Assembly: GCA_017526905.1 (NCBI GenBank)
Contig: JAFXQT010000018.1
Location: forward strand, 1-59,419
DNA: 59,419 nucleotides
Direction of reading: 5' to 3'
Source of the DNA: Bacteroidaceae bacterium
GTDB lineage: Bacteria; Bacteroidota; Bacteroidia; Bacteroidales; Bacteroidaceae
In this document: positions 1 to 59,419 of the stretch, in pieces
How positions within the stretch are numbered: position 1 is the first letter of the stretch
Layout of the letters: the number at the start of each line of letters is the position of its first letter
Notes under the pieces: model-generated
The model's database searches: none
What the model saw: only the letters and a program-made list of their open reading frames with translations
What the model was told of the DNA's origin: nothing
Translations under genes and position numbers: made by a program

Positions 1-549
1 CATCACGAAACGGTACTCAGCACCTTCGGTGGCCTCGATGTCGATTTGAGCGGGCAGGTTGCAGCGGGTGTTCACCTCGTCGTACATCGTCAGCGGTGCG
101 TTCTGCGAGTAGCGCAGGTTGTCCTGCGTGAAGGTGTTATACACGCCGCGCGAGAGGGCCTCTTCGTCCTCGAAGCCGGTCCACACCTGCTGACCCTTCT
201 CGCCGTGGATGATGGCGGTGCCGGTGTCCTGGCAGAAGGGCAGGATACCCTTGGCGGCCGTCTCGGCGTTGCGCAGGAACTGCAGCGCCACATATTTGTC
301 GTTCTCTGTGGCTTCGGGGTCGGTCAGTATGGCGGCCACCTGCTCGTTGTGCTCGCGGCGCAGCATGAACTCCACATCGTGGAATGCCTGCTGAGCCAGC
401 AGCGTGAGTGCCTCCTTGGAGACCTTCACAATCTCCTTGCCTTCGAACTCGGCTGTTGTCACGCCCTCCGTGGTCAGGAGGCGGTACTGTGTCTTGTCTT
501 CGCCCAGCTGAAACATCGGGGCATACTTGAAATCGGGTGTTGTTGCCAT
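1..549 (-). CDS. Class I fumarate hydratase, N-terminal part (runs off window)
   Basis: Interconverts fumarate and malate in the cytoplasm, using a 4Fe-4S cluster. The visible 183 residues start at an ATG at 549-547 and continue past the left edge, so the C-terminal part is missing from the window. Around residue 105 the segment [11 protein letters not shown] matches the class I fumarase signature; its Cys (about residue 106) is a cluster ligand in this family. The start is supported by a TAnnTTTG box 30 bp upstream (580-587). In this lineage the enzyme works in the reductive branch towards succinate; that role is inferred from the family. The assignment to class I rather than the unrelated class II is firm from the motif. 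Confidence 0.93.
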
Positions 550-579
550 ATCGTATCTTGTTATTACGGTTTACGGGCA

Positions 580-587
580 CAAAGATA
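580..587 (-). promoter_or_regulatory. -7 box for the fumarase gene
   Basis: On the minus strand this reads TATCTTTG, an exact match to the Bacteroidota TAnnTTTG element, 30 bp before the fumarase ATG. No clear -33 TTTG is seen at 19-21 bp upstream. Confidence 0.6.
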
Positions 588-620
588 CAATTATTTCAGA
601 ATACCCCGCGTATTTCTGCA

Positions 621-657
621 AAAAAAGTTTTTTTCGAAAAAGACTACAGACTACAGG
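621..657 (-). repeat. Short repeat R2, copy 1
   Basis: On the minus strand this is CCTGTAGTCTGTAGT followed by a T-rich stretch, a CG and an A-run then a T-run. The core contains a 7-bp direct duplication (CTGTAGT twice). The same arrangement recurs at 2618-2652, 5120-5157 and 11976-12012. The second half can fold into a weak GTTTTT/AAAAAC hairpin followed by a T tract in the other copies, so it may act as a terminator-like element. Confidence 0.75.
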
Positions 658-1074
658 ACGCGTCCCGGCATGTGGAAGGAAGAGGGAGGGAATTCAATCA
701 CGGGCTGCCATTTGCTCACACATCGGGCAGGCGGGTAACACTAACCAGAGGTGCCGGCGTTTTGACGTTTCGTTTGCGCATAAACTGAGTATCTGGAAAT
801 AAATGATCGCGCGTGAGTGCGCACGGACATCATAGAAGAAGTTGCGGTCTCTCGTCGTGGATATATATGAGTGCGCGCCGTCAGTCACACCTTTTCCGCG
901 TTGCCTTCAGTTCCTTCCTTCCGCCCTTTTCCCTCATTTTTTGTGATTTTTCTGCCAAACCCCCTTCCCGTTTCCATCTTTTCGTTATCTTTGTGGCCGA
1001 GAGAGGGAGCAAATGCAGCCCTCTTTGCCAAAATCAGCACCTGAGACGCGGCAATGTTTGCAGAGAAAAGAAAC

Positions 1075-1088
1075 ATGATTATAATCAT
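1075..1088. promoter_or_regulatory. 14-bp perfect palindrome upstream of antitoxin promoter
   Basis: ATGATTATAATCAT is fully self-complementary and lies about 40 bp before the -7 box of the antitoxin gene. Antitoxins of this kind usually bind palindromes in their own promoter, so an operator is plausible. This is inference only. Confidence 0.35.
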
Positions 1089-1127
1089 AAAAAATATATA
1101 AAAACGTGTCATTCGGAAATATATTCG

Positions 1128-1135
1128 TAATTTTG
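1128..1135 (+). promoter_or_regulatory. -7 box of the toxin-antitoxin pair
   Basis: TAATTTTG matches TAnnTTTG and ends 28 bp before the antitoxin ATG at 1164. No convincing -33 element. Confidence 0.6.
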
Positions 1136-1163
1136 CACTGTCTAATCATAAAGGAACAGAAAT

Positions 1164-1436
1164 ATGGCAACCATTAGCTTGAATCCAACGCTGTATAGAC
1201 AGGCTCAAACCTATGCCAAAGCCGACGGCTTAAGCGTGGAAGATTGGGTGTCTATGCTCATTACACGCTTTGCTCCTGCCAAGAAAAAGAAATATGAAAT
1301 GAGAAAGATAGAAGAACTCTCGCCCGAGCTTCAGGCTTTAATTGGGTTTGCAAAACCTGCGGTAGCTAACGACGATGACATCAATGGCGATAAAGCAAGG
1401 ATGGAATATCTGACTGCTAAATATGCTGCACAATGA
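1164..1436 (+). CDS. Putative antitoxin of a PIN-toxin pair
   Basis: A 90-residue protein with a short N-terminal region compatible with a ribbon-helix-helix fold (SLNPTLYRQAQTYAKADG, about residues 5-22). It is followed by a lysine-rich stretch and an acidic tail, the usual layout of an antitoxin that binds DNA at one end and its toxin at the other. The stop codon overlaps the ATG of the downstream PIN gene (ATGA at 1433-1436), the normal coupling of such pairs. I do not recognise an exact family name. The function is inferred from size, fold signature and neighbour. It appears intact although its partner is not. Confidence 0.7.
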   Translation: MATISLNPTLYRQAQTYAKADGLSVEDWVSMLITRFAPAKKKKYEMRKIEELSPELQALIGFAKPAVANDDDINGDKARMEYLTAKYAAQ

Positions 1437-1618
1437 GAGTTTTTCTTGACACAAATGTCTTGTTAGATATTATAGAAGGCCGGCGCCAGTTTCTGTTGGC
1501 CGCAGTGTCTGCCGAGTGCGATGTTATCGTCACCAGAGACAAAAAGCGTCATTTCCCAATTAACGGGATTCCGGTTTTGTCCCCCGAAGATTTCCTGAAT
1601 GACTTCTTCGGCAATTAA
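1433..1618 (+). pseudogene. PIN-domain (VapC-like) toxin with internal deletion
   Basis: PIN proteins are about 130-140 residues with four conserved acidic residues that hold Mg for RNA cleavage. Here 61 residues remain in frame. The first 15 or so (FLDTNVLLDIIEG) are the canonical PIN start, with Asp at positions 6 and 12. From about residue 18 the sequence reads as the end of a PIN fold (AECDVIVTRDKKRHF, then LSPEDFL). Roughly 70 central residues, including the middle acidic position, are absent, so nuclease activity is unlikely. The deletion kept the frame and left the upstream antitoxin complete. A natural mini-protein cannot be excluded but would lack a full active site. Confidence 0.75.
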
Positions 1619-1638
1619 TTTGATGCTGAACCTTATAT

Positions 1639-1815
1639 GGTGGGTTCTATAAATTAGCTTTGGAACGCTTTGAGACTATTTGCGAGCAGATTTACTTCCA
1701 AGACCGAAGGGGCGTAGCGGGCTACGTTCCAAGGACTTGGAAGGAAAGATGCCGGAAAGAGGCCAAAACGAACAAAGATAATTCATAGAGAATTTGTTAA
1801 TTAATAGAACACACC
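1639..1815 (+). repeat. 177-bp hairpin element, copy A
   Basis: Starts GGTGGGTTCTATAAATTAG and ends TAATAGAACACACC. The ends form imperfect terminal inverted repeats of about 18 bp. The interior is self-complementary with an apex hairpin CGTAGCGGGCTACG and flanking arms CTTCCAAG / CTTGGAAG. Both flanks carry ATAT, an apparent 4-bp target duplication. Length equals copies C, D and E. No open frame is conserved. It looks like a non-autonomous miniature element. Confidence 0.85.
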
Positions 1816-1910
1816 ATATGTGAATCACGGTTCTTTGATTTATTTTTTTGAATCCGAGACCGACCTTTTTTTTGCATCGAGTACCATTCCCGTGGATATG
1901 GTGCTGAATG

Positions 1911-2159
1911 TTATTTTCTCATCAACTTGATGTACCATTCATCTGCTGGAGAGAGGTTCACATATCTCTTTCCATCTCCACCAAGATCCCATTGGCTTGT
2001 TATTTCCCATTGCCGAATAGGCAAGACGGCAAAATTGCCTGTAAGAATCATGCTATGCTCTTGGCGACGAAACTTACGGTGACTATGCTGTTTCCCTTGC
2101 TTTTGAGATTTGCAGCAACAGAATGTGGTAACGGGTGTCCTTTTCTTGCTTTTTCCCAT
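1911..2159 (-). CDS. Small basic hypothetical protein
   Basis: 82 residues starting MGKSKKRTPVTTFCCC, rich in Lys/Arg/His in the first half and ending with an aromatic segment (NLSPADEWYIKLMRK). It recalls small, basic proteins of unknown function that occur singly in Bacteroidales, but I cannot name a family. The start at 2159 was chosen because a full promoter lies just before it: TACCTTTG at 2176-2169 and TTTG at 2200-2197 with 20-bp spacing. That leaves a leader of only a few bases. A longer start at 2195 would lie inside the promoter and is rejected. Hairpin elements lie on both sides. Confidence 0.6.
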   Translation of the reverse strand: MGKSKKRTPVTTFCCCKSQKQGKQHSHRKFRRQEHSMILTGNFAVLPIRQWEITSQWDLGGDGKRYVNLSPADEWYIKLMRK

Positions 2160-2168
2160 GACTGACTG

Positions 2169-2200
2169 CAAAGGTAAAGACAAAAGCATTCTCAACCAAA
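2169..2200 (-). promoter_or_regulatory. Promoter of the small basic protein
   Basis: On the minus strand TTTG (2200-2197), 20 bp, then TACCTTTG (2176-2169): an exact Bacteroidota -33/-7 arrangement. The ATG follows 9 bp after the -7 box, so the leader is very short. Confidence 0.7.
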
Positions 2201-2248
2201 GAAAAAACCTTAAAAATGATAAAGAGGTTCTGTGATGAGCCGTTTTAA

Positions 2249-2386
2249 GGTGGGTCCTATAAATTAGCTTCAGATGATTTGTCGCTTATTTTCGAGTGGA
2301 TTCGCACTTTCAGCCGAAAAGAAGCACAAAACATCGAAGTTAAGAAAAGGCCTGGAAAGAACAAAAACTAATTTTCAGAACTCACC
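2249..2386 (+). repeat. Hairpin element, divergent 138-bp copy B
   Basis: Begins GGTGGGTCCTATAAATTAG and ends AATTTTCAGAACTCACC. The outer ~20 bp are inverted repeats of each other, but the interior differs from the 177-bp copies and lacks the CGTAGCGGGCTACG apex. Flanks share TAA. It is probably an older or related subfamily member. Confidence 0.7.
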
Positions 2387-2424
2387 TAATTTGACATAGT
2401 TGGTAGATGCTTATTCACACTAAA

Positions 2425-2601
2425 GGTGGGTTCTATAAATTAGCTTTGCATTGCTTTTAGACTATTTTCGAGCAGATTTGCCTTCAAGCCCGCAGAAGCG
2501 TAGCGGGCTACGGTTCAAGGGATTGGAGACAAAGATGCCGGAAAGAGGCAAAAGCAAGCAAAGATAATTCATAGAGAATTTATTAATTAATAGAACACAC
2601 C
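2425..2601 (+). repeat. 177-bp hairpin element, copy C
   Basis: Same ends and apex as copy A, flanked on both sides by TAAA (apparent 4-bp target duplication). It is almost identical to copy D at 12222-12398: one difference was noticed in the whole element. This suggests recent movement or copying. Confidence 0.88.
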
Positions 2602-2617
2602 TAAATCCAATAGAACC

Positions 2618-2652
2618 AAAACTTTTCTTCGAAAAACACTACAGACTACAGG
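2618..2652 (-). repeat. Short repeat R2, copy 2
   Basis: Minus-strand CCTGTAGTCTGTAGTG followed by the T-rich half. It lies six bases after the stop codon of the HU-HIG gene, in the sense of that gene, where a terminator would be expected. Together with copy 3 (5120-5157, opposite orientation) it brackets the HU-HIG/VirE module. Confidence 0.75.
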
Positions 2653-2657
2653 AACCC

Positions 2658-3338
2658 CTAATCCTTCATCAACACATACACCCGATGGCTGCCGCTTCCT
2701 TTTACGGTGATGCCATAGTCGGGGTTCTGCCACGCCTGTTTCAGCTCGCGCTGGGCGGTGGAGTAGGACAGGCCTGTGATGTTGGCATAGTCGCTGACGG
2801 TCATGAAGGGGTGGTCGGCCAGGAACTCGCGAGCCACAATCATGCGGTTCTTCACCTGCGGATACTTGGAGGTCTTGATGCGGACGCCTTCACGGCCATA
2901 TACCCTGCGTAGGGACTGCTTGCTGAAACAAGCCTCCACCTGGCCGAAGAAGTCCTTGTTCTTGCTGAAGTTGATGTGGTCCAGTCTGAGGCTGCGGGCG
3001 TTGGGCTCAGGGTCGGCTGCGTCAGTGTCAGAAGCCGCTCCGCCAGCCTCGTTCCCCGGCTTGGCATCCTGCTCCGCATCGCCCTTCATCCGCACGCCGA
3101 TGCTGAAGACGCCGATGTTGGGCAACTCCACCGAATGGCCCTTGCCCAGCTGTTCGGCCAGCTCCTTGGCCACATCGATGAGCACACCCGTCACCACAGC
3201 CTCGTTGTAGCTGTGCCGATGCGCCACCTCACGGATAAATTGTGTCCCGTCAATCCGGCTCTCATTCTTCAGTCGGTAAACCGTCCGCGTCTGCTCCGGA
3301 TTCAGCATGTCGCGTTGTTCCAGCTTGTAGTATTCCAT
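2658..3338 (-). CDS. HU-family DNA-binding protein fused to a winged helix (HU-HIG type)
   Basis: 226 residues. Residues about 1-125 resemble the Bacteroidota HU-like domain (GTQFIREVAHRHSYNEAVVTG, then GHSVELPNIGVFSIGV). They are interrupted by an acidic, Gly/Ala-rich loop (about 85-115). Residues about 160-226 form a winged helix (MTVSDYANITGLSYSTAQRE, then GSGSHRVYVLMKD). Families of this build bind DNA and often sit beside replication or mobile genes. The divergent neighbour is a VirE-type ATPase, with a long inverted repeat between them. The target is unknown. The start is the only ATG upstream of the HU core with a plausible length. Confidence 0.82.
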   Translation of the reverse strand: MEYYKLEQRDMLNPEQTRTVYRLKNESRIDGTQFIREVAHRHSYNEAVVTGVLIDVAKELAEQLGKGHSVELPNIGVFSIGVRMKGDAEQDAKPGNEAGGAASDTDAADPEPNARSLRLDHINFSKNKDFFGQVEACFSKQSLRRVYGREGVRIKTSKYPQVKNRMIVAREFLADHPFMTVSDYANITGLSYSTAQRELKQAWQNPDYGITVKGSGSHRVYVLMKD

Positions 3339-3481
3339 CGTCGTTTCTCTTTTCTGTTTCTACTCTCGTCTGTTTCTTGGTTTGTTTTTCCTCTCGCTTG
3401 TAAAAATACGACATACTTTGCACCCCCACCAAATTGCCGCTCTTAAATTATCTTAAAAGATGCGGGTGATGTGTGTATATT

Positions 3482-3530
3482 ACTATGTGATTTCTGAAAA
3501 GAAACGCGTGCTTTCTATATATCACATAGT
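3482..3530. repeat. 10-bp inverted repeat in the HU-HIG / VirE divergent region
   Basis: ACTATGTGAT (3482-3491) and ATCACATAGT (3521-3530) are perfect inverted repeats 29 bp apart. Between them lie GAAA/TTTC arms and an ACGCGT palindrome. The position between two DNA-metabolism genes suggests an operator or replication-protein site; the sequence alone does not decide. Confidence 0.6.
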
Positions 3531-3706
3531 GCTTTTTACGTAAGTGCAAGCTGTTGACGTGAATTTTCCTCGTTCCAAGGCACTTGTCACCTGGCTTCAC
3601 AGGACTAATCAAAACGGTGCTCCGGCATGAGGGGGAAGGTGCGGTTGACGATTCATAAAGCTCTTGTTTTCAGCGTGAAACGAGCAAAAAACAATGCAAA
3701 AATTAT

Positions 3707-3737
3707 TTGATAACAGCTTGCGGAATCATTATCTTTG
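3707..3737 (+). promoter_or_regulatory. Promoter of the VirE-type gene
   Basis: TTG at 3707-3709, 20-bp gap, then TATCTTTG at 3730-3737: full match to the Bacteroidota consensus, 46 bp before the ATG at 3784. Confidence 0.75.
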
Positions 3738-3783
3738 CATCCGATTAGTCAACCTATTGTTTAACTACTAAATCTAACTGCTT

Positions 3784-5043
3784 ATGCAAAATGAAAATTT
3801 TTACCCCCAAGTCCTGACGCCCGTTCAGGCAACCGAATCGGCCATTGTTGAAGATGTCTCTGTTTCTGACTACGAAACAATCGAATCGGTCACTGTGATT
3901 AACCCCCTCCACGAGTTCCTGCTGAACGAGTACGAGCTGCGTCGCAACATCATCAGCGGCAAGATTGAGTTCCGCGAACACGGAGCCGACGCTTTCCGCG
4001 TGCTCACTAAGGACGAGCTGAACACCATCCTGTTGTCTGCCGAGGTCGCCCTGCCCAATCAGAAGCGGCTGCGCGACCGCCTTTGCACCCTTATCTATTC
4101 GCGCGCCACGCCCGACTTCGACCCTGCCGCCCATTGGCTCGCCTCGCTGCCCCAGTGGGATGGGAAGAACCATGTGGATGCGCTGCTCAACCGCATTCCC
4201 GCCCTGCCTGCCGACCAGCGCTACTGGCTGCATGTGTGGCTGCGGTCGGCTGTGGCCCACTGGCTGCAGAAGGATCATCTGCACGGCAACGAGCTGGTGC
4301 CCACCCTCATCGGCGAACAGGGCTGCGGAAAGAGCACCTTCTGCCAGCTCCTGCTGCCCGAACACCTGCGGCAGTACTATCTCGACCACGTCAACCTGGC
4401 CAACAAGTTCGACAAGGAAATGGCGCTGACCAACAACCTGCTGGTCAACATCGACGAGCTGGATCAGGTGCGGCGTTCGCAGCAGGCCGAGTTGAAGCAG
4501 CTGCTCTCCAAGAGCAGTGTCAACGGCCGTACCATCTATGGCAAGGTGCAGCAGGATCGTCGGCGTTATGCCTCGTTCGTGGCCACCACCAACAACCGTC
4601 ACCCCCTGCATGATCCCACGGGTTCCCGTCGGTTCCTCTGCATCGAGATTCCCGCCGGCCGTCTCATCGACAACGCTCAGGCCATCGATTACGACCAGCT
4701 CTATGCCCAGCTCCTGTCGGAACTGGACCGCGGCGAGCGCTATTGGTTCACGGAGGAAGAGACGCGGGCTATCCAGCGCCACAACATGCCCTACCAATCG
4801 ACGCTCGACATGGAGCGTATCGTCATGGCGTGCTTCCGCAAGCCCCTGCCCGACGAGCCTTGCCGGCCCGTCAAGATGACTGCCATCCTCGATGTGGTCA
4901 GCAGCGAGTTCCCCTTCATCCGTCCCCAGCACAGCACGAAGGTGCAGATTGGTCTGGCCCTCGCCGCCCAGGGATTCAAGAGCAAGCGCGACGAATTCGG
5001 AATGACCTACTTCGCCGTGCCCCTGCGGGCGGTGCCCCAGTAA
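3784..5043 (+). CDS. VirE/VapE-family P-loop ATPase
   Basis: 419 residues of the virulence-associated protein E type, a helicase-like ATPase family common in phages and integrated elements of Bacteroidota. Walker A is GEQGCGKST (about residues 177-185) and Walker B is LLVNIDEL (219-226). A sensor-like segment FVATTNNRHPL with GSRRFL (about 262-280) follows. The C-terminal ~90 residues are a small helical region. No primase domain is fused at the N-terminus, so this is a short family member. The gene has its own strong promoter and ends before a strong hairpin. A role in replication or restart of a former mobile element is inferred. Confidence 0.85.
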   Translation: MQNENFYPQVLTPVQATESAIVEDVSVSDYETIESVTVINPLHEFLLNEYELRRNIISGKIEFREHGADAFRVLTKDELNTILLSAEVALPNQKRLRDRLCTLIYSRATPDFDPAAHWLASLPQWDGKNHVDALLNRIPALPADQRYWLHVWLRSAVAHWLQKDHLHGNELVPTLIGEQGCGKSTFCQLLLPEHLRQYYLDHVNLANKFDKEMALTNNLLVNIDELDQVRRSQQAELKQLLSKSSVNGRTIYGKVQQDRRRYASFVATTNNRHPLHDPTGSRRFLCIEIPAGRLIDNAQAIDYDQLYAQLLSELDRGERYWFTEEETRAIQRHNMPYQSTLDMERIVMACFRKPLPDEPCRPVKMTAILDVVSSEFPFIRPQHSTKVQIGLALAAQGFKSKRDEFGMTYFAVPLRAVPQ

Positions 5044-5070
5044 TGACCTCCGCGTCCGTCCACACCAGAG

Positions 5071-5103
5071 AATCGCCCCGTCCTGCGAAAGGACGGGGCG
5101 ATT
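5071..5103 (+). terminator. Strong hairpin after the VirE-type gene
   Basis: AATCGCCCCGTCCT (5071-5084) pairs perfectly with AGGACGGGGCGATT (5090-5103) around a 5-base loop. There is no immediate T tract, but the R2 repeat with a long T run follows at 5120. Confidence 0.75.
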
Positions 5104-5119
5104 GCGTTAGCAGTTAATT

Positions 5120-5157
5120 CCTGTAGTCTGTAGTGTTTTTCGGAAAAAATTTTTTTT
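5120..5157 (+). repeat. Short repeat R2, copy 3
   Basis: CCTGTAGTCTGTAGTG followed by a T run, CGG, an A run and a long T tract. It lies downstream of the VirE hairpin in the sense of that gene and opposite in orientation to copy 2. Confidence 0.75.
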
Positions 5158-5194
5158 CTGAAGATTGATTACCACAGCAATTTGCACCAATCGG

Positions 5195-5488
5195 CTATGG
5201 TTCTGCATTGATCTCATTCTGTGCATAGGTGATGGCTTCTTTTTTTATCTCATCCTCATCATTTGCTACAACGTCAAGAACTTTGTCGGCGAGCCAGATG
5301 GTCAGCAGTTCTTTCTCGTCTATCTCGAAGAGTTTGGCCATAATGGGAATCTGGCTGCGCTTTGCCTTACGCTCTCCACGTTCTATTTTACTATACATTG
5401 GGGTGTCAATCTCTAACGCTGCTGACAACTGTCGCTGTAGCAGACCATGCTCCTCTCTGAGCACTTTGATTTTCTTTCCCAATATCAT
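5195..5488 (-). CDS. XRE-family helix-turn-helix regulator
   Basis: 97 residues. The Cro/C1-type helix-turn-helix covers about residues 6-60 (KKIKVLREEHGLLQRQLSAA, then TPMYSKIERGERKAKR). A short acidic tail follows that could mediate dimerisation. It is the last gene of the minus-strand run that carries mcrBC, and such small XRE proteins commonly control restriction genes. The 220 bp before its start are packed with eight TAGTCG/CGACTA hexamers, which may be its own operators. Its regulatory role over the locus is inferred. Confidence 0.85.
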   Translation of the reverse strand: MILGKKIKVLREEHGLLQRQLSAALEIDTPMYSKIERGERKAKRSQIPIMAKLFEIDEKELLTIWLADKVLDVVANDEDEIKKEAITYAQNEINAEP

Positions 5489-5517
5489 ATCCGTTTCTCT
5501 TCTCTTATCTTACACTT

Positions 5518-5735
5518 CGACTAAACAAAGTAATAACTTCGACGAAAACTTAATTCTTGCAATTTCCTACTTCCCCTGTTTTTACGGGCTTCTCATGATG
5601 ATGCATCAAAGAAGTTCGACTAAACATCGACTAAACTATCGGAAATGACTATTTTTACGACTAGAAGCTTCCGATTAGCCATTTTCTAGTCGTTATTAGT
5701 CGTGTACTAGTCGTTGTTTTGGTCCTTACTAGTCG
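5518..5735. promoter_or_regulatory. Array of eight TAGTCG/CGACTA hexamers
   Basis: CGACTA occurs at 5518, 5617, 5628 and 5658, and its complement TAGTCG at 5687, 5697, 5708 and 5730. The first four point one way and the last four the other. Neighbouring spacings of 11, 30, 29, 10, 11 and 22 bp are close to whole helical turns. An inverted pair ATCGGAA/TTCCGAT (5638-5644, 5669-5675) lies at the centre. The array lies upstream of the XRE gene and runs into the end of the chimeric gene. It looks like a multi-site operator. Confidence 0.65.
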
Positions 5736-6216
5736 TCGCATACCAAGTCCTATCCTTTTGTATGACTGAACCTTCATTTCTCATTTCCGCCAAGATATTA
5801 CCAACCAATCTTTGATTTTGTTCCTTGGTGTTTCTTGCAGGAAGGGTCTCTCTGAGATATTCAATAACGAACTCTCTTCGGGTTCCATCCTCTCCAGCAT
5901 TCTGAATGAACTGTAAGGCCATCTGCTTTATCTTGTCGCGTTCAAGTCCTTTCACTTTGGTGTATTCAGGCAGTTGTTTCGTTTGCCTTGCAATACTTAG
6001 GGATATGGTCAAATCTGGGTATTCGCCCTCTACCAAACCGCGCTCCAATAGGTTCTTGGCATCTCGCTCTACAATGTCCCTTCCAAGTTCCCTATAGAAT
6101 CTGAGCACTTCCGTATTCACCTTAACTGCCGCCTTTACCTGGCTCTGTCTATAATTTGCAACGCGGTTTGTCATCCATTGTACGTATTCCTTATCTAAAA
6201 TACCAATATCTGTCAT
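5707..6216 (-). pseudogene. Chimeric remnant: DUF1016 N-terminus joined to C-terminus of an AlbA_2-type ATP-binding protein
   Basis: 169 residues in one frame. Residues about 10-50 (MTNRVANYRQSQVKAAVKVN, FYRELGRDIVE) match the start of DUF1016/YhcG proteins, which normally continue for another 280 residues with a nuclease domain. From about residue 53 the sequence instead matches the C-terminal winged-helix tail of AlbA_2-type proteins (NLLERGLVEG, YTKVKGLERDKIKQMAL, GNILAEMRNEGSVIQK). A deletion fusing two unrelated genes near nucleotide 6060 is the simplest explanation. The frame is open and could yield a DNA-binding protein, so it may have been retained. It lies 17 bp after mcrC. Confidence 0.6.
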
Positions 6217-6233
6217 TGTTGTTCAAATGTTTC

Positions 6234-7553
6234 TCATAATGTGTCGAATTCTATGTGATGTTTAAGGATTTCTTCCTCTTCTCTCATCTTCAGGACAAAC
6301 TCTGCAAATGTTTCGCAGGTATGCTCTGTATGCAATCCGTAGATACCGATGCTCCCTCCATACCCTGCCAGCTCTTTCCTGGATTCGGCTTGCTCATCTT
6401 TTCTTAATGGAACCACAAAGCCGCCCCTGGATACCCTCAGCCGGTACATATATGCTATTACCTGATGCAGGTCGTCGCCACTTACATTTTGTATTTCCGT
6501 ATTGCCATATCCCTTGTACTTTGCATCGAGTACAAAATCGTTGCGATAGAAATCCGGATAACGAGGACACGACCCGTCAGTGAACAGATTGATACGCCCT
6601 TTGAACACCTTGTTTTGCGGATGAGTGAATCCACATTTTGCTAAAACGGTGTTCAGATATTCTTCCCAGAGCCAGGCACCGTCGAAAAGGATGCCGTAGA
6701 TTTCATTGTCGTCGCGTCCGTACTTTAATTCCTCGTGACGGAGAATCTGTAGGCAGATCCGTTGCAGGTTCCGATATTCAGAGTAATAGGGATGACTGAG
6801 TGGACGCAGGTTCTGGCTGATAACGCAGCGGAGGTCATTCCGGTTGTAGGTGGGAGTAGCCTCTTTTATCTGTGTGACAGCATTCTTTGTAGCCTCGTCG
6901 CTGTGCAGAACACCTCCTCTATATGGATGGCGGGCGACATATTCTATGGTGTGACGAATCAACTGACTGACGTGGTTGTCGTACACATATTCACGGGTGG
7001 AATAGGCCACGCTGCCTGCAAAGGGGATGTTCTGGCGGATATGCCTGCTGACATCTATCCTGCCCCTGACATTAGCATCGTTGTATCTTCGCGACTGATA
7101 TTCTTTGTACAGCCCCTGCCGTAAGGCTCGTTTGAGAAACGGAGGAAAGAGGTATATCAAGAAGTCGAAGACGCTATCCTTGTCAGTGTTGTACTTCATG
7201 TCAAACAGATTAATGGCGAAAACCTTCTGCAGCATGTAGTGCAAAAAATAGTCACAGCTATCCTCCTGTGCGAAGCGGGACATGATTCTGACCTTGGTGT
7301 TGTTAAAGCCGATGAAGCCCATGATGTTGCCAGTGGAAATGGTGCTCTCATCCACTTGCAGGATATAGCTGTCGCCAATCTTGTCGCCGTTCTCGTTCAA
7401 GCTCTGAGGAAAAACGAGAAGGTTGGGATTGTCGTCAGAACATAATTTCGCAATGGAGCGCCCAGCAATCATTTTCAGATTGTTGAGATGCGCCATTTCT
7501 TGTTCTGACAACAGTCGCTGGCTATTATCCTTGATTGCTATTGGCTGCAACAT
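6234..7553 (-). CDS. mcrC: McrC, nuclease subunit of a type IV restriction system
   Basis: 439 residues. McrC supplies the nuclease and the activator of the McrB motor in modification-dependent restriction. The N-terminal half (about 1-200) has the McrC beta-barrel region. The PD-(D/E)XK site is at about residues 328-346, seen as RYPDFYRNDFVLDAKYKGY with the D-x-K triad (LDAK) intact. The start overlaps the end of mcrB by 29 bp, typical of translational coupling of the two subunits. Length is in the usual range. The specificity cannot be read from this subunit. Confidence 0.9.
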   Translation of the reverse strand: MLQPIAIKDNSQRLLSEQEMAHLNNLKMIAGRSIAKLCSDDNPNLLVFPQSLNENGDKIGDSYILQVDESTISTGNIMGFIGFNNTKVRIMSRFAQEDSCDYFLHYMLQKVFAINLFDMKYNTDKDSVFDFLIYLFPPFLKRALRQGLYKEYQSRRYNDANVRGRIDVSRHIRQNIPFAGSVAYSTREYVYDNHVSQLIRHTIEYVARHPYRGGVLHSDEATKNAVTQIKEATPTYNRNDLRCVISQNLRPLSHPYYSEYRNLQRICLQILRHEELKYGRDDNEIYGILFDGAWLWEEYLNTVLAKCGFTHPQNKVFKGRINLFTDGSCPRYPDFYRNDFVLDAKYKGYGNTEIQNVSGDDLHQVIAYMYRLRVSRGGFVVPLRKDEQAESRKELAGYGGSIGIYGLHTEHTCETFAEFVLKMREEEEILKHHIEFDTL

Positions 7554-10230
7554 TCTTGGTTGACTCGTCTTCGTAGGCTTTCTTCAAATTTGCAAGTTCT
7601 TTCTCTGCATTGGCACTGCCGCGAAGATACTCTGCCAGCAGCCCTTCAAGGTGGAATTGCCACAGTGCCTCAAAATTGTTGTATTGCTCGTATTTCTTGA
7701 AGTAGGCAGCACCAATCTGATATGCTTTGCCCAGCCCATTCGTTCTGAGAATAGCCTCGTTCAGGTTGCGCATACGGTTTTTCAATGCCTTTTCGTTCAG
7801 CATACCGTCGAGCATGTGCATACTCTCCTCCGCTGACACCTCTGCCCAGGCAAAACGACGCCGCATGGCAAAGTCCATGCTTTCCACGCTGCGGTCAATA
7901 TCGTTCATCGTACCGATGATGTAGACGTTCTCGGGAACGAAGAATCCATCCTTGAACACGTCCCCGTCTTCAACCATGTTCTGATACTGTGTCTGCACCT
8001 TCCCTTCCTCTCCCCTGTAGCCAGGGTCAATAGAGAAGAACAACTCACCGAATATCTTTGAGATTTCACCACGGTTGATTTCGTCAATAATGAAAACTAA
8101 TGGTTTTATTTCCCCATTATCTGTAGGATGACAATAGTTTTTCTTGATATAATCCCCGATAGACTTTGTATATGTATCATTCTCATGGCATGCTCCTTTC
8201 TGTAAATAGTCCATCATTTTATCATCAGTTACACTCCATGGACTTGAGATATGTGCTACAGCAATATTCCCTCTTTTATCTAATGTCGTTTGTATTATTG
8301 TTGAACTTCTGAAACTTTTAATCTTTTTATCTCCATTTTCCAATAAATCCTTTTTAAAAGCTGTTAAGGCATTCTCTATAGTTTTCTGTGTATTTGCATC
8401 TTCATGTAATAATGCTGATTTGCAGAATTCTTTAAAAACTCCATCCTCACGTCTAAAACCAATACTGCCATTTATATCAGGCTTGGTTGGCCTTAGTCCC
8501 TCCACAAAATCCGTATAGTCATACGACGGATGAAACTGCACGAAGCCTATTTCTTCATCTTTGCATCCCATCGCCTTTGCAATCTCCTTCGCCATGAAAG
8601 TCTTTCCCGTCCCTGGTGCCCCCGTTAGAATCAGGTTCTTATTGGCCATAAGCAGGTCGATATATATCTGATATTCTGAATTCATCTCAGTTTCTGTATT
8701 TATGTTCAACAATTCTTTGATGTGTAGGGCTTGCTTGTCTGTAGTACCCTGAAAGAAAAGGCTGTTCCCCATTTCTTCGTTTTGCTTCGGTATTTCTAAT
8801 ATGGAATGCCACTGTACTGTTCGGCACATGGGATTGTCATTCTCTTCTTTAAACATGCAGTCCGAAGTAATGATTCCCCAACCATGCAACATGTGATATT
8901 GCTTACCATTGCCTTTCTTTGGTTCAAAACTCACAACAATGTCCCCCACACTGACTTCGTTGATGAACGACCAATAGGCATCGGGGATCTTCAAGTCGCT
9001 GTTGCCAACATCCTGCTGATAAGCTTTCCGTAAGGCATTCCTCGACTTATATGGTCTAAAATCCTTTATGTTCTTTGCTGATGAGCCTATGTCCAGCGTA
9101 TCCTGCCAAGATTTAGATACCTTTAAGCTCCATAACCATACACGTTGCTTGTTAGGGAAGAGGATATCGTGTATGTACCCTATCTTGCTCGGAAACTCAA
9201 CGAAGAGCATCCAGAGTACATCCTGTGCCAGTAGCAATGCACTATTTTCCTGTCCATGCAGCGAATGTGAAACCAATTGCTGAAGTGAGATATCTTCATC
9301 AATCAATTCTCTCAAAGGGCGTAACATCTCCAGAAAGTGCTCGTAGCACTGCCCTGCAGGTCTTTTCTCCTCGTTAAGATATTTGCAGAGTTGCACATAG
9401 ACCTCATATTTATAAATGGTATATTTTTGCGGATTGATACAGGTCAAGATGACAGAAGCCAACCGCTCGTCATTTGCCTTGCTATTGAATTCTGTGGAGG
9501 AAAGAAGGGAAGACATTGTCGACTTATAACTTGCTAGCCGCTCATTCAGAGGCTTGTTCTCGTTTGTGAGGGAATTTAAAGCCCCCTGTAGCCCTTCTGG
9601 ATTTGTCTTCACCAAATGCAACAGAGGCTTATTGTCACGAGCCGCGTCAACGAGATTGTCAAATCCACCTAACTCCGACTTTTTGGGGTTTGCCACATGA
9701 CTACGAATAATGTCAATGGGTGATTTCCCCTTGTTGGCTGTTATCATTTGCCATTTGTATATTTCCGTCCACTTGTCACCATCAATTGGAACTTCTCTTC
9801 GCAACTCCTTGTATCGTTCTACCAGATACCAGTACAGATAATCTCTAATAGCCTCTACTAATTCCGACCGAAGCTGCCATTCAAAGGTACCCTCACTCCC
9901 CTTTGGTAAGTCCATGCCCTCGCACATGGGGATAATCCAGTAGCAAGGTTTGCCATTTGGCCTTATCACTTGGAATCGGCCTAAGCGTTTCTGCACATAT
10001 TCACCAATCTTAGCGATATATGAGTTGAGCGACCGAGGACTGCCGCCCATCGTATTGCTCACGGCCGTGCAAGAACCCCGATGGTCAGGATAATAATAGA
10101 ATCGCAGTAGCGTTTCTTTATATTCAACCATCGTTTTCTCATCCTGCAATACCTCGAGCCATTCCCCTTTGGTAATTCCTATGTCGCAAGAGTATATGTC
10201 ACCTTGTTGCTTAACCTCTATTGTTTCCAT
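7525..10230 (-). CDS. mcrB: McrB, AAA+ GTPase motor with EVE-like modified-base reader region
   Basis: 901 residues, much longer than the 459 of the E. coli K-12 McrB. The AAA+ core is near the C-terminus. It has Walker A GAPGTGKT (about 536-543), Walker B LVFIIDEINRGE (about 708), and MNDIDRS with MRRRF (about 765-780), the McrB-type signature. Residues about 365-495 (KVSKSWQDTLDIG, VGDIVVSFEPKKGNG, HGWGIITSD) look like an EVE/PUA-type domain, a fold that reads modified cytosine. The first ~140 residues recall the head region of ScoMcrA-like nucleases (RFYYYPDHRGSC, SYIAKIGEYVQKRLGRF). The target is therefore probably DNA with modified bases, for example in phages. The domain calls outside the AAA+ core are by eye. 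Confidence 0.9.
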   Translation of the reverse strand: METIEVKQQGDIYSCDIGITKGEWLEVLQDEKTMVEYKETLLRFYYYPDHRGSCTAVSNTMGGSPRSLNSYIAKIGEYVQKRLGRFQVIRPNGKPCYWIIPMCEGMDLPKGSEGTFEWQLRSELVEAIRDYLYWYLVERYKELRREVPIDGDKWTEIYKWQMITANKGKSPIDIIRSHVANPKKSELGGFDNLVDAARDNKPLLHLVKTNPEGLQGALNSLTNENKPLNERLASYKSTMSSLLSSTEFNSKANDERLASVILTCINPQKYTIYKYEVYVQLCKYLNEEKRPAGQCYEHFLEMLRPLRELIDEDISLQQLVSHSLHGQENSALLLAQDVLWMLFVEFPSKIGYIHDILFPNKQRVWLWSLKVSKSWQDTLDIGSSAKNIKDFRPYKSRNALRKAYQQDVGNSDLKIPDAYWSFINEVSVGDIVVSFEPKKGNGKQYHMLHGWGIITSDCMFKEENDNPMCRTVQWHSILEIPKQNEEMGNSLFFQGTTDKQALHIKELLNINTETEMNSEYQIYIDLLMANKNLILTGAPGTGKTFMAKEIAKAMGCKDEEIGFVQFHPSYDYTDFVEGLRPTKPDINGSIGFRREDGVFKEFCKSALLHEDANTQKTIENALTAFKKDLLENGDKKIKSFRSSTIIQTTLDKRGNIAVAHISSPWSVTDDKMMDYLQKGACHENDTYTKSIGDYIKKNYCHPTDNGEIKPLVFIIDEINRGEISKIFGELFFSIDPGYRGEEGKVQTQYQNMVEDGDVFKDGFFVPENVYIIGTMNDIDRSVESMDFAMRRRFAWAEVSAEESMHMLDGMLNEKALKNRMRNLNEAILRTNGLGKAYQIGAAYFKKYEQYNNFEALWQFHLEGLLAEYLRGSANAEKELANLKKAYEDESTKNVAANSNQG

Positions 10231-10245
10231 ATATAGTTAATTCTT

Positions 10246-10920
10246 TCAGATGATTATTTCCTGTGCCACATGATCGCTTTCATCTTTATTCCATCTGCAT
10301 AGCTTATAAGAATGCACAGGGATGTTCGCAAATGTATAATCAAGAAAAAAAGGATAGTTTTCTTTGAATTGATGGTAATAAGTCGCCATCGTTTCTCTTC
10401 CCAGAGTTTCATGCGTCTTCTGGTGATAAATGCTGACAAAGCCCATATCCTCCAAGAAACCCAAAATGGTCTCTATGGAATATCTCTTTGTTGCCTCTTG
10501 CTGACCTTTGAAACAATTAAAGTCGCCAGAGATGATAGTTGGCTGTTGCTTTAAGTACGGAACGTAATCTTCCAACGCTTCTAACAGTATTTGGGGATAG
10601 CTCATGTCTTTGTTTGAATCCGTTTTTGTGGGCCACGTGGCAATTATCAGAATGTCACCAAGATACAAAGGCAATAAATACTTATGTTTAGGTTTAAACA
10701 ATTCTGGCAATTTGCTGCTCAACGTAGACTTCACAACGATGCCAAGGCCTTTCCAGTCGCAATCCCCCATCCAATATGATTGATAGTCGTGAGGAATCTG
10801 TAGCTGCGAAGGATTGGCTAATTCGGGCAAGATATAAATATCTGCCTCCTTAGCCATAATCTTCTCCAGCTTATCTTGCGACGAATGGTGTATGTTGTAT
10901 GATAGTAGCTTCATTTTCAT
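10246..10920 (-). CDS. Endonuclease/exonuclease/phosphatase (EEP) family protein in the McrBC operon
   Basis: 224 residues with the EEP fold markers in order: LSYNIHH at the N-terminus, ADIYILPELA (metal-binding Glu, about residue 33), SGDFNC (about 136-141) and ESDHVAQEI at the end. Members cleave phosphodiester or phosphomonoester bonds in a metal-dependent way. It lies 15 bp before mcrB and 8 bp after dinD on the same strand, so it is probably co-transcribed with the restriction genes. An accessory nuclease or resolvase of cleaved DNA is a reasonable guess. The substrate cannot be read from sequence. I know of no standard McrBC system in which this gene is a fixed part. Confidence 0.82.
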   Translation of the reverse strand: MKMKLLSYNIHHSSQDKLEKIMAKEADIYILPELANPSQLQIPHDYQSYWMGDCDWKGLGIVVKSTLSSKLPELFKPKHKYLLPLYLGDILIIATWPTKTDSNKDMSYPQILLEALEDYVPYLKQQPTIISGDFNCFKGQQEATKRYSIETILGFLEDMGFVSIYHQKTHETLGRETMATYYHQFKENYPFFLDYTFANIPVHSYKLCRWNKDESDHVAQEIII

Positions 10921-10928
10921 ACTATGTG

Positions 10929-11768
10929 TTATGTCGACAGTTTTTTCTTATTTTTCAGCAACTTCTTCTCTTCGCTTGCCAGCCTACGCTCAATCTTCTT
11001 GACATCTTCTGCTGCAGGCAAGTTCTCTGGGATGATGCCGCGCTCTGTAAGCATCTTGCGGACGGCAGCATTATTATCGACGTGTTCTTTAGTGATGGCC
11101 GTTTCGCCTTGCAGGTCTTTGGTTTGAACGTTGACACTGGTCATCTCTGCTGCGAAGTCTTTGGCCTTGATGCTGATAGTGGGGAGGAAATCGGCGAGGG
11201 GACGATTCTGGGGCATTCCCATCTTTCGCTTCATCATATTGGTGCTGAGCCGGAAGAGGGCTTGGTCGCCCTTGGAGCGAATGACGGCGAAGGTCTGGTC
11301 GTTGACACCACGCTCGTAGAGAATGCCGGAAAGCTTGCGCTCTGTTTCTTGCAACTTGGTACGTGCTTTGACTCGCTCCACCTCCAATATGCGTTGCTCT
11401 ATCAGTTCTGCCCGGCGGGTCTGGACAGCGAAATAGGTCTGAGCAAAGGCTATCTGTGGTTTGCGCGGGTCGCCATTCTGAGCCACAAGATAGCAGGCAT
11501 AGCGGGTGAGCATGATATCGTCAACTTCTCTTTCTGCTCCAGAACCCAGACTGACCATTTTGCTGACGTCAGCAAAATGGTCAGCAACCGACTGCCCTGC
11601 ATTCTTACAGGCTTCCTTTGCTTTGTCTATCACATTGTTAAAGTTGCGCCATTGCTGGTATCCCAAGAGGGTGCTTAATTCCCTTGCGCTCCAACATTCG
11701 GTATTGTCAATCATGCAAACAGCATCTTCAAAGCTTCTAAACAAAGCTTGTATCTCTTCTTTCTTCAT
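10929..11768 (-). CDS. dinD: DinD, DNA-damage-inducible protein D
   Basis: 279 residues, normal length. The N-terminal region (about 10-115) is BRO-N-like: [20 protein letters not shown], then [20 protein letters not shown]. The C-terminal half is helical and ends in Lys-rich coils. DinD inhibits RecA filament activity in E. coli; in defence islands its role is not settled. It is the first gene of the minus-strand run dinD-EEP-mcrB-mcrC-remnant-xre, with a promoter at 11829-11861. A perfect 34-bp palindrome sits inside the reading frame (11551-11584) without breaking it. Confidence 0.88.
11551..11584. repeat. 34-bp perfect palindrome inside dinD
   Basis: CTGACCATTTTGCTGAC (11551-11567) is followed directly by its exact complement (11568-11584), with no spacer. 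It encodes part of a conserved DinD segment ([11 protein letters not shown]). Perfect spacer-free palindromes of this size are usually unstable, so its retention is notable. Confidence 0.95.
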
Positions 11769-11814
11769 ACAGATTTATAAATAGAAGTAAAATTCAGAAC
11801 CCTTTATCCGGTTT

Positions 11815-11861
11815 GTCAAGTTTGACCACAAAGATATAATAATAATTGCAGACCATCGCAA
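11815..11861 (-). promoter_or_regulatory. Promoter and possible operator of the dinD-mcrBC operon
   Basis: Minus-strand TATCTTTG at 11836-11829 and TTG at 11861-11859 (22-bp spacing). Just downstream of the -7 box lies GTCAAGTTTGAC (11815-11826), an inverted repeat that could bind a dimeric repressor, perhaps the XRE protein of the same operon. Confidence 0.55.
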
Positions 11862-11975
11862 GAAAATAGCGACAATCTGCAATATTTATGGTTTTTGTGA
11901 GAAAAACGAACGTTTGTACCGATAAAGTGCCTAAATGAGTCCTCGTATTCTTCCGGTTTACTTTGGTGTCAAAAA

Positions 11976-12012
11976 CCTGTAGTCTGTAGTGTTTTTCGGA
12001 AAAAACTTTTTT
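11976..12012 (+). repeat. Short repeat R2, copy 4
   Basis: CCTGTAGTCTGTAGTG followed by a T run, CGG, an A run and a T tract. It is the closest match to copy 3. It is not directly behind any present gene, which may mean the gene it served has been lost. Confidence 0.75.
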
Positions 12013-12221
12013 CCAAGTAACGCCCTAACCGTCGGTCACGAGCACCACCATTCCGCCGTGCCTGTGCCAATTGCTATGCGCCCCCGGCTCGAACGTCACA
12101 GCGAATGTATACGATTATGTGGTGGGACAGAATAGTATATTTTCCATCATAATATGCTTAATTTCAATGTTTTCACTTGGACATGTGAAATTGACTATTA
12201 TTTTATTATGCTATATATTAA

Positions 12222-12398
12222 GGTGGGTTCTATAAATTAGCTTTGCATTGCTTTTAGACTATTTCCGAGCAGATTTGCCTTCAAGCCCGCAGAAGCGTAG
12301 CGGGCTACGGTTCAAGGGATTGGAGACAAAGATGCCGGAAAGAGGCAAAAGCAAGCAAAGATAATTCATAGAGAATTTATTAATTAATAGAACACACC
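12222..12398 (+). repeat. 177-bp hairpin element, copy D
   Basis: Nearly identical to copy C (2425-2601), including the apex CGTAGCGGGCTACG. The flanks are AT-rich. If the A at 12221 is taken as part of the insertion, both sides read ATTA; otherwise no exact duplication is seen. Confidence 0.88.
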
Positions 12399-12691
12399 AT
12401 TATTGTTATTGCTTTGAATCACATTCTTGCAGGGTCATAAAAACAGAGCGGCCTCCTTTGCATTTCTGCAAGAAAAGCTGTATATTGACGCGGGCGACCC
12501 GCGCGTAAAATAATAGGTGTTGTTACCTCTCTTGTATAGGCGAGCGCCTGAGAGAGAGTAATCAAATTATCGGTAATCGACAAAGTTGCTTGGCTCGTCC
12601 AAGAATGACCAAATTTTGTGGCCATTCTTTTTGTCGGGTTTGCATTATTTAACTCTCTGCGGGGCATGGGGGATTACTCTCTTCGTTTAGT

Positions 12692-12838
12692 TTATAGTTC
12701 CACGCCGCCCTCGCTGGGTGTGCGGAACTGGAATGTTGTCTTGCTGTCCTTGTTGGTGATGAGGAAGTCGGTCTTTCGTATAACGTCCATGCCAATAAGC
12801 ATGGAATATTCATCGAGGTCGGCACCATAGACTATCAT
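12692..12838 (-). pseudogene. C-terminal remnant of a retropepsin-like aspartyl protease
   Basis: The 48 residues (YSMLIGMDVIRKTDFLITN, then KTTFQFRTPS) match the last strand-and-helix part of Bacteroidota retropepsin-like proteases, which read LIGMDII...GDFAITN. The N-terminal part with the catalytic Asp-Thr/Ser-Gly triad is absent. Directly upstream on this strand is the end of hflX in another frame. A deletion has therefore removed the front of the gene. Not expected to be functional. Confidence 0.65.
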
Positions 12839-12854
12839 GTTGTGCCCTGTGTCG

Positions 12855-14141
12855 TTATGGTTTGGCGGCCTGTGCCGCCGATTCATCGCCGTCCTCCTCG
12901 TAGTGCTGGAAGAGGAAGTCGTTGTAGGGGTACTTCTGCACGTGCAGCTCGCGGACACGTGTGTAGAGGAGACGCTTGAGCTCGTCGATGTTCTGGCGCT
13001 CGCGGGCACTGATAAAGATGCAGTCGGAACCGAGGCGTGCCATCCACGTCTGCTTCAAGTCGGCCAGGCTGAGGTTTTCCTTGGTGGCGGGAGTCAGGTC
13101 GTCGGGGTCCTTGGGCGTGAAAGTGTAGGCATCTACCTTATTAAATATAATCATGGAGGGCTTGTCGCTGCAGCCCAGGTCGGCCAGCGTCTTTTCCACC
13201 ACCTGAATCTGTTCCTCAAAGTCGGGGTGGCTGATATCAACCACGTGTACCAGCAGGTCGGCCTCGCGCACCTCGTCGAGTGTGCTCTTGAAGCTCTCGA
13301 TGAGGTCGGTGGGTAGTTTACGAATGAAGCCGACGGTGTCGGAGAGGAGGAAGGGTAGGTTGTCGATGATGACCTTGCGCACGGTGGTGTCGAGCGTGGC
13401 AAAGAGTTTGTTCTCGGCAAAGACTTCGCTCTTGGCCAGGAGGTTCATCAGCGTGCTCTTGCCCACGTTGGTGTAGCCCACCAGTGCCACGCGAATCATG
13501 CGGCCGCGGTTGCTGCGCTGGGTGGATTTCTGGCGGTCGATGTCGGCCAGGCGCTGTTTGAGCAAGCTCATGCGGTTGAGGATAATGCGGCGGTCCATCT
13601 CCAACTGCGTCTCGCCCGGTCCGCGCAGGCCCACGCTGCCTTTGCCGCCGCCAGAGCCGGAGCCGCCGCCCTGACGCTCGAGGTGTGTCCAGAGACGTTG
13701 CAGGCGTGGCAGCATGTAGCGGTACTGTGCCAGCTCGACCTGCGTCTTGGCGTTGGCCGTTTGTGCGCGCATGGCGAAGATGTCCAAGATAAGGCTGGTG
13801 CGATCCAGGATCTTGACTTTGAGCACTTGCTCGATATTGCGCAACTGCTTGGCGCTGAGTTCATCATCGAAGATGACCATGCCCACCTCGCGTTCGGCCT
13901 CTTCCTCGGCATCGATGTAGGCGCGGATTTCCTCCAGCTTGCCTTTGCCCACATAGGTGACGGCCGACGGCCCACCCACGCGCTGGGTGAAGCGGCGTAT
14001 GGTTACGGCTCCGGCCGTGGTGGCCAGGAACTCCAGTTCGTCCAGGTATTCGTTGGTCTTGCGCTCGTCCTGTGTGGGCGTGATGATGCCCACCAGGACG
14101 GCTGTTTCTGTCTGTGCTTCGGTGATGATGAATTCTTTCAT
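12855..14141 (-). CDS. hflX: GTPase HflX
   Basis: 428 residues. A ribosome-associated GTPase that splits stalled or stress-arrested 70S ribosomes. The N-terminal HflX domain ends in GGGSGSGGGKGSVGLRGPGE (the Gly-rich linker, about 165-185). The G domain has G1 GYTNVGKST (about 221), G3 DTVGFIRKLP and G4 NKVD (about 358). It is the last of three minus-strand genes rsmI, lipoprotein and hflX, with a 43-bp gap before it. Usual length and all nucleotide-binding motifs present. Confidence 0.95.
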   Translation of the reverse strand: MKEFIITEAQTETAVLVGIITPTQDERKTNEYLDELEFLATTAGAVTIRRFTQRVGGPSAVTYVGKGKLEEIRAYIDAEEEAEREVGMVIFDDELSAKQLRNIEQVLKVKILDRTSLILDIFAMRAQTANAKTQVELAQYRYMLPRLQRLWTHLERQGGGSGSGGGKGSVGLRGPGETQLEMDRRIILNRMSLLKQRLADIDRQKSTQRSNRGRMIRVALVGYTNVGKSTLMNLLAKSEVFAENKLFATLDTTVRKVIIDNLPFLLSDTVGFIRKLPTDLIESFKSTLDEVREADLLVHVVDISHPDFEEQIQVVEKTLADLGCSDKPSMIIFNKVDAYTFTPKDPDDLTPATKENLSLADLKQTWMARLGSDCIFISARERQNIDELKRLLYTRVRELHVQKYPYNDFLFQHYEEDGDESAAQAAKP

Positions 14142-14184
14142 GTCAGCGTTTAGCGGTTGTCGGTAGGCGTTTGTGGCCGAATGG

Positions 14185-15039
14185 TCATTTCACCTGGATG
14201 ACCAGGTACTTGCTGGCGCTCCAGAACTGTGTGGGGTTGGTGATGCGCAGCACATACTGTCCTTTGGCATCCTTGGCCAGGGTGTAGGTGTTGGCGGGAT
14301 GGCTTGTCAGCACTTTTGCGCTCTTGGAATAGAGCTTGATTTCCTTGTCAACGCGGATGTCGATCTTGGTGAAGTAGTCGCGGTTGAAGTTGCTGCTTTT
14401 CAGCACGTCGCCGCTTTGCAGTATTTTCTGCTCCTTGAGCTCGGCCTTGGTGCCGAACACGAACCAGGCGGTGTTGAGGTCCTTGTCCTGCTTCTGGATG
14501 GTTTCCTGCTTCTGTGCGTTTTCGGCCGAGAGGTTGCTAACGTCCTCGTTGAGGGTCTCGATCTGCTCGCCCTGCTGTGCAATCTGCACGTCGCGGTCGG
14601 CAATCATGGCCTCCAGTTCCTGCACCTTCTTGTTCTGCTCGTCCAGTTGCTGTTGCAGGTTCTCGATGGTCTTGGTGAGTTTCTCCACATTGATGTTGGC
14701 CGTTTTGAGCTTGTCCTTGAGCTGTGCGATGCGGTTGCGGTTCTGCTGCATGGTTTCCTGAATGAACTGGATGTTCTCGCGGATAACCTCCTTGGACGAT
14801 GCAGCCTCGGGGTTGCCGTTGGCCACGGTGATGCGCCCTTCAGCCTCGTTGATCTGCCGGAATCCCTCCTGAATCTCGTTGATGGATCCCATGATTTCGT
14901 TCAGCTCGGTTTCTTTCTCGTCGATGACCTGCATGAGCGAGTCGCGCTCCTGTTGTGCCTTGTCATCTACTTGTTTGCCATTGTTGGTGCAAGCCATCAG
15001 TGCCAGCAGGCACAGAGGCATGATTAACATCTTTTTCAT
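14185..15039 (-). CDS. Coiled-coil lipoprotein of unknown function
   Basis: 284 residues starting [20 protein letters not shown], a signal peptide with a clear lipobox (LMAC; Cys about residue 17), so a lipid-anchored envelope protein is expected. Residues about 30-185 are almost continuous heptad-like coiled coil, rich in Glu, Gln and Lys. The last ~90 residues are compact (WFVFGTKAEL, then FWSASKYLVIQVK) and probably a beta domain. The start overlaps the rsmI stop by 4 bp, indicating coupling. I know the type from other Bacteroidales but no function; a spacer or scaffold role is only a guess. Confidence 0.85.
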   Translation of the reverse strand: MKKMLIMPLCLLALMACTNNGKQVDDKAQQERDSLMQVIDEKETELNEIMGSINEIQEGFRQINEAEGRITVANGNPEAASSKEVIRENIQFIQETMQQNRNRIAQLKDKLKTANINVEKLTKTIENLQQQLDEQNKKVQELEAMIADRDVQIAQQGEQIETLNEDVSNLSAENAQKQETIQKQDKDLNTAWFVFGTKAELKEQKILQSGDVLKSSNFNRDYFTKIDIRVDKEIKLYSKSAKVLTSHPANTYTLAKDAKGQYVLRITNPTQFWSASKYLVIQVK

Positions 15040-15755
15040 AGTTGTTCTTTTTTGATGTTTCTATCTTTTTGTTTGCTTTCGTTGTTGGTTGTGGGGGCCC
15101 CGCCCACGATGATGACAAATTCGCCGCGTGGCTCGTGCTCCTGGAAATGAGTCAATGCCTCCTGCATGGTGCCGCGCACGGTCTGTTCGTGCATCTTGCT
15201 GATTTCGCGGCACACGGCCACGGGGCGGTCCTGGCCGAAGACTTCGGCAAACTGCTGGAGGGTCTTGACCACGCGGTGGGGCGATTCGTAGAAGATGATG
15301 GTGCGCGTCTCGGCGGCCAGTTGCTGGAGGCGCGTCTGGCGCCCTTTCTTCTGTGGCAGGAAGCCTTCAAAACAGAACTTGTCGCAGGGCAGTCCCGAAC
15401 TGACCAGCGCAGGGACGAATGCAGTGGCGCCAGGCAGGCAGCTGACCTCGATGCCGGCACGGATGGCCTCGCGCGCCACCAAGAAGCCGGGGTCGCTGAT
15501 GCCGGGCGTGCCAGCGTCGCTGATGACGGCCACGTCGGCACCCGCCAACAAGCGCTCAACGATTTGATGCACAGTCTGGTGCTCGTTGAACTTGTGGTAG
15601 GATAGCATGGGCTGGTGAATATCAAAATGCTTCAGCAGCAGACCGCTGGTGCGCGTGTCTTCTGCCAGGATGAGATCCACCTCTTTCAGCACCCGAAGTG
15701 CGCGGAGCGTGATGTCCTCAAGGTTGCCCACAGGGGTCGGTATCAAGTAAAGCAT
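15036..15755 (-). CDS. rsmI: RsmI, 16S rRNA 2'-O-methyltransferase (C1402)
   Basis: 239 residues. Methylates the ribose of C1402 in the 16S decoding centre using SAM. The tetrapyrrole-methylase fold is evident: [15 protein letters not shown] at the N-terminus, [20 protein letters not shown] (SAM loop, about 78-90) and [11 protein letters not shown]. The ATG at 15755 is preferred over an upstream TTG that would lie inside the -7 box. The first gene of the rsmI-lipoprotein-hflX run. Confidence 0.94.
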
Positions 15756-15758
15756 ATA

Positions 15759-15766
15759 CAAAGGTA
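15759..15766 (-). promoter_or_regulatory. -7 box for rsmI, very close to the start codon
   Basis: Minus-strand TACCTTTG ends only 3 bp before the rsmI ATG, which would make the transcript leaderless or nearly so. No clear -33 partner, so confidence is moderate. Confidence 0.4.
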
Positions 15767-15837
15767 GGTATTCCTTTGCATATAGCGTGCACGCACGAGC
15801 AGAATTTAACAGATTTTGGAATTTTTATGCCTTTTTC

Positions 15838-15868
15838 TTGTTCCAAACAGGAGAAAAGCGTACTTTTG
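15838..15868 (+). promoter_or_regulatory. Promoter of tdk
   Basis: TTG at 15838-15840, 20 bp, TACTTTTG at 15861-15868. This full consensus decides the tdk start: frames beginning before it cannot be translated from this transcript. Confidence 0.75.
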
Positions 15869-15892
15869 TCGGCCAACATAACGGCACTTGAC

Positions 15893-16480
15893 ATGAACGA
15901 AAGGGACTATAACGGTGAAATGATGCGTCGTGGGCGCATCGAGGTGATTTGCGGCTCGATGTTCTCCGGCAAGACGGAGGAACTGATCCGGCGCATGAAG
16001 CGTGCTAAGTTTGCCAAGCAGAAGGTGGAGATATTCAAACCTGCCATTGATACCCGCTACAGCGAGGAGGATGTGGTGAGCCATGAGGGCAACAGTATCC
16101 AATCCACCCCGGTGGAGAGCAGCGCCAGCATCCTGCTGATGGGCTCGGACACGGATGTGATAGGTGTGGACGAGGCGCAGTTCTTTGATGCAGGCATCGT
16201 GGATGTGTGCAACGAGCTGGCGTCGCGAGGCGTGCGCGTGATTGTGGCCGGACTGGATCTCGACTTCAAAGGGAACCCATTCGGCCCGATGCCCAACCTA
16301 TGTGCCATAGCCGATGAGGTAACGAAGGTGCATGCCATCTGTGTGCACTGTGGCGCTTTGGCTTATGTGAGCCACCGCATCGTGGCTGGCGACAAGCAGG
16401 TGATGCTGGGTGAGACGCATGAGTACGAGCCGCTGTGCCGCGAGTGCTATGCGAAGGCTACGGGGAAGACAGAAGATTGA
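15893..16480 (+). CDS. tdk: Thymidine kinase
   Basis: 195 residues. Phosphorylates thymidine in the salvage pathway. P-loop [10 protein letters not shown] (about residues 20-29), DEAQFFD (about 93-99, with the catalytic Glu in the family) and a zinc site formed by CVHC and CREC near the C-terminus. The ATG at 15893 is chosen because it follows the tdk promoter by 24 bp; the upstream extension is not translated. Type II (TK1-like) enzyme, usual length. Confidence 0.95.
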
Positions 16481-16643
16481 GCACTGAAGATAGTAGGTTG
16501 GAGGTTGAGGCTTCTCTCATCCCTCTCTCCTCCATGCCTTACATCTTCATCCCTCTCTCCTTCATCGTTCACCCCTTTACCCTTCGATACTCCCTCTTCC
16601 TTCAATCTTCAATATCCAATTTTCAATCTCCTTTGTTTTCCCG
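16481..16643. other. Pyrimidine-rich low-complexity spacer
   Basis: The plus strand has repeated TCATCCCTCTCTCC and TTCAATC-type tracts (CTTCAATATCCAATTTTCA near 16610). It has the appearance of a decayed simple repeat and no coding potential. A similar TTCAATCTCC stretch occurs at 51163-51182. Confidence 0.5.
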
Positions 16644-17963
16644 ATGTTTGATCGTCCGATTACTTTTGACAGCTTTATCCGCGGCCTGATGGCTGTGTTG
16701 ATACTTGTGGGACTGGGCTACGTGCTCAACCTGCTGAGCAGCGTGTTGCTCCCGTTCTTTATAGCGTGGCTGCTGGCTTACCTGCTTTATCCGCTGGTGT
16801 CGTTCCTGCAGTACCGTTGCCGCTTGCGCTTTCGTGTACCTTGCATCATTCTGGCTTTCTTGATTGTGCTGACGGCGTTGGCCGGCTTGTGCCTGTTGGT
16901 GGTGCCGCCCACGATCGAGGAGTTTTCAAAGCTGAGTGGTTTGCTGGCACAGTTCTCGAAGCGTTATCTGGGCGACACGGACGTGGCTCCGTATCTGGAG
17001 CGCTTCTTCAACGACTTCGCACAGAAGTACCAGAAGGACTTGCTCAACCTGGTGCATGAAAAGAGCGTGATTGATGCCCTGCAGGGCATACTGGGGCAGG
17101 CCTGGAACTTGGTGACAGGGGCCGTGGGCATCGTCATCGGTCTGCTGGGGTCGGTCATCGTGCTGTTGTACATGTTCTTTATCCTGATGGACTACGAGAG
17201 CATTTGCAACGGGTGGGTGAACCTGGTGCCGCAGAAGAGCCGTTCCTTTGCCGTGCAACTGGTTGAGGATGTGAAGAATGGAATGAATGCCTACTTCCGT
17301 GGGCAGGGCCTGATTGCCTTCTTGGTGGGGGTGCTGTTCAGTATCGGTTTCCTCATCATTGATTTTCCCATGGCCATTGGCCTGGGCATGTTCATCGGAT
17401 TGCTCAACCTTGTACCCTACTTGCAGACGGTGGGCCTGATTCCGGCCGTTATGCTGGCTTTGCTCAAGTCTGCCAATACGGGCGAGAATTTCTGGTGGAT
17501 CCTGTTCCTGGCCTTCTTGGTGTTCCTGGTGGTGCAGACCATTCAGGACATGGTGCTCACGCCTAAGATTATGGGCCACCAGATGGGGCTGAACCCCGCA
17601 GTGATTCTGCTCTCGCTCTCGGTGTGGGGCAGTTTGCTGGGCTTCATCGGCCTGATTATAGCCTTACCGCTGACCACGCTGATGATTTCGTACTACCGTC
17701 GGTTCATTCTTGGTGACCAGGCGGTAGGGCCTGTGTTCAGTTCGGGAAAGGGCAAAGGGGGGCCGGCTACGGCGGCTGTGCCCACGGCACCTGCGGTTGT
17801 CGTGGCCGAGGAAGCTATGGAAAAGCGCCGGCAGCGTCGTCGCCGCAAGCCCAAGGCTTCGGCCGAAGCAGATGTGGCACGTCGCGAAGAACCGGCACCG
17901 GCTGCGACTCAACCGGCACCGTCTTCAAAGCGTGGCAAGAAGAAACCGCAGGATCCACAATAA
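16644..17963 (+). CDS. AI-2E family transporter (PerM-like integral membrane protein)
   Basis: 439 residues with about eight hydrophobic helices: a pair in residues 13-65, one at 70-92, a large cytoplasmic or periplasmic loop, then helices from about 155 to 345. The motif LNLVPYLQTVGLIPAV and the segment PLTTLMISYYRR are typical of the family. Members are linked to autoinducer or small-molecule export, but most substrates are unknown. The last ~85 residues are a basic, Ala/Pro-rich cytoplasmic tail (KRRQRRRRKP) beyond the family core. Confidence 0.9.
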   Translation: MFDRPITFDSFIRGLMAVLILVGLGYVLNLLSSVLLPFFIAWLLAYLLYPLVSFLQYRCRLRFRVPCIILAFLIVLTALAGLCLLVVPPTIEEFSKLSGLLAQFSKRYLGDTDVAPYLERFFNDFAQKYQKDLLNLVHEKSVIDALQGILGQAWNLVTGAVGIVIGLLGSVIVLLYMFFILMDYESICNGWVNLVPQKSRSFAVQLVEDVKNGMNAYFRGQGLIAFLVGVLFSIGFLIIDFPMAIGLGMFIGLLNLVPYLQTVGLIPAVMLALLKSANTGENFWWILFLAFLVFLVVQTIQDMVLTPKIMGHQMGLNPAVILLSLSVWGSLLGFIGLIIALPLTTLMISYYRRFILGDQAVGPVFSSGKGKGGPATAAVPTAPAVVVAEEAMEKRRQRRRRKPKASAEADVARREEPAPAATQPAPSSKRGKKKPQDPQ

Positions 17964-18049
17964 TGGCCTCTAATGATTTCTTAAAGGGCCCTTCGCAGGT
18001 GCGTGAACGAGACAGATTTGCAGTAGAATGCAAAAAGTGGGCCGAAAAG

Positions 18050-18080
18050 TTTGGTGGTTCATAAAAAGTTCGTACCTTTG
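18050..18080 (+). promoter_or_regulatory. Promoter of tRNA-Lys
   Basis: TTTG at 18050-18053, 19 bp, TACCTTTG at 18073-18080, 19 bp before the tRNA 5' end. Confidence 0.75.
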
Positions 18081-18099
18081 CACCCGCTTTTAGGGGAAT

Positions 18100-18172
18100 G
18101 ATCCGCTAGCTCAGCTGGTAGAGCACAACACTTTTAATGTTGGGGTCTTGGGTTCGAGCCCCAAGCGGATCA
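18100..18172 (+). tRNA. tRNA-Lys (anticodon TTT)
   Basis: 73 bases folding as a full cloverleaf: acceptor GATCCGC/GCGGATC, D arm GCTC/GAGC with AGCTGGTA loop, anticodon stem CAACA/TGTTG with loop CTTTTAA (TTT at 18133-18135), T arm TTGGG/CCCAA with TTCGAGC loop, discriminator A. CCA is not encoded. It has its own promoter and a terminator directly after. Confidence 0.98.
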
Positions 18173-18173
18173 C

Positions 18174-18199
18174 AAAAAGGAGGCCATGGCCTCCTTTTT
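18174..18199 (+). terminator. Terminator of tRNA-Lys
   Basis: 26-bp perfect palindrome AAAAAGGAGGCCA / TGGCCTCCTTTTT ending in a T tract two bases after the tRNA. Confidence 0.9.
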
Positions 18200-18739
18200 G
18201 CTTTCCTTGGTTGAAGTGTCAAGACGTTGGAAACGTCTCCTCTCAGTAACCGCAGTGTCCGAGGACCTGCGGGTGTTTTAGGGGTATGGAATGCGCCCAG
18301 ACGGGGTGCCCCAGTGTGCTGGGCGACTCTTTCAGGGTTGATAGCTATGCAGTGGCCAATCCTTGTGGCCTCGCTACGAACGTACTCACGGTTATTGATA
18401 GGGGAGCGCGCTGGTTTTGTTAGTGGTGCGTTGGCGGATCATTACGTCTTCCGTTTTGCTTCCCACCGGTACATACTCCACGATGTTGGGGAGCAATTGT
18501 TTTGGCACGGCAACCACAAGTGTAAGCCTCCGTAGCCATCAGTGCTTGTCTGCGTAGCCATCAGTGTTTGTCCGCGCGGACAAATGATTTTGTCCGCGCA
18601 GACAAATGCTCGTGCCTGCCGGGTCAAAATGCAAGTGTGGTTGGCATGGGGCAAAAAACTCTTGCATCCATCCGAAAAGGGCGGTTGGATGAACGAGGTG
18701 GTGCGGAGAGGGTGGGGCAGTACTTACGAGCGGGCGGAA
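18200..18739. other. 540-bp intergenic region
   Basis: Between the tRNA terminator and the pssA stop I find no gene. The main content is a 22-bp-period tandem array at 18531-18618. Confidence 0.5.
18531..18618 (+). repeat. Four-unit 22-bp tandem array
   Basis: Units at 18531, 18553, 18575 and 18597. Units 1 and 2 (both starting CGTAGCCATCAGTG) differ at 2 of 22 positions. Units 3 and 4 (CGCGGACAAATG, CGCAGACAAATG) match each other at about 16 of 22. The unit 2-3 boundary forms TTTGTCCGCGCGGACAAA, an 18-bp palindrome, followed by a near copy. No spacers, so not a CRISPR. Confidence 0.75.
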
Positions 18740-19444
18740 TCAGTGGGTGCCTGCCGGCTGAAACTTCCATACGATGATGGAGAGCAGGATGTACCAGAGA
18801 ATAATGGCGAACGGGGCGCTCAATCCAAGCGGAAGGAGCAGGACGCTGCCAGCCAGGAAAATGTACTTGACGCGGTTGTCGGCCCATGACAAGTTCTTGA
18901 ACTTCAGTGCGAATAGCGGAATCTCGGCCACCAGCAGGAAGGAGAACATGAGCATGAACAGGAAGAGGAATACGGCATTGAACCGGCCGCTGCACAGGAA
19001 ACTGAACTGGCTGACGATGAGCGAACCCCAGAATAATGCGTTGGCGGGGGTAGGTAGGCCGATGAAACTACTGCTCTGGCGCGGGTCTATGTTGAACTTG
19101 GCCAGTCGCAGGGCCGAAAAGGCAGCCATGACAAAGGCAGTGTAGGGCAGGAAGCCTTCCAAAGGCTGGAGCCATACGGGATATTGCACGTAGCGGAACA
19201 GGGCGAACACCATGGCCGAGGGGGCTACGCCGAAGGTGACCACGTCGGCCAGCGAGTCCAGTTCTTTGCCAATGGGCGAGCAGTAGCCGATGAGGCGAGC
19301 GGTCATGCCGTCGAAAAAGTCGAACACGGCACCGATGATGATGAGCAGCAGTGCCCAGCGGAAGTGGTCGTGAAAGGCTGCACCTGTGGCCATGCAACCG
19401 CAGATGAGGTTGCAGCAAGTAAGGGTGTTGGGGAGGAACTTCAT
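18740..19444 (-). CDS. pssA: CDP-diacylglycerol--serine O-phosphatidyltransferase
   Basis: 234 residues. Makes phosphatidylserine from CDP-diacylglycerol and serine in the membrane. The CDP-alcohol phosphotransferase motif D-G-x2-A-R-x8-G-x3-D-x3-D is seen as [12 protein letters not shown]...GKELDSLAD (about residues 41-68). Six or so hydrophobic helices follow. The start overlaps the psd stop by 4 bp, so both enzymes for phosphatidylethanolamine synthesis are translated together. Usual length for the family. Confidence 0.95.
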
Positions 19445-20133
19445 AAGCGTGCAATGATGGTTTCGTTGCCTGTCACCTTCTGTCCCACATGTACCAGGGG
19501 CTTGGTGCCCAGCGGCAGGTACACGTCGACGCGGGAGCCGAACTTGATGAAGCCGAGGTGCTCGTCGATGTAGCAGTTCTCGCCTTGGCTGGGGTAGGTG
19601 ACGATGCGGCGTGCCACGGCTCCGGCAATCTGGCGGCAGAGAATTTCATGGCCTTCGGGGGTGGCGATGACCACGGTGCTGCGTTCGTTGTCGGTGCTGG
19701 CCTTGGGCAGCCATGCAGCCTGGAAGCGACCGTTGTGGTGCTGGATGAGTTTGATGGTTCCGTCGGCCGGAATCCAGTTGGCAAGCACGTTGAACAGGCT
19801 CATGAAGATGCTCACCATGAGGCGCCGGTCGTGGAAGTACTCGTTCTCCTCGACCTCTTCAACGACGACCACCTTGCCGTCGGCCGAGGCCACAACGACC
19901 CCTTCCGTGTCGCCGTTGAACAGCCGGATGGGGCAGCGGAAGAAGTTTACTATTATAAGGTAGATGGTGCCGCAGATGGCTACAACTACCCAAAATAAGG
20001 GGCTGCTGAAGCCAAAGGCATAGCCGATGGCGAGGCACATAAGGGCCATGACGATGCCGCCCCCCACCAGTGTGTGGGTGCCTTCGCTGTGCAGTCTGAT
20101 GTTTTTCTTTATCTTGCCAAGTTGTCTTACCAT
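19441..20133 (-). CDS. psd: Phosphatidylserine decarboxylase
   Basis: 230 residues. Converts phosphatidylserine to phosphatidylethanolamine. The self-cleavage site that yields the pyruvoyl group is at [10 protein letters not shown] (about residues 196-205, Gly-Ser), the short-form (archaeal-like) Psd type. An N-terminal pair of helices (about 20-60) anchors it in the membrane. Has a full promoter at 20170-20199 and is directly followed by pssA, which supplies its substrate. Confidence 0.95.
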
Positions 20134-20169
20134 GAGTTAATCGTAGGGCATTTTCTGCCTTTCGTTGGA

Positions 20170-20199
20170 CAAAAGTAGTCATTATTTGTGTAGGAGCAA
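20170..20199 (-). promoter_or_regulatory. Promoter of psd-pssA
   Basis: Minus-strand TTG (20199-20197), 19 bp, TACTTTTG (20177-20170). Divergent from the dnaE promoter, whose -33 element starts 17 bp further on. Confidence 0.7.
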
Positions 20200-20215
20200 A
20201 AAAAAGTGTCCCTTT

Positions 20216-20247
20216 TTTGGCAGTTTGGCGGAAGATTTGTACTTTTA
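20216..20247 (+). promoter_or_regulatory. Promoter of dnaE
   Basis: TTTG at 20216-20219, 20 bp, TACTTTTA at 20240-20247 (last base deviates from TAnnTTTG). It supports the dnaE start at 20269 rather than an in-frame ATG at 20206 that lies before the promoter. Confidence 0.55.
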
Positions 20248-20268
20248 TGCCCGTTTTTGAAACTTCTT

Positions 20269-23200
20269 ATGCAGGATTTCGTCCATTTACACGTTCATAC
20301 GCAGTATTCACTGCTCGACGGTCAGGCCAGTATTCCCAAACTGGTCGATAAGGCCGTGCGCGACGGTATGCCGGGCATGGCTGTAACCGACCACGGAAAC
20401 ATGATGGGGATAAAAGAGTTCTTCAACTACGTGAAGAAGAAGAACGGGAAACTGAAGGAGGAGGGGAAGCCGCTGTTCAAGCCCATTTTCGGGTGCGAGA
20501 TGTATGTGGCCAACCGCCTGATGACGGACAGGGATCCCAATGCCGGCGACAACAAACGTTACCACCTGATTGTGCTGGCCAAGAACGAGGTGGGCTATCA
20601 TAACCTGATCAAGTTGGTGTCCGACTCGTGGACCAAGGGCTTTTATGTCCGCCCCCGCACCGACCACGAACAGTTGGAAAAGCACCACGAGGGGCTGATT
20701 GTATGCTCGGCGTGTCTGGCTGGAGAGGTGGCTCGATTCATCAACAACGGAAACGTGGCACAGGCCGAGGAGACCATTCAGTGGTACAAGCGCTTGTTTG
20801 GCGAGGACTACTACCTGGAAATCATGCGGCATGAAGTGAAAGATCCCCATCAGCGGGCCAACCGCGAGACTTTCCCCTTGCAGCAGCAAGCCAATCAGGT
20901 AATTCTGGAAATGGCCAAAAAGCATGGCGTGAAGGTGGTGGCTACCAACGATGTGCACTTTGTTGACGAGGAGAATGCCGAGGCGCACGACCGGCTGATC
21001 TGTCTGGCCACCAACCGCGACCTGGACGACCCGAAACGAATGCTCTACACCAAGCAGGAGTGGTTCAAGACTACCGACGAGATGCGTGCCATCTTTGCCG
21101 ATGTGCCTGAAACACTCACCAATACCATGGAGATATTGGACAAGGTAGAGGTGTACAGCATTGACCATGCCCCCATCATGCCCAACTTTTCCATTCCGAA
21201 ATGGTTCGGCACAGAGGAGGAATACAGGCAGCGTTTCACGCCGCAACAGCTGATAGATGAGTTTACTCACGACGAGAACGGCAATGTGGTGTGCTCGGAA
21301 GAGGAAGGGCTGAAAAAGGTGGACAAACTGGGCGGAGTGGACAAACTGTACCGCCTGAAGCTGGAGGCCGATTATCTGAAGCACCTTACCTACGAGGGGG
21401 CTAAACGTGTGTATGGCGAGCCCCTGAGCCAGGAGGTGGATGACCGGCTGCGCTTCGAACTGCATGTGATGAAGACGATGGGTTTTCCGGGCTACTTCCT
21501 CATTGTGCAGGACTATATCAATGCCGCTCGCTACGAACTGGGGGTGAGTGTGGGACCTGGGCGTGGCTCGGCTGCCGGCAGCGCCGTGGCCTTCAGCCTG
21601 GGCATAACGCTGGTGGACCCCATCAAGTACGACTTGCTGTTTGAGCGTTTCCTCAACCCCGACCGTATATCGCTGCCTGATATCGATGTGGACTTCGACG
21701 ACGACGGACGTGGAAAGGTGTTGTCGTGGGTGACGCAGAAATACGGCGAGCCAAACGTGGCACACATTATTACTTATGGCACCATGGCCACAAAAACGGC
21801 ACTGAAGGATGTGGCCCGTGTGCAGAAACTGCCGTTGGAAATTAGCAACCAACTGTGCAAACTAATACCCGACCGCCTGCCGGCCGGGCCCGATGGCAAG
21901 GTGCCTAAGTTGAACCTGCCCAATGCCATTGCGGCTGTGCCCGAGCTGCAACAGGCCGAGGCCTCGCCCAACGAACTGATTGCAACCACCGTGAAGTATG
22001 CCAAGATGCTGGAGGGGAATGTGCGCAATACCGGTGTGCATGCCTGCGGCGTGATCATCTGCCGGGACCCAGTGGATGCGTGGGTGCCGGTTTCGACAGC
22101 CGAGGACAAGGAAACGGGCGAGAAGATGATTTGCACACAGTATGAAGGCTCGGTCATCGAGGATACGGGGCTGATCAAGATGGACTTCCTCGGGCTGAAG
22201 ACACTCAGTATCATCAAGGAGGCATTGGCCAACATCAAGCTCAGTCTGGGCATCGACATCAACATAGAGAATATCGACATAAGCGATCCGGCCACCTATC
22301 AGCTTTATTGCGACGGCCTGACGGTGGGTACCTTCCAGTTTGAATCGGCCGGCATGCAAAAGTACCTGAGGGAACTGCAGCCTTCCACCTTCGAAGACCT
22401 CATCGCCATGAACGCCCTGTACCGACCAGGTCCCATGGACTATATCCCCGATTTCATCGACAGAAAGACAGGACGCAAGCCCGTGGTGTATGATATCCCG
22501 TGCATGGAGAAGTACCTCAAGGACACGTACGGAATCACAGTCTATCAGGAACAGGTGATGTTGCTCAGTCGTCAGTTGGCAAACTTCACCCATGGCGAGA
22601 GTGACACCTTGCGCAAGGCCATGGGTAAGAAACTGATAGAGAAACTGAACCATCTGCATCCCAAATTCATTGAGGGTGGCGTGGCCAACGGGCACGATCC
22701 CAAGGTGCTGGAAAAGATTTGGTCCGACTGGGAGAAATTCGCATCCTATGCCTTCAACAAGAGTCACGCCACATGCTATTCGTGGGTGGCCTATCAGACA
22801 GCCTGGCTCAAGGCCAATTTCCCCGCACACTATATGGCAGCTGTGATGAGCTGTAGCCAGAACAACATAGTGGACATCACCAAGCTGATGGCCGAGTGCA
22901 AGCAGCTGGGCATACCCATCAAGGGGCCGGACGTGAATTACAGCCGCCACCTGTTCAGTGTGGACGTGGAGGGCAACATCCGCTTCGGGTTGGGCGCCAT
23001 CAAGGGCTTGGGCGAGGCTGCCGCCGAAGCCATACTGGAGGAACGCGAGAAGAACGGCATGTTCAAGGATGTGTTCGATTTTGTGCAGCGTATCCGAATA
23101 CCAATGGTGAAGAAGAGCGGCGTGGAAAGCCTGGCACTGGCGGGAGCCCTGGACTCCTTCGGCCTGCAACGCGAGCAATACTTCGCCCTGACACCCAAGG

Positions 23201-23991
23201 GCGAGCCCTTCCTGGATGCGTTGATTCGCCATGGCTCGTTGTTCCAGGAAAGCCAGCAGGAAGCGGCCAACTCGCTCTTCGGCGATACCGAGATGGTTGA
23301 AGTGGCCACCCCTGTGCCGCCTACCAACTATAATGAATGGAGCATGCTGGAGCGCCTGAACAAGGAACGCGACCTGGTGGGCATCTATCTGTCGGCACAC
23401 CCGCTGGACAACTATGCTACCATTATCAACGACGTGTGCAATGTGTCGTGCATGCAGTTGTCGCAAGGTCTGGAACCCTTCCTGAACCAGCAGGTGCAGT
23501 TCGGTGGCATCGTTACTGAGGTGCGTCGGGGCACCACCAAGAAAGGACAGCCCTACGGCATTACGATTGTTGAGGACTACAGCGGGACGTACGAGATTGC
23601 ATTGTTCAGCCAGAACTGGACCACATGGGGCGCCTATATGGATGTGGGCAATGCGCTGTTCGTCACAGGCAATGTGCAGCCTTCGCGCTTCGGCAACCGC
23701 TTGGAACTGAGCATCGGCGGCATCCAGTTCCTGTCCGATGTTAATGACAATATGATAGAAAGCATCACGGTGACCATTCCCTTGACAAAACTGACCGACG
23801 ACTTGGTGCTGTCTATGGCCGAAGTGGCGTCGAAGTCGCCAGGGCGTGTGGCGCTGAAGTTCCATATCATTGATCCTGAGGGCCGAATGAACTTGAAGCT
23901 GCAAAGCCGGGAGACGAGAATTACGTTGTCGGCCGAGTTCATGAATATGATAAAGAGTCATCCGGATTTCAGCTATTCCATCAATGAGTGA
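20269..23991 (+). CDS. dnaE: DNA polymerase III alpha subunit
   Basis: 1240 residues, the replicative polymerase subunit. PHP domain at the N-terminus (HLHVHTQYSLLDG, TDHGNMMG). Polymerase palm with GPGRGSAAGSAVAF and the catalytic PDIDVDFDDDGRG (about residues 465-478). YRPGPMDYIPDF follows, then the tandem helix-hairpin-helix region and an OB fold near 1080 (QVQFGGIVTEVRRGTTKKGQ). The PHP histidine/aspartate set is largely kept, so a residual proofreading or structural metal site is possible. Start chosen from the promoter position. Followed by trxA. Confidence 0.98.
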   Translation: MQDFVHLHVHTQYSLLDGQASIPKLVDKAVRDGMPGMAVTDHGNMMGIKEFFNYVKKKNGKLKEEGKPLFKPIFGCEMYVANRLMTDRDPNAGDNKRYHLIVLAKNEVGYHNLIKLVSDSWTKGFYVRPRTDHEQLEKHHEGLIVCSACLAGEVARFINNGNVAQAEETIQWYKRLFGEDYYLEIMRHEVKDPHQRANRETFPLQQQANQVILEMAKKHGVKVVATNDVHFVDEENAEAHDRLICLATNRDLDDPKRMLYTKQEWFKTTDEMRAIFADVPETLTNTMEILDKVEVYSIDHAPIMPNFSIPKWFGTEEEYRQRFTPQQLIDEFTHDENGNVVCSEEEGLKKVDKLGGVDKLYRLKLEADYLKHLTYEGAKRVYGEPLSQEVDDRLRFELHVMKTMGFPGYFLIVQDYINAARYELGVSVGPGRGSAAGSAVAFSLGITLVDPIKYDLLFERFLNPDRISLPDIDVDFDDDGRGKVLSWVTQKYGEPNVAHIITYGTMATKTALKDVARVQKLPLEISNQLCKLIPDRLPAGPDGKVPKLNLPNAIAAVPELQQAEASPNELIATTVKYAKMLEGNVRNTGVHACGVIICRDPVDAWVPVSTAEDKETGEKMICTQYEGSVIEDTGLIKMDFLGLKTLSIIKEALANIKLSLGIDINIENIDISDPATYQLYCDGLTVGTFQFESAGMQKYLRELQPSTFEDLIAMNALYRPGPMDYIPDFIDRKTGRKPVVYDIPCMEKYLKDTYGITVYQEQVMLLSRQLANFTHGESDTLRKAMGKKLIEKLNHLHPKFIEGGVANGHDPKVLEKIWSDWEKFASYAFNKSHATCYSWVAYQTAWLKANFPAHYMAAVMSCSQNNIVDITKLMAECKQLGIPIKGPDVNYSRHLFSVDVEGNIRFGLGAIKGLGEAAAEAILEEREKNGMFKDVFDFVQRIRIPMVKKSGVESLALAGALDSFGLQREQYFALTPKGEPFLDALIRHGSLFQESQQEAANSLFGDTEMVEVATPVPPTNYNEWSMLERLNKERDLVGIYLSAHPLDNYATIINDVCNVSCMQLSQGLEPFLNQQVQFGGIVTEVRRGTTKKGQPYGITIVEDYSGTYEIALFSQNWTTWGAYMDVGNALFVTGNVQPSRFGNRLELSIGGIQFLSDVNDNMIESITVTIPLTKLTDDLVLSMAEVASKSPGRVALKFHIIDPEGRMNLKLQSRETRITLSAEFMNMIKSHPDFSYSINE

Positions 23992-24063
23992 ACTTTGGCA
24001 CGAAGTTTGCTAACTCAAAATATACCTTTTTATATAAACAATCATAATAAAAGACTCAAGACA

Positions 24064-24378
24064 ATGGCACAAGCAATTACAGAAAGTACCTTTGACGGCC
24101 TCCTTGCTCAGGGAAAGCCTATGGTAGTGGATTTCTGGGCTACATGGTGTGGCCCATGCAAGAAAATCGGACCCTACATCGAACAACTGGCCGAGAAGTA
24201 TGCCGACCAGGTGATCGTAGGAAAGGTCGATGTGGACGACAACGACGAACTGGCCATGCGCTTTGGCGTTCGGAACATCCCCACTGTGCTCTTCATCAAG
24301 GACGGACAAGTGGTTGACAAGCAAATCGGAGCTGCGCCGCTGGCCATGCTCGAAGAGAAGATCCAAAAGATTTTGTAA
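24064..24378 (+). CDS. trxA: Thioredoxin
   Basis: 104 residues with the redox site WCGPC (about residues 28-32), DFWATWC before it and the cis-proline segment NIPTVLFIKDG. No signal peptide, so a cytoplasmic disulfide reductase. The start at ATG 24064 gives the usual length; the frame is open to 23995 but that extension is not typical. It lies 72 bp behind dnaE and is followed by a strong terminator. Confidence 0.96.
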   Translation: MAQAITESTFDGLLAQGKPMVVDFWATWCGPCKKIGPYIEQLAEKYADQVIVGKVDVDDNDELAMRFGVRNIPTVLFIKDGQVVDKQIGAAPLAMLEEKIQKIL

Positions 24379-24387
24379 GTAAAGGCA

Positions 24388-24424
24388 CTGAGGGGCGGCA
24401 CTTCGGTTGAGTGCCACCCCTCAG
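24388..24424 (+). terminator. Terminator after trxA
   Basis: CTGAGGGGCGGCACT (24388-24402) pairs with AGTGCCACCCCTCAG (24410-24424) with one mismatch, followed by GTGTTTTG. Confidence 0.85.
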
Positions 24425-24462
24425 GTGTTTTGTATGAATCAACTATAAACGATGCAAAGACT

Positions 24463-24771
24463 ATGGATGAGTTATTTGAATTAGCAGAAGAAGACCGCCA
24501 GACGGTGGAGTTTATGAAGGCCTATCTGCCTCAGGATGTAAAGGGAAAGTTTACTGACGACGACCTCTACTACTTGCACGATGTAATGCTGGACTACTTC
24601 AATGATTCCGGCGTGCTGGATCAGGAACCCGATGCAGAAGGCTACATTGATATCGACACGGAGAAGGTGGCCGAGGTATTAAAGAAGCAGGCCAAAAAGG
24701 ACCAGATTGGCGATTTCACGCTGGACGACCTGTTGTGGGTGGTTCAGGGCGAACTGGAGTTTGGTGAATGA
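24463..24771 (+). CDS. Conserved acidic hypothetical protein
   Basis: 102 residues from the ATG at 24463; a TTG at 24430 would add 11 residues but overlaps the end of the trxA terminator region. Acidic throughout, with segments EFMKAYLPQDVKGKFTDDDL and DFTLDDLLWVVQGELEFGE. I recognise it as a small cytoplasmic protein conserved in Bacteroidales without known function. Its last 56 bp overlap the end of birA on the opposite strand. Confidence 0.75.
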   Translation: MDELFELAEEDRQTVEFMKAYLPQDVKGKFTDDDLYYLHDVMLDYFNDSGVLDQEPDAEGYIDIDTEKVAEVLKKQAKKDQIGDFTLDDLLWVVQGELEFGE

Positions 24772-25546
24772 ATCTGACCTCCTTGAAGGCATAACGACGC
24801 ATGCTGCCTTCAGCATCTTTCAGAACCAGATAGCCATCGGGTTCTACACCCTCTATGCTGGCCATGAATTGCCCTGCCTGATCGGCAAAGGGCCATAAAT
24901 GTCCGGGCTGACCACGGTATAGGACTTGCCGGTAGTAGGCATGGAGCTGTTCGAAGGCGCCATGCTCTATTTGGGCGTACCAATGGTTGAAGTGCCCCAT
25001 GATGGCTTCCATGAGGAAAGGGCGCTCGTGCAGGATGCCCGTGAGTTGCCAAAGGCTGATGGGGTTGGGCGCGTCGCTGACGAATTGTTGCTGGTTGACG
25101 TTGAGTCCCACGCCGATGATGGCACGGCGGATGCCTTGTCCACAGAGCTCGTTTTCAATAAGGATGCCGGCTATCTTATTGTCATCTACATAAATATCAT
25201 TGGGCCATTTCACAAACGTGCGGTGCTGCTTGGCAGGGTCGGTTGCAGCCAGCGTTTCGGAAACCACGGCATGCAGGCTCAGGGCAATGGCCTCGCTCAA
25301 TGCAAATAGTTGCGAGGCGGGGAGCTGTTTGGGACGCACCAGAATGCTGAACAGGAGGTTGCAGCCAGGGGCCGATTCCCAGTGGTTGCCCGCTTGGCCG
25401 CGTCCAGAAGTCTGGTATTCGGCTGTGACCAGCGCCATTTCGATGGTTGGGGGCATCTGGTAATTGGCTATAAAAGTGTTGGTCGAGTCGGTAGCTTCAA
25501 GCTCGACCATTTTGAAACGAGGCGAGTCGTCAAGGCAGAAACGCAT
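24716..25546 (-). CDS. birA: Biotin--[acetyl-CoA-carboxylase] ligase
   Basis: 276 residues. Attaches biotin to biotin carboxyl carrier domains. The biotinyl-AMP loop is TSGRGQAGNHW (about 46-56, GRGRxG variant), followed by KWPNDIYVDDNKIAGILIEN (about 114-133), GVGLNVNQ and a C-terminal SH3-like domain. No N-terminal helix-turn-helix, so catalytic only, not a repressor. About 15 residues beyond the usual end overlap the neighbouring gene on the other strand. Last gene of the run DUF3822-rsmD-birA. Confidence 0.93.
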   Translation of the reverse strand: MRFCLDDSPRFKMVELEATDSTNTFIANYQMPPTIEMALVTAEYQTSGRGQAGNHWESAPGCNLLFSILVRPKQLPASQLFALSEAIALSLHAVVSETLAATDPAKQHRTFVKWPNDIYVDDNKIAGILIENELCGQGIRRAIIGVGLNVNQQQFVSDAPNPISLWQLTGILHERPFLMEAIMGHFNHWYAQIEHGAFEQLHAYYRQVLYRGQPGHLWPFADQAGQFMASIEGVEPDGYLVLKDAEGSMRRYAFKEVRFIHQTPVRPEPPTTGRPA

Positions 25547-25580
25547 AGGGCTTTGGCTGTAGGTGGCTTCTTAGGGAGCT

Positions 25581-25607
25581 AATGCTATCCGAGTGAAAAA
25601 TAGCATT
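25581..25607 (-). terminator. Hairpin directly after rsmD
   Basis: AATGCTAT (25581-25588) and ATAGCATT (25600-25607) pair around an A/T-rich loop immediately beyond the rsmD stop. There is no T tract on the minus strand, so it may be a weak or processing hairpin. Confidence 0.45.
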
Positions 25608-26147
25608 TTATTGGAACAGTGAGAAGTGTACCGATCCATACACACGCTGTTCTATGAAGTGTGGGTGCGTGTGGAAATCGTGGGCTTTGCCATGTTCGAG
25701 GATGAAGAGACCTTGAGGGGCGAGAAGCTGCGTGGACTGGAATATCATGTCTGGCAGTTCCGCCAGTTCGGGCAACGCATAGGGAGGATCGGCAAAAATA
25801 AGGTTGAAGGGGCCTGTAGCCTTGGGCAGATAGCGCAATACGTCGGCACGGAGCACAATGCCGTTGCTGCCGCCCACCATGCTGAGGAATTTCTTGATGA
25901 ACGAACAATGCAAGGCCTCTTTTTCTATGGCTACCACTTGCGAGCAACCACGCGAAAGGAGTTCGAGCGTGATGCTTCCAGTGCCGGCAAAAAGGTCTAA
26001 CGCACGTGGATGTTCAGCCTCAAAGTCGAAGTAGGCCTGTAATACGTTAAAAAGGTTCTCCTTGGCGAAGTCGGTGGTAGGGCGTGCCTTGAAAGTGCGC
26101 GGCACATCAAAGTGGCGCCCCCTGTATTTACCTGTGATTATCCTCAT
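25608..26147 (-). CDS. rsmD: RsmD, 16S rRNA (guanine966-N2)-methyltransferase
   Basis: 179 residues. SAM-dependent N2 methylation of G966 in 16S rRNA. N-terminal MRIITGKYRGR, motif I DLFAGTGSITLELLSRG (about 51-67) and catalytic DPPY (about 122-125). Usual length. Its start overlaps the stop of DUF3822 by 4 bp, a pairing often seen in Bacteroidota. Confidence 0.95.
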   Translation of the reverse strand: MRIITGKYRGRHFDVPRTFKARPTTDFAKENLFNVLQAYFDFEAEHPRALDLFAGTGSITLELLSRGCSQVVAIEKEALHCSFIKKFLSMVGGSNGIVLRADVLRYLPKATGPFNLIFADPPYALPELAELPDMIFQSTQLLAPQGLFILEHGKAHDFHTHPHFIEQRVYGSVHFSLFQ

Positions 26148-27019
26148 AAGCGGTTCAGCAGCAATGCCAGCAAATCCACTGGGATTTCTTTTTCGTGGGC
26201 GATGGGGATGCGGGGAAAGAGCTGGGCTGGTGTCAGAGTTTCTACGTGTGCAATGTAGTCGGATAGGACTTTTGTCAGTCTGGAAGTGTTGGAAATGGAA
26301 TGGGTGGAGGGCATTTCGTTGGTGAAGGTGATCAGGTGGTCGGCCTCTGCATTCAGTTTCAAGGTGTTCCAGGTGTATAGAATCATATAGACCGCATCGT
26401 TCACAGTGCCGACTTTGAAAGTGTTGGCATACTGTAAGGCGCCATCACGGAAATGGTAGAGGGCTAAATGTTCTGGCAACGTGCACAGATAGAGGCGTTT
26501 ATCCTTGGATGTGGATTCTTCCTCCAAATGAAACAACCGCTCCAACAGCATGGCATTGGTGCCGAAATAGCGGGCTGTGGGGTAGAACTGCACGATAATG
26601 TCCTCAATGTCGCGTGGGATGCTGTATAACTCTACCGCCTCAAGGCGTGGCAGAATGTTATAGGTGACATGGATGCGGCTGAAGTCCAGGTTGCTGAATG
26701 TCAGTTCGTACAACATCTGCGCTTCTTCACGCCGAAACTCTTCAATGGGAATGCGTGTGGACGGCGAGCTGGACAATACGAACACCTGGTCTATGCTATG
26801 ATTGAAGTATTCCGGCTTGCTGAGCTCATGAAGCAATCGGTCAGACATGGACTCGCCAGCTTTCACCGCAAAACGCTCCATCCGAATCAGACTGTTGTCC
26901 TGTGGGTTGCAGACAATAAAGCAAAATCCATCCGCACTGAGGCGGATGGATAGTGTAAGTGTGATATGGTGATTATTCCCAGTTGCCGGCATTGTTGTTC
27001 CAGTTGTTGAGGTCGCCAA
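26144..27019 (-). CDS. DUF3822 family protein
   Basis: 291 residues, cytoplasmic, no signal or membrane segment. It has the two-lobed look of an actin-fold-like protein, with repeated units such as SIRLSADGFCFIVCN and LYLCTLPEHLALYHFRDG, as reported for this family, but function is unknown. It is coupled to rsmD by a 4-bp overlap. The first ~16 residues overlap the end of the upstream gene in another frame. A start at 26992 (MPATGNN) would reduce this overlap and may be the real one. Confidence 0.82.
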   Translation of the reverse strand: MATSTTGTTMPATGNNHHITLTLSIRLSADGFCFIVCNPQDNSLIRMERFAVKAGESMSDRLLHELSKPEYFNHSIDQVFVLSSSPSTRIPIEEFRREEAQMLYELTFSNLDFSRIHVTYNILPRLEAVELYSIPRDIEDIIVQFYPTARYFGTNAMLLERLFHLEEESTSKDKRLYLCTLPEHLALYHFRDGALQYANTFKVGTVNDAVYMILYTWNTLKLNAEADHLITFTNEMPSTHSISNTSRLTKVLSDYIAHVETLTPAQLFPRIPIAHEKEIPVDLLALLLNRL

Positions 27020-27659
27020 TCTTCAAACCAGGATAGGCACCCATGTCGTCGGCCAGCTGTTTTCTGTTTACAATCAGACGGTCGCCCTGACGGCCCATGT
27101 TCTTCAGGAAAGAGGAGTCAGGTGCGCAGCATTCCATGACATACTGGATGGTGCCGGAACGGGTGAGGTTGGTAAAGGACTGGAGCTGGAAGGTGTCACC
27201 TTCGGCAAAAGGAATGTAGCGGAGGCTGTCGGCATTAAAGCCAGGGCCGAACAGGGAGTCGCTTAGGTTGACCCACGTGGTGTCGCGGCGGAAACCTTGC
27301 AAACCGTTGGCTGCAATGGCGGCTGCATCGCCGCTGTTCACGATGGCGGCAGCTTTCACTTCTGTGAGTCCTTTCTCCATCTGCTCGTCAGAGAGCACGC
27401 CTTCTTTCACAATCTTGGGGATACGTCCGTTCTTAACAAATTCCACCAACTTCCACAGGCTGTCACAATAGTAGCCTTCTTCGCTCTGGAGCTTGTATTC
27501 CTCCTCGGCGGCACGGATTTGAAGCAGACGGGCTTTCACGGCGTTCTCACGTACGGTGACTTCCTTCTGGAAATCGATGTCGTCCTGAATGCTACGCCAG
27601 CAAATAAAGAGCAGGCCGACCACGCAAAGTGCTAAAAGCACATTAAAAATCTTTTTCAT
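26973..27659 (-). CDS. Membrane-anchored hypothetical protein
   Basis: 228 residues from the ATG at 27659; the longer frame to 27740 would start before the promoter. One N-terminal transmembrane helix (IFNVLLALCVVGLLFICW, about residues 4-21) and a short coil (about 30-65) lead to a soluble, probably periplasmic domain. It ends in an Asn-rich tail (IGDLNNWNNNAGNWE). I recognise it as conserved in Bacteroidales but cannot assign a function. It is the first gene before DUF3822, rsmD and birA. Confidence 0.78.
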   Translation of the reverse strand: MKKIFNVLLALCVVGLLFICWRSIQDDIDFQKEVTVRENAVKARLLQIRAAEEEYKLQSEEGYYCDSLWKLVEFVKNGRIPKIVKEGVLSDEQMEKGLTEVKAAAIVNSGDAAAIAANGLQGFRRDTTWVNLSDSLFGPGFNADSLRYIPFAEGDTFQLQSFTNLTRSGTIQYVMECCAPDSSFLKNMGRQGDRLIVNRKQLADDMGAYPGLKIGDLNNWNNNAGNWE

Positions 27660-27696
27660 TGTACGTATTTGGATTTTTTTTGTTATTTTCGCATCG

Positions 27697-27704
27697 CAAA
27701 AGTA
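27697..27704 (-). promoter_or_regulatory. -7 box of the membrane protein / DUF3822 / rsmD run
   Basis: Minus-strand TACTTTTG, 37 bp before the ATG at 27659. The nearest TTG upstream is at about 23 bp, slightly long. Confidence 0.5.
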
Positions 27705-27754
27705 GAAAGAATTATTTGAATATACCGCAAGTTTGACCATTTTTTTCGCTTCGT

Positions 27755-29239
27755 ATGATGATAATTGACCAAATGAGGGCTTTCATCCTCGATAATTTCG
27801 GCTTTCAACCCACAAAAGAGCAGGAAACAGCGGCTCAGATGATGGCTGAATTCGTTCTTGACCATGATCGTGACAGTATCTTCCTCTTGAAAGGCTATGC
27901 TGGTACAGGAAAAACCACATTGGTAGGGGCTTTGGTCCGTGCCCTGCGTCAGTTGGGGCAGCGTACGGTGCTGATGGCATCGACAGGTCGTGCGGCTAAG
28001 GTCTTTTCTCTGCATACCGGTCAAATGGCGATGACCATTCATAGGCGTATCTATCGGCAAAAGACATTTGCGGGCGAGAATACCGACTTCCTTCAGGGGG
28101 TGAACCTCCTGAAGCATGCTATCTTCATCGTGGACGAAGCTTCGATGATCTCAAATGATAGGTATAGCGAGTCGGCCTTTGGTTCGGGCTGCCTGCTGGA
28201 CGACTTAATACAGTTCGTGTATTCCGGCGAAGGCTGTAGGCTCGTGTTGGTGGGTGATACCGCGCAGTTGCCTCCGGTAGGATCGGAGGAAAGTTTGGCG
28301 CTTTCTGTGCCGATGCTTGAGGGCTATGGAATGCATGTGTATGAACAAACACTGACACAAGTGGTCCGTCAGCTGTCTGAGTCTGGCATCTTGTTGAATG
28401 CCACCATGCTACGTCGTATGATAGCGGAAGATGCAATGGACTTGTTTCCTCGGCTGAGGTTAACGGCCGATGTGGTGTATATGCCAGGCTCAGAGCTTAT
28501 TGAGGCTCTGGAAAGGGCTTATTACGAATGCGGGAAAGACCAGACGATTGTGGTAACGCGGTCAAACGTCAGGGCCAATGCTTTTAACCAAGGCATACGT
28601 TCAAGGGTGTTTGGCTATGATTCTGAATTGACTGGTGGTGACCGTGTGATTATTGTTAAAAACAACTATCATTGGCAAACGCCGCAGCGTGCAGCGGATC
28701 AAGAAGATCACGATGACGAACACGGGACGGTAAACATGGACTTCATCGCAAATGGCGACACGGCTGTGGTGAAACGCTACAGGAATGAGCGCGAGGAGCA
28801 TGGTTTCCGCTTTGTCGATGCCACGCTTAGTTTTCCCGATTTCGACGATCAAGAGGTCGAGGCTACAATGCTTTTGGACACGTTGCATAGCGAGGCTCCG
28901 GCATTGACGCGCCAGCAACAGTCAGATCTTTTCCAGCGTGTATGGGATGATTACCCAGAACTAAGAACCAAGCGCGACCGGATGAAAGCGGTTCGCGAGG
29001 ACCCATATTACAATGCCTTGCAGGTAAAGTATGGCTATGCCGTTACTTGTCATAAGGCTCAGGGTGGGCAATGGGCCAAGGTGTTCGTGGATCAGGGTTT
29101 TCTTACGGAAGAGATGCTTGGAGCTGATTATTTTCGCTGGCTCTACACGGCTATAACACGTGCCACTGAAACGGTGTTTCTGGTGAACTGGCCAAAGGAG
29201 GAGCTGGATGATGAAAGTAGGAAACTGGTTCTTGACTAA
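27755..29239 (+). CDS. RecD-like ATP-dependent DNA helicase
   Basis: 494 residues, superfamily 1B helicase without the RecBC partners. Walker A GYAGTGKTTL (about 48-57), Walker B FIVDEASMIS (about 125-134), GDTAQLPPV (motif III, about 167) and the C-terminal UvrD_C_2 region with YAVTCHKAQGGQW and YTAITRA. Possible roles are repair or replication restart. It carries no N-terminal extension, so it is a short RecD2-like or AAA_30 type. The stop codon is followed after one base by the end of a hairpin element (29241). Confidence 0.9.
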   Translation: MMIIDQMRAFILDNFGFQPTKEQETAAQMMAEFVLDHDRDSIFLLKGYAGTGKTTLVGALVRALRQLGQRTVLMASTGRAAKVFSLHTGQMAMTIHRRIYRQKTFAGENTDFLQGVNLLKHAIFIVDEASMISNDRYSESAFGSGCLLDDLIQFVYSGEGCRLVLVGDTAQLPPVGSEESLALSVPMLEGYGMHVYEQTLTQVVRQLSESGILLNATMLRRMIAEDAMDLFPRLRLTADVVYMPGSELIEALERAYYECGKDQTIVVTRSNVRANAFNQGIRSRVFGYDSELTGGDRVIIVKNNYHWQTPQRAADQEDHDDEHGTVNMDFIANGDTAVVKRYRNEREEHGFRFVDATLSFPDFDDQEVEATMLLDTLHSEAPALTRQQQSDLFQRVWDDYPELRTKRDRMKAVREDPYYNALQVKYGYAVTCHKAQGGQWAKVFVDQGFLTEEMLGADYFRWLYTAITRATETVFLVNWPKEELDDESRKLVLD

Positions 29240-29240
29240 A

Positions 29241-29264
29241 GGTGGGTTCTATAAATTAGCTTTG
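29241..29264 (+). repeat. Solo left end of the hairpin element (copy G)
   Basis: The first 24 bp match the left end of the 177-bp elements (GGTGGGTTCTATAAATTAGC...). After that the sequence diverges and no right end is seen within 200 bp. It lies one base after the helicase stop codon. Confidence 0.8.
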
Positions 29265-29331
29265 TCACTTTGCGTTCTTTGTAATCTTTTCCCATTTCCA
29301 TGTGTTCTTTGGCATGTATTGGCTTCTTTTT

Positions 29332-29363
29332 TTTGGTCATTTGGTTCAAAATGTCTAACTTTG
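29332..29363 (+). promoter_or_regulatory. Promoter of the AraC-family gene
   Basis: TTTG at 29332-29335, 20 bp, TAACTTTG at 29356-29363, 40 bp before the ATG. Confidence 0.75.
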
Positions 29364-29403
29364 TGCCGCATTAAAGGCATATATACTCCTAATTTGCGAC
29401 AAA

Positions 29404-30318
29404 ATGAGCAATACATCTATTCCGGTGCAACCAAAATCATTTGACATCGTCAATATACCTGATGATTTCGGCACCGGCCGTTTAAAGAATCTTCTGGTTA
29501 CTTTTGATAACTTGGAGAGCGAATTTCCTTTTGCTTCTCATACGCCATCTTTTCCTGTCAAGTGTGAAAGCTTTTTTACCATAGCATTGTTGCGCGGTCA
29601 AATTAAGTTGTTAGTGAATCTGCACGAAGTAGTGCTTCACGCAGGCCAGTTACTCACGATGATGCCTGGCTGTATTTTTGAAGGTCAAACGATGACCGAG
29701 GACGTGCGCTTTTGTGGACTTGTCATTGACAAAGAGTATATTGACACGATGCGTAAGAATGTAGGCGTCCACATTGATCTTACACATCGTTATTATAGCT
29801 ACTCTATCCATAACGTCAGTGAGGTTGTGCTTGATAATTTTCTCCAGATGTATAAGTTAATCTGCAGAGAGTTGAATCGTGAGGACTATCTATATAAAAA
29901 GGAGGTGGTTCAAAGATACTGTGAAATTTGGTTCTTAAAGAATATCTCCCTTGCTGAGGCCGACGTTATCTCGAAGGTATCATTGAACAAACCTCTGAAC
30001 CGCAAAGAGCAGATTTTCCATGATTTCCTGTCGTTGCTGGAACAAAATTACACGCGTGAGCGAAGCATCAGTTTCTATGCAGACCGTATGTGCCTGACCT
30101 CCAAGTACCTTTCAACAATCATCAAGGAAGTCAGCGGAAAGCATGGAATGCAGTGGATTGATGAATACGTGTGCTTGGAAGCGAAGGCGTTACTGCGCGA
30201 CAGCGGTCTTAGTGTAAAACAAGTAAGCGACCAACTCAACTTCCCTTCGCAGAGCATGTTTGGTCGCTTTTTCAAGAAAATGACGGGCTATTCGCCCAAG
30301 CAATATAAGCTGCTTTAA
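29404..30318 (+). CDS. AraC-family transcriptional regulator
   Basis: 304 residues. The N-terminal ~185 residues form a cupin-like sensing region (LLRGQIKLLVNLHEVVLHAG). The C-terminal ~105 carry the double helix-turn-helix: SISFYADRMCLTSKYLSTII, then LSVKQVSDQLNFPSQSMFGR and the closing GYSPKQYK. The ligand and targets are unknown. No structural gene adjoins it on its strand. Its stop overlaps the end of the convergent Lrp gene by 4 bp. Confidence 0.93.
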   Translation: MSNTSIPVQPKSFDIVNIPDDFGTGRLKNLLVTFDNLESEFPFASHTPSFPVKCESFFTIALLRGQIKLLVNLHEVVLHAGQLLTMMPGCIFEGQTMTEDVRFCGLVIDKEYIDTMRKNVGVHIDLTHRYYSYSIHNVSEVVLDNFLQMYKLICRELNREDYLYKKEVVQRYCEIWFLKNISLAEADVISKVSLNKPLNRKEQIFHDFLSLLEQNYTRERSISFYADRMCLTSKYLSTIIKEVSGKHGMQWIDEYVCLEAKALLRDSGLSVKQVSDQLNFPSQSMFGRFFKKMTGYSPKQYKLL

Positions 30319-30782
30319 TCTTCAGTGGGCAGGGGCATCTGCCTGCTGAATGCTTCGTGGAAGCTTATAATGGTTTCTGTGCGCTGCAGGCCAAGTGGCT
30401 GAAGCTTGTCATGTATGATTTCCAACATGTGGGCATTGTTGCGCGCATAGATCTTGATAAACATGTCGTAATTGCCCGTAGTGTAGTGGCATTCTGTAAC
30501 TTCGGGAATCTTGCTCAATTCATCAATGACACGGTCGAAGTCTGAAGGGTCTTTTAAGAATATTCCGACAAAGGCGCATGTCTCATAGCCTATGGCCTCG
30601 GGGGAAAGAATGAACTGCGACCCTTTCAGCACGCCAAACTTGAAGAGGCGTTGGATGCGCTGGTGTATGGCTGCGCCACTGACGTTGCACTTACGCGCTA
30701 CCTCCAGGAACGGTTTTCTGGCATCGTTGGCTATCTCATGAAGGATATTCTTGTCTAATTGGTCTAAGTTATTGTATGTCAT
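30315..30782 (-). CDS. Lrp/AsnC-family transcriptional regulator
   Basis: 155 residues from ATG 30782 (MTYNNLDQLDKNILHEI). The N-terminal helix-turn-helix covers about 9-60 (RKPFLEVARKCNVSGAAIHQ). The C-terminal RAM/ligand domain covers about 70-150 with VTECHYTTGNYDMFIKIYA. Such proteins sense amino acids and act as multimers. An upstream extension to 30875 is not typical and would overlap the hairpin at 30837-30868. Usual length with the chosen start. Confidence 0.92.
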   Translation of the reverse strand: MTYNNLDQLDKNILHEIANDARKPFLEVARKCNVSGAAIHQRIQRLFKFGVLKGSQFILSPEAIGYETCAFVGIFLKDPSDFDRVIDELSKIPEVTECHYTTGNYDMFIKIYARNNAHMLEIIHDKLQPLGLQRTETIISFHEAFSRQMPLPTED

Positions 30783-30836
30783 CTTGGTTGATCGTATTTC
30801 GCTCGCAGTTTGGAGCGGCTCTTTTTTGTTGACAAT

Positions 30837-30868
30837 TAGCGGCGACCTCAACACTGAGCTCGCCGCTA
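30837..30868 (-). terminator. Hairpin between the exbD cluster and the Lrp gene
   Basis: TAGCGGCGA (30837-30845) and TCGCCGCTA (30860-30868) form a 9-bp stem. It lies 37 bp after the last exbD stop and before the Lrp gene on the same strand. A terminator of the exb operon is likely although the T tract is poor. Confidence 0.55.
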
Positions 30869-30904
30869 TAATCATATTGTTATTGTAGCCTGTGCTTTGT
30901 CAGA

Positions 30905-31357
30905 TCAGTTGCGACGTGTAGCCGAGTAGTTAATCTTCAAAGCCCATGACTTACGAAGTACTTCCTTGATATCTGTAATGATACCCATCTGTGTGTGCTG
31001 GTCTATCTTCATAGACATAACCTGTGAGGCGGGGTCGCTCATGGTTGTACGTTCCTGTGCAACGAAATCCATTACCTCGCGGGGCTCGGCATAACGGTCG
31101 TTCAGCTGGATACGTGTACCGCTACCCATCTGAGCACGAAGCTGATCGGTGGGAGGACCTACGTAGATGAATGATACGCAGGACTTCTTCTCCAGTTTCT
31201 CAAGCTCGGTACCAGCCGGTACGGTGAACTTCACTTTCAGCGTAACCTCACGCATGGTGGTCACAATCATGAAGAAGAACAGGATGGTGAAGATCAAGTC
31301 AGGCAGAGATGAAGTGTTCATCTCAGGCATTTCTCTTTTTTCCTTATTTCTTGCCAT
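30905..31357 (-). CDS. ExbD/TolR-type biopolymer transport protein (second copy)
   Basis: 150 residues. One N-terminal membrane helix (SLPDLIFTILFFFMIVTTM, about 17-35) with the Asp (about residue 20) that carries protons in this family. A periplasmic domain follows. It works with ExbB to energise TonB at the inner membrane. It lies 2 bp after the other exbD. Two different ExbD proteins in one cluster is normal in Bacteroidota. Confidence 0.92.
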   Translation of the reverse strand: MARNKEKREMPEMNTSSLPDLIFTILFFFMIVTTMREVTLKVKFTVPAGTELEKLEKKSCVSFIYVGPPTDQLRAQMGSGTRIQLNDRYAEPREVMDFVAQERTTMSDPASQVMSMKIDQHTQMGIITDIKEVLRKSWALKINYSATRRN

Positions 31358-31359
31358 GG

Positions 31360-31947
31360 TTAGTTTCCTCCATAGTTTTTGGGTTCGGCCTCAGAGATTT
31401 TCTGGGGGTAATAGGTGCGGATAGCGACTTGTTCGTCTTCAGAGCAGCGGGCATAGGGATGTCCGAATTTGGCGATGGCGAGGTCGTCGCGCAGTTCATT
31501 GTAGGCTGCCACAAGTTCATTCTGCACTTCGAAGTAGATGTTGTAGGGTGTGCCACGGTCCGTCTGCACAGAGATGACGTGCTTGTCGGTTACGTAGCAT
31601 TGCCCCAGCAGGTCGATATTCTTGGCGTGCTTTTCCGGGAGTGTGGGAAGGTTGTTCCTGTTCTCAATGAACTCCTTGGCACGGGCCCGTAACTGCTCTA
31701 CCCCGATGAAGTCATGGTTGACCATGAGGTAACCGGCAGCATTCATGCGGACGTTCAGCACGTTACGCTCTTTCACGTCAATCTGAGCATTTTCCTGGTC
31801 CTTCTCTGGCGGCTGTGGCAGGCGACGAGCCAATCCCATATCCGTATCCATCGAGGTGGTCACAAGGAAGAATATCAGCAGGATGAAAGAGATGTCGGCT
31901 GTAGAACTGGAGTTCAGTCCGGGCACTTTTTTCTTCTTTCTTGCCAT
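31360..31947 (-). CDS. ExbD/TolR-type biopolymer transport protein (first copy)
   Basis: 195 residues. A basic N-terminus (ARKKKKVPGLNSSSTADISF) leads into a single membrane helix with the conserved Asp in TADISFILLIFFLVTTS. A periplasmic domain of about 150 residues follows, longer than in the neighbouring copy. Part of the proton-driven TonB motor with ExbB (32613-33467) and the second ExbD. Confidence 0.92.
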   Translation of the reverse strand: MARKKKKVPGLNSSSTADISFILLIFFLVTTSMDTDMGLARRLPQPPEKDQENAQIDVKERNVLNVRMNAAGYLMVNHDFIGVEQLRARAKEFIENRNNLPTLPEKHAKNIDLLGQCYVTDKHVISVQTDRGTPYNIYFEVQNELVAAYNELRDDLAIAKFGHPYARCSEDEQVAIRTYYPQKISEAEPKNYGGN

Positions 31948-31996
31948 AAGTTGCTTTTCAGTTTAATGTTTTGAGTTTAATCTGAGTTTGCTTTGG

Positions 31997-32050
31997 AGTT
32001 TAGGGCTTAATGGGATTCGTGTTTGCGAATCGCCATTAAACCTTAAACCT
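31997..32050. repeat. Long imperfect hairpin in the exb cluster
   Basis: Left arm 31997-32019 (ending CTTAATGGGATTCG) pairs with right arm 32026-32050 (starting CGAATCGCCATTAA) with a few bulges. The flanks repeat AGTTTAA-type tracts. It lies between the membrane gene and exbD and may reduce or process the message. Confidence 0.65.
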
Positions 32051-32062
32051 CAGACTTTAAAC

Positions 32063-32560
32063 TTACTCCTTAGGAGTGGCGCTTTTGGTGAGGGCACCGC
32101 TCATGCTGATCACGACGGCAGCCACAGTGATGATGGCCATGATGTAGATGGCGATGAGGAACATATCTACCACCGTAACCATGCCACCGGAAGTGGTCTT
32201 ACCGGAAACAGTAGTGAAGGGTTCTTCGCCAAGGCCAAGCACCAGACCGATAGCGAGGGCAATAAGCACGCAGCCCCATACGCACAATGTAATCTTGCCG
32301 CCAGCAATACCTGTGGGGCTGGGGCCTGTGTTGCCAGAGTTTACAATTGCGCTGCGGATGACGCTCCAAATGGTGAGTCCTGCTGTGAAAGCAAACAGAG
32401 CGTACATCAAGACCAGAATCAGGTCTGTCATTTTAGGCGATACGTGAACACCGTCGAAGTCCATATTACTGTAGTCGACCGCATAGAACAGGGCGAAACA
32501 GATGATGCCGACAACGATGCATCCAAGTAACGCATAGTTGGACAATTTTTCGAGTTTCAT
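32063..32560 (-). CDS. Membrane protein of the ExbB-ExbD cluster
   Basis: 165 residues with four predicted membrane helices: about 8-28 (YALLGCIVVGIICFALFYAV), 44-64, 88-110 and 128-152. No motif of ExbB or ExbD is present. It lies between exbB and exbD on the same strand, a place where Bacteroidales often have such a protein. A role as an extra component of the TonB motor is inferred from position only. Confidence 0.8.
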   Translation of the reverse strand: MKLEKLSNYALLGCIVVGIICFALFYAVDYSNMDFDGVHVSPKMTDLILVLMYALFAFTAGLTIWSVIRSAIVNSGNTGPSPTGIAGGKITLCVWGCVLIALAIGLVLGLGEEPFTTVSGKTTSGGMVTVVDMFLIAIYIMAIITVAAVVISMSGALTKSATPKE

Positions 32561-32612
32561 TTTACTTGATTTAGAAGTCGTTGTTTTGAAGGTTCTTTCA
32601 CGCTCTTATCAC

Positions 32613-33467
32613 TTACTTCTTGCACTTCGGTGACTTCACACACATGTCGAGCAGGCTCATGGCTGCTTCTTCCATGTTGGAGTTCAGTGCTTCAACGCGA
32701 GACAGGATGTAGTTGTAGAACACCTGCAGAACGAGGGCAACGATAATACCGAAGATAGTTGTGATAAGGGCGACCTTCATACCACCGGCAACGACGGTCG
32801 GGCTGATATCACCAGCGCGCTCGATATCGTCGAATGCCTGCACCATACCGATCACAGTTCCGAGGAAGCCGAGAGACGGTGCCATGGCGATGAACAGGGT
32901 AATCCAGGAGCAGTTCTCCTCGAGGTATGCGCCCTGAACTTCAGCTTCGATGTTGATGCTGCGCTCGATGGTGGCGATGTCGTTCTGGTCGGTGCTGGCC
33001 AGGTTCTGGAGAGCCTTCTTGGAGATCTGTGCTACGGGGCCACGTGTGCCAGCGCAGTAGTCGATAGCCTCCTGAATCTTGTCGGCTTTAACTTTCTCGG
33101 CAATGGTAGCCATGAACTTACGTGTGTTCACCTGCGCCAGTGTCAGGTAGATGACGCGCTCAATGCAGAAAGCGAGACCCAGTACGAGGGCGATGGCTAC
33201 GAGGCTCATGAAGCCGGCATCACCTTCAATAAACTTGGTCTTCAGAGTCTTGTGCAGACCTTCTTCCTCTTCAACCGGAGCGGCGGGCTCCTCCACGACG
33301 GGAGCTTCAGCGGCGGAGTCAACGGCAGCTGAGTCAACAACAGCTTCTGCCGAATCAACCTGTTCAGCTACAGCTTCGTCAGCAACTTCTTCCTGAGCCA
33401 TCACGGCGGGTGTCATGCCAAAGGTGCAGGCAGCCACCATTGCAACAATTGCAAAATACTTTTTCAT
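32613..33467 (-). CDS. exbB: ExbB/TolQ/MotA-family proton channel protein
   Basis: 284 residues. A signal-like N-terminus (MKKYFAIVAMVAACTFGM) is followed by an unusual acidic, Ala/Val/Glu-rich stretch (about 25-70). Then come three membrane helices (about 88-108, 185-210, 228-252) with the family segment APSLGFLGTVIGMVQAFDDI. The pore subunit that drives TonB. First gene of the exbB - membrane protein - exbD - exbD operon. Confidence 0.94.
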   Translation of the reverse strand: MKKYFAIVAMVAACTFGMTPAVMAQEEVADEAVAEQVDSAEAVVDSAAVDSAAEAPVVEEPAAPVEEEEGLHKTLKTKFIEGDAGFMSLVAIALVLGLAFCIERVIYLTLAQVNTRKFMATIAEKVKADKIQEAIDYCAGTRGPVAQISKKALQNLASTDQNDIATIERSINIEAEVQGAYLEENCSWITLFIAMAPSLGFLGTVIGMVQAFDDIERAGDISPTVVAGGMKVALITTIFGIIVALVLQVFYNYILSRVEALNSNMEEAAMSLLDMCVKSPKCKK

Positions 33468-33530
33468 TGTAGTTTGTTTTTAGATGAATGAATTGTTTTA
33501 TGTTGTTTCTTTGTTTGCATAATTTCGCTA

Positions 33531-33538
33531 CAAAAATA
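33531..33538 (-). promoter_or_regulatory. -7 box of the exb operon
   Basis: Minus-strand TATTTTTG, 63 bp before the exbB ATG. No clear -33 partner. Confidence 0.5.
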
Positions 33539-33626
33539 TCCTTTTTTTAGTTAACCTTCATCATTTTCCTTGAAAAAAGTTGCATCGGAGGCCATTTTTG
33601 TGCGTTTTTTGGTGCTAAAGGGGCGC

Positions 33627-34532
33627 TTAATGAGCCCGTGGGAAGGTTCGGAGGGCATTTGCGGTTGTTATTTCGCAGACTTCCGCCACGCTTGCGTCAT
33701 AGATCTCGGCCAACTTCTTCGCGACCTCGCACACGAATGCACTTTCATTGCGTTTTCCCCTATGTGGGGTTGGAGCCAAATAGGGCGAATCGGTCTCGAT
33801 GACGATGCGCTCCAAGGGGACCACCTCTTTTAGGGTCCCGGGCAGGGAGGATTTCTTAAAGGTGACGATGCCGCCGATACCCAGCATGAAATCTTCGAAG
33901 CTCAACAGCTCCTCGGCTTGCTCGGTTGTGCCGCCGAAGCAGTGGAACACGCCCTTCAGGGTCGGGCAGGGGCTCAACTGATTCATATGGGGCGTGACAC
34001 ACTCTTGCTGGCCGTCGGCACTGTTGCCCGCGCAGGGTGTGGCGTGGGCGGGATGTGCCGTGGCCGTTGCTGCTTGCTGTGTGGCCGCGGCTGCCTGTTG
34101 CAGGCATTCGACCACTTCGCGGTGTGCTTCGCGTGTGTGAATCATCAGCGGCAGGCCGAATTTCACGGCCCAGCCTGTCTGCCGGGCGAACGCCACCTTT
34201 TGCTCGTCGTAGCGTGAGCGGTCCCAGTAGTAGTCCAGACCGACTTCGCCGATGGCGATGAATGGGTGCTGTTTGTTTTCCAGCATGGCCTCGAAGGTGT
34301 CCAGCGTCTGTTCCCAGCTGTCGTCCACATCCTCCGGGTGCAGCCCGATCATGGGATAGCAATAGCCGGGATAGTTCCGGCACATGTCCATCATGGGTGC
34401 AACGGAGGCTTCGTTGATGTTTGGCAGGAATATCTTGCTGACACCCGCCTGCTGTGCCCGGGCTACCACCTCATCGCGATCGGCATCGAATTCCGGGCCA
34501 TAGATGTGGCTGTGTGTGTCGATGCAGTTCAT
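33627..34532 (-). CDS. tatD: TatD-family metal-dependent hydrolase
   Basis: 301 residues. TatD enzymes are metal-dependent DNases or deacylases. Metal ligands are visible: DTHSHI (His 7 and 9), GEVGLDYYWD (Glu 96), IHTREA (His 132), GVFHCFGG (His 197) and ETDSPYLAP (Asp). Between His 132 and His 197 there is an insertion of about 35-40 residues rich in Ala, Thr, Gln and Cys (AAAATQQAATATAHPAHAT), absent from usual 255-265 residue members. The stop of the upstream polyprenyl synthase gene overlaps this start by 4 bp. Confidence 0.92.
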   Translation of the reverse strand: MNCIDTHSHIYGPEFDADRDEVVARAQQAGVSKIFLPNINEASVAPMMDMCRNYPGYCYPMIGLHPEDVDDSWEQTLDTFEAMLENKQHPFIAIGEVGLDYYWDRSRYDEQKVAFARQTGWAVKFGLPLMIHTREAHREVVECLQQAAAATQQAATATAHPAHATPCAGNSADGQQECVTPHMNQLSPCPTLKGVFHCFGGTTEQAEELLSFEDFMLGIGGIVTFKKSSLPGTLKEVVPLERIVIETDSPYLAPTPHRGKRNESAFVCEVAKKLAEIYDASVAEVCEITTANALRTFPRAH

Positions 34533-35503
34533 GATTGGCGGTTGAGCAGTGACAGTGCCAGTGCGTGCAACGGCTCTTTGCGCTCCTGTGGCAGTGCGAG
34601 CGACTCCAGGCTTTGCAGCGCCTCGTCAAAGTAATGGCTTATTTGTGCTTCGGCCATGCCTCTCACGCCGATTTCATTGTAGAGTGCCGTCACTGCGGCA
34701 ATCTTCTCTTCCGGCACCGGCTGTTTGTCCTCGATCCAACGCGTCAGCTCCTGGCGCTGTGCGGGTGTTGCATGGTTGAGAGCCTGTATGAGCATATATG
34801 TCTTTTTGTTGCAGAGGATGTCGCCTCCGATCTTTTTGCCGAAGGTGGCAAAGTCGCCATATACGTCGAGCAGGTCGTCTTGCAACTGGAAGGCCAGCCC
34901 CAGGCGTTCGCCGAAGCGATACAGCAGTAGGGCATCTTGGGTGGGCGCATCGGCCTGGATGGCTCCAATTTTCAGGGCGCAGGCCAGCAGCACGGAGGTC
35001 TTCAGCCTTATCATCTCGATGTATTCTTCGGCTGTCACGTCCGTCCGCTGCTCAAACTCCATGTCATATTGCTGTCCTTCGCCAATCTCCAGTGCCGTTT
35101 CGGTAAAGGTATCCATGACGGCTTTGAGGTATTGGGGCTTGGTTCGTGCCATGAGCTGATAGGCCATGACGAGCATGGTGTCGCCGCTGAGGATGGCTGT
35201 GTTGTCGTCCCATTTCCGGTGTACGCATGGTTTCCCTCGGCGCACGTCGGCGCGGTCCATCAGGTCGTCGTGCAGCAGTGTGTAGTTATGGTAGGTTTCT
35301 ATGCCGATAGCAGTGGGCATGATGGCTTCGGCATCGTCCTTGTACAGCTCGTAGGCCATCAGCATCAGCACGGGCCGGATGCGTTTGCCTCCCAGCGACA
35401 GCACGTATTTCACGGGTTCGTACAGGCCTTGTGGCTGGCGCTCGAAAGGCATTTGCTGCAGGGCCGTGTTTACCAGCGCGAGCATTTCTTTGGGGCTTCT
35501 CAT
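34529..35503 (-). CDS. Polyprenyl (isoprenyl) diphosphate synthase
   Basis: 324 residues. Condenses isopentenyl diphosphate into a longer prenyl chain for quinones or carriers. First Asp-rich motif DDLMDRADVRRG (about 78-89), second DDLLDVYGDF (about 208-217), and GGKRIRPVL near the N-terminus. The second motif and spacing fit the class of farnesyl/geranylgeranyl to octaprenyl synthases; chain length cannot be read. Coupled to tatD. Confidence 0.92.
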   Translation of the reverse strand: MRSPKEMLALVNTALQQMPFERQPQGLYEPVKYVLSLGGKRIRPVLMLMAYELYKDDAEAIMPTAIGIETYHNYTLLHDDLMDRADVRRGKPCVHRKWDDNTAILSGDTMLVMAYQLMARTKPQYLKAVMDTFTETALEIGEGQQYDMEFEQRTDVTAEEYIEMIRLKTSVLLACALKIGAIQADAPTQDALLLYRFGERLGLAFQLQDDLLDVYGDFATFGKKIGGDILCNKKTYMLIQALNHATPAQRQELTRWIEDKQPVPEEKIAAVTALYNEIGVRGMAEAQISHYFDEALQSLESLALPQERKEPLHALALSLLNRQS

Positions 35504-35573
35504 ATCTCGGTTTGTATGTGGCGCGCCCCGTTCCGGTGTTGTGGGGCGGAGCGCACTTCCTCCTTTTTATGAA

Positions 35574-35601
35574 AAGAGGCTGCACGTGGGGGCAGCCTCT
35601 T
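35574..35601 (-). terminator. Terminator after the tonB gene
   Basis: AAGAGGCTGC (35574-35583) pairs with GCAGCCTCTT (35592-35601). On the minus strand it is followed by TTTTC, 53 bp after the tonB stop. Confidence 0.75.
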
Positions 35602-35654
35602 CCTATATTATATATAATAAGGTGTATTGTCGCTTTGGGCGCAGTCCAGCGTGC

Positions 35655-36371
35655 TTATTGCAGGCGGAACATCACCGGCAGGTTGAAGCGTGAGCGCACG
35701 GGCTTGTTACCCTGTCGTGCGGGCTTCCAGCGAGGCATATCCTTCACCACGCGTTCGGCTTCCTTGGAGAGCGATGGGTCTGGCGAGCGCATAATCTTGA
35801 CATCGACGATGGAACCGTCCTTGTTCACCACGAAGGATACGAACACGCGGCCCTGGATACCCTGCTCCTGTGCGATGCTGGGGTACTTGATGTGATCGCT
35901 CAGCCATTTGTAGCAAGCCTCGTCGCCGCCGGGGAATTCAGCATTCTGTTCCACCACTTCGAAGATGCGGTCATCGTCCGAGTCCTCACGCACGGGACCT
36001 ACAGGAGCGGCAGCCACCACGGCGGTGGGTGCGCCATCGCCCGTTACGGTGCTGATAGCCTGGTTCACTTCCTCGCTGGTTTGCACCTCTTCCTCGTTCA
36101 GGTCGGTTTCGTTGTCCACGATGTTGAGGATTTCGGCCACCTTAGGTGCGGCAGCGGGGGGCGGTGCCATCTGCTCCTTCTGGGTGGTGATGGGAATCAT
36201 GTCCTCCTCGAAGTTGCTTTCGTAGATGGGCTCAAATTCTTCAATCTTGATGTCGCGTGTGGTGTACTCGAAGGCCACGAACATGAGTGCCAGTACAAGC
36301 ACATAGCCCAAAAGGAGGCTTGTGCCCCGTTGACCGCGCAACTCGTCAGTCATTGATTTGATTTCTTCCAT
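35655..36371 (-). CDS. tonB: TonB-family energy transducer
   Basis: 238 residues from ATG 36371. One membrane helix near the N-terminus (LLLGYVLVLALMFVAFEY, about 20-37), a periplasmic linker rich in Glu, Val and Pro (MAPPPAAAPKV), and the C-terminal TonB fold (about 150-238; YPSIAQEQGIQGRVFVSFVV, then PRWKPARQGNKPVRSRFNLP). It passes energy from ExbB/ExbD to outer-membrane receptors. It lies 2.9 kb from the exb genes but on the same strand. An alternative start at 36416 is rejected because it reads into the promoter region. Confidence 0.92.
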   Translation of the reverse strand: MEEIKSMTDELRGQRGTSLLLGYVLVLALMFVAFEYTTRDIKIEEFEPIYESNFEEDMIPITTQKEQMAPPPAAAPKVAEILNIVDNETDLNEEEVQTSEEVNQAISTVTGDGAPTAVVAAAPVGPVREDSDDDRIFEVVEQNAEFPGGDEACYKWLSDHIKYPSIAQEQGIQGRVFVSFVVNKDGSIVDVKIMRSPDPSLSKEAERVVKDMPRWKPARQGNKPVRSRFNLPVMFRLQ

Positions 36372-36433
36372 TGTGGTATGATGTTTTGTTATTATATCTG
36401 TAAGGACGACGCACAAGTGGTGCGTTAACGGGA

Positions 36434-36441
36434 CAAAAGTA
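36434..36441 (-). promoter_or_regulatory. -7 box of tonB
   Basis: Minus-strand TACTTTTG, 62 bp before the ATG at 36371. No clear -33 partner. Confidence 0.5.
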
Positions 36442-36568
36442 GCAATTCTTTTCGATACATGAATTCCTTTGGGGCATTTTTTTTCGAAGAAAGGCTTTTT
36501 TTTGAAAAAAACGGGGGCTTTGCACCCTAAAACGCCCCCTTCTTTCGTTCTATTAAGGAAAAAGTACG

Positions 36569-36576
36569 TACATTTG
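36569..36576 (+). promoter_or_regulatory. -7 box of porQ
   Basis: TACATTTG matches TAnnTTTG and ends 16 bp before the porQ ATG. No clear -33 element. Confidence 0.5.
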
Positions 36577-36592
36577 CCCGCAATTTAGCGCG

Positions 36593-37579
36593 ATGATAAA
36601 AAGAATTCAGCAAATATGGTGCCTGTTACTCCTTCTTCAGTGCCTCCCGGCGTGGGGGCAGGAGGAGAGTTCGTCGGTGTTCAATTTCCTCACGTTGCCC
36701 ACCTCGTCGCATAGCATGGCGTTGGGTGGCATGAATGTGTCGGCCCCCGACGATGATGCCTCGTTGCTATTCCAGAACCCGGCCCTGATGGCCAACGCCT
36801 CAGACTGGGCCATGAATCTCAGTTTCCTCACCTACATGCGCGGCTGCAAGGCGGGCAATGCCTCGTTGGTCCGTGCCCATGGCGAGCGTGGCTCGTGGGG
36901 TGCCGGCGCGAAGTTTGTGGGCTATGGCTCGATGAAAGAGACCACCATCGAGGGGCAGGAGATAGGCGATTTCGGTGCGCTCGACCTCCTGCTGACGGGT
37001 GGCTACTCCTACCTGCTGAGCGAGCACTGGGCCGGTGGCGTCACGGGCAAGTTCATCTATTCCAAGTATGCCGAGTTCACCAGCATTGGTTTGGCCGCCG
37101 ACATCGGGCTGAACTATTTCGACGAAGACAAGGACTTCTCCCTTTCGCTGGTGGCGGCCAATCTGGGTGGCCAGGTCAAGGCTTTTGCCGACCACCACGA
37201 GCGCATCCCCTTCGACTTGCGTCTGGGCTTCACCAAGCGTCTGGCCGAAGCGCCGATACGTTTCTCCGTTACAATGGTCGATCTGACCCGTTGGAGCTCC
37301 ACCTACTTCTACAACCCCGAGCGCGTGGAGCGTTTTGGCAAGATTCTGATGAACCATTTCGTGGTGGGCGTTGATGTGCTTCCCTCCGACCTCTTCTATG
37401 TGTCGGCCGGCTTCAACTTCCGCCGCGCCAGCGAGATGAAGGCCGCCGGCAGCAGCCATGGAGCCGGCCTGAGTTTCGGCGCCGGCGTCAACGTGAAACG
37501 CTTCAAACTGGGCTTGGCCTATGCCAAGTACCATGTGTCGGCCCCCAGCTTCATGCTTACGGCCCAATACAGCCTGTAA
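36593..37579 (+). CDS. porQ: Type IX secretion system protein PorQ
   Basis: 328 residues with a signal peptide (LLLLQCLPAWGQE). The rest is an outer-membrane beta-barrel with alternating strands. The start of the mature part SVFNFLTLPTSSHSMALGG and NPALMAN are typical of PorQ/PorV-like proteins. PorQ acts in the type IX pathway, which exports proteins with C-terminal sorting domains. It heads porQ-cmk-ispH, a conserved order in Bacteroidales. This implies the organism has the secretion system; other components are not in the window. Confidence 0.9.
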   Translation: MIKRIQQIWCLLLLLQCLPAWGQEESSSVFNFLTLPTSSHSMALGGMNVSAPDDDASLLFQNPALMANASDWAMNLSFLTYMRGCKAGNASLVRAHGERGSWGAGAKFVGYGSMKETTIEGQEIGDFGALDLLLTGGYSYLLSEHWAGGVTGKFIYSKYAEFTSIGLAADIGLNYFDEDKDFSLSLVAANLGGQVKAFADHHERIPFDLRLGFTKRLAEAPIRFSVTMVDLTRWSSTYFYNPERVERFGKILMNHFVVGVDVLPSDLFYVSAGFNFRRASEMKAAGSSHGAGLSFGAGVNVKRFKLGLAYAKYHVSAPSFMLTAQYSL

Positions 37580-37621
37580 TGTCTGCGCACTTTACATGAA
37601 CCGAACTACAATATATATGTT

Positions 37622-38314
37622 ATGAAGAAGATTACCATAGCCATAGACGGACACAGCTCCTGTGGCAAGAGCACGATGGCCAAGGATCTGGCCCGCGAGA
37701 TAGGCTACATCTATATAGACAGTGGTGCCATGTACCGTTGCTGCACCCTTTTTTGCCTGCAGCACGGCCTCATCCGTATGGACGGCTCGGTCGATGAGGA
37801 GGCATTGGAACCGCTCATGCCCCAGATCCGCATCGAGTTCCGCCTGAATCCGGCCACCGGGCGTCCAGACACCTATCTGAACGGCGAGAACGTGGAGCGC
37901 GACATCCGCACCATGGAAGTGTCTTCGCACGTCAGTCCCGTGGCGGCCATCCCCTTCGTGCGCACGGCCATGGTGGCGCTGCAGCAGGCCATGGGGCGCG
38001 ATGGCGGCATCGTGATGGACGGGCGCGACATCGGCACAGCCGTGTTCCCCAATGCCGAACTGAAGATATTCGTCACCGCATCGGCTCAGGTCAGGGCCCA
38101 GCGCCGCTATGACGAGTTGAAAGCCAAGGGCGAACACGTGGATTTCGACGAAATCCTGTACAACCTGCAGGAGCGCGACCGCATCGACTCCACCCGCGCC
38201 ATGAACCCCTTGCGCAAGGCCGACGATGCACTCGTGCTGGACAACAGCAACCTTACTATCGAGCAGCAGAAGGCGTGGTTGCTGGAGCAGTTCAGATTGA
38301 AAACTGCCGACTGA
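37622..38314 (+). CDS. cmk: Cytidylate kinase
   Basis: 230 residues. Phosphorylates CMP and dCMP. P-loop [16 protein letters not shown] (about 8-23), [24 protein letters not shown] (about 124-138) and a lid with Arg residues ([10 protein letters not shown]). Usual length. Starts 42 bp after porQ, likely co-transcribed. Confidence 0.95.
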
Positions 38315-38408
38315 CGACTGATTCTTGCCGATGAACCAGTGCGGTGCCCCATGCCCGGTGTTTGTTGGAAGAAGCACCGCAGCGGCCACCGACGGATAAA
38401 CTACACAG

Positions 38409-39299
38409 ATGCATACCATGCAGACAACCATTGAGATAGACCAGCGCTCGGGCTTCTGTTTTGGCGTGACACGCGCCATCAGTAAGGCCGAGGAGGAACT
38501 GGCGTGCGGCCACACGCTGTACTGCCTGGGCGACATCGTGCACAACGGCCGCGAGGTGGAGCGCCTGGCAGCACGCGGCCTCATCACCGTCGATCACGAG
38601 CAGTTTGCCCGCCTGCACGATGTCAGTGCCCTGCTCCGGGCCCACGGCGAACCGCCCGCCACTTACCAGCTGGCCCAGGCCAATCACATCAAGATTATCG
38701 ATGCCACCTGCCCCGTGGTGCTGCATTTGCAAGAGCGTATCAAACACGAGTACGATGCCGACCCAGAGCATCGTGGCCAGATTGTCATCTATGGCAAGAA
38801 CGGGCATGCCGAGGTGCTGGGCCTGGTGGGACAGACGGAGGGCACGGCCATTGTTGTTGAGACGCTGGCCGATGTAGCGGCGCTGGACTTCGGCCGTGAC
38901 ATCACCCTGTATTCGCAGACCACCAAGTCGCTCGAGGGCTTCCGCGAGATTGTGGACTACATCCAGACCCACATTGCCCCCACGGCCACCTTCCGTTTCT
39001 ACGATACCATTTGTAGGCAGGTGGCCAACCGCATGCCGCACATCCGCCAGTTTGCTGCGCAGCACGACGTCGTGTTGTTTGTGTGCGGGCAGAAGAGCAG
39101 CAACGGCCGTGCGCTGTTTCACGAGTGTCAGCGCGTGAACCCGCAGTCGTTCATGGTCGATAGTCCGGCAGATATCGACGCCCTTTCCCTCCAACTCCAC
39201 AAGGCCCAGTCCATCGGCATCTGTGGGGCCACCTCTACGCCCGCGTGGCTCATGCAGCAGTGTAAGACCCGTGCCGAGCAGTTGCTGAACGTGTCGTAG
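38409..39299 (+). CDS. ispH: 4-hydroxy-3-methylbut-2-enyl diphosphate reductase
   Basis: 296 residues. Last enzyme of the MEP isoprenoid pathway, an iron-sulfur protein. Three cluster cysteines are visible in SGFCFGVTRAI, DATCPVV and DTICRQVANR. The substrate-binding segments CGQKSSNGR and GATSTPAW are also present. The start could be ATG 38409 or 38418 (MQTTIEID). No fused S1 domain. It would supply prenyl precursors to the polyprenyl synthase at 34529-35503. Confidence 0.95.
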   Translation: MHTMQTTIEIDQRSGFCFGVTRAISKAEEELACGHTLYCLGDIVHNGREVERLAARGLITVDHEQFARLHDVSALLRAHGEPPATYQLAQANHIKIIDATCPVVLHLQERIKHEYDADPEHRGQIVIYGKNGHAEVLGLVGQTEGTAIVVETLADVAALDFGRDITLYSQTTKSLEGFREIVDYIQTHIAPTATFRFYDTICRQVANRMPHIRQFAAQHDVVLFVCGQKSSNGRALFHECQRVNPQSFMVDSPADIDALSLQLHKAQSIGICGATSTPAWLMQQCKTRAEQLLNVS

Positions 39300-39370
39300 C
39301 AGAGGCGGAACAACCGATGCATTCTTTCTGCTTGCCATGCCCGAATAGCCGTCGCAAGCCCCTGTACTGG

Positions 39371-39436
39371 CGCAAGGCGGACTTCCGCCCACCGCAAGGC
39401 GGGGCCCCACCCACCGCAAGGCGGAACGTGTGCGAC
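39371..39436 (+). repeat. Three-unit 22-bp tandem array
   Basis: CGCAAGGCGG starts at 39371, 39393 and 39415, an exact 22-bp period. A degenerate 18-bp unit precedes it at 39353. Between the repeats the sequence is C-rich. It lies in the 266-bp gap between ispH and the GH20 gene, which otherwise holds nothing I can identify. The period equals that of the array at 18531-18618. Confidence 0.75.
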
Positions 39437-39565
39437 AGGCAGGTCACATCTACCCAAGAAAAATTTTCCTTCGAAACTTTTTTACTGTGTGCTGCCAGGG
39501 ACGGTCCATGCTGCCTGTTCGGCTTGCAGGTGTGTGTCAAGGTGCGTAATCTGTGTGTGGATGGC

Positions 39566-41713
39566 CTATTCGACCACTACCTCGTCGGTAAAAATCCACG
39601 AGTCGGCATCGTGTGCCGAGCCTTGAATGCGTATGTAGCGGGCTGTGGCCACTCCTTGCCAGGCCCAGGTGTGGAAGGCGAGTCCCGGTGTGGTGTCCTT
39701 TGCGCTGACCTGTTGCCACAGCTGCCGGAAGTGCTGCCCGTCGGTTGAGACGGAAATGGTAAGCGTGGCCGGCAGGTATATGTAGGGCGAGGCGTTCTGC
39801 ACGAAGTCCATGCCGATGCGGCTGATGGGCGCCACTCGCCCTAAGTCTATGCAGAAGTCGATGCAGTCCGGGCCGATGAAGCCCTGCCAGCGCTGGTCGC
39901 CGTGGCTCCAGTCACCCCGCAGGCCGTCGGTCAGCGTGCTGTTGCCCGCGGCAGGGTAGTAGGGGCTGAATGGCCGGTTGTAGGTCACGGCAGCCCCGTA
40001 GGCCAGGTGCTTGGTGGGGCGCCTGCTTTCCGGCCGATGGCCAATCTCCTGGCTCAGGTCGAAGGCGTTGATGCCATGTGCGCGCAGGCGTGCGATGTGC
40101 GTGCTTGCTGCCTGCCGGAACTGCTTGTAGGACGGCTTGTGCTGTCCGTTCCACCCAATCTCGGCCGTGGCCATCAGGCGTGGGTATAGGTGGCATTCCA
40201 GTTCGCTGGTTGTTTCGACGAACTCCGTCCAAACGCAGCCTTGCACCCCTTTTATCCGTGCCGCCTCGTCGGCTGTCAGCCCTTCGTCCGGTTCCAGCGC
40301 ATAGGCCTTTTCCAGGGGCAGGTAGCCGAGGTCGGCGTGCTGTCCGATGGGCGCATCCTGCCAGTTGTTGTAGTAACAGTGTGCGCAGGGCGCCATCACC
40401 ACGTCCATGCCTTCGGCAATGGCCTTGCGTGCATGTGCCGCATCGCGCCACACCATCACGGTGGTATTGGGCAGTTGGCAGTCGGTAATCTCGTCCCACC
40501 CCAGCAGCTTGCGCCCGTGCGTATATAAATAATGTGCCATGTGGCGTATCAAGTGCGTCTGTAGTGCCTTGGGCTGTGTGGCTCCCAGCGCCTTCAGCTT
40601 CCGCTGGCATCGCGGGCAGGTGCGCCATGCCGCCATGCCTGCCTCGTCGCCGCCTATGTGTATGTACTCCGATGGGAACAGGTCCATCACCTCGTCCATT
40701 ACACGTTCCAAGAACCTGTAGGTGGCGGGGTTGCCCAGACATAGGTCACCGCTGCCCGCCACATGGACGGTGGTGTCGTTTTCCGTCACGCAGCCCAGCT
40801 CGGGGTAGGCCGCCAGCACCTCTTCCGAGTGTCCGGGCATCTCAATCTCGGGCACCACCTGCATGCCACGTGCGGCGGCATAGTCGATCAGCTCGCGCAT
40901 CTGTGCTTTGGTGTAGAAGCCGCCGTAGCCGTTGGTGGCCGAGGCGGGCAGATAGCGGCGGTCGCCGCCTATCCACCACTGTTGCCAGTCGGACTGCGTG
41001 CGCCGGGCTGTACGTTCCGTCAGCAAAGGCCAGCCTTCCAGCTGCAGGCGCCAGCCGCCGGCATCGGTAAGGTGCAGGTGCAGGCGGTTCAGCTTGAACG
41101 AAGCGGCAATGTCCACCTGCCGTTTCAGGTCGGCCAACGGGAACAGGTGGCGCGACAGGTCGATCATCACCCCGCGCCATTCGTAGGCCGGCGCGTCGGC
41201 TATATCCACTGCCGGAATGGAACTGCCGTCGGCCAACTGTGACAACGTCTGCAAGGCGCGCAGCAGACCGGTTGGGGTGTTCACGCCAATGTGTATCGTG
41301 TCCTGGCCTACATGCAGCCGGTAAGCCTCATCGTGCGCAAAAAAGCCCATTTTATCGTGATTGCCATCTTGCTCGTTTCGGGCCCCTTTGAGCCTTTTGG
41401 GCTCGGAAAAGTTGTCCTTTTGTTGTACAAAAGTTGTCTTTTTGTTGTCATCGGAGCTCCAAAAACGTCCCATTTCATCGATAATAATCCGCCGAAAGTG
41501 AATTTTTGGTGAATTAGAGTTTAAACGAAACGGCCCGGCGGGCACGTCCATGCTGAACGCCGTGTGGTTTTCCACGCTGTAGGGTTGGTCGGTTCGGAAT
41601 ACACCTGTGCCAAACGCCACCTTGTGTGGGCGAGGCAGCAGGTGTGGCGGGTTGTCGGCAGCCTGGGCCATGGTGGCGCAAAGGGCTGTAAAAATAAAGT
41701 GTCGCAGTTTCAT
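39566..41713 (-). CDS. Secreted GH20 beta-N-acetylhexosaminidase
   Basis: 715 residues from ATG 41713, with a signal peptide (LRHFIFTALCATMAQA). The GH20 catalytic barrel covers about residues 175-500. It has YEWRGVMIDLSRHLFPL, LNRLHLHLTD and the catalytic pair in HIGGDEA (Asp 356, Glu 357). The last ~150 residues look like an F5/8-type or related carbohydrate-binding sandwich (PATLTISVSTDGQHF, then ARYIRIQG). It removes N-acetylglucosamine or -galactosamine from glycans. Residues about 61-127 are an unusual, AT-rich and lysine-rich insertion in the N-terminal domain. The track upstream to 41776 precedes any usual signal peptide and is rejected. Confidence 0.93.
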   Translation of the reverse strand: MKLRHFIFTALCATMAQAADNPPHLLPRPHKVAFGTGVFRTDQPYSVENHTAFSMDVPAGPFRLNSNSPKIHFRRIIIDEMGRFWSSDDNKKTTFVQQKDNFSEPKRLKGARNEQDGNHDKMGFFAHDEAYRLHVGQDTIHIGVNTPTGLLRALQTLSQLADGSSIPAVDIADAPAYEWRGVMIDLSRHLFPLADLKRQVDIAASFKLNRLHLHLTDAGGWRLQLEGWPLLTERTARRTQSDWQQWWIGGDRRYLPASATNGYGGFYTKAQMRELIDYAAARGMQVVPEIEMPGHSEEVLAAYPELGCVTENDTTVHVAGSGDLCLGNPATYRFLERVMDEVMDLFPSEYIHIGGDEAGMAAWRTCPRCQRKLKALGATQPKALQTHLIRHMAHYLYTHGRKLLGWDEITDCQLPNTTVMVWRDAAHARKAIAEGMDVVMAPCAHCYYNNWQDAPIGQHADLGYLPLEKAYALEPDEGLTADEAARIKGVQGCVWTEFVETTSELECHLYPRLMATAEIGWNGQHKPSYKQFRQAASTHIARLRAHGINAFDLSQEIGHRPESRRPTKHLAYGAAVTYNRPFSPYYPAAGNSTLTDGLRGDWSHGDQRWQGFIGPDCIDFCIDLGRVAPISRIGMDFVQNASPYIYLPATLTISVSTDGQHFRQLWQQVSAKDTTPGLAFHTWAWQGVATARYIRIQGSAHDADSWIFTDEVVVE

Positions 41714-41806
41714 GTGAGGCAGGATTTCGGGCGTAAAGATAACACTTATTTCCCATTCGGCCGTATTTTTCTGCACCTTTCCTTTCAGTGTGAAGGATAA
41801 AATCCT

Positions 41807-41814
41807 TATCTTTG
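41807..41814 (+). promoter_or_regulatory. -7 box of aroB
   Basis: TATCTTTG matches TAnnTTTG. The transcript start about 5-8 bp later would place a mini hairpin element (41835-41907) inside the aroB leader. Confidence 0.6.
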
Positions 41815-41834
41815 CGCCGCAAACGACCCGTTTA

Positions 41835-41907
41835 GGTGGGCTCTAAAAATCAGCTTCAGCAAAGAAAAGGCCCGCTGACAACCGGAAACTAATGATTAGA
41901 ACACACC
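41835..41907 (+). repeat. 73-bp mini hairpin element (copy F) in the aroB leader
   Basis: Begins GGTGGGCTCTAAAAATCAG and ends TAATGATTAGAACACACC, matching both ends of the 177-bp family with only about 35 bp between. It ends 7 bp before the aroB ATG, so it would overlap the ribosome binding region. No clear target duplication. Confidence 0.75.
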
Positions 41908-41914
41908 CTTTCGT

Positions 41915-43006
41915 ATGATAAGCTACCAACTGTCAGTGCTCCCCTCGGCCATTGCTTCGGCCCAGCCGGACCGCATCTTCGTGCTCACCGATGCCAACAC
42001 CAACCAACTGTGCCTGCCCCTGTTGCAGCAACTGGGCGTTTCGGCTCCCGTCATCACCATCGGTGCATCGGACGAGGCCAAGAACCTCGAATCGCTCTCG
42101 CAGGTGTGGACGGCCCTGAGCCAGGGTGGTGCCACCCGCCACTCGCTGCTGGTGAACCTGGGCGGCGGCATGGTCACCGACCTGGGCGGTTTTGCGGCCT
42201 CCACGTTCAAGCGGGGCATCAAGTACATCAACATACCCACCACGCTGCTGGCCATGGTGGATGCGTCGGTGGGCGGAAAGACTGGCATCAACTTCTGCGG
42301 GCTGAAGAACGAGATTGGCGTGTTCAGCGAGTCGGAGGCCGTGATTATCGACACCGCATTCCTGCGCACACTTGGCACCCATGACTTGCTGAGCGGCTAT
42401 GCGGAGATGCTCAAACACGGCTTGATCAGCACCGAACAGCACCTGGCCGAACTGCTCCGTTTCGACATCGTGGAGCTGAACCGGGTGCAAATAGGTACCG
42501 TCGGCGGGCCCGACCTGGACAGCGATGCGCCTGACAACGCTGATGATTACGCACTGCTGGGCACACTCATTGCCAAAAGCGTGGGAGTGAAGCAGGACAT
42601 CGTGACCCAGGACCCCCACGAGCACGGACTGCGCAAGGCGCTCAACCTGGGCCACACGGTAGGGCATGCGTTGGAGAGCACGGCATTGGCCCAGCGCCAC
42701 CCTGTGCTGCATGGCTATGCCGTGGCGTGGGGACTGATGTGCGAGCTGTACCTCAGCGTGGCCAAATGCGGTTTCCCACAGGCCACGTTGCGCAAAATGG
42801 CCCATTTCATCGTCGAAAACTACGGGCGCCCTGCCATCACATGCAAGCAGTATGACAGCCTGTACGAACTGATGAAGCACGACAAGAAGAACACTGCCGG
42901 AACCATCAACTTCACGCTCCTGTCCGATGTGGGGCGCCTGCAGTTGGACCAGCACTGCTCCAAGGAACTGATATTTGAAGCGTTGGACTTCCTGCGCGAG
43001 GGCTGA
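41915..43006 (+). CDS. aroB: 3-dehydroquinate synthase
   Basis: 363 residues. Second step of the shikimate pathway, NAD- and metal-dependent. Visible: NLGGGMVTDLGGF (about 87-99), PTTLLAMVDASVGGKTGIN (about 109-127), the metal ligands in GYAEMLKHG and NLGHTVGHALE. A short insertion around 190-215 (VGGPDLDSDAPDN) is not typical. The ATG at 41915 directly follows the mini element, so translation may be influenced by its folding. Confidence 0.95.
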   Translation: MISYQLSVLPSAIASAQPDRIFVLTDANTNQLCLPLLQQLGVSAPVITIGASDEAKNLESLSQVWTALSQGGATRHSLLVNLGGGMVTDLGGFAASTFKRGIKYINIPTTLLAMVDASVGGKTGINFCGLKNEIGVFSESEAVIIDTAFLRTLGTHDLLSGYAEMLKHGLISTEQHLAELLRFDIVELNRVQIGTVGGPDLDSDAPDNADDYALLGTLIAKSVGVKQDIVTQDPHEHGLRKALNLGHTVGHALESTALAQRHPVLHGYAVAWGLMCELYLSVAKCGFPQATLRKMAHFIVENYGRPAITCKQYDSLYELMKHDKKNTAGTINFTLLSDVGRLQLDQHCSKELIFEALDFLREG

Positions 43007-43057
43007 ACCGACCCCGGGCCGGCCACACCATCCTAAATCACCAACCTTAAAAGCAAT

Positions 43058-44167
43058 ATGAAAACATTCCTCCTCTCCCTGTTGTTGGCATTGCCGCTGC
43101 TGGCCCCGGCCAAGCAAGCACCAACTCGCACCAGTGGTAACCCCATCCTGCCCGAATTTCATGCCGACCCGGAAGTGCTCTATTCCGAGCAGACGGGCCG
43201 CTTCTACATCTATTCCACCACCGATGGCGCGCCCGGCTGGGGCGGCTATTACTTTACCGTGTTCTCCTCGGCCGACCTGGCCGACTGGCGCCACGAAGGC
43301 ATCATGCTGGACCTGGGCACCGAGCAGGTGCCTTGGGCCACGGGCAATGCTTGGGCGCCCTGCATCATAGAGCGCAAGGTGGGCGACCAGTGGAAGTACT
43401 TCTTCTATTACAGCGGTCACGACCGTGAGCGCAACCGCAAGAGCATCGGCGTGGCAGTGTCAAGCCATCCCACAGGCCCCTTCACCGATCTGGGTCAGCC
43501 GCTGGTGCATGAGTTGCCCGAGGGGCAGCGCGGCGGTCAGCAAATCGACGTGGATGTGTTCCGCGACCCGCTGAGCGGCAAGTACTACCTGTACTGGGGC
43601 AACGGCTACATGGCCGGTGCCGAACTGAACGACGACATGGTGAGCCTGAAGCCTGGCACCACACGCCTGATGACACCTCAGGGCGGCTCGCTGCGCGACT
43701 ATGCCTACCGCGAGGCTCCCTATGTGTTCTTCCGCGAAGGCCGCTACTACTTTATGTGGAGCGTGGACGACACGGGTTCACCCAACTACCACGTGGCCTA
43801 TGGCACCGCCACCAACCCGTTGGGACCTATCGAAGTGGCCCGCCAGCCCGTGGTGCTGATCCAACGGCCCGACCAGGGCATCTATGGCCCGGCACACAAC
43901 AGCGTGTTGCAACTGCCTGGAAAGGACGAGTGGTACATTGTGTATCACCGCATCAACCCCGCCTACCTGGCCAAGGACAAGGGCCCTGGCTTCCACCGGC
44001 AGGTGTGCATAGACCGCATGTACTTCAATCCTGACGGCACCATTCAGCCTGTGGTGCCTACGCAGGAAGGCGTGCAGCCCATCAGTGTGTTCAAGCAAGG
44101 TGTGAACGCCCTGTCGCGTGCCGCAAAGCGGCGCATGAAGCGGCTTGCTGACAAGCTGGCAGAATAG
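43058..44167 (+). CDS. Secreted GH43-family glycoside hydrolase
   Basis: 369 residues, signal peptide MKTFLLSLLLALPLLAPAK. Five-bladed propeller of the GH43 type: HADPEVLYSEQTGRFYIYS (catalytic base Asp near residue 38), WAPCIIE, QIDVDVFRD, and REAPYVFFREGRYYFMWS with the likely acid Glu. Substrates in this family include arabinan and xylan side chains. This subfamily is not identified. The stop lies 25 bp before the ATG of the next secreted protein. Confidence 0.9.
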   Translation: MKTFLLSLLLALPLLAPAKQAPTRTSGNPILPEFHADPEVLYSEQTGRFYIYSTTDGAPGWGGYYFTVFSSADLADWRHEGIMLDLGTEQVPWATGNAWAPCIIERKVGDQWKYFFYYSGHDRERNRKSIGVAVSSHPTGPFTDLGQPLVHELPEGQRGGQQIDVDVFRDPLSGKYYLYWGNGYMAGAELNDDMVSLKPGTTRLMTPQGGSLRDYAYREAPYVFFREGRYYFMWSVDDTGSPNYHVAYGTATNPLGPIEVARQPVVLIQRPDQGIYGPAHNSVLQLPGKDEWYIVYHRINPAYLAKDKGPGFHRQVCIDRMYFNPDGTIQPVVPTQEGVQPISVFKQGVNALSRAAKRRMKRLADKLAE

Positions 44168-44192
44168 AGTGGACAGACTAACTAAACGCAAT

Positions 44193-46604
44193 ATGTACTT
44201 CAGAAACCTTCGTAATGTACTTGCCGCACTGGCCCTGCTGGCGGCCGTGCAAGTGGTGTCGGCCCAGACCGACATCACCAAGCAGTACCTGACCAATGCC
44301 AACTTTGAGTCGGGCACCGACGGCTGGACCGTGGCTGGGCTGAGCACCCAGACCAACTCGTATTTCACTAAGAAAAATGGCACCACCTATCTGGAAACAT
44401 GGGTGGACCGTGGCCGCAGCATTGGCGATGCCGGCGTGAGCCAGCTGGTCAAGGCCCTGCCCAAAGGCAAATACCGCCTGCGCGCTTCGGGCCTGCACAT
44501 ACAGCAGCGGGCCGCCAACAGCGATGTGAACATCAACGCCACGCCCCAGACAGGCGCCTGGCTTTATGCCGACGTCTACCAGACAGCGGTGCACAAGAGC
44601 GCCGTGTACAACCTCGAATTTGCCGTGCTTGAGGAGCATGCCGACGTGAAGGTGGGCGCAAGGGTGGCCGATGCCACCGGCAACTGGTTCTGTATAGACA
44701 ACTTCCAGCTGTTCTATCTGGGCGAGACCGATATCGAGGCCTATGTGCAATACCTGCAGAACCTGCAACAGCAGGCCAATGCCTACCTGGCCGCCGGCGT
44801 GCAGAACGAGGTGCGTGCAGAGGTGGATGTCGCCGTGCAGGCTGCTCAGGCAGCCTGCAGCGCGTCGCCGCTCAGCCAGGAACAGCTCGAAGCGGCCGTT
44901 ACGGGCATGAAGGAGGCCATCGCCAAGGCCGAAGCATCCAACGCGCGCTATGAAAACCTGCGCGAAACCATCGCCTATGCCACCAAAGTGCTGGGGTGGT
45001 GGGAAGGCATCAGCCGGAAGGCCAATGCGTGGAATCGATTGTCCGATGGCGTGGCCGATGCCCAGGAGAAACTGACCAACTATGACCTGACCGATGCCGA
45101 GCTGAAGAGTGCCGCCACCATCCTCAGTGCCCGCACCAAGGCCGTGGACAAGAAAATCTACGAGAGCGGCAACGCCGTGGGCACAGGCACCGCCCTGAAC
45201 AACACCAACAGCCAGTGGTGCTACCAACGCAGCCTGCAGTCCAAGCACTGGATCCTGTTCTGGGAGAAGGGCTATGGCGACGGTGTACCCGCCGGCGTGG
45301 AGGAAATCCTGGCAACAGCCGACCGCATATTCGAGTTCTATGCCGATTCGCTGAAGTTCATCGTCACGAACAAAGGCACGTCAAAGACCGACACCTACAA
45401 GATGATCATACGCCTGCGCTCCACTACGGAGTGGGAGGCATCGGGCAGCGGCATCGACAACACCATCGGCCTGCTCACCCTCTCACGCTGGGCCTACACC
45501 TCGCGCGGAGGGCAGACGGTGGCGCACGAGATAGGTCACTGTTTCCAGTATCAGACACACTGTGACAACAACGACTGGAACGGATGGATGTACAACTGGG
45601 GCAGTTCCACGCTCAACGTGTTTTGGGAAATGTGCGCCCAATGGCAGGCCTACAAGTTCTACCCCGACATGCAAACCGACAACGAGTGGCTCAATAACAG
45701 TCTCAACGGGATGCACCGCCACCCGTTGTGCGTGGAGCTGCGCTATGAGAACTTCTTCATACAGGACTACATGGCCGACCGCCATGGCATGGACATCATC
45801 GGGCAGCTTTGGAACAAGTCGCGTTCGCCCGAGGATCCGCTTCAGGCTTTTATGCGTCTCACCATGAAAGGCACCACAGCGGCCAAGCTCGAACAGCTGG
45901 GCGACGAGATGTGGGAGTATGGTGCTCGCATGACGACCTTCGACATGGATCACATGCGCGCGCGCTTCAAAGGCCTCATCGGCCGCCGTGCGCAGCCGCA
46001 GCTCACCAAGGATGCAGAGGACTTCTGGTGGCCTACGGCTGCATCGTGCATCGAGAACTGGGGCAACAATGCCATACGCCTCAATGCTCCTGTAACGGCA
46101 AAGACCATCTACGTGGAGTTCGAGGGCAAGGCCGGTGCCAGCGGCTACACAGAGCTGAACAAGACACGGGCCGGATGGCGCATCGGTTTCGTGGCGCTGA
46201 AGAAGGACGGCACACGCATCTACAGCGACATCACCCCCGCCTCCTATGCCGAGCCTAATGCCACGGTGGCTTTCGACTGCCCTGCGGGCTGCTCTTATGT
46301 ATGGCTCGTGGTGAGTGGCGCGCCGACGCTCTACTGGACGCGCGACTGGCTCAGCTGGTCGGAAAGCAGCAAGGCCGAGCAGTGGCCTTATCGCGTTAAG
46401 CTTCACCAGACTAATATCTACGGCAAGGCCAACAATAACACCTATCCCACAGGCATGGACGACATCGTGGCCAAGGACACCGCGCCGACACCTGCCGATG
46501 GCGTCTATACCCTCGGCGGCACACGTCTGCGCCAGGGCGCCTCGCTCGATGGGCTGCCCCGTGGCATCTATGTGGTGAACGGCCGCAAGGTGGTGAAGAA
46601 ATAA
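44193..46604 (+). CDS. Secreted DUF6055-like zincin-type protein
   Basis: 803 residues from ATG 44193, with signal peptide (NVLAALALLAAVQVVSAQ). The N-terminal ~190 residues look like a carbohydrate-binding sandwich (NFESGTDGWTVAGL). Next come a helical linker (about 190-330) and a domain with the zinc-protease motif HEIGH (in TVAHEIGHCFQYQ) and a downstream NVFWEMCAQWQ. This arrangement matches DUF6055. The C-terminal end (VYTLGGTRL, GIYVVNGRKVVKK) is like the tails of many secreted Bacteroidales proteins, possibly related to type IX sorting, but it is short. Substrate unknown. Confidence 0.82.
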   Translation: MYFRNLRNVLAALALLAAVQVVSAQTDITKQYLTNANFESGTDGWTVAGLSTQTNSYFTKKNGTTYLETWVDRGRSIGDAGVSQLVKALPKGKYRLRASGLHIQQRAANSDVNINATPQTGAWLYADVYQTAVHKSAVYNLEFAVLEEHADVKVGARVADATGNWFCIDNFQLFYLGETDIEAYVQYLQNLQQQANAYLAAGVQNEVRAEVDVAVQAAQAACSASPLSQEQLEAAVTGMKEAIAKAEASNARYENLRETIAYATKVLGWWEGISRKANAWNRLSDGVADAQEKLTNYDLTDAELKSAATILSARTKAVDKKIYESGNAVGTGTALNNTNSQWCYQRSLQSKHWILFWEKGYGDGVPAGVEEILATADRIFEFYADSLKFIVTNKGTSKTDTYKMIIRLRSTTEWEASGSGIDNTIGLLTLSRWAYTSRGGQTVAHEIGHCFQYQTHCDNNDWNGWMYNWGSSTLNVFWEMCAQWQAYKFYPDMQTDNEWLNNSLNGMHRHPLCVELRYENFFIQDYMADRHGMDIIGQLWNKSRSPEDPLQAFMRLTMKGTTAAKLEQLGDEMWEYGARMTTFDMDHMRARFKGLIGRRAQPQLTKDAEDFWWPTAASCIENWGNNAIRLNAPVTAKTIYVEFEGKAGASGYTELNKTRAGWRIGFVALKKDGTRIYSDITPASYAEPNATVAFDCPAGCSYVWLVVSGAPTLYWTRDWLSWSESSKAEQWPYRVKLHQTNIYGKANNNTYPTGMDDIVAKDTAPTPADGVYTLGGTRLRQGASLDGLPRGIYVVNGRKVVKK

Positions 46605-46618
46605 CTGCAAGCCAGGCT

Positions 46619-46650
46619 CGCCCGCACTGTCAGCAGTGCCGGGCGGGCGC
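46619..46650. terminator. Convergent hairpin between the DUF6055-like gene and tadA
   Basis: CGCCCGCACTG (46619-46629) pairs with CAGTGCC...GGGCG (46634-46650) with one bulge. It lies between two convergent genes and could serve both. T tract weak. Confidence 0.6.
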
Positions 46651-46653
46651 TTG

Positions 46654-47115
46654 CTATCTCCGCTCGGCAAAGAATGCTTTCATGAGGGCGGCGCATTCCG
46701 CTGCAAGGATACCGCCCTCTACCTTCGTCTTGGGGTGAAAGGCGCGGGGGGCAAAGCCGGCATAACCCCGTTTGGGGTCGGGTGCCCCATACACCACACG
46801 CCCTATCTGCGACCAGCCAAGTGCGCCGGCGCACATCACACATGGCTCCACCGTGACGTAGAGCGTGCAGTCGGGCAGATACTTACCGCCCAAGGCGCTG
46901 GCCGCTGCGGTGATGGCCTGCATCTCGGCATGTGCGGTCACGTCGGTGAGGCGTTCGGTGAGGTTGTGCGCACGGGCGATAATGCGCCCTTGGCAGGCGA
47001 TGACGGCGCCCACCGGAATCTCGCCTTCCTGGGCAGCCAGTCGGGCTTCCTGCAGTGCCTGACGCATGAAGAATTCGTCGGTCAGCACCATGCCCTGTTC
47101 TGTTCCTTGATCCAT
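46654..47115 (-). CDS. tadA: tRNA-specific adenosine deaminase TadA
   Basis: 153 residues. Deaminates A34 of tRNA-Arg(ACG) to inosine. Zinc and proton-shuttle motifs HAEMQAI (about 62-68) and PCVMCAGAL (about 92-100) are intact. Usual length. Convergent with the DUF6055-like gene and divergent from parA. Confidence 0.94.
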   Translation of the reverse strand: MDQGTEQGMVLTDEFFMRQALQEARLAAQEGEIPVGAVIACQGRIIARAHNLTERLTDVTAHAEMQAITAAASALGGKYLPDCTLYVTVEPCVMCAGALGWSQIGRVVYGAPDPKRGYAGFAPRAFHPKTKVEGGILAAECAALMKAFFAERR

Positions 47116-47207
47116 GATTAACGTGCTTTTGCGGGCGAAGATAGCAATAAAAAACGGAAAAAGAAGATAAAAAGGCTTAAAAGTAACAATATCTCGGCCA
47201 AAATACC

Positions 47208-47215
47208 TACCTTTG
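47208..47215 (+). promoter_or_regulatory. -7 box of the parA operon
   Basis: TACCTTTG, 21 bp before the parA ATG. No clear -33. Confidence 0.6.
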
Positions 47216-47236
47216 CGCCTTACTTAGCTACAGACT

Positions 47237-48004
47237 ATGGGAAAAATCATTGCTCTGGCCAACCAGAAAGGCGGTGTGGGGAAAACCACCACATCCATGA
47301 ATTTGGCGGCTTCGCTGGCCACCTTGGAGAAGCATGTGTTGCTGATTGATGCCGATCCGCAGGCGAATGCATCGAGCGGGTTGGGCGTGGACCTGGCCGA
47401 GGTGGATGTATCCATCTACGACTGCCTTGTCAATAAGACCGATCCGCACGAGGCTATCTACGAGACGGATATCAAGGGGCTGGACATCATACCCAGCCAC
47501 ATCGACCTGGTGGGTGCCGAAATCGAGATGCTGAACCTGTCCGAGCGCGAGCGTATTCTGGAAAACCTCCTCAAGCCACTACGCGCCGAGTACGACTATA
47601 TCCTGATTGACTGCTCGCCGTCGTTGGGCCTGATCACGGTGAATGCGCTCACGGCAGCCGACTCGGTCATCATCCCCGTGCAGTGCGAGTACTTCGCGCT
47701 GGAGGGCATCTCCAAGCTGCTCAACACCATCAAGATCATCAAGACAAAGCTGAATCCGAAACTGGCCATCGAGGGCTTCCTGCTCACCATGTACGACTCG
47801 CGTCTCCGACTGGCCAACCAGATCAAGGAGGAGGTGCAGCGCCATTTCCAGGAACTGGTGTTCAAGACGGTCATCAACCGCAACGTCAAACTCTCCGAAG
47901 CACCCTCGCACGGCGTGCCCGCCATACTCTATGATGCCGATTCCACCGGGGCCCGCAACCACCTGGAACTGGCTAAGGAAATAACTGACAGAGAAAAGAA
48001 ATAG
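47237..48004 (+). CDS. parA: ParA/Soj chromosome-partition ATPase
   Basis: 255 residues. Deviant Walker A KGGVGKTTT (about 11-19), DADPQANASSGLG, DYILIDCSPSLG (Walker B region). Chromosomal Soj type with no N-terminal DNA-binding domain. It segregates origins with ParB, encoded 10 bp downstream. The following genes (DUF5683, lytic transglycosylase, rel) keep the typical Bacteroidales order. Confidence 0.96.
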   Translation: MGKIIALANQKGGVGKTTTSMNLAASLATLEKHVLLIDADPQANASSGLGVDLAEVDVSIYDCLVNKTDPHEAIYETDIKGLDIIPSHIDLVGAEIEMLNLSERERILENLLKPLRAEYDYILIDCSPSLGLITVNALTAADSVIIPVQCEYFALEGISKLLNTIKIIKTKLNPKLAIEGFLLTMYDSRLRLANQIKEEVQRHFQELVFKTVINRNVKLSEAPSHGVPAILYDADSTGARNHLELAKEITDREKK

Positions 48005-48014
48005 CACATCCGAT

Positions 48015-48911
48015 ATGGCAGTACATAAGAAATACCCCGCCCTGGGCCGCGGCCTGGACGCCCTCATCTCGACCGACACGGTACAGACCGAAGGCTCCTC
48101 GAGTATCAACGAGGTGGCCCTCGACCTGATTCATGCCAATCCCAACCAACCTCGACGTGAGTTCGACGAGGAGGCACTGCAGGAACTGGCCGACTCTATA
48201 CGCGAAATAGGCATCATTCAGCCCATCACGCTGCGCAAGATGGACGACGGCACCTACGAAATCATTGCCGGCGAGCGTCGTTGGCGCGCCTCACGTCTGG
48301 CCGGGTTGACCCAGATTCCGGCCTACATCCGCACGGCCGACGATGAGAACGTGATGGAGATGGCCCTCATCGAGAACATACAGCGCGAGGACCTCAATGC
48401 CGTGGAGATTGCGCTGGCCTACCAGCATCTGCTGGAACAGTACGAGCTGACACAGGACCGCTTGTCGGAGAGGGTGGGGAAGAAGCGCACCACCATCACC
48501 AACTATCTGCGGCTGCTCAAACTGCCTGCCGCCATACAGGTGGGCTTGCAGAACAGGGAAATCGACATGGGCCACGCCCGGGCACTGCTCTCGCTGGACA
48601 ACCCTGCGCTACAGATCAAACTGTTCAACCAGATCAAACGCGAACACCTGAGCGTGCGCAAGGTGGAGGAACTGACCAAGCGCCTCATGCAGGGCGAAAC
48701 CATACAGACGGCTGATGCCAAGCTGCGCCCGCGCAAGGCCGGGCTCAAGGAGGAGTACGCACTGCTGCGCGACAACCTCTCCAAATACTTCAAGGCCAAG
48801 GTACAACTGACCTGCTCGGACAAGGGCCGCGGCAAGATTGCCATTCCCTTTGCCAACGAGGAGGAGCTGGAACGCATCGTCACGCTGCTGGACGGCATGC
48901 GAAAGCGGTAG
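48015..48911 (+). CDS. parB: ParB/Spo0J chromosome-partition protein
   Basis: 298 residues. The CTPase box GERRWRAS (about 87-94) and NIQREDLNAVE are present. A helix-turn-helix (RLSERVGKKRTTITNYLRLL) and a C-terminal dimer region follow. It binds parS sites and spreads as a clamp. I saw no obvious 16-bp parS palindrome in this window. Starts 10 bp after parA. Confidence 0.95.
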   Translation: MAVHKKYPALGRGLDALISTDTVQTEGSSSINEVALDLIHANPNQPRREFDEEALQELADSIREIGIIQPITLRKMDDGTYEIIAGERRWRASRLAGLTQIPAYIRTADDENVMEMALIENIQREDLNAVEIALAYQHLLEQYELTQDRLSERVGKKRTTITNYLRLLKLPAAIQVGLQNREIDMGHARALLSLDNPALQIKLFNQIKREHLSVRKVEELTKRLMQGETIQTADAKLRPRKAGLKEEYALLRDNLSKYFKAKVQLTCSDKGRGKIAIPFANEEELERIVTLLDGMRKR

Positions 48912-48953
48912 CACGAAGCAACGAAGTCGAACAGAACTCATCTCCATGCACTC

Positions 48954-49775
48954 TTGACAACAACGTTCCCCATATATATATATAAGGTGTGGCTGACGGC
49001 GGTCGGCCTCGTGGCGTTTTCGCTCATGGCACATGCCCAGGCGGCAGGTGCGCCAGACGACTTCCCCATCACCCCCGATTCGCTCTTGCTACAGTCCGAC
49101 TCGACGGCCGTTGCATCCGAGGTCCTGCCTGCCGACAGCCTCCTGTCTGCCTCTGCCGAAGTCGCAGCCGACAGCCTTCAGCAGAAGGCCGAGCATGACA
49201 TGGCCCAGGCCGACTCGCTGCTGCAGGCTGTGGCACCAACGGCACGGCCGCAGTTCGTGCCGGATCCCATACGGGCCATGTGGCTGGGCTTGATCCTGCC
49301 GGGCGGCGGACAGATATACAACCGCAAGTACTGGAAACTGCCCATCATCTATGGCGGATTCCTCGGTTGCGCCTACGCCCTGTCGTGGAACAATCAGATG
49401 CTTCGGGACTACTCCCAAGCCTACCTGGACATCATGGACGATGACCCCGATACCAAGAGCTACATGAAGATGCTGCCCCTCAACTACGACATCAGCGGAC
49501 GCGAGTCGCAGTTCAAGGAGATCTTCAAGAACAAGAAGAACTACTACCGCAAGTACAGGGATATGAGCATATTCGCCTTTGCGGCAGTGTATGTGCTGGC
49601 AGTGATCGACGCCTATGTCGATGCCGAACTGTCCACATTCGACATCTCGCGCGACTTGTCGCTGCGGCTCACGCCGGCCGTCATCAACAGTGCCGACAGC
49701 CGGCAACTACGCCATGCCAACCGCTCACTGCAGGCCGACACCGGAGTGGGGCTGGCCTGTCACCTGTCATTCTGA
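48954..49775 (+). CDS. DUF5683 domain protein
   Basis: 273 residues. An N-terminal hydrophobic segment (VWLTAVGLVAFSLMAHAQA) suggests a signal peptide; no ATG precedes it in frame, so the start is TTG 48954 or GTG 48987. A Ser/Asp/Ala-rich linker follows. The DUF5683 region has PIRAMWLGLILPGGGQIYNR, two membrane helices (about 125-145 and 208-226) and a short tail. Function unknown. The position between parB and the lytic transglycosylase is conserved in Bacteroidales and suggests a link to growth or cell wall. Confidence 0.82.
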   Translation: MTTTFPIYIYKVWLTAVGLVAFSLMAHAQAAGAPDDFPITPDSLLLQSDSTAVASEVLPADSLLSASAEVAADSLQQKAEHDMAQADSLLQAVAPTARPQFVPDPIRAMWLGLILPGGGQIYNRKYWKLPIIYGGFLGCAYALSWNNQMLRDYSQAYLDIMDDDPDTKSYMKMLPLNYDISGRESQFKEIFKNKKNYYRKYRDMSIFAFAAVYVLAVIDAYVDAELSTFDISRDLSLRLTPAVINSADSRQLRHANRSLQADTGVGLACHLSF

Positions 49776-49794
49776 CATAAAAGGACTCGAATAT

Positions 49795-51111
49795 ATGAAG
49801 ATAAAGCAATACATACACCTGCTGGGAATGGGCCTCATGCTGGCCGCCATCCCCAGTCCCGTGTCCGCTCAGGTATTTGAGGAGGACGAAGACGAGTTTG
49901 TAAACGAAGAGGATTCCGACGAAGGCACCGACGAGGATTCCGACCTGCCACAGGGCATGGAGGACGAGTTGGACCAGCTCTTGCAGGAATGGAACAACAA
50001 GTCGTATCTCATCCCCGAAGGCGACTGTAACGACACAGGCGTAAACCCCGAGTTCCCCCGCGAAACCTATATCCACCGCCTGTCTCGGCTGCCCAACGTC
50101 ATGGAGATGCCCTACAACGACATCGTGCGCAAGTTCATCGACCGCTATACTGGTTCTTTGAGGCGTTCGGTCAGCATCATCCTTGGGGCCTCCAACTTCT
50201 ACATGCCGCTGTTCGAGGAGGCGTTGGAAGCTTACCAGATACCGTTGGAACTGAAGTACCTGCCTGTCATCGAATCGGCACTCAATCCCAAAGCCACCAG
50301 CAAGGTGGGCGCGGCCGGTCTCTGGCAGTTTATGATCGGCACAGGCAAGCAGTATGGTCTGGAAGTGACCAGCCTTATCGACGAGCGGCGCGACCCCATC
50401 AAGTCGAGCTATGCCGCCGCCCATTACCTGAAGGACCTGTATGGCATCTTCGGCGACTGGACCCTGGTCATTGCCTCCTACAACTGTGGCCCGAACAACG
50501 TGCGCAAGGCCATTGCCCGTGCCGGCGGCAACAAGGATTTCTGGACAATCTATCCTTACCTCCCTGCCGAGACACGTGGCTACGTGCCCGCGTTCATCGC
50601 GGCCAACTACGTGATGAACTACTATTGCGAACATAATATCTGTCCGGCTGGAACAGTGCTGCCCGCCTCTACCGACACTATCACCATTACACGCAACCTG
50701 CACAAGGACCAGATCGTGGCCATGTGCAATGTAAAGGCCGAGGAACTGGATGCACTGAACCCGCAATATCGTACGGGCCTGATCCCGGGCGACAGCCACG
50801 ACTGCACGCTGCGCCTGCCCACCCCTGCCATCGCCGCCTTTATCGAGTGTGGCGACAGCATCTACCGCTACCACGCCGACGAGCTCTTCACTTCGCGCAA
50901 GGAGGTCGAAGTGGCACAGGCGCAGGTCAGTTCGGGCACCTCCAAGGCCAGTCGCAAACGTAGCCGCACCCGCACCCGTACGGCAACGGTGCGCAAGGGC
51001 GATACGCTCAGTGCCATTGCCAAGCGCAACCACACCACCGTGAAGGAGTTGCGCAGGAAGAATGGCATCCGAGGCAACAACATACGGCCCGGTCAGAAGC
51101 TGAAGTTCTAA
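49795..51111 (+). CDS. MltD-like lytic transglycosylase with LysM domains
   Basis: 438 residues from ATG 49795, with signal peptide (LLGMGLMLAAIPSPVSAQ) and an acidic stretch (about 27-55). The SLT domain (about 130-290) has the catalytic Glu in LPVIESALNPKATS and AGLWQFMIGTGKQYGL. One degenerate LysM lies near 300-345. A clear C-terminal LysM (TVRKGDTLSAIAKRN, NNIRPGQKL) follows an Arg/Thr-rich linker. It cleaves peptidoglycan in the periplasm or outer membrane. The longer frame back to 49615 lacks a signal peptide at its front and overlaps DUF5683, so it is rejected. Confidence 0.92.
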   Translation: MKIKQYIHLLGMGLMLAAIPSPVSAQVFEEDEDEFVNEEDSDEGTDEDSDLPQGMEDELDQLLQEWNNKSYLIPEGDCNDTGVNPEFPRETYIHRLSRLPNVMEMPYNDIVRKFIDRYTGSLRRSVSIILGASNFYMPLFEEALEAYQIPLELKYLPVIESALNPKATSKVGAAGLWQFMIGTGKQYGLEVTSLIDERRDPIKSSYAAAHYLKDLYGIFGDWTLVIASYNCGPNNVRKAIARAGGNKDFWTIYPYLPAETRGYVPAFIAANYVMNYYCEHNICPAGTVLPASTDTITITRNLHKDQIVAMCNVKAEELDALNPQYRTGLIPGDSHDCTLRLPTPAIAAFIECGDSIYRYHADELFTSRKEVEVAQAQVSSGTSKASRKRSRTRTRTATVRKGDTLSAIAKRNHTTVKELRRKNGIRGNNIRPGQKLKF

Positions 51112-51197
51112 GTGGCATGCTTTGCAGCTATGGCCGCACCTCTTCCTAACTGGCCATTCCCAGTCTCCAATCTTCAATCTCCCAATATTCCCCCAGT

Positions 51198-53447
51198 ATG
51201 GACGATGACACCAGAGCCAAACAGGATGAGGAGATGGTGGGCGCAGCCTATCAGAAACTCATCGACACGTATTTAGCCTCGCCCCACCGCAAGAAAGTGG
51301 AGCTTATCAACCGCGCCTTCAACTTTGCCAAGCAAGCGCACAAGGGCGTACGCCGCCTCAGCGGCGAGCCCTATATCATGCACCCCTTGGCGGTGGCGCA
51401 GATAGCGTGTGGCGAGATCGGGCTTGGCTCCACCTCCATCTGTGCGGCGCTGCTGCACGATGTGGTGGAGGACACGGACTATACGGTGGAGGATCTGTCG
51501 AACGTGTTCGGCCCGAAGATTGCGCAGATCGTGGACGGCCTGACCAAGATATCAGGCGGCATCTTCGGCGAAAAGGCATCGGCACAGGCCGAGTCGTTCA
51601 AGAAGTTGCTGCTCACCATGAGCGATGACATCCGCGTCATCCTCATCAAGATCAGCGACCGCCTGCACAACATGCGCACACTGGGCTCGCAGCCTGCCCA
51701 CAAACAGTACAAGATAGCCGGCGAGACGCTCTACATCTATGCCCCGCTGGCACACCGCCTGGGGCTGAACATCATCAAGGAAGAGCTGGAGGACCTTAGC
51801 TTCAAGTACGAGCACCCTGAGCAGCATCAGCAAATTGTGGATCAGCTGAAAGCCATCGAACCACACCTGAACGAGGTGTTCCGCGAGTTCATCAAGCCCA
51901 TCCGCACAGGGCTGGACAAGATGGGCGTCACCTACGACATCAAGGCGCGCATCAAACGTCCCTACAGTGTGTGGATGAAGATGCAAAACAAGCACGTGGC
52001 CTTCGAGGAGATCTATGATATCCTTGCGGTCCGCGTGGTGTTCGACCCCAAGGGACCGGACACGGAAATCAACGACTGCCTCCAGATCTATGGCATCTGC
52101 ACCAGCTTCTACGACCAGCACCCGAACCGCTTCCGCGACTGGCTGCATCACCCGAAGGCCAATGGCTACCAGGCGCTTCACACCACGCTGATGAGCAAGC
52201 AGGGCCGATGGATAGAACTGCAGATACGAAGCCGGCGCATGGACGATATGGCCGAGCGCGGTTTTGCTGCCCACTGGAAATACAAGGAGGGCGAGAAGGA
52301 TGCCTCGGCCAGCGAGACCGAACTGGACAAGTGGCTGGCCACCATCAAAGAGATCCTGGACGACCCACAGCCGTCGGCCATGGATTTCCTGGACACTATC
52401 AAGCTGAACCTGTATGCCTCGGAGATATTCGTGGTCACGCCGAAGGGCGAGTTCCGCACCATGCCGGCCGGCTGTACGGCTCTCGACTTCGCCTTCTCCA
52501 TCCACACCATGCTCGGCACGCACTGTATGGGTGCCAAGGTAAACCACCAGCTTGTACCTATCAGCCATAAGCTGGAAAGCGGCGACCAGGTGGAAATCAT
52601 CACCGGCAACGACATCCGTGTGCAGGAGTCGTGGCTGCCTTTCGCCACTACGGGCAAGGCCAAGAACAAAATCATGGCCATCCTGCGCCGTCAGCGCCGT
52701 GAGAAAGCCAAGAAGGGCGAGGAGATGGTGACCGAGTGGCTCAGCGCACATGAGGTGCCCGCCAACAGCGTGCTGGTGGACCGTATCTGCAACCTCTACC
52801 GAAAGCCTACACGCGAGGACCTGTTCGTGGCGATAGGCGACGGCTCCATCGAACTCAACGACGACCTCCTCGAGGCGGTGCAGCGCAAACAGCCCAAGGC
52901 GAAGAAACAGGGCAACGGCTGGAAACGCTTCGTCCCCTTCCTCAAGTCCAAGCCTGTCGAGACCCAGGAGGAAGGCCCGGGCAGCGTGGTCATTGATAAG
53001 AAGAAGCCTTTGGCACTGACCGAGGACAATATCAGCCGCTTTATCATGTGCCCGCATTGCCGCCCCATTCCCGGCGACGATGTCCTGGGCTATCTCGACG
53101 AGCAGAACCGTCTCATCATCCATAAGCGTCAGTGTGCCGATGCCAACCGCCTAAAGACGGCCCATGGCAACCAGATTGTAGCCGTGTATTGGGACACACA
53201 CAAGCGAATCACCTTCCCCGCCACCATACATATCGAAGGCATCGACCGCGTCGGCGTGTTGCGCAGCCTCACCGACGTGCTCACACAGCAGCTCAACGTC
53301 AACGTGCGCCACATCACCATCGACACCAACGATGGCATCTTCCAGGGCGACATCGTGCTCGAAGTGCACGACACCCAGGATTTGACTACAATCATCAAGA
53401 ATTTGAAGAAGATAGAGGAACTGGAGGACGTGACAAGAATCTCCTGA
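51198..53447 (+). CDS. RelA/SpoT bifunctional (p)ppGpp synthetase/hydrolase
   Basis: 749 residues with the full Rel order. HD hydrolase (about 40-200; ALLHDVVEDT retains the His-Asp pair). Synthetase (about 245-370; IYDILAVRVVF, GYQALHTTLM, ELQIRSRRMDDMAERG). TGS (about 410-475; VTPKGEFRTMPAGCTALDFA). Then a helical and Cys-containing region (MCPHCRPIPGDD) and a C-terminal ACT domain. Both activities are probably present. It makes and degrades the stringent alarmone. Last gene of the parA-to-rel run. Confidence 0.95.
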   Translation: MDDDTRAKQDEEMVGAAYQKLIDTYLASPHRKKVELINRAFNFAKQAHKGVRRLSGEPYIMHPLAVAQIACGEIGLGSTSICAALLHDVVEDTDYTVEDLSNVFGPKIAQIVDGLTKISGGIFGEKASAQAESFKKLLLTMSDDIRVILIKISDRLHNMRTLGSQPAHKQYKIAGETLYIYAPLAHRLGLNIIKEELEDLSFKYEHPEQHQQIVDQLKAIEPHLNEVFREFIKPIRTGLDKMGVTYDIKARIKRPYSVWMKMQNKHVAFEEIYDILAVRVVFDPKGPDTEINDCLQIYGICTSFYDQHPNRFRDWLHHPKANGYQALHTTLMSKQGRWIELQIRSRRMDDMAERGFAAHWKYKEGEKDASASETELDKWLATIKEILDDPQPSAMDFLDTIKLNLYASEIFVVTPKGEFRTMPAGCTALDFAFSIHTMLGTHCMGAKVNHQLVPISHKLESGDQVEIITGNDIRVQESWLPFATTGKAKNKIMAILRRQRREKAKKGEEMVTEWLSAHEVPANSVLVDRICNLYRKPTREDLFVAIGDGSIELNDDLLEAVQRKQPKAKKQGNGWKRFVPFLKSKPVETQEEGPGSVVIDKKKPLALTEDNISRFIMCPHCRPIPGDDVLGYLDEQNRLIIHKRQCADANRLKTAHGNQIVAVYWDTHKRITFPATIHIEGIDRVGVLRSLTDVLTQQLNVNVRHITIDTNDGIFQGDIVLEVHDTQDLTTIIKNLKKIEELEDVTRIS

Positions 53448-53455
53448 TTCCTGCC

Positions 53456-53803
53456 TTACACCAGGTTGTCCAGCTCATTCTTGATAGCCATGAGCTGTTC
53501 GCGCACATGTATCATGCGGTTCATGAGGTCGCTGCTGTTCTTGGCGCCATCATGGTTCTTCCGGATCAGTTCGCGTGCGGCGCTCAACTTCATGTTGCGC
53601 ACCTTGATGAGGTCATAGACCAGACGTATCTCGTCAATATCCTCCTGGGTATAAATGCGGATGTTCCCGTTGTTCTTGCGCGGATGGATGGTAGGGAACT
53701 CCTTCTCCCAGTAGCGCAGGGTGGTAGGCGGTACGTTGAATATCTCGCCCACCTCTGCGATGGAGTAGAACCTCTTCAGTTCCTTGTTGGGATTCAGTGG
53801 CAT
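53456..53803 (-). CDS. MerR-family transcriptional regulator
   Basis: 115 residues from ATG 53803. N-terminal winged helix (about 8-75): FYSIAEVGEIFNVPPTTLRY, NNGNIRIYTQEDIDEI. A C-terminal coil for dimerisation follows. No effector domain, as in the short MerR-like proteins commonly found next to lytic transglycosylase/rel genes in Bacteroidales. The upstream frame to 53860 is rejected because it runs into the promoter. Confidence 0.9.
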   Translation of the reverse strand: MPLNPNKELKRFYSIAEVGEIFNVPPTTLRYWEKEFPTIHPRKNNGNIRIYTQEDIDEIRLVYDLIKVRNMKLSAARELIRKNHDGAKNSSDLMNRMIHVREQLMAIKNELDNLV

Positions 53804-53848
53804 GCGTCGCAGTAGATTAGAAGTGATACCTTTTGTGCTTTTACATCG

Positions 53849-53879
53849 CAAAAGTAGCAATTATTTCCCAACTGGCAAA
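53849..53879 (-). promoter_or_regulatory. Promoter of the MerR-family gene
   Basis: Minus-strand TTTG (53879-53876), 19 bp, TACTTTTG (53856-53849). Confidence 0.7.
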
Positions 53880-54011
53880 AAGAAAGGGCACGAATCTCCC
53901 GCCAACCTGCGCTTTTCTGCCTTTTCCGTGTCGTTCCACCTCGTTTATACATGCTCAAAAGGGCATCGGAGGCGCCTCGTTTCTTGAATTTCAGAAGAAT
54001 ATTGCGTCGCA

Positions 54012-54045
54012 TTTGCTTCCGAATGCAATTTAATTCGTACCTTTG
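54012..54045 (+). promoter_or_regulatory. Promoter of alaS
   Basis: TTTG at 54012-54015, 22 bp, TACCTTTG at 54038-54045, 40 bp before the first ATG. Spacing slightly long. Confidence 0.6.
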
Positions 54046-54085
54046 CGGCCAAATCCGCAAACCGTCAAACCGAAACACACTATAA

Positions 54086-56755
54086 ATGATGACAGCTAAC
54101 GAAATCCGCGACTCGTTCAAGAAGTTCTTCGAGTCCAAGGGGCACACCATCGTGCCCTCTGCACCCATGGTCATCAAAGATGACCCCACACTGATGTTCA
54201 CCAATGCCGGCATGAACCAGTGGAAAGATATTATTCTGGGCACACGCGACCCGGAGCCACGCCGCCGTGCCGATTCGCAGAAGTGCCTCCGTGTCAGCGG
54301 CAAGCACAACGACTTGGAGGAGGTGGGACACGACACCTACCACCACACCATGTTCGAGATGCTGGGCAACTGGTCCTTCGGCGATTACTTCAAGGAAGGG
54401 GCCATCGACATGGCTTGGGAGTATCTGGTCGATGTGCTCGGCCTCGACCCCAAGGACCTCTACGTAACCGTGTTTGAGGGGTCGCCCGAAGAGAATATCC
54501 CCCGTGACGACGAGGCTGCCGGCTACTGGCGCAAGCATGTGCCCGAGGACCACATCCTCCTGGGCAACAAGCACGACAATTTCTGGGAGATGGGCGACAC
54601 CGGCCCCTGCGGCCCCTGCTCCGAGATCCACTTGGACAGCCGCACGCCCGAGGAGAAGGCCAAGGTGCCCGGCCGCGAACTGGTCAATAAGGACGACCCG
54701 CAGGTCATCGAGATCTGGAACAACGTGTTCATGCAGTTCAACCGCAAGGCCGACGGCTCGCTGGAGCCCCTGGCCATGAATGTCATCGACACCGGCATGG
54801 GCTTCGAGCGCCTGGTGCGCGCGCTGCAAGGCAAACACTCCAACTATGACACCGACGTGTTCCAGCCCATCATCCGCCGCATCGAGGAACTTTCGGGCAA
54901 GCAATACGGCAGCACCGAGGAGGTCGATGTGGCCATGCGCGTCATTGCCGACCATATCCGTGCCGTGGCCTTCAGCATTGCCGACGGCCAGCTGCCCGGC
55001 AACGCCAAGGCAGGCTACGTCATCCGCCGCATCCTGCGACGTGCCGTCCGCTATGCCTACACCTTCCTCGGCCAGAAGCAGGCCTTCATGTATCGGCTGC
55101 TGCCCACCCTCGTGTCCGAGATGGGCCAGGCCTATCCCGAGCTGGTGGCCCAGCAGGAGCTCATCTCCAAGGTGATGAAGGAGGAGGAGGACTCCTTCCT
55201 CCGCACCCTCGAAACGGGCATCCGCTTGCTGGACAAGGTCATGGCCGAGACGAAGGCTGCCGGCAAGAGCGCCATCGACGGCACCCAGGCCTTCACCCTC
55301 TTCGACACCTACGGCTTCCCCCTCGACCTCACACAGCTCATCTGCCGCGAGAACGGCCTGAGTGTCGATGAGGCCGGCTTCGACGTGGAGATGCAGAAGC
55401 AGAAGGAGCGTGCCCGCAACGCCGCCGCCGTCGAGACCGACGACTGGCAGGAGGTGGTGAATGACGAATTACGAATGAAGAATGACGAATCGGGAAGTCA
55501 GGACACAGACATTCATTCGTCATCCTTCGTGGGCTGGGATTATACCGAGTACGAGTGCCATATCCTCCGCTACCGCCGCGTCACCCAGAAGAAGCAGACC
55601 TTCTACCAGATTGTCCTGGACAAGACTCCGTTCTATGCCGAGATGGGCGGTCAGGTAGGCGACCAGGGCGTGCTCGTTAGCGAGAACGAAACCATCGATA
55701 TCATCGACACCAAGAGCGAGAACGGTCTCACCGTTCACATCGCCAAGAAGCTGCCCCAGCACCCCGAAGCTTCCTTCATGGCCTGCGTCGATACCGACAA
55801 GCGCCACGCTTCCGAGGCCAACCACAGTGCCACCCACCTGTTGGATCAGGCGCTGCGCGAGGTGCTCGGCACGCATGTGGAGCAGAAGGGCTCGCTCGTT
55901 TCGCCCGAAGGTCTGCGCTTCGACTTCAGCCACTTCCAGAAGGTAACGGCCGAGGAACTGCGCCAGGTGGAGCGCATCGTCAACCAGCGCATCCGTGAGA
56001 ACATCCCCTTGCAGGACCACCGCGACGTGCCCATCGAGCAGGCCAAGGAACTCGGCGCCATCGCCCTCTTCGGCGAGAAGTACGGCGACCGCGTCCGTGT
56101 GGTACAGTTCGGCAAGAGTGTCGAGTTCTGTGGCGGTTGCCACGTCAAGGCCACCGGCCAGATCGGCATGTTCAAGATTGTGGCCGAGAGCAGCGTGGCT
56201 GCCGGCATCCGCCGCATCGAGGCCGTCACCGGGCAGAAGGTGGAGGAGATGCTCTATCAGCTGGAGGACACCATCGGCGCCATCCGCAACTTCTTCAACG
56301 GTCAGCCCGACGTAACGGCCAACATCGAGAAGATGATCATGGAGAACGCCGACATGAAGCGCCAGGTGGAGCAGTTCGTACACGAGAAGGGCCAGCAGGC
56401 CAAACAGATGCTCATCGAGAAGGCTGTCGTGCAGGACGGCGTCACCATCATCAAGCATTTCCTGCCCCTGCCTGCCGATGCCGTCAAGGACATCGCCTTC
56501 CAGCTGCGTGCCGAGGTGCCCAACGCACTTGTGGCCTTGGGCAGCATGAACCAGGACAAGCCCCTGCTCACCTGCGCCGCTTCCGACAGCCTTGTCCAGG
56601 AGCATGGCGTCAATGTGGGCAAGATCATCCGCGAGGCCGCCAAGCTCATTCAGGGCGGCGGTGGCGGACAGCCCCACTTTGCCACGGCCGGCGGCCGCAA
56701 TGCCGACGGCCTCAGTGCCGCCCTCGACAAGTTCGTCGAGCTGGCTTTGGCCTGA
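54086..56755 (+). CDS. alaS: Alanine--tRNA ligase
   Basis: 889 residues. Charges tRNA-Ala. Class II core at the N-terminus ([25 protein letters not shown]), the editing domain with [11 protein letters not shown] and CGGCH (zinc ligands), and a C-Ala domain ending in [14 protein letters not shown]. The start is ATG 54086 or the next codon 54089. Residues about 459-480 ([20 protein letters not shown]) come from an inserted AT-rich repeat with an inverted ATGACGAAT/ATTCGTCAT pair and are absent from usual AlaRS. The frame is kept, so the enzyme should work. Confidence 0.97.
55460..55523. repeat. AT-rich repeat inserted in frame in alaS
   Basis: AATGACGAAT at 55460-55469 and again at 55481-55490 (21-bp period), with the complement ATTCGTCAT at 55515-55523. 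On the minus strand it reads as the CATTCGTAATTCGTCATT-type repeat found between genes in many Bacteroidota. Here it sits inside a coding sequence. Confidence 0.8.
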
Positions 56756-56830
56756 GCCCGGTTCCCATATCCGTGGCCGCCCGCTGTGACGTGCCTCGGC
56801 ATGATTTCGCTGCCCTATGCAGATAAAAGA

Positions 56831-56871
56831 GCGTGAATTGCTTGGCAATTCACGCTTTCTTTGTATATTTG
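56831..56871 (+). promoter_or_regulatory. Terminator hairpin overlapping a promoter
   Basis: GCGTGAATTG (56831-56840) pairs with CAATTCACGC (56846-56855), followed by TTTCTTT: an intrinsic terminator for alaS. The loop contains TTG (56842-56844), which with TATATTTG at 56864-56871 (19-bp gap) forms a promoter for the next gene. The two signals share the same bases. Confidence 0.7.
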
Positions 56872-56895
56872 CCACGCAAACCACCTCGTTTACCT

Positions 56896-58809
56896 ATGAA
56901 AACGCCCTTCGCCCATTGCCTTCACCCCCTCGCACTGCTGTGTGTGCTGTTCTTAGCCACGGCCACGGCTGCCGGCGGTTCGGCGCGCTCGCAGGCGCAG
57001 TGCCCGGTGGTTCCGTTGCAGGTGGAGCGTCTGCCCGACCTGAATATGCCTCGTTCCGGCCATGCCTTGATCTGGGCCAATGGCGAGGCGGTCGTGGTGG
57101 GCGGCCACACGTCGGGCTTTATCCCCACGGCTACTGCCGAGTACTACAGCGACGGACAGTGGCACCTGTTACCCACCGTCTACAAGCACGACGACGGCCT
57201 CACGCTGCTGCTGCGCTCCGGCCAGGTGCTCGTGGCCGGCGGGCACGAGAAGAACCTGGGCATCGGTCAGACCTTCGAGGTGGAACGCTACGACCCCGTG
57301 GCGCACCGGTTCGAGGGCTTTGGCTGTCTGGACCGCAAGCGCACACTTTTCAGCGCTGTCGAGCTGGACAGCGGGCGGGTGCTCGTCTCGGGCAACTGGT
57401 ACGAGCGCGATGAAATCGAGCTTTTTGACGGGCGCAAGTTCTTTGCCCATGTCAAACCCGTGTCAACCCCGCGCGCAGCCCCCTTCATGTTCCGCATGTC
57501 GGACGGCGATGCCCTTATCCTGGCGGGGCAGGACACCTGCGGGCACATCCTGGACACCATCGTGGTGGATCGGTGGCGTGGCGAGCCTTTCAGCGTGCCG
57601 CTGCTGCGCGAGTGGATTCCGCTGCCATGCGAGGGGCACCAGCGCGATGGCTACGCCAGTTTCGTGGGCGATGAGGCCAAGGACGAGTACGCCTATCTGA
57701 TGCCGGTGGTTCGTCGCGACGGGTACAAGGCGGGCAATCCTTGGTGCCGCCCACAGCTGGGCATCGTGCGTGTGCAGGACACCCGTTTCGAGCTTCTGCC
57801 CACGGCCGCGCCCATTCCCCGGTGCTCGCCAGCGGGGCATGCCATCCATTGGTTCACGCATGTCATAGCCGACCGCCAGCGCGGCCGCGGCTATGTGTTG
57901 GGGATCGATTCCCACAGCTCGGTTTGTATCTTGGCTTTCGATTACACGCGCGCGCCCATGCCCGTGTGCCTTTATTATATGGAGCGGAACGATTGGCTGG
58001 GGTTTTCCGTTCCCGTGTTGATGCCCGACGGCAACCTGCTCATGGCCGGCGGCATCTGGAACGATAACTTCGCGCCCTTTGCGTCGGCCGCCATCCTCCG
58101 TGTCAGCCCTGATGCCGCCTCCTCTCTTCAGCGCGCCTCCGGCTGGGGCTGGTGGCTGGCTGCCTTGGCCGGTGTCCTGGCCCTTGTGGGCCTCATGGCC
58201 CGCTTGCGCCAGCACAAACTAAGGCAGGCCGCCGCTGCGGCACAGGCCCCACAGGCCCCCACTGGCAGCGGCGCCAATGGGCCCGCCCCCGGCGGTGCTT
58301 CTTGCCCCGCCGAGATTGGCGAGGCAGTGATGCCCGGTGGCGGCCCCAACCAGGCCGGCGTTGTTTTGGCCCAGCAGCCCGGCGGTGCAGCAGTCCAGCC
58401 CCTTAGCGGCGGGGCCGCCCTCTCTCCTGCCGCGCCATCAGTAGGAGGGGCCATTGTGCCCGAGGGTTCCCCTTCGGGCTCCTCCGACTCGCTCATGCCC
58501 CGCCTCCGCCAGCTGATGGAAGAGGAGCGGCTGTTCCTGAACAGCGAGCTGAAGGTGTCCGATGTGGCCACTCGCCTGGGCACGAACGTGCGCTATGTGT
58601 CGGGCTGCCTGAAGGCCGAAGGCATCAACTTCAAATCCTTCGTAAACACCTACCGCGTGGCCTATGCCCAGCAGTTGCTGCAGCGCCAGCCCGACATCAA
58701 GATGGCGGCCGTGGCGGCCGAATCGGGCTTCTCGGGCACCAGTTCCTTCTTCCGCACGTTCAAGACCGTGACTGGTGTCACGCCCAGCGAATGGCGCGAG
58801 GGTAAGTAA
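56896..58809 (+). CDS. Membrane-spanning regulator: Kelch-like sensor fused to AraC-type helix-turn-helix
   Basis: 637 residues from ATG 56896. Signal-anchor or signal peptide (LALLCVLFLATATAAGG). Residues about 35-405 form a propeller of Kelch or galactose-oxidase-like repeats (GHALIWANGEAVVVGGHTSG, RSGQVLVAGGHEKN, MPDGNLLMAGGIWNDN). One membrane helix at about 416-438 (GWGWWLAALAGVLALVGLMA). An ~90-residue Ala/Gly/Pro-rich linker (about 440-525) follows. The C-terminal AraC helix-turn-helix spans about 530-637 (LKVSDVATRLGTNVRYVSGC, GFSGTSSFFRTFKTVTGVTP). This is a one-component sensor: ligand outside, DNA binding inside. No histidine kinase parts are present. The adjacent secreted BNR gene is a likely target. 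Start chosen from the promoter position. Confidence 0.85.
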   Translation: MKTPFAHCLHPLALLCVLFLATATAAGGSARSQAQCPVVPLQVERLPDLNMPRSGHALIWANGEAVVVGGHTSGFIPTATAEYYSDGQWHLLPTVYKHDDGLTLLLRSGQVLVAGGHEKNLGIGQTFEVERYDPVAHRFEGFGCLDRKRTLFSAVELDSGRVLVSGNWYERDEIELFDGRKFFAHVKPVSTPRAAPFMFRMSDGDALILAGQDTCGHILDTIVVDRWRGEPFSVPLLREWIPLPCEGHQRDGYASFVGDEAKDEYAYLMPVVRRDGYKAGNPWCRPQLGIVRVQDTRFELLPTAAPIPRCSPAGHAIHWFTHVIADRQRGRGYVLGIDSHSSVCILAFDYTRAPMPVCLYYMERNDWLGFSVPVLMPDGNLLMAGGIWNDNFAPFASAAILRVSPDAASSLQRASGWGWWLAALAGVLALVGLMARLRQHKLRQAAAAAQAPQAPTGSGANGPAPGGASCPAEIGEAVMPGGGPNQAGVVLAQQPGGAAVQPLSGGAALSPAAPSVGGAIVPEGSPSGSSDSLMPRLRQLMEEERLFLNSELKVSDVATRLGTNVRYVSGCLKAEGINFKSFVNTYRVAYAQQLLQRQPDIKMAAVAAESGFSGTSSFFRTFKTVTGVTPSEWREGK

Positions 58810-58840
58810 GGGGGCGCGTGCCCGTTGGCCTGTCCTTTTT

Positions 58841-59017
58841 GGTGGGTTCTATAAATTAGCTTTGAATTGCTCTTAGGCTATTTCCGAACAGATTTTGTTT
58901 CAAGACCGCCGGGGCGTAGCGGGCTACGTCCCAAGGACTTGGAGCAAAAGATGCCGGAAAGAGGCAAGAGCAAACAAAGATAATTCATAGAGAATTTATT
59001 AATTGATAGAACACACC
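58841..59017 (+). repeat. 177-bp hairpin element, copy E
   Basis: Same ends and apex as copies A, C and D. Flanked by TTTT on each side (apparent 4-bp target duplication, though in a T run on the left). Internal sequence is closest to copy A in the apex arms. Confidence 0.87.
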
Positions 59018-59039
59018 TTTTGCGTGTTTCTTTGCAAAA

Positions 59040-59068
59040 CGGCTCTCAAATTCTGAATTTGGGAGTCG
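59040..59068 (+). terminator. Terminator after the Kelch/AraC gene
   Basis: CGGCTCTCAAATTC (59040-59053) pairs with GAATTTGGGAGTCG (59055-59068) with two weak pairs, followed by CTTTTCGG. It is 230 bp after the stop because of the inserted hairpin element. Confidence 0.7.
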
Positions 59069-59147
59069 CTTTTCGGTTTTTGAGAGTGTGCGCCTCGCTT
59101 TTCTTGCCATCTTTGCCCCCACACAGAACAATCAAAACGCATCGCTT

Positions 59148-59419
59148 ATGAAAACCTACCTACTTTCAATTGCTTTCTTGCTCCTGCCCTGGATGGGTGC
59201 CGGGGCCGCAAGCATGGACCAGTTCGTGCCCTCCAACTGGGGCGGGTGGAAGAACCTGTCGCTGGGCACGACCGACACCACGTATTACACCAAGACTCAG
59301 TTGCCCATGGACGTGCAGGTCTCCGGCCAGACCGTACATGTGGCCTGGACTGACTGGAAGCCCAACGCCGATGGCGATTACTGCCTTTGGTACCGGCGCT
59401 CCACCGATGCCGGCCGCAC
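59148..59419 (+). CDS. Secreted BNR-repeat protein, N-terminal part (runs off window)
   Basis: 90 residues visible. Signal peptide (TYLLSIAFLLLPWMGAGA). The segment VSGQTVHVAWTDWKPNADGD followed by LWYRRSTDAG is the start of a BNR (Asp-box) repeat as in sialidase-like propellers. The rest lies outside the window, so the enzyme class is open. It directly follows the Kelch/AraC regulator, which suggests a sensor and target pair. Confidence 0.72.
   Translation, partial: MKTYLLSIAFLLLPWMGAGAASMDQFVPSNWGGWKNLSLGTTDTTYYTKTQLPMDVQVSGQTVHVAWTDWKPNADGDYCLWYRRSTDAGR

Follow-up and report, generated by a model that had tools for sequence, protein, structure and literature searches.

A hairpin module carried by miniature mobile elements with different ends in Bacteroidales

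The window, a stretch of 59,419 nt from a Bacteroidaceae genome, contains several copies of one self-complementary repeat, and the question it raises is what these repeats are, what moves them, and whether the hairpin they form matters in itself. Four copies of equal length, 177 nt, were identified on the forward strand at 1639-1815, 2425-2601, 12222-12398, and 58841-59017, exactly where a first-pass annotation made from the sequence alone had placed them. The duplications it had reported at three copies are exact 4-bp direct repeats: ATAT (1635-1638 and 1816-1819), TAAA (2421-2424 and 2602-2605), and TTTT (58837-58840 and 59018-59021). The copy at 12222-12398, 99% identical to that at 2425-2601, lacks a target duplication, with TTAA and ATTA as its flanks, and the copies at 1639 and 58841 share 86-88% identity with the copy at 2425.

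A family of mobile elements in the window and its genome

Three partial copies, all on the forward strand, were also annotated in the window. An internally deleted derivative of 138 nt (2249-2386) has kept both ends and was recovered by the covariance model R1 at E 1.4e-9, with no exact duplication around it. A solo left end (29241-29264), identical at 24/24 positions, lies directly 3' of the stop codon of a helicase-like gene. Both had been proposed before and stand, together with a short derivative at 41835-41907 that is the weaker case, its ends (GGTGGGCTCTAAAAATCA and GGTGTGTTCTAATCATTA) being degenerate and the R1 matches at E<=1 not including it.

The genome to which the window belongs (G000; 2.80 Mb, 79% complete) had 42 matches to the element, with 10 full 177-nt copies, 7 copies of 208-210 nt, and the others partial; 4 of the 10 full copies fall in the window, which is denser in elements than the remaining genome. 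Within the genus, 12 of 61 genomes, G000 counted, carry the element. The 18-bp terminal inverted repeats, allowing up to 2 mismatches, were found 38 times in forward and 30 times in reverse orientation, against 0 and 1 for a reversed-pattern control, and this excess together with the 42 matches excludes a chance origin. Exact 4-bp duplications, and none longer, flank 46 of 84 family elements, compared with a mean of 9.2 and a maximum of 19 in 2000 shuffles, and 8 of the 10 full copies in G000 have one. The 38 end pairs without an exact 4-bp duplication take in decayed and mispaired ends.

A clean empty site was identified in a sister species (G391), which reads ...CTCTCCTTATAGTAAC... with a single TATA where contig C76 of G000 has TATA-177 nt-TATA, with the same two genes flanking both at 93.7% and 92.5% identity over the compared pieces. 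It emerged when four pairs of flanks were joined and searched; for the remaining three pairs no match spanned the junction, and 46 further joined-flank queries against the collected loci gave no empty site. At the one site examined, the end motif was present in 0 of 7 syntenic intergenic spaces of the sister species. A nested insertion in G007 was rejected as an empty-site case, its left flank failing to continue the outer element. The repeats are MITEs, transposable elements that are not autonomous: at 177-210 nt they stay below the limit of about 600 bp for such elements, occur in many copies, and have no transposase gene. The first-pass annotation had suspected a genome-wide miniature mobile element and proposed searching for further copies and empty sites, and the 42 matches, the 4-bp duplications, and the empty site bear this out. 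A distant blastn search with the 2425 copy gave no match in plasmids and phages; among viral contigs, 5 had ends and 20 the apex pattern, with the core detected by R1 in 3 of these 25.

A hairpin core shared by elements with other ends

Each of the four window copies folds into one long imperfect hairpin that takes in nearly the whole interior, as had been read from the sequence. Inside it lies a core module of about 93 nt, located on the forward strand at 1672-1762 (E 1.2e-20), 2457-2548 (E 4.4e-23), 12254-12345 (E 3.6e-22), and 58873-58964 (E 4.4e-23) by R2, a model of sequence alone derived from 12 GGTG-type cores, among them those of the copies at 2425 and 58841. The core has an outer stem, interrupted by one bulge, then a GCA-GA-UU / AA-GA-UGC internal loop, an inner stem that is freely variable yet paired, and an apex such as GCGTAGCGGGCTACG. 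Changes between copies that keep pairing, which had been noticed in a few arm segments, proved frequent, with double changes preserving pairing in 26 of 69 pairs across 21 copies against 7.8 +- 1.7 in shuffles, and the covariation of the core over 31 sequences was 0.598 against 0.215 +- 0.017 when shuffled and 0.095-0.189 when slid, with the proviso that shuffle controls overstate independence because the copies are kin. The + strand is the better fold in 29 of 31 divergent cores.

The sharing of this internal hairpin with elements of other end types had been missed in the first-pass annotation. The core also turned up in further families of Bacteroidales, where its carrier elements have different end sequences. 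R2 detected it in 35 of 36 loci, with the best match per locus at E 1e-15 to 2e-5, and missed L294, though that locus is GGTG-like; in 235,591 control bases it returned nothing at E<=1. A related element whose match to the core is weak is present in the cultured Prevotellamassilia timonensis An873 (L084), and L135 has an end. A covariance model, which favors paired sequences, supplied the loci of the other classes and some of A5; R2 offsets this bias for homology and not for each pair. Duplications differ by end class, with a 3-bp T[AT]A in 10 of 12 elements of one class and 3-bp duplications in 2 of 2 elements of a second, counts that leave out elements with ill-fitting ends (for example L286, L312-L315, and L317). 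Elements of the AGTAAC class have TA on each side, which may belong to their ends and not be a duplication. In a tree built on 31 cores (99 columns, modest support), the 3-bp GAGCC/GAAGC class falls within one group of GGTG cores and the TCATTAG class lies next to a second such group, a hint only.

The core is homologous across end classes and carries compensatory changes, the classes have their own 4- and 3-bp duplications, and one empty site records an insertion. Our best reading is that MITEs of several transposon types have one conserved, strand-polar hairpin module in common. The module sits in several end classes, one with 3-bp duplications, so its movement seems to involve more than one transposase. 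We infer that the module has been exchanged between element types and that selection acts on the folded strand, as RNA or as single-stranded DNA. Its carriage by several kinds of mobile element in related gut bacteria hints at a function of the hairpin in its own right.

The candidate transposase

A transposase with terminal inverted repeats identical to those of the MITE (GGTGKGTTCTATWAATTA), which the annotation had proposed to look for, was not found; similar ends were found in an IS5-family clade (NCBIfam NF033581, transpos_IS5_4), where as many as 16 of the 18 bases of the MITE end GGTGGGTTCTATAAATTA are shared. The transposase of L219 fits NF033581 at 4.5e-82, and those of L241-L245 are its relatives at 50-54% identity, with ends that include GGTGGGTTCTAAAAATT[GC], a 16/18 match to the MITE end. 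Six loci (L219, L241, L242, L244, L245, and L260) match the MITE left end at 13-16 of 18 positions and have TTCTA.AAATT or a close form at the same offset. Against an IS5_4 driver, the first five end bases differ between these IS and the MITEs. Clade members have 4-bp duplications, TTAT in L219, TTAA in L241, and AATA in L242, as do members with another, GGGCACCTCT-like end type (L246-L249, L252, L254, and L258), namely TTAA in L249, TTTA in L254, and TAAA in L258; none was seen in L244, L248, and L252. The NF033581 IS are like the MITEs in AT-rich 4-bp duplications and, in those six loci, in the end motif or a close form of it and its offset, and unlike them in being about 1.3-1.4 kb long with a transposase gene and in the core, for which R2 gave nothing at E<=1 in L219 and L241-L252 and R1 a single match, at E 0.44, in L219.

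Relatives of the IS5_4 transposase were not found in G000 (E<=1e-40) or in G002, G007, and G048 (E<=1e-15). Among 52 end-carrying genomes, matches came from 3, in two cases as fragments only, and 15 further genomes gave 1 match, a fragment. Three genomes with MITE ends thus have the gene or what is left of it, which in one of them is a deletion derivative that keeps both ends and 54 aa. The incompleteness of the MAGs may be the reason for the missing partner. Among the ORFs beside unpaired ends, the 10 scanned singly included no transposase in the families shown, and 67 of 87 (A1) included none in the 25 most frequent of the 106 Pfam and 526 NCBIfam families, a range beyond which an isolated transposase may lie. 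A literature search with the end sequence, with subscription papers and ISfinder outside its scope, returned no paper.

It is nonetheless highly probable, in our judgment, that the MITEs are moved in trans, most likely by an IS5-family NF033581 enzyme, and that the inner module of about 93 nt is conserved and moved by more than one transposase. An NF033581 transposase would bind the 18-bp MITE ends GGTGNGTTCTATNAATTA in trans and insert the element at AT-rich 4-bp sites, duplicating them, and the other end classes, with the same core module, would be driven by a further transposase or transposases. The end similarity points to such an IS5-type enzyme as the probable driver of the MITE class in the window.

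That another family such as IS1182 or IS982 moves the elements is very unlikely: IS1182 copies in the family do end in GGTGTGTC and one MITE end adjoins an IS982 fragment in G048, but the IS1182 ends agree over the first 7 bases only, only one IS982 copy, a truncated one, forms such a junction, and the IS5_4 ends match the MITE left end at 13-16/18. The IS1182 copies, and an IS982 remnant on contig C78 of G000, were each tried as driver and rejected on mismatching ends. Even more remote is a spread as REP-like palindromes by a RAYT (Y1 family) transposase, suggested by the GTAG beside the palindrome at the apex, as the elements have terminal inverted repeats and lie between exact copies of their target, features that Y1 enzymes are not known to yield. 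GTAG-tagged REPs (PMC3733652) are likewise palindromes with GTAG, and the window elements differ in being much longer and in having target duplications and terminal repeats.

What the hairpin core may do

The hairpin itself can be read in several ways. It is possible, though somewhat less likely than not, that the hairpin, as RNA or single-stranded DNA, is the selected unit, passed among MITEs of at least 2, probably more, transposase types across Bacteroidales and giving its carrier an advantage in replication, transposition, or host-tolerable insertion. These could instead be ordinary IS5-type MITEs whose hairpin is a by-product of a palindromic origin (foldback or end-to-end deletion), with gene conversion rather than selection on folding keeping the arms alike. 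Bacterial MITEs often fold into hairpins, RNA and DNA folding parameters give the same strand bias, and several core-less derivatives of 27-48 nt still have 4-bp duplications, so the ends do not require the core. However, core length is nearly constant (92-93 nt in 52 of 73 matches), the internal loops and apex hold fixed places while the stem sequence varies, and 262 transversion-type mismatches persist across 22 representatives, whereas gene conversion should remove conserved mismatches, and we regard the by-product origin as unlikely.

A regulatory RNA, either a small RNA or a 3' end structure, that tames insertions is possible, if doubtful; transcripts would fold, and insertion near gene ends would be tolerated. 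The stronger folding of the + strand speaks for it, as does the genomic setting, with 52 of 53 elements outside ORF calls and, among 49 with both flanking genes called, 16 with convergent neighbors, 28 with tandem, and 5 with divergent ones. Against it, orientation relative to tandem flanking genes is unbiased (11 same, 11 opposite), and at 5 of the 49 sites an ORF reads across once the element is removed, so some insertions may hit genes. The excess of G-U over A-C, 52 to 25 in 22 whole elements, shrinks to 22 to 15 when 22 cores are counted over their variable arms only, and the test therefore does not separate RNA from DNA. No Rfam family matched the elements scanned, the window giving nothing but a tRNA at gathering score and five element-bearing loci one sub-threshold suhB match at E<=0.1, away from the element.

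ERIC/IRU, NEMIS/Correia, and RUP are short intergenic repeats that form hairpins and have transposon-like ends, each known with one end type and one duplication length. By description the window elements are like them in all of the former traits; the difference is that the present core is found in elements of both duplication lengths, 4 bp and 3 bp. Porphyromonas gingivalis has MITE239, MITE700, MITEPgRS/464, and BrickBuilt, which are also Bacteroidales MITEs and have ends matching the IS5-family ISPg1, ISPg3, ISPg4, and ISPg9 (PMC4596501). The MITE239 end ACGTGAGTTCGATATAAAGGAA agrees with the window MITE left end at 11 of 18 positions in the best register; the end sequences differ, BrickBuilt and 464 have tandem repeats, BrickBuilt duplications are irregular, and the available part of that source, compared by description rather than with the core model, does not mention the hairpin core (PMC4596501).

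The interiors of MITEs are usually seen as filler between the ends that a transposase recognizes. In these elements the ends switch by class, as does the length of the duplication at least once, and the interior is homologous, its fold kept through paired mutations. If this reading is true, the payload and not the ends would be the lasting unit, and whether bacterial MITEs carry functional structure, a matter mostly debated in the abstract, could be put to the test with the motifs defined here, a model to search with, and one or more cultured hosts.

Copies, flanks, and gene context of the element

The four 177-nt elements described by the first-pass annotation were all present in the window, at 1639, 2425, 12222, and 58841, and the proposed 4-bp duplications were exact at three of them (ATAT, TAAA, and TTTT), the copy at 12222 having no exact 4-bp flanking repeat. 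A genome-wide distribution, as had been suggested, was borne out by 42 matches in the window's own genome (G000; 2,797,867 bases, 104 contigs, 79% complete), a figure resting on the scoring of 40 of 53 first-look candidates and comprising 10 full 177-nt copies, 7 matches of 208-210 nt covering the whole query, and 25 partial matches, many of them truncated at contig ends. The terminal 18-mer, with up to 2 mismatches, had 68 hits in this genome versus 1 for the reversed pattern. Matches to the element were identified in 12 of 61 genomes of the genus sample, including its own, and one form of the end was found in at least 92 stretches of GTDB genomes, mostly labeled as Bacteroidales-type and drawn from rumen or gut MAGs, plus one isolate; among the stretches listed, 2 carried a Clostridia label and 2 were labeled "uncultured bacterium" only. 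The element had no Rfam match, either in the window or in five loci bearing it.

The collected loci yielded 87 end-to-end elements, 26-330 nt long, and both flanks were readable in 84. An exact 4-bp duplication was identified in 46 of these, most commonly TTAA, TAAA, or TTTA, and in none was it longer than 4 bp; randomly re-paired flanks (2000 trials) gave a mean of 9.2 exact duplications and a maximum of 19. Among the full 177-nt copies in G000, 8 of 10 had a duplication. One clean empty site was identified in a related genome, G391, which reads ...GAGACGCTCTCCTTATAGTAACTTTTATTTTTCAT... where contig C76 of G000 has TATA-element-TATA between the same two genes, the flanking pieces compared being 93.7% and 92.5% identical. 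The end motif was absent from the space between these genes in all 7 related genomes in which both were recognized, G391 included. The repeats are almost certainly miniature transposable elements (MITEs).

Gene context was assessed for 53 elements with room on either side, using mechanical ORF calls rather than curated genes. Only 1 lay inside an ORF call, and the 49 flanked by ORFs on both sides were placed between convergent (16), tandem (28), or divergent (5) pairs, with no preferred orientation in tandem pairs where it could be assigned (11 and 11). An ORF would span the site once the element was removed in 5 of the 49. The scarcity of elements between divergent genes, where promoters would lie, fits a possible tolerance by selection.

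Other short repeats were also observed. A second repeat around AAAACTTTTnTTCGAAAAAnACTACAGACTACAGG had four copies in the window, in both orientations (623-658, 2618-2653, 5120-5156, and 11976-12012). Genome G007 harbored an abundant 192-nt sister family with ends GGTGGGTTCTATAAATTC (loci L057, L058, L065, L068, and L074) and 89 end hits, all forms counted, in 2.3 Mb. Minimal elements of 27-48 nt, barely more than two back-to-back ends with matching 4-bp flanks, were found at L044:900-929, L118:2964-2990, L152:4005-4050, and L110:5854-5901.

A candidate driver among IS5-family transposases

The closest described relatives that we found are MITEs of Porphyromonas gingivalis, likewise a member of Bacteroidales, whose ends match IS5-family insertion sequences (ISs) (PMC4596501). 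We searched the genus for DDE transposases using PF01609, present in 56 of 139 genomes, and identified at locus L219 an IS that is bounded by GGGAAGTTCTAAAAATTA and flanked by the duplication TTAT. Its transposase matches NCBIfam NF033581 (IS5 family) at 4.5e-82, and at E<=1e-40 relatives occur in 13 of 393 Bacteroidales genomes. Among the loci read, L241-L245 had ends of GGTG/GGGG..TTCTA type, and other loci of the NF033581 clade (L246-L249, L252, L254, and L258) had GGGCACCTCT-like ends. A search for a transposase sharing the element's terminal repeats had been proposed earlier. Ends in this IS5-family clade are similar to the MITE left end, at most 16 of 18 positions being identical (L241-L245), and G000, at 79% completeness, had no relative of the L219 transposase at E<=1e-40.

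The L219-type transposase was then sought in 53 genomes, comprising 49 reached via end-bearing GTDB loci together with G002, G007, G048, and G416, the last being the source of L219 and outside the 52 end-bearing genomes. It was matched in G416 and in 3 of the 52: as an IS bounded by GGCAAGTTCTATAAATTA / GGGAGGTTCTATAATTTC where a contig begins, in an Alistipes-labeled MAG also bearing MITE ends (L260), as the first part of a gene at the end of a contig, in the genome that hosts L106, a 177-nt element (L261), and as a remnant keeping both ends and 54 aa (L262). There was no match in G002, G007, or G048. Our best reading is that IS5-type enzymes likely drive the GGTG-class MITEs. Separately, a ~70-nt MITE left end directly adjoins an IS982-family transposase fragment in G048 (L233:2028-2575), and the sole DDE_Tnp_1 (PF01609) match in G000 is an IS982-family remnant on contig C78 (L167:1495-2004).

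The inner core in elements with other ends

When a covariance model of the 177-nt element (R1) was run on 393 Bacteroidales genomes, 15 of them, the window's own included, had a match (E<=1e-4), and many of the matches sit in elements with ends unlike those of the 177-nt element. These belong to the end classes GAGCCTG/GAAGCTGTTTAAATTTTAT (families f3 and f29), AGTAACTGGTCAAAATTAT (f26), ...GTCATTAG (f4 and f79), and GAGCTTGTTTAATAATAAATG (from another f26 genus, the element being 322 nt long and holding a second, oppositely oriented core), and GGTG-like ends recur in families f81, f19, and f42. Duplication length differs by end class, with a 3-bp T[AT]A duplication in 10 of 12 elements of the GAGCCTG/GAAGCTGTTTAAATTTTAT class, a 3-bp duplication in both GAGCTTGTTTAATAATAAATG elements, and TA on either side in all 5 of the AGTAAC class, to be read either as a 2-bp duplication or as belonging to the ends.

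Since R1, with its 69 pairs, could reward any hairpin, we turned to a model of sequence alone (R2), based on 12 GGTG-type cores, the core being the inner hairpin module of ~93 nt. R2 matched 35 of 36 loci (best per locus, E 1e-15 to 2e-5), all selected by R1 apart from two viral loci, L328 and L332, picked up by an apex pattern; the sole miss was L294, a GGTG-like element. In 68 control loci fetched for transposases (235,591 bases), R2 found nothing at E<=1, and R1 had one hit at 0.44. Among 88 of the 92 end-bearing GTDB stretches listed, R2 gave 37 matches at E<=0.001. Eleven cores outside the GGTG class were 58-70% identical to the closest core of a different class. There is good support for the core being one homologous module, constrained in its pairing, across several end types.

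The core was also observed on three putative viral contigs (L332:12940-13118, L336:11425-11603, and L328:8568-8748), where L332 and L336, identical in sequence there, appear by eye to have ends of a further type, TAAGTAA...AAATTAG. A tandem and nested array of several core copies or pieces, lacking clear ends, occupies ~350 nt in G623 (L295:1500-1852) and forms a very stable compound hairpin.

Fold, strand, and possible role of the hairpin

The long imperfect hairpin proposed initially was recovered in nearly all 150-215 nt elements readable in the fold output, each folded singly, with branched folds in L138 and L039. Compensatory change, also suggested at that stage, was supported in 21 copies: 96.0% of cells paired, 26 of 69 pairs were doubly changed versus 7.8 +- 1.7 in shuffled alignments and at most 9 when the helix was slid, and the covariation score was 0.178 versus 0.087 +- 0.006 shuffled.

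Core length was 92-93 nt in 52 of 73 non-overlapping matches. Of 31 divergent representatives, 27 carried GAGCAGATT and 28 carried AAGATGCC, with as many as 2 mismatches allowed in either motif, and 25 had the exact apex GCG[AG]GC. In the fold, one base is bulged, GCA and UGC form a 3-bp step, GA faces GA in an internal loop, the stem varies freely, and the apex has 6 bp. In a structure-free alignment of these 31 cores, spanning six end labels, 91.8% of cells paired versus 72.0% shuffled, 18 of 20 pairs had double changes, and the covariation score reached 0.598 versus 0.215 +- 0.017 shuffled and 0.095-0.189 slid.

The hairpin is strand-polar: of the two strands, the one bearing AGCGRGCT gives the better fold in 29 of 31 cores under RNA parameters, in 30 under DNA parameters, and still in 28 after removal of the outer stem and GA loop, counts that are not independent because the cores share ancestry. 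A wobble-pair test of the variable arms gave 22 to 15; the hairpin may act as RNA or as single-stranded DNA.

The end sequence was absent from the open-access papers searched by its letters. The element family adds a new member to the MITEs; what looks new, going by literature searches by topic, is a conserved hairpin payload common to several transposon types. The likeliest role of the core would be that of a structural signal, as RNA or single-stranded DNA, that aids the persistence of its carrier.
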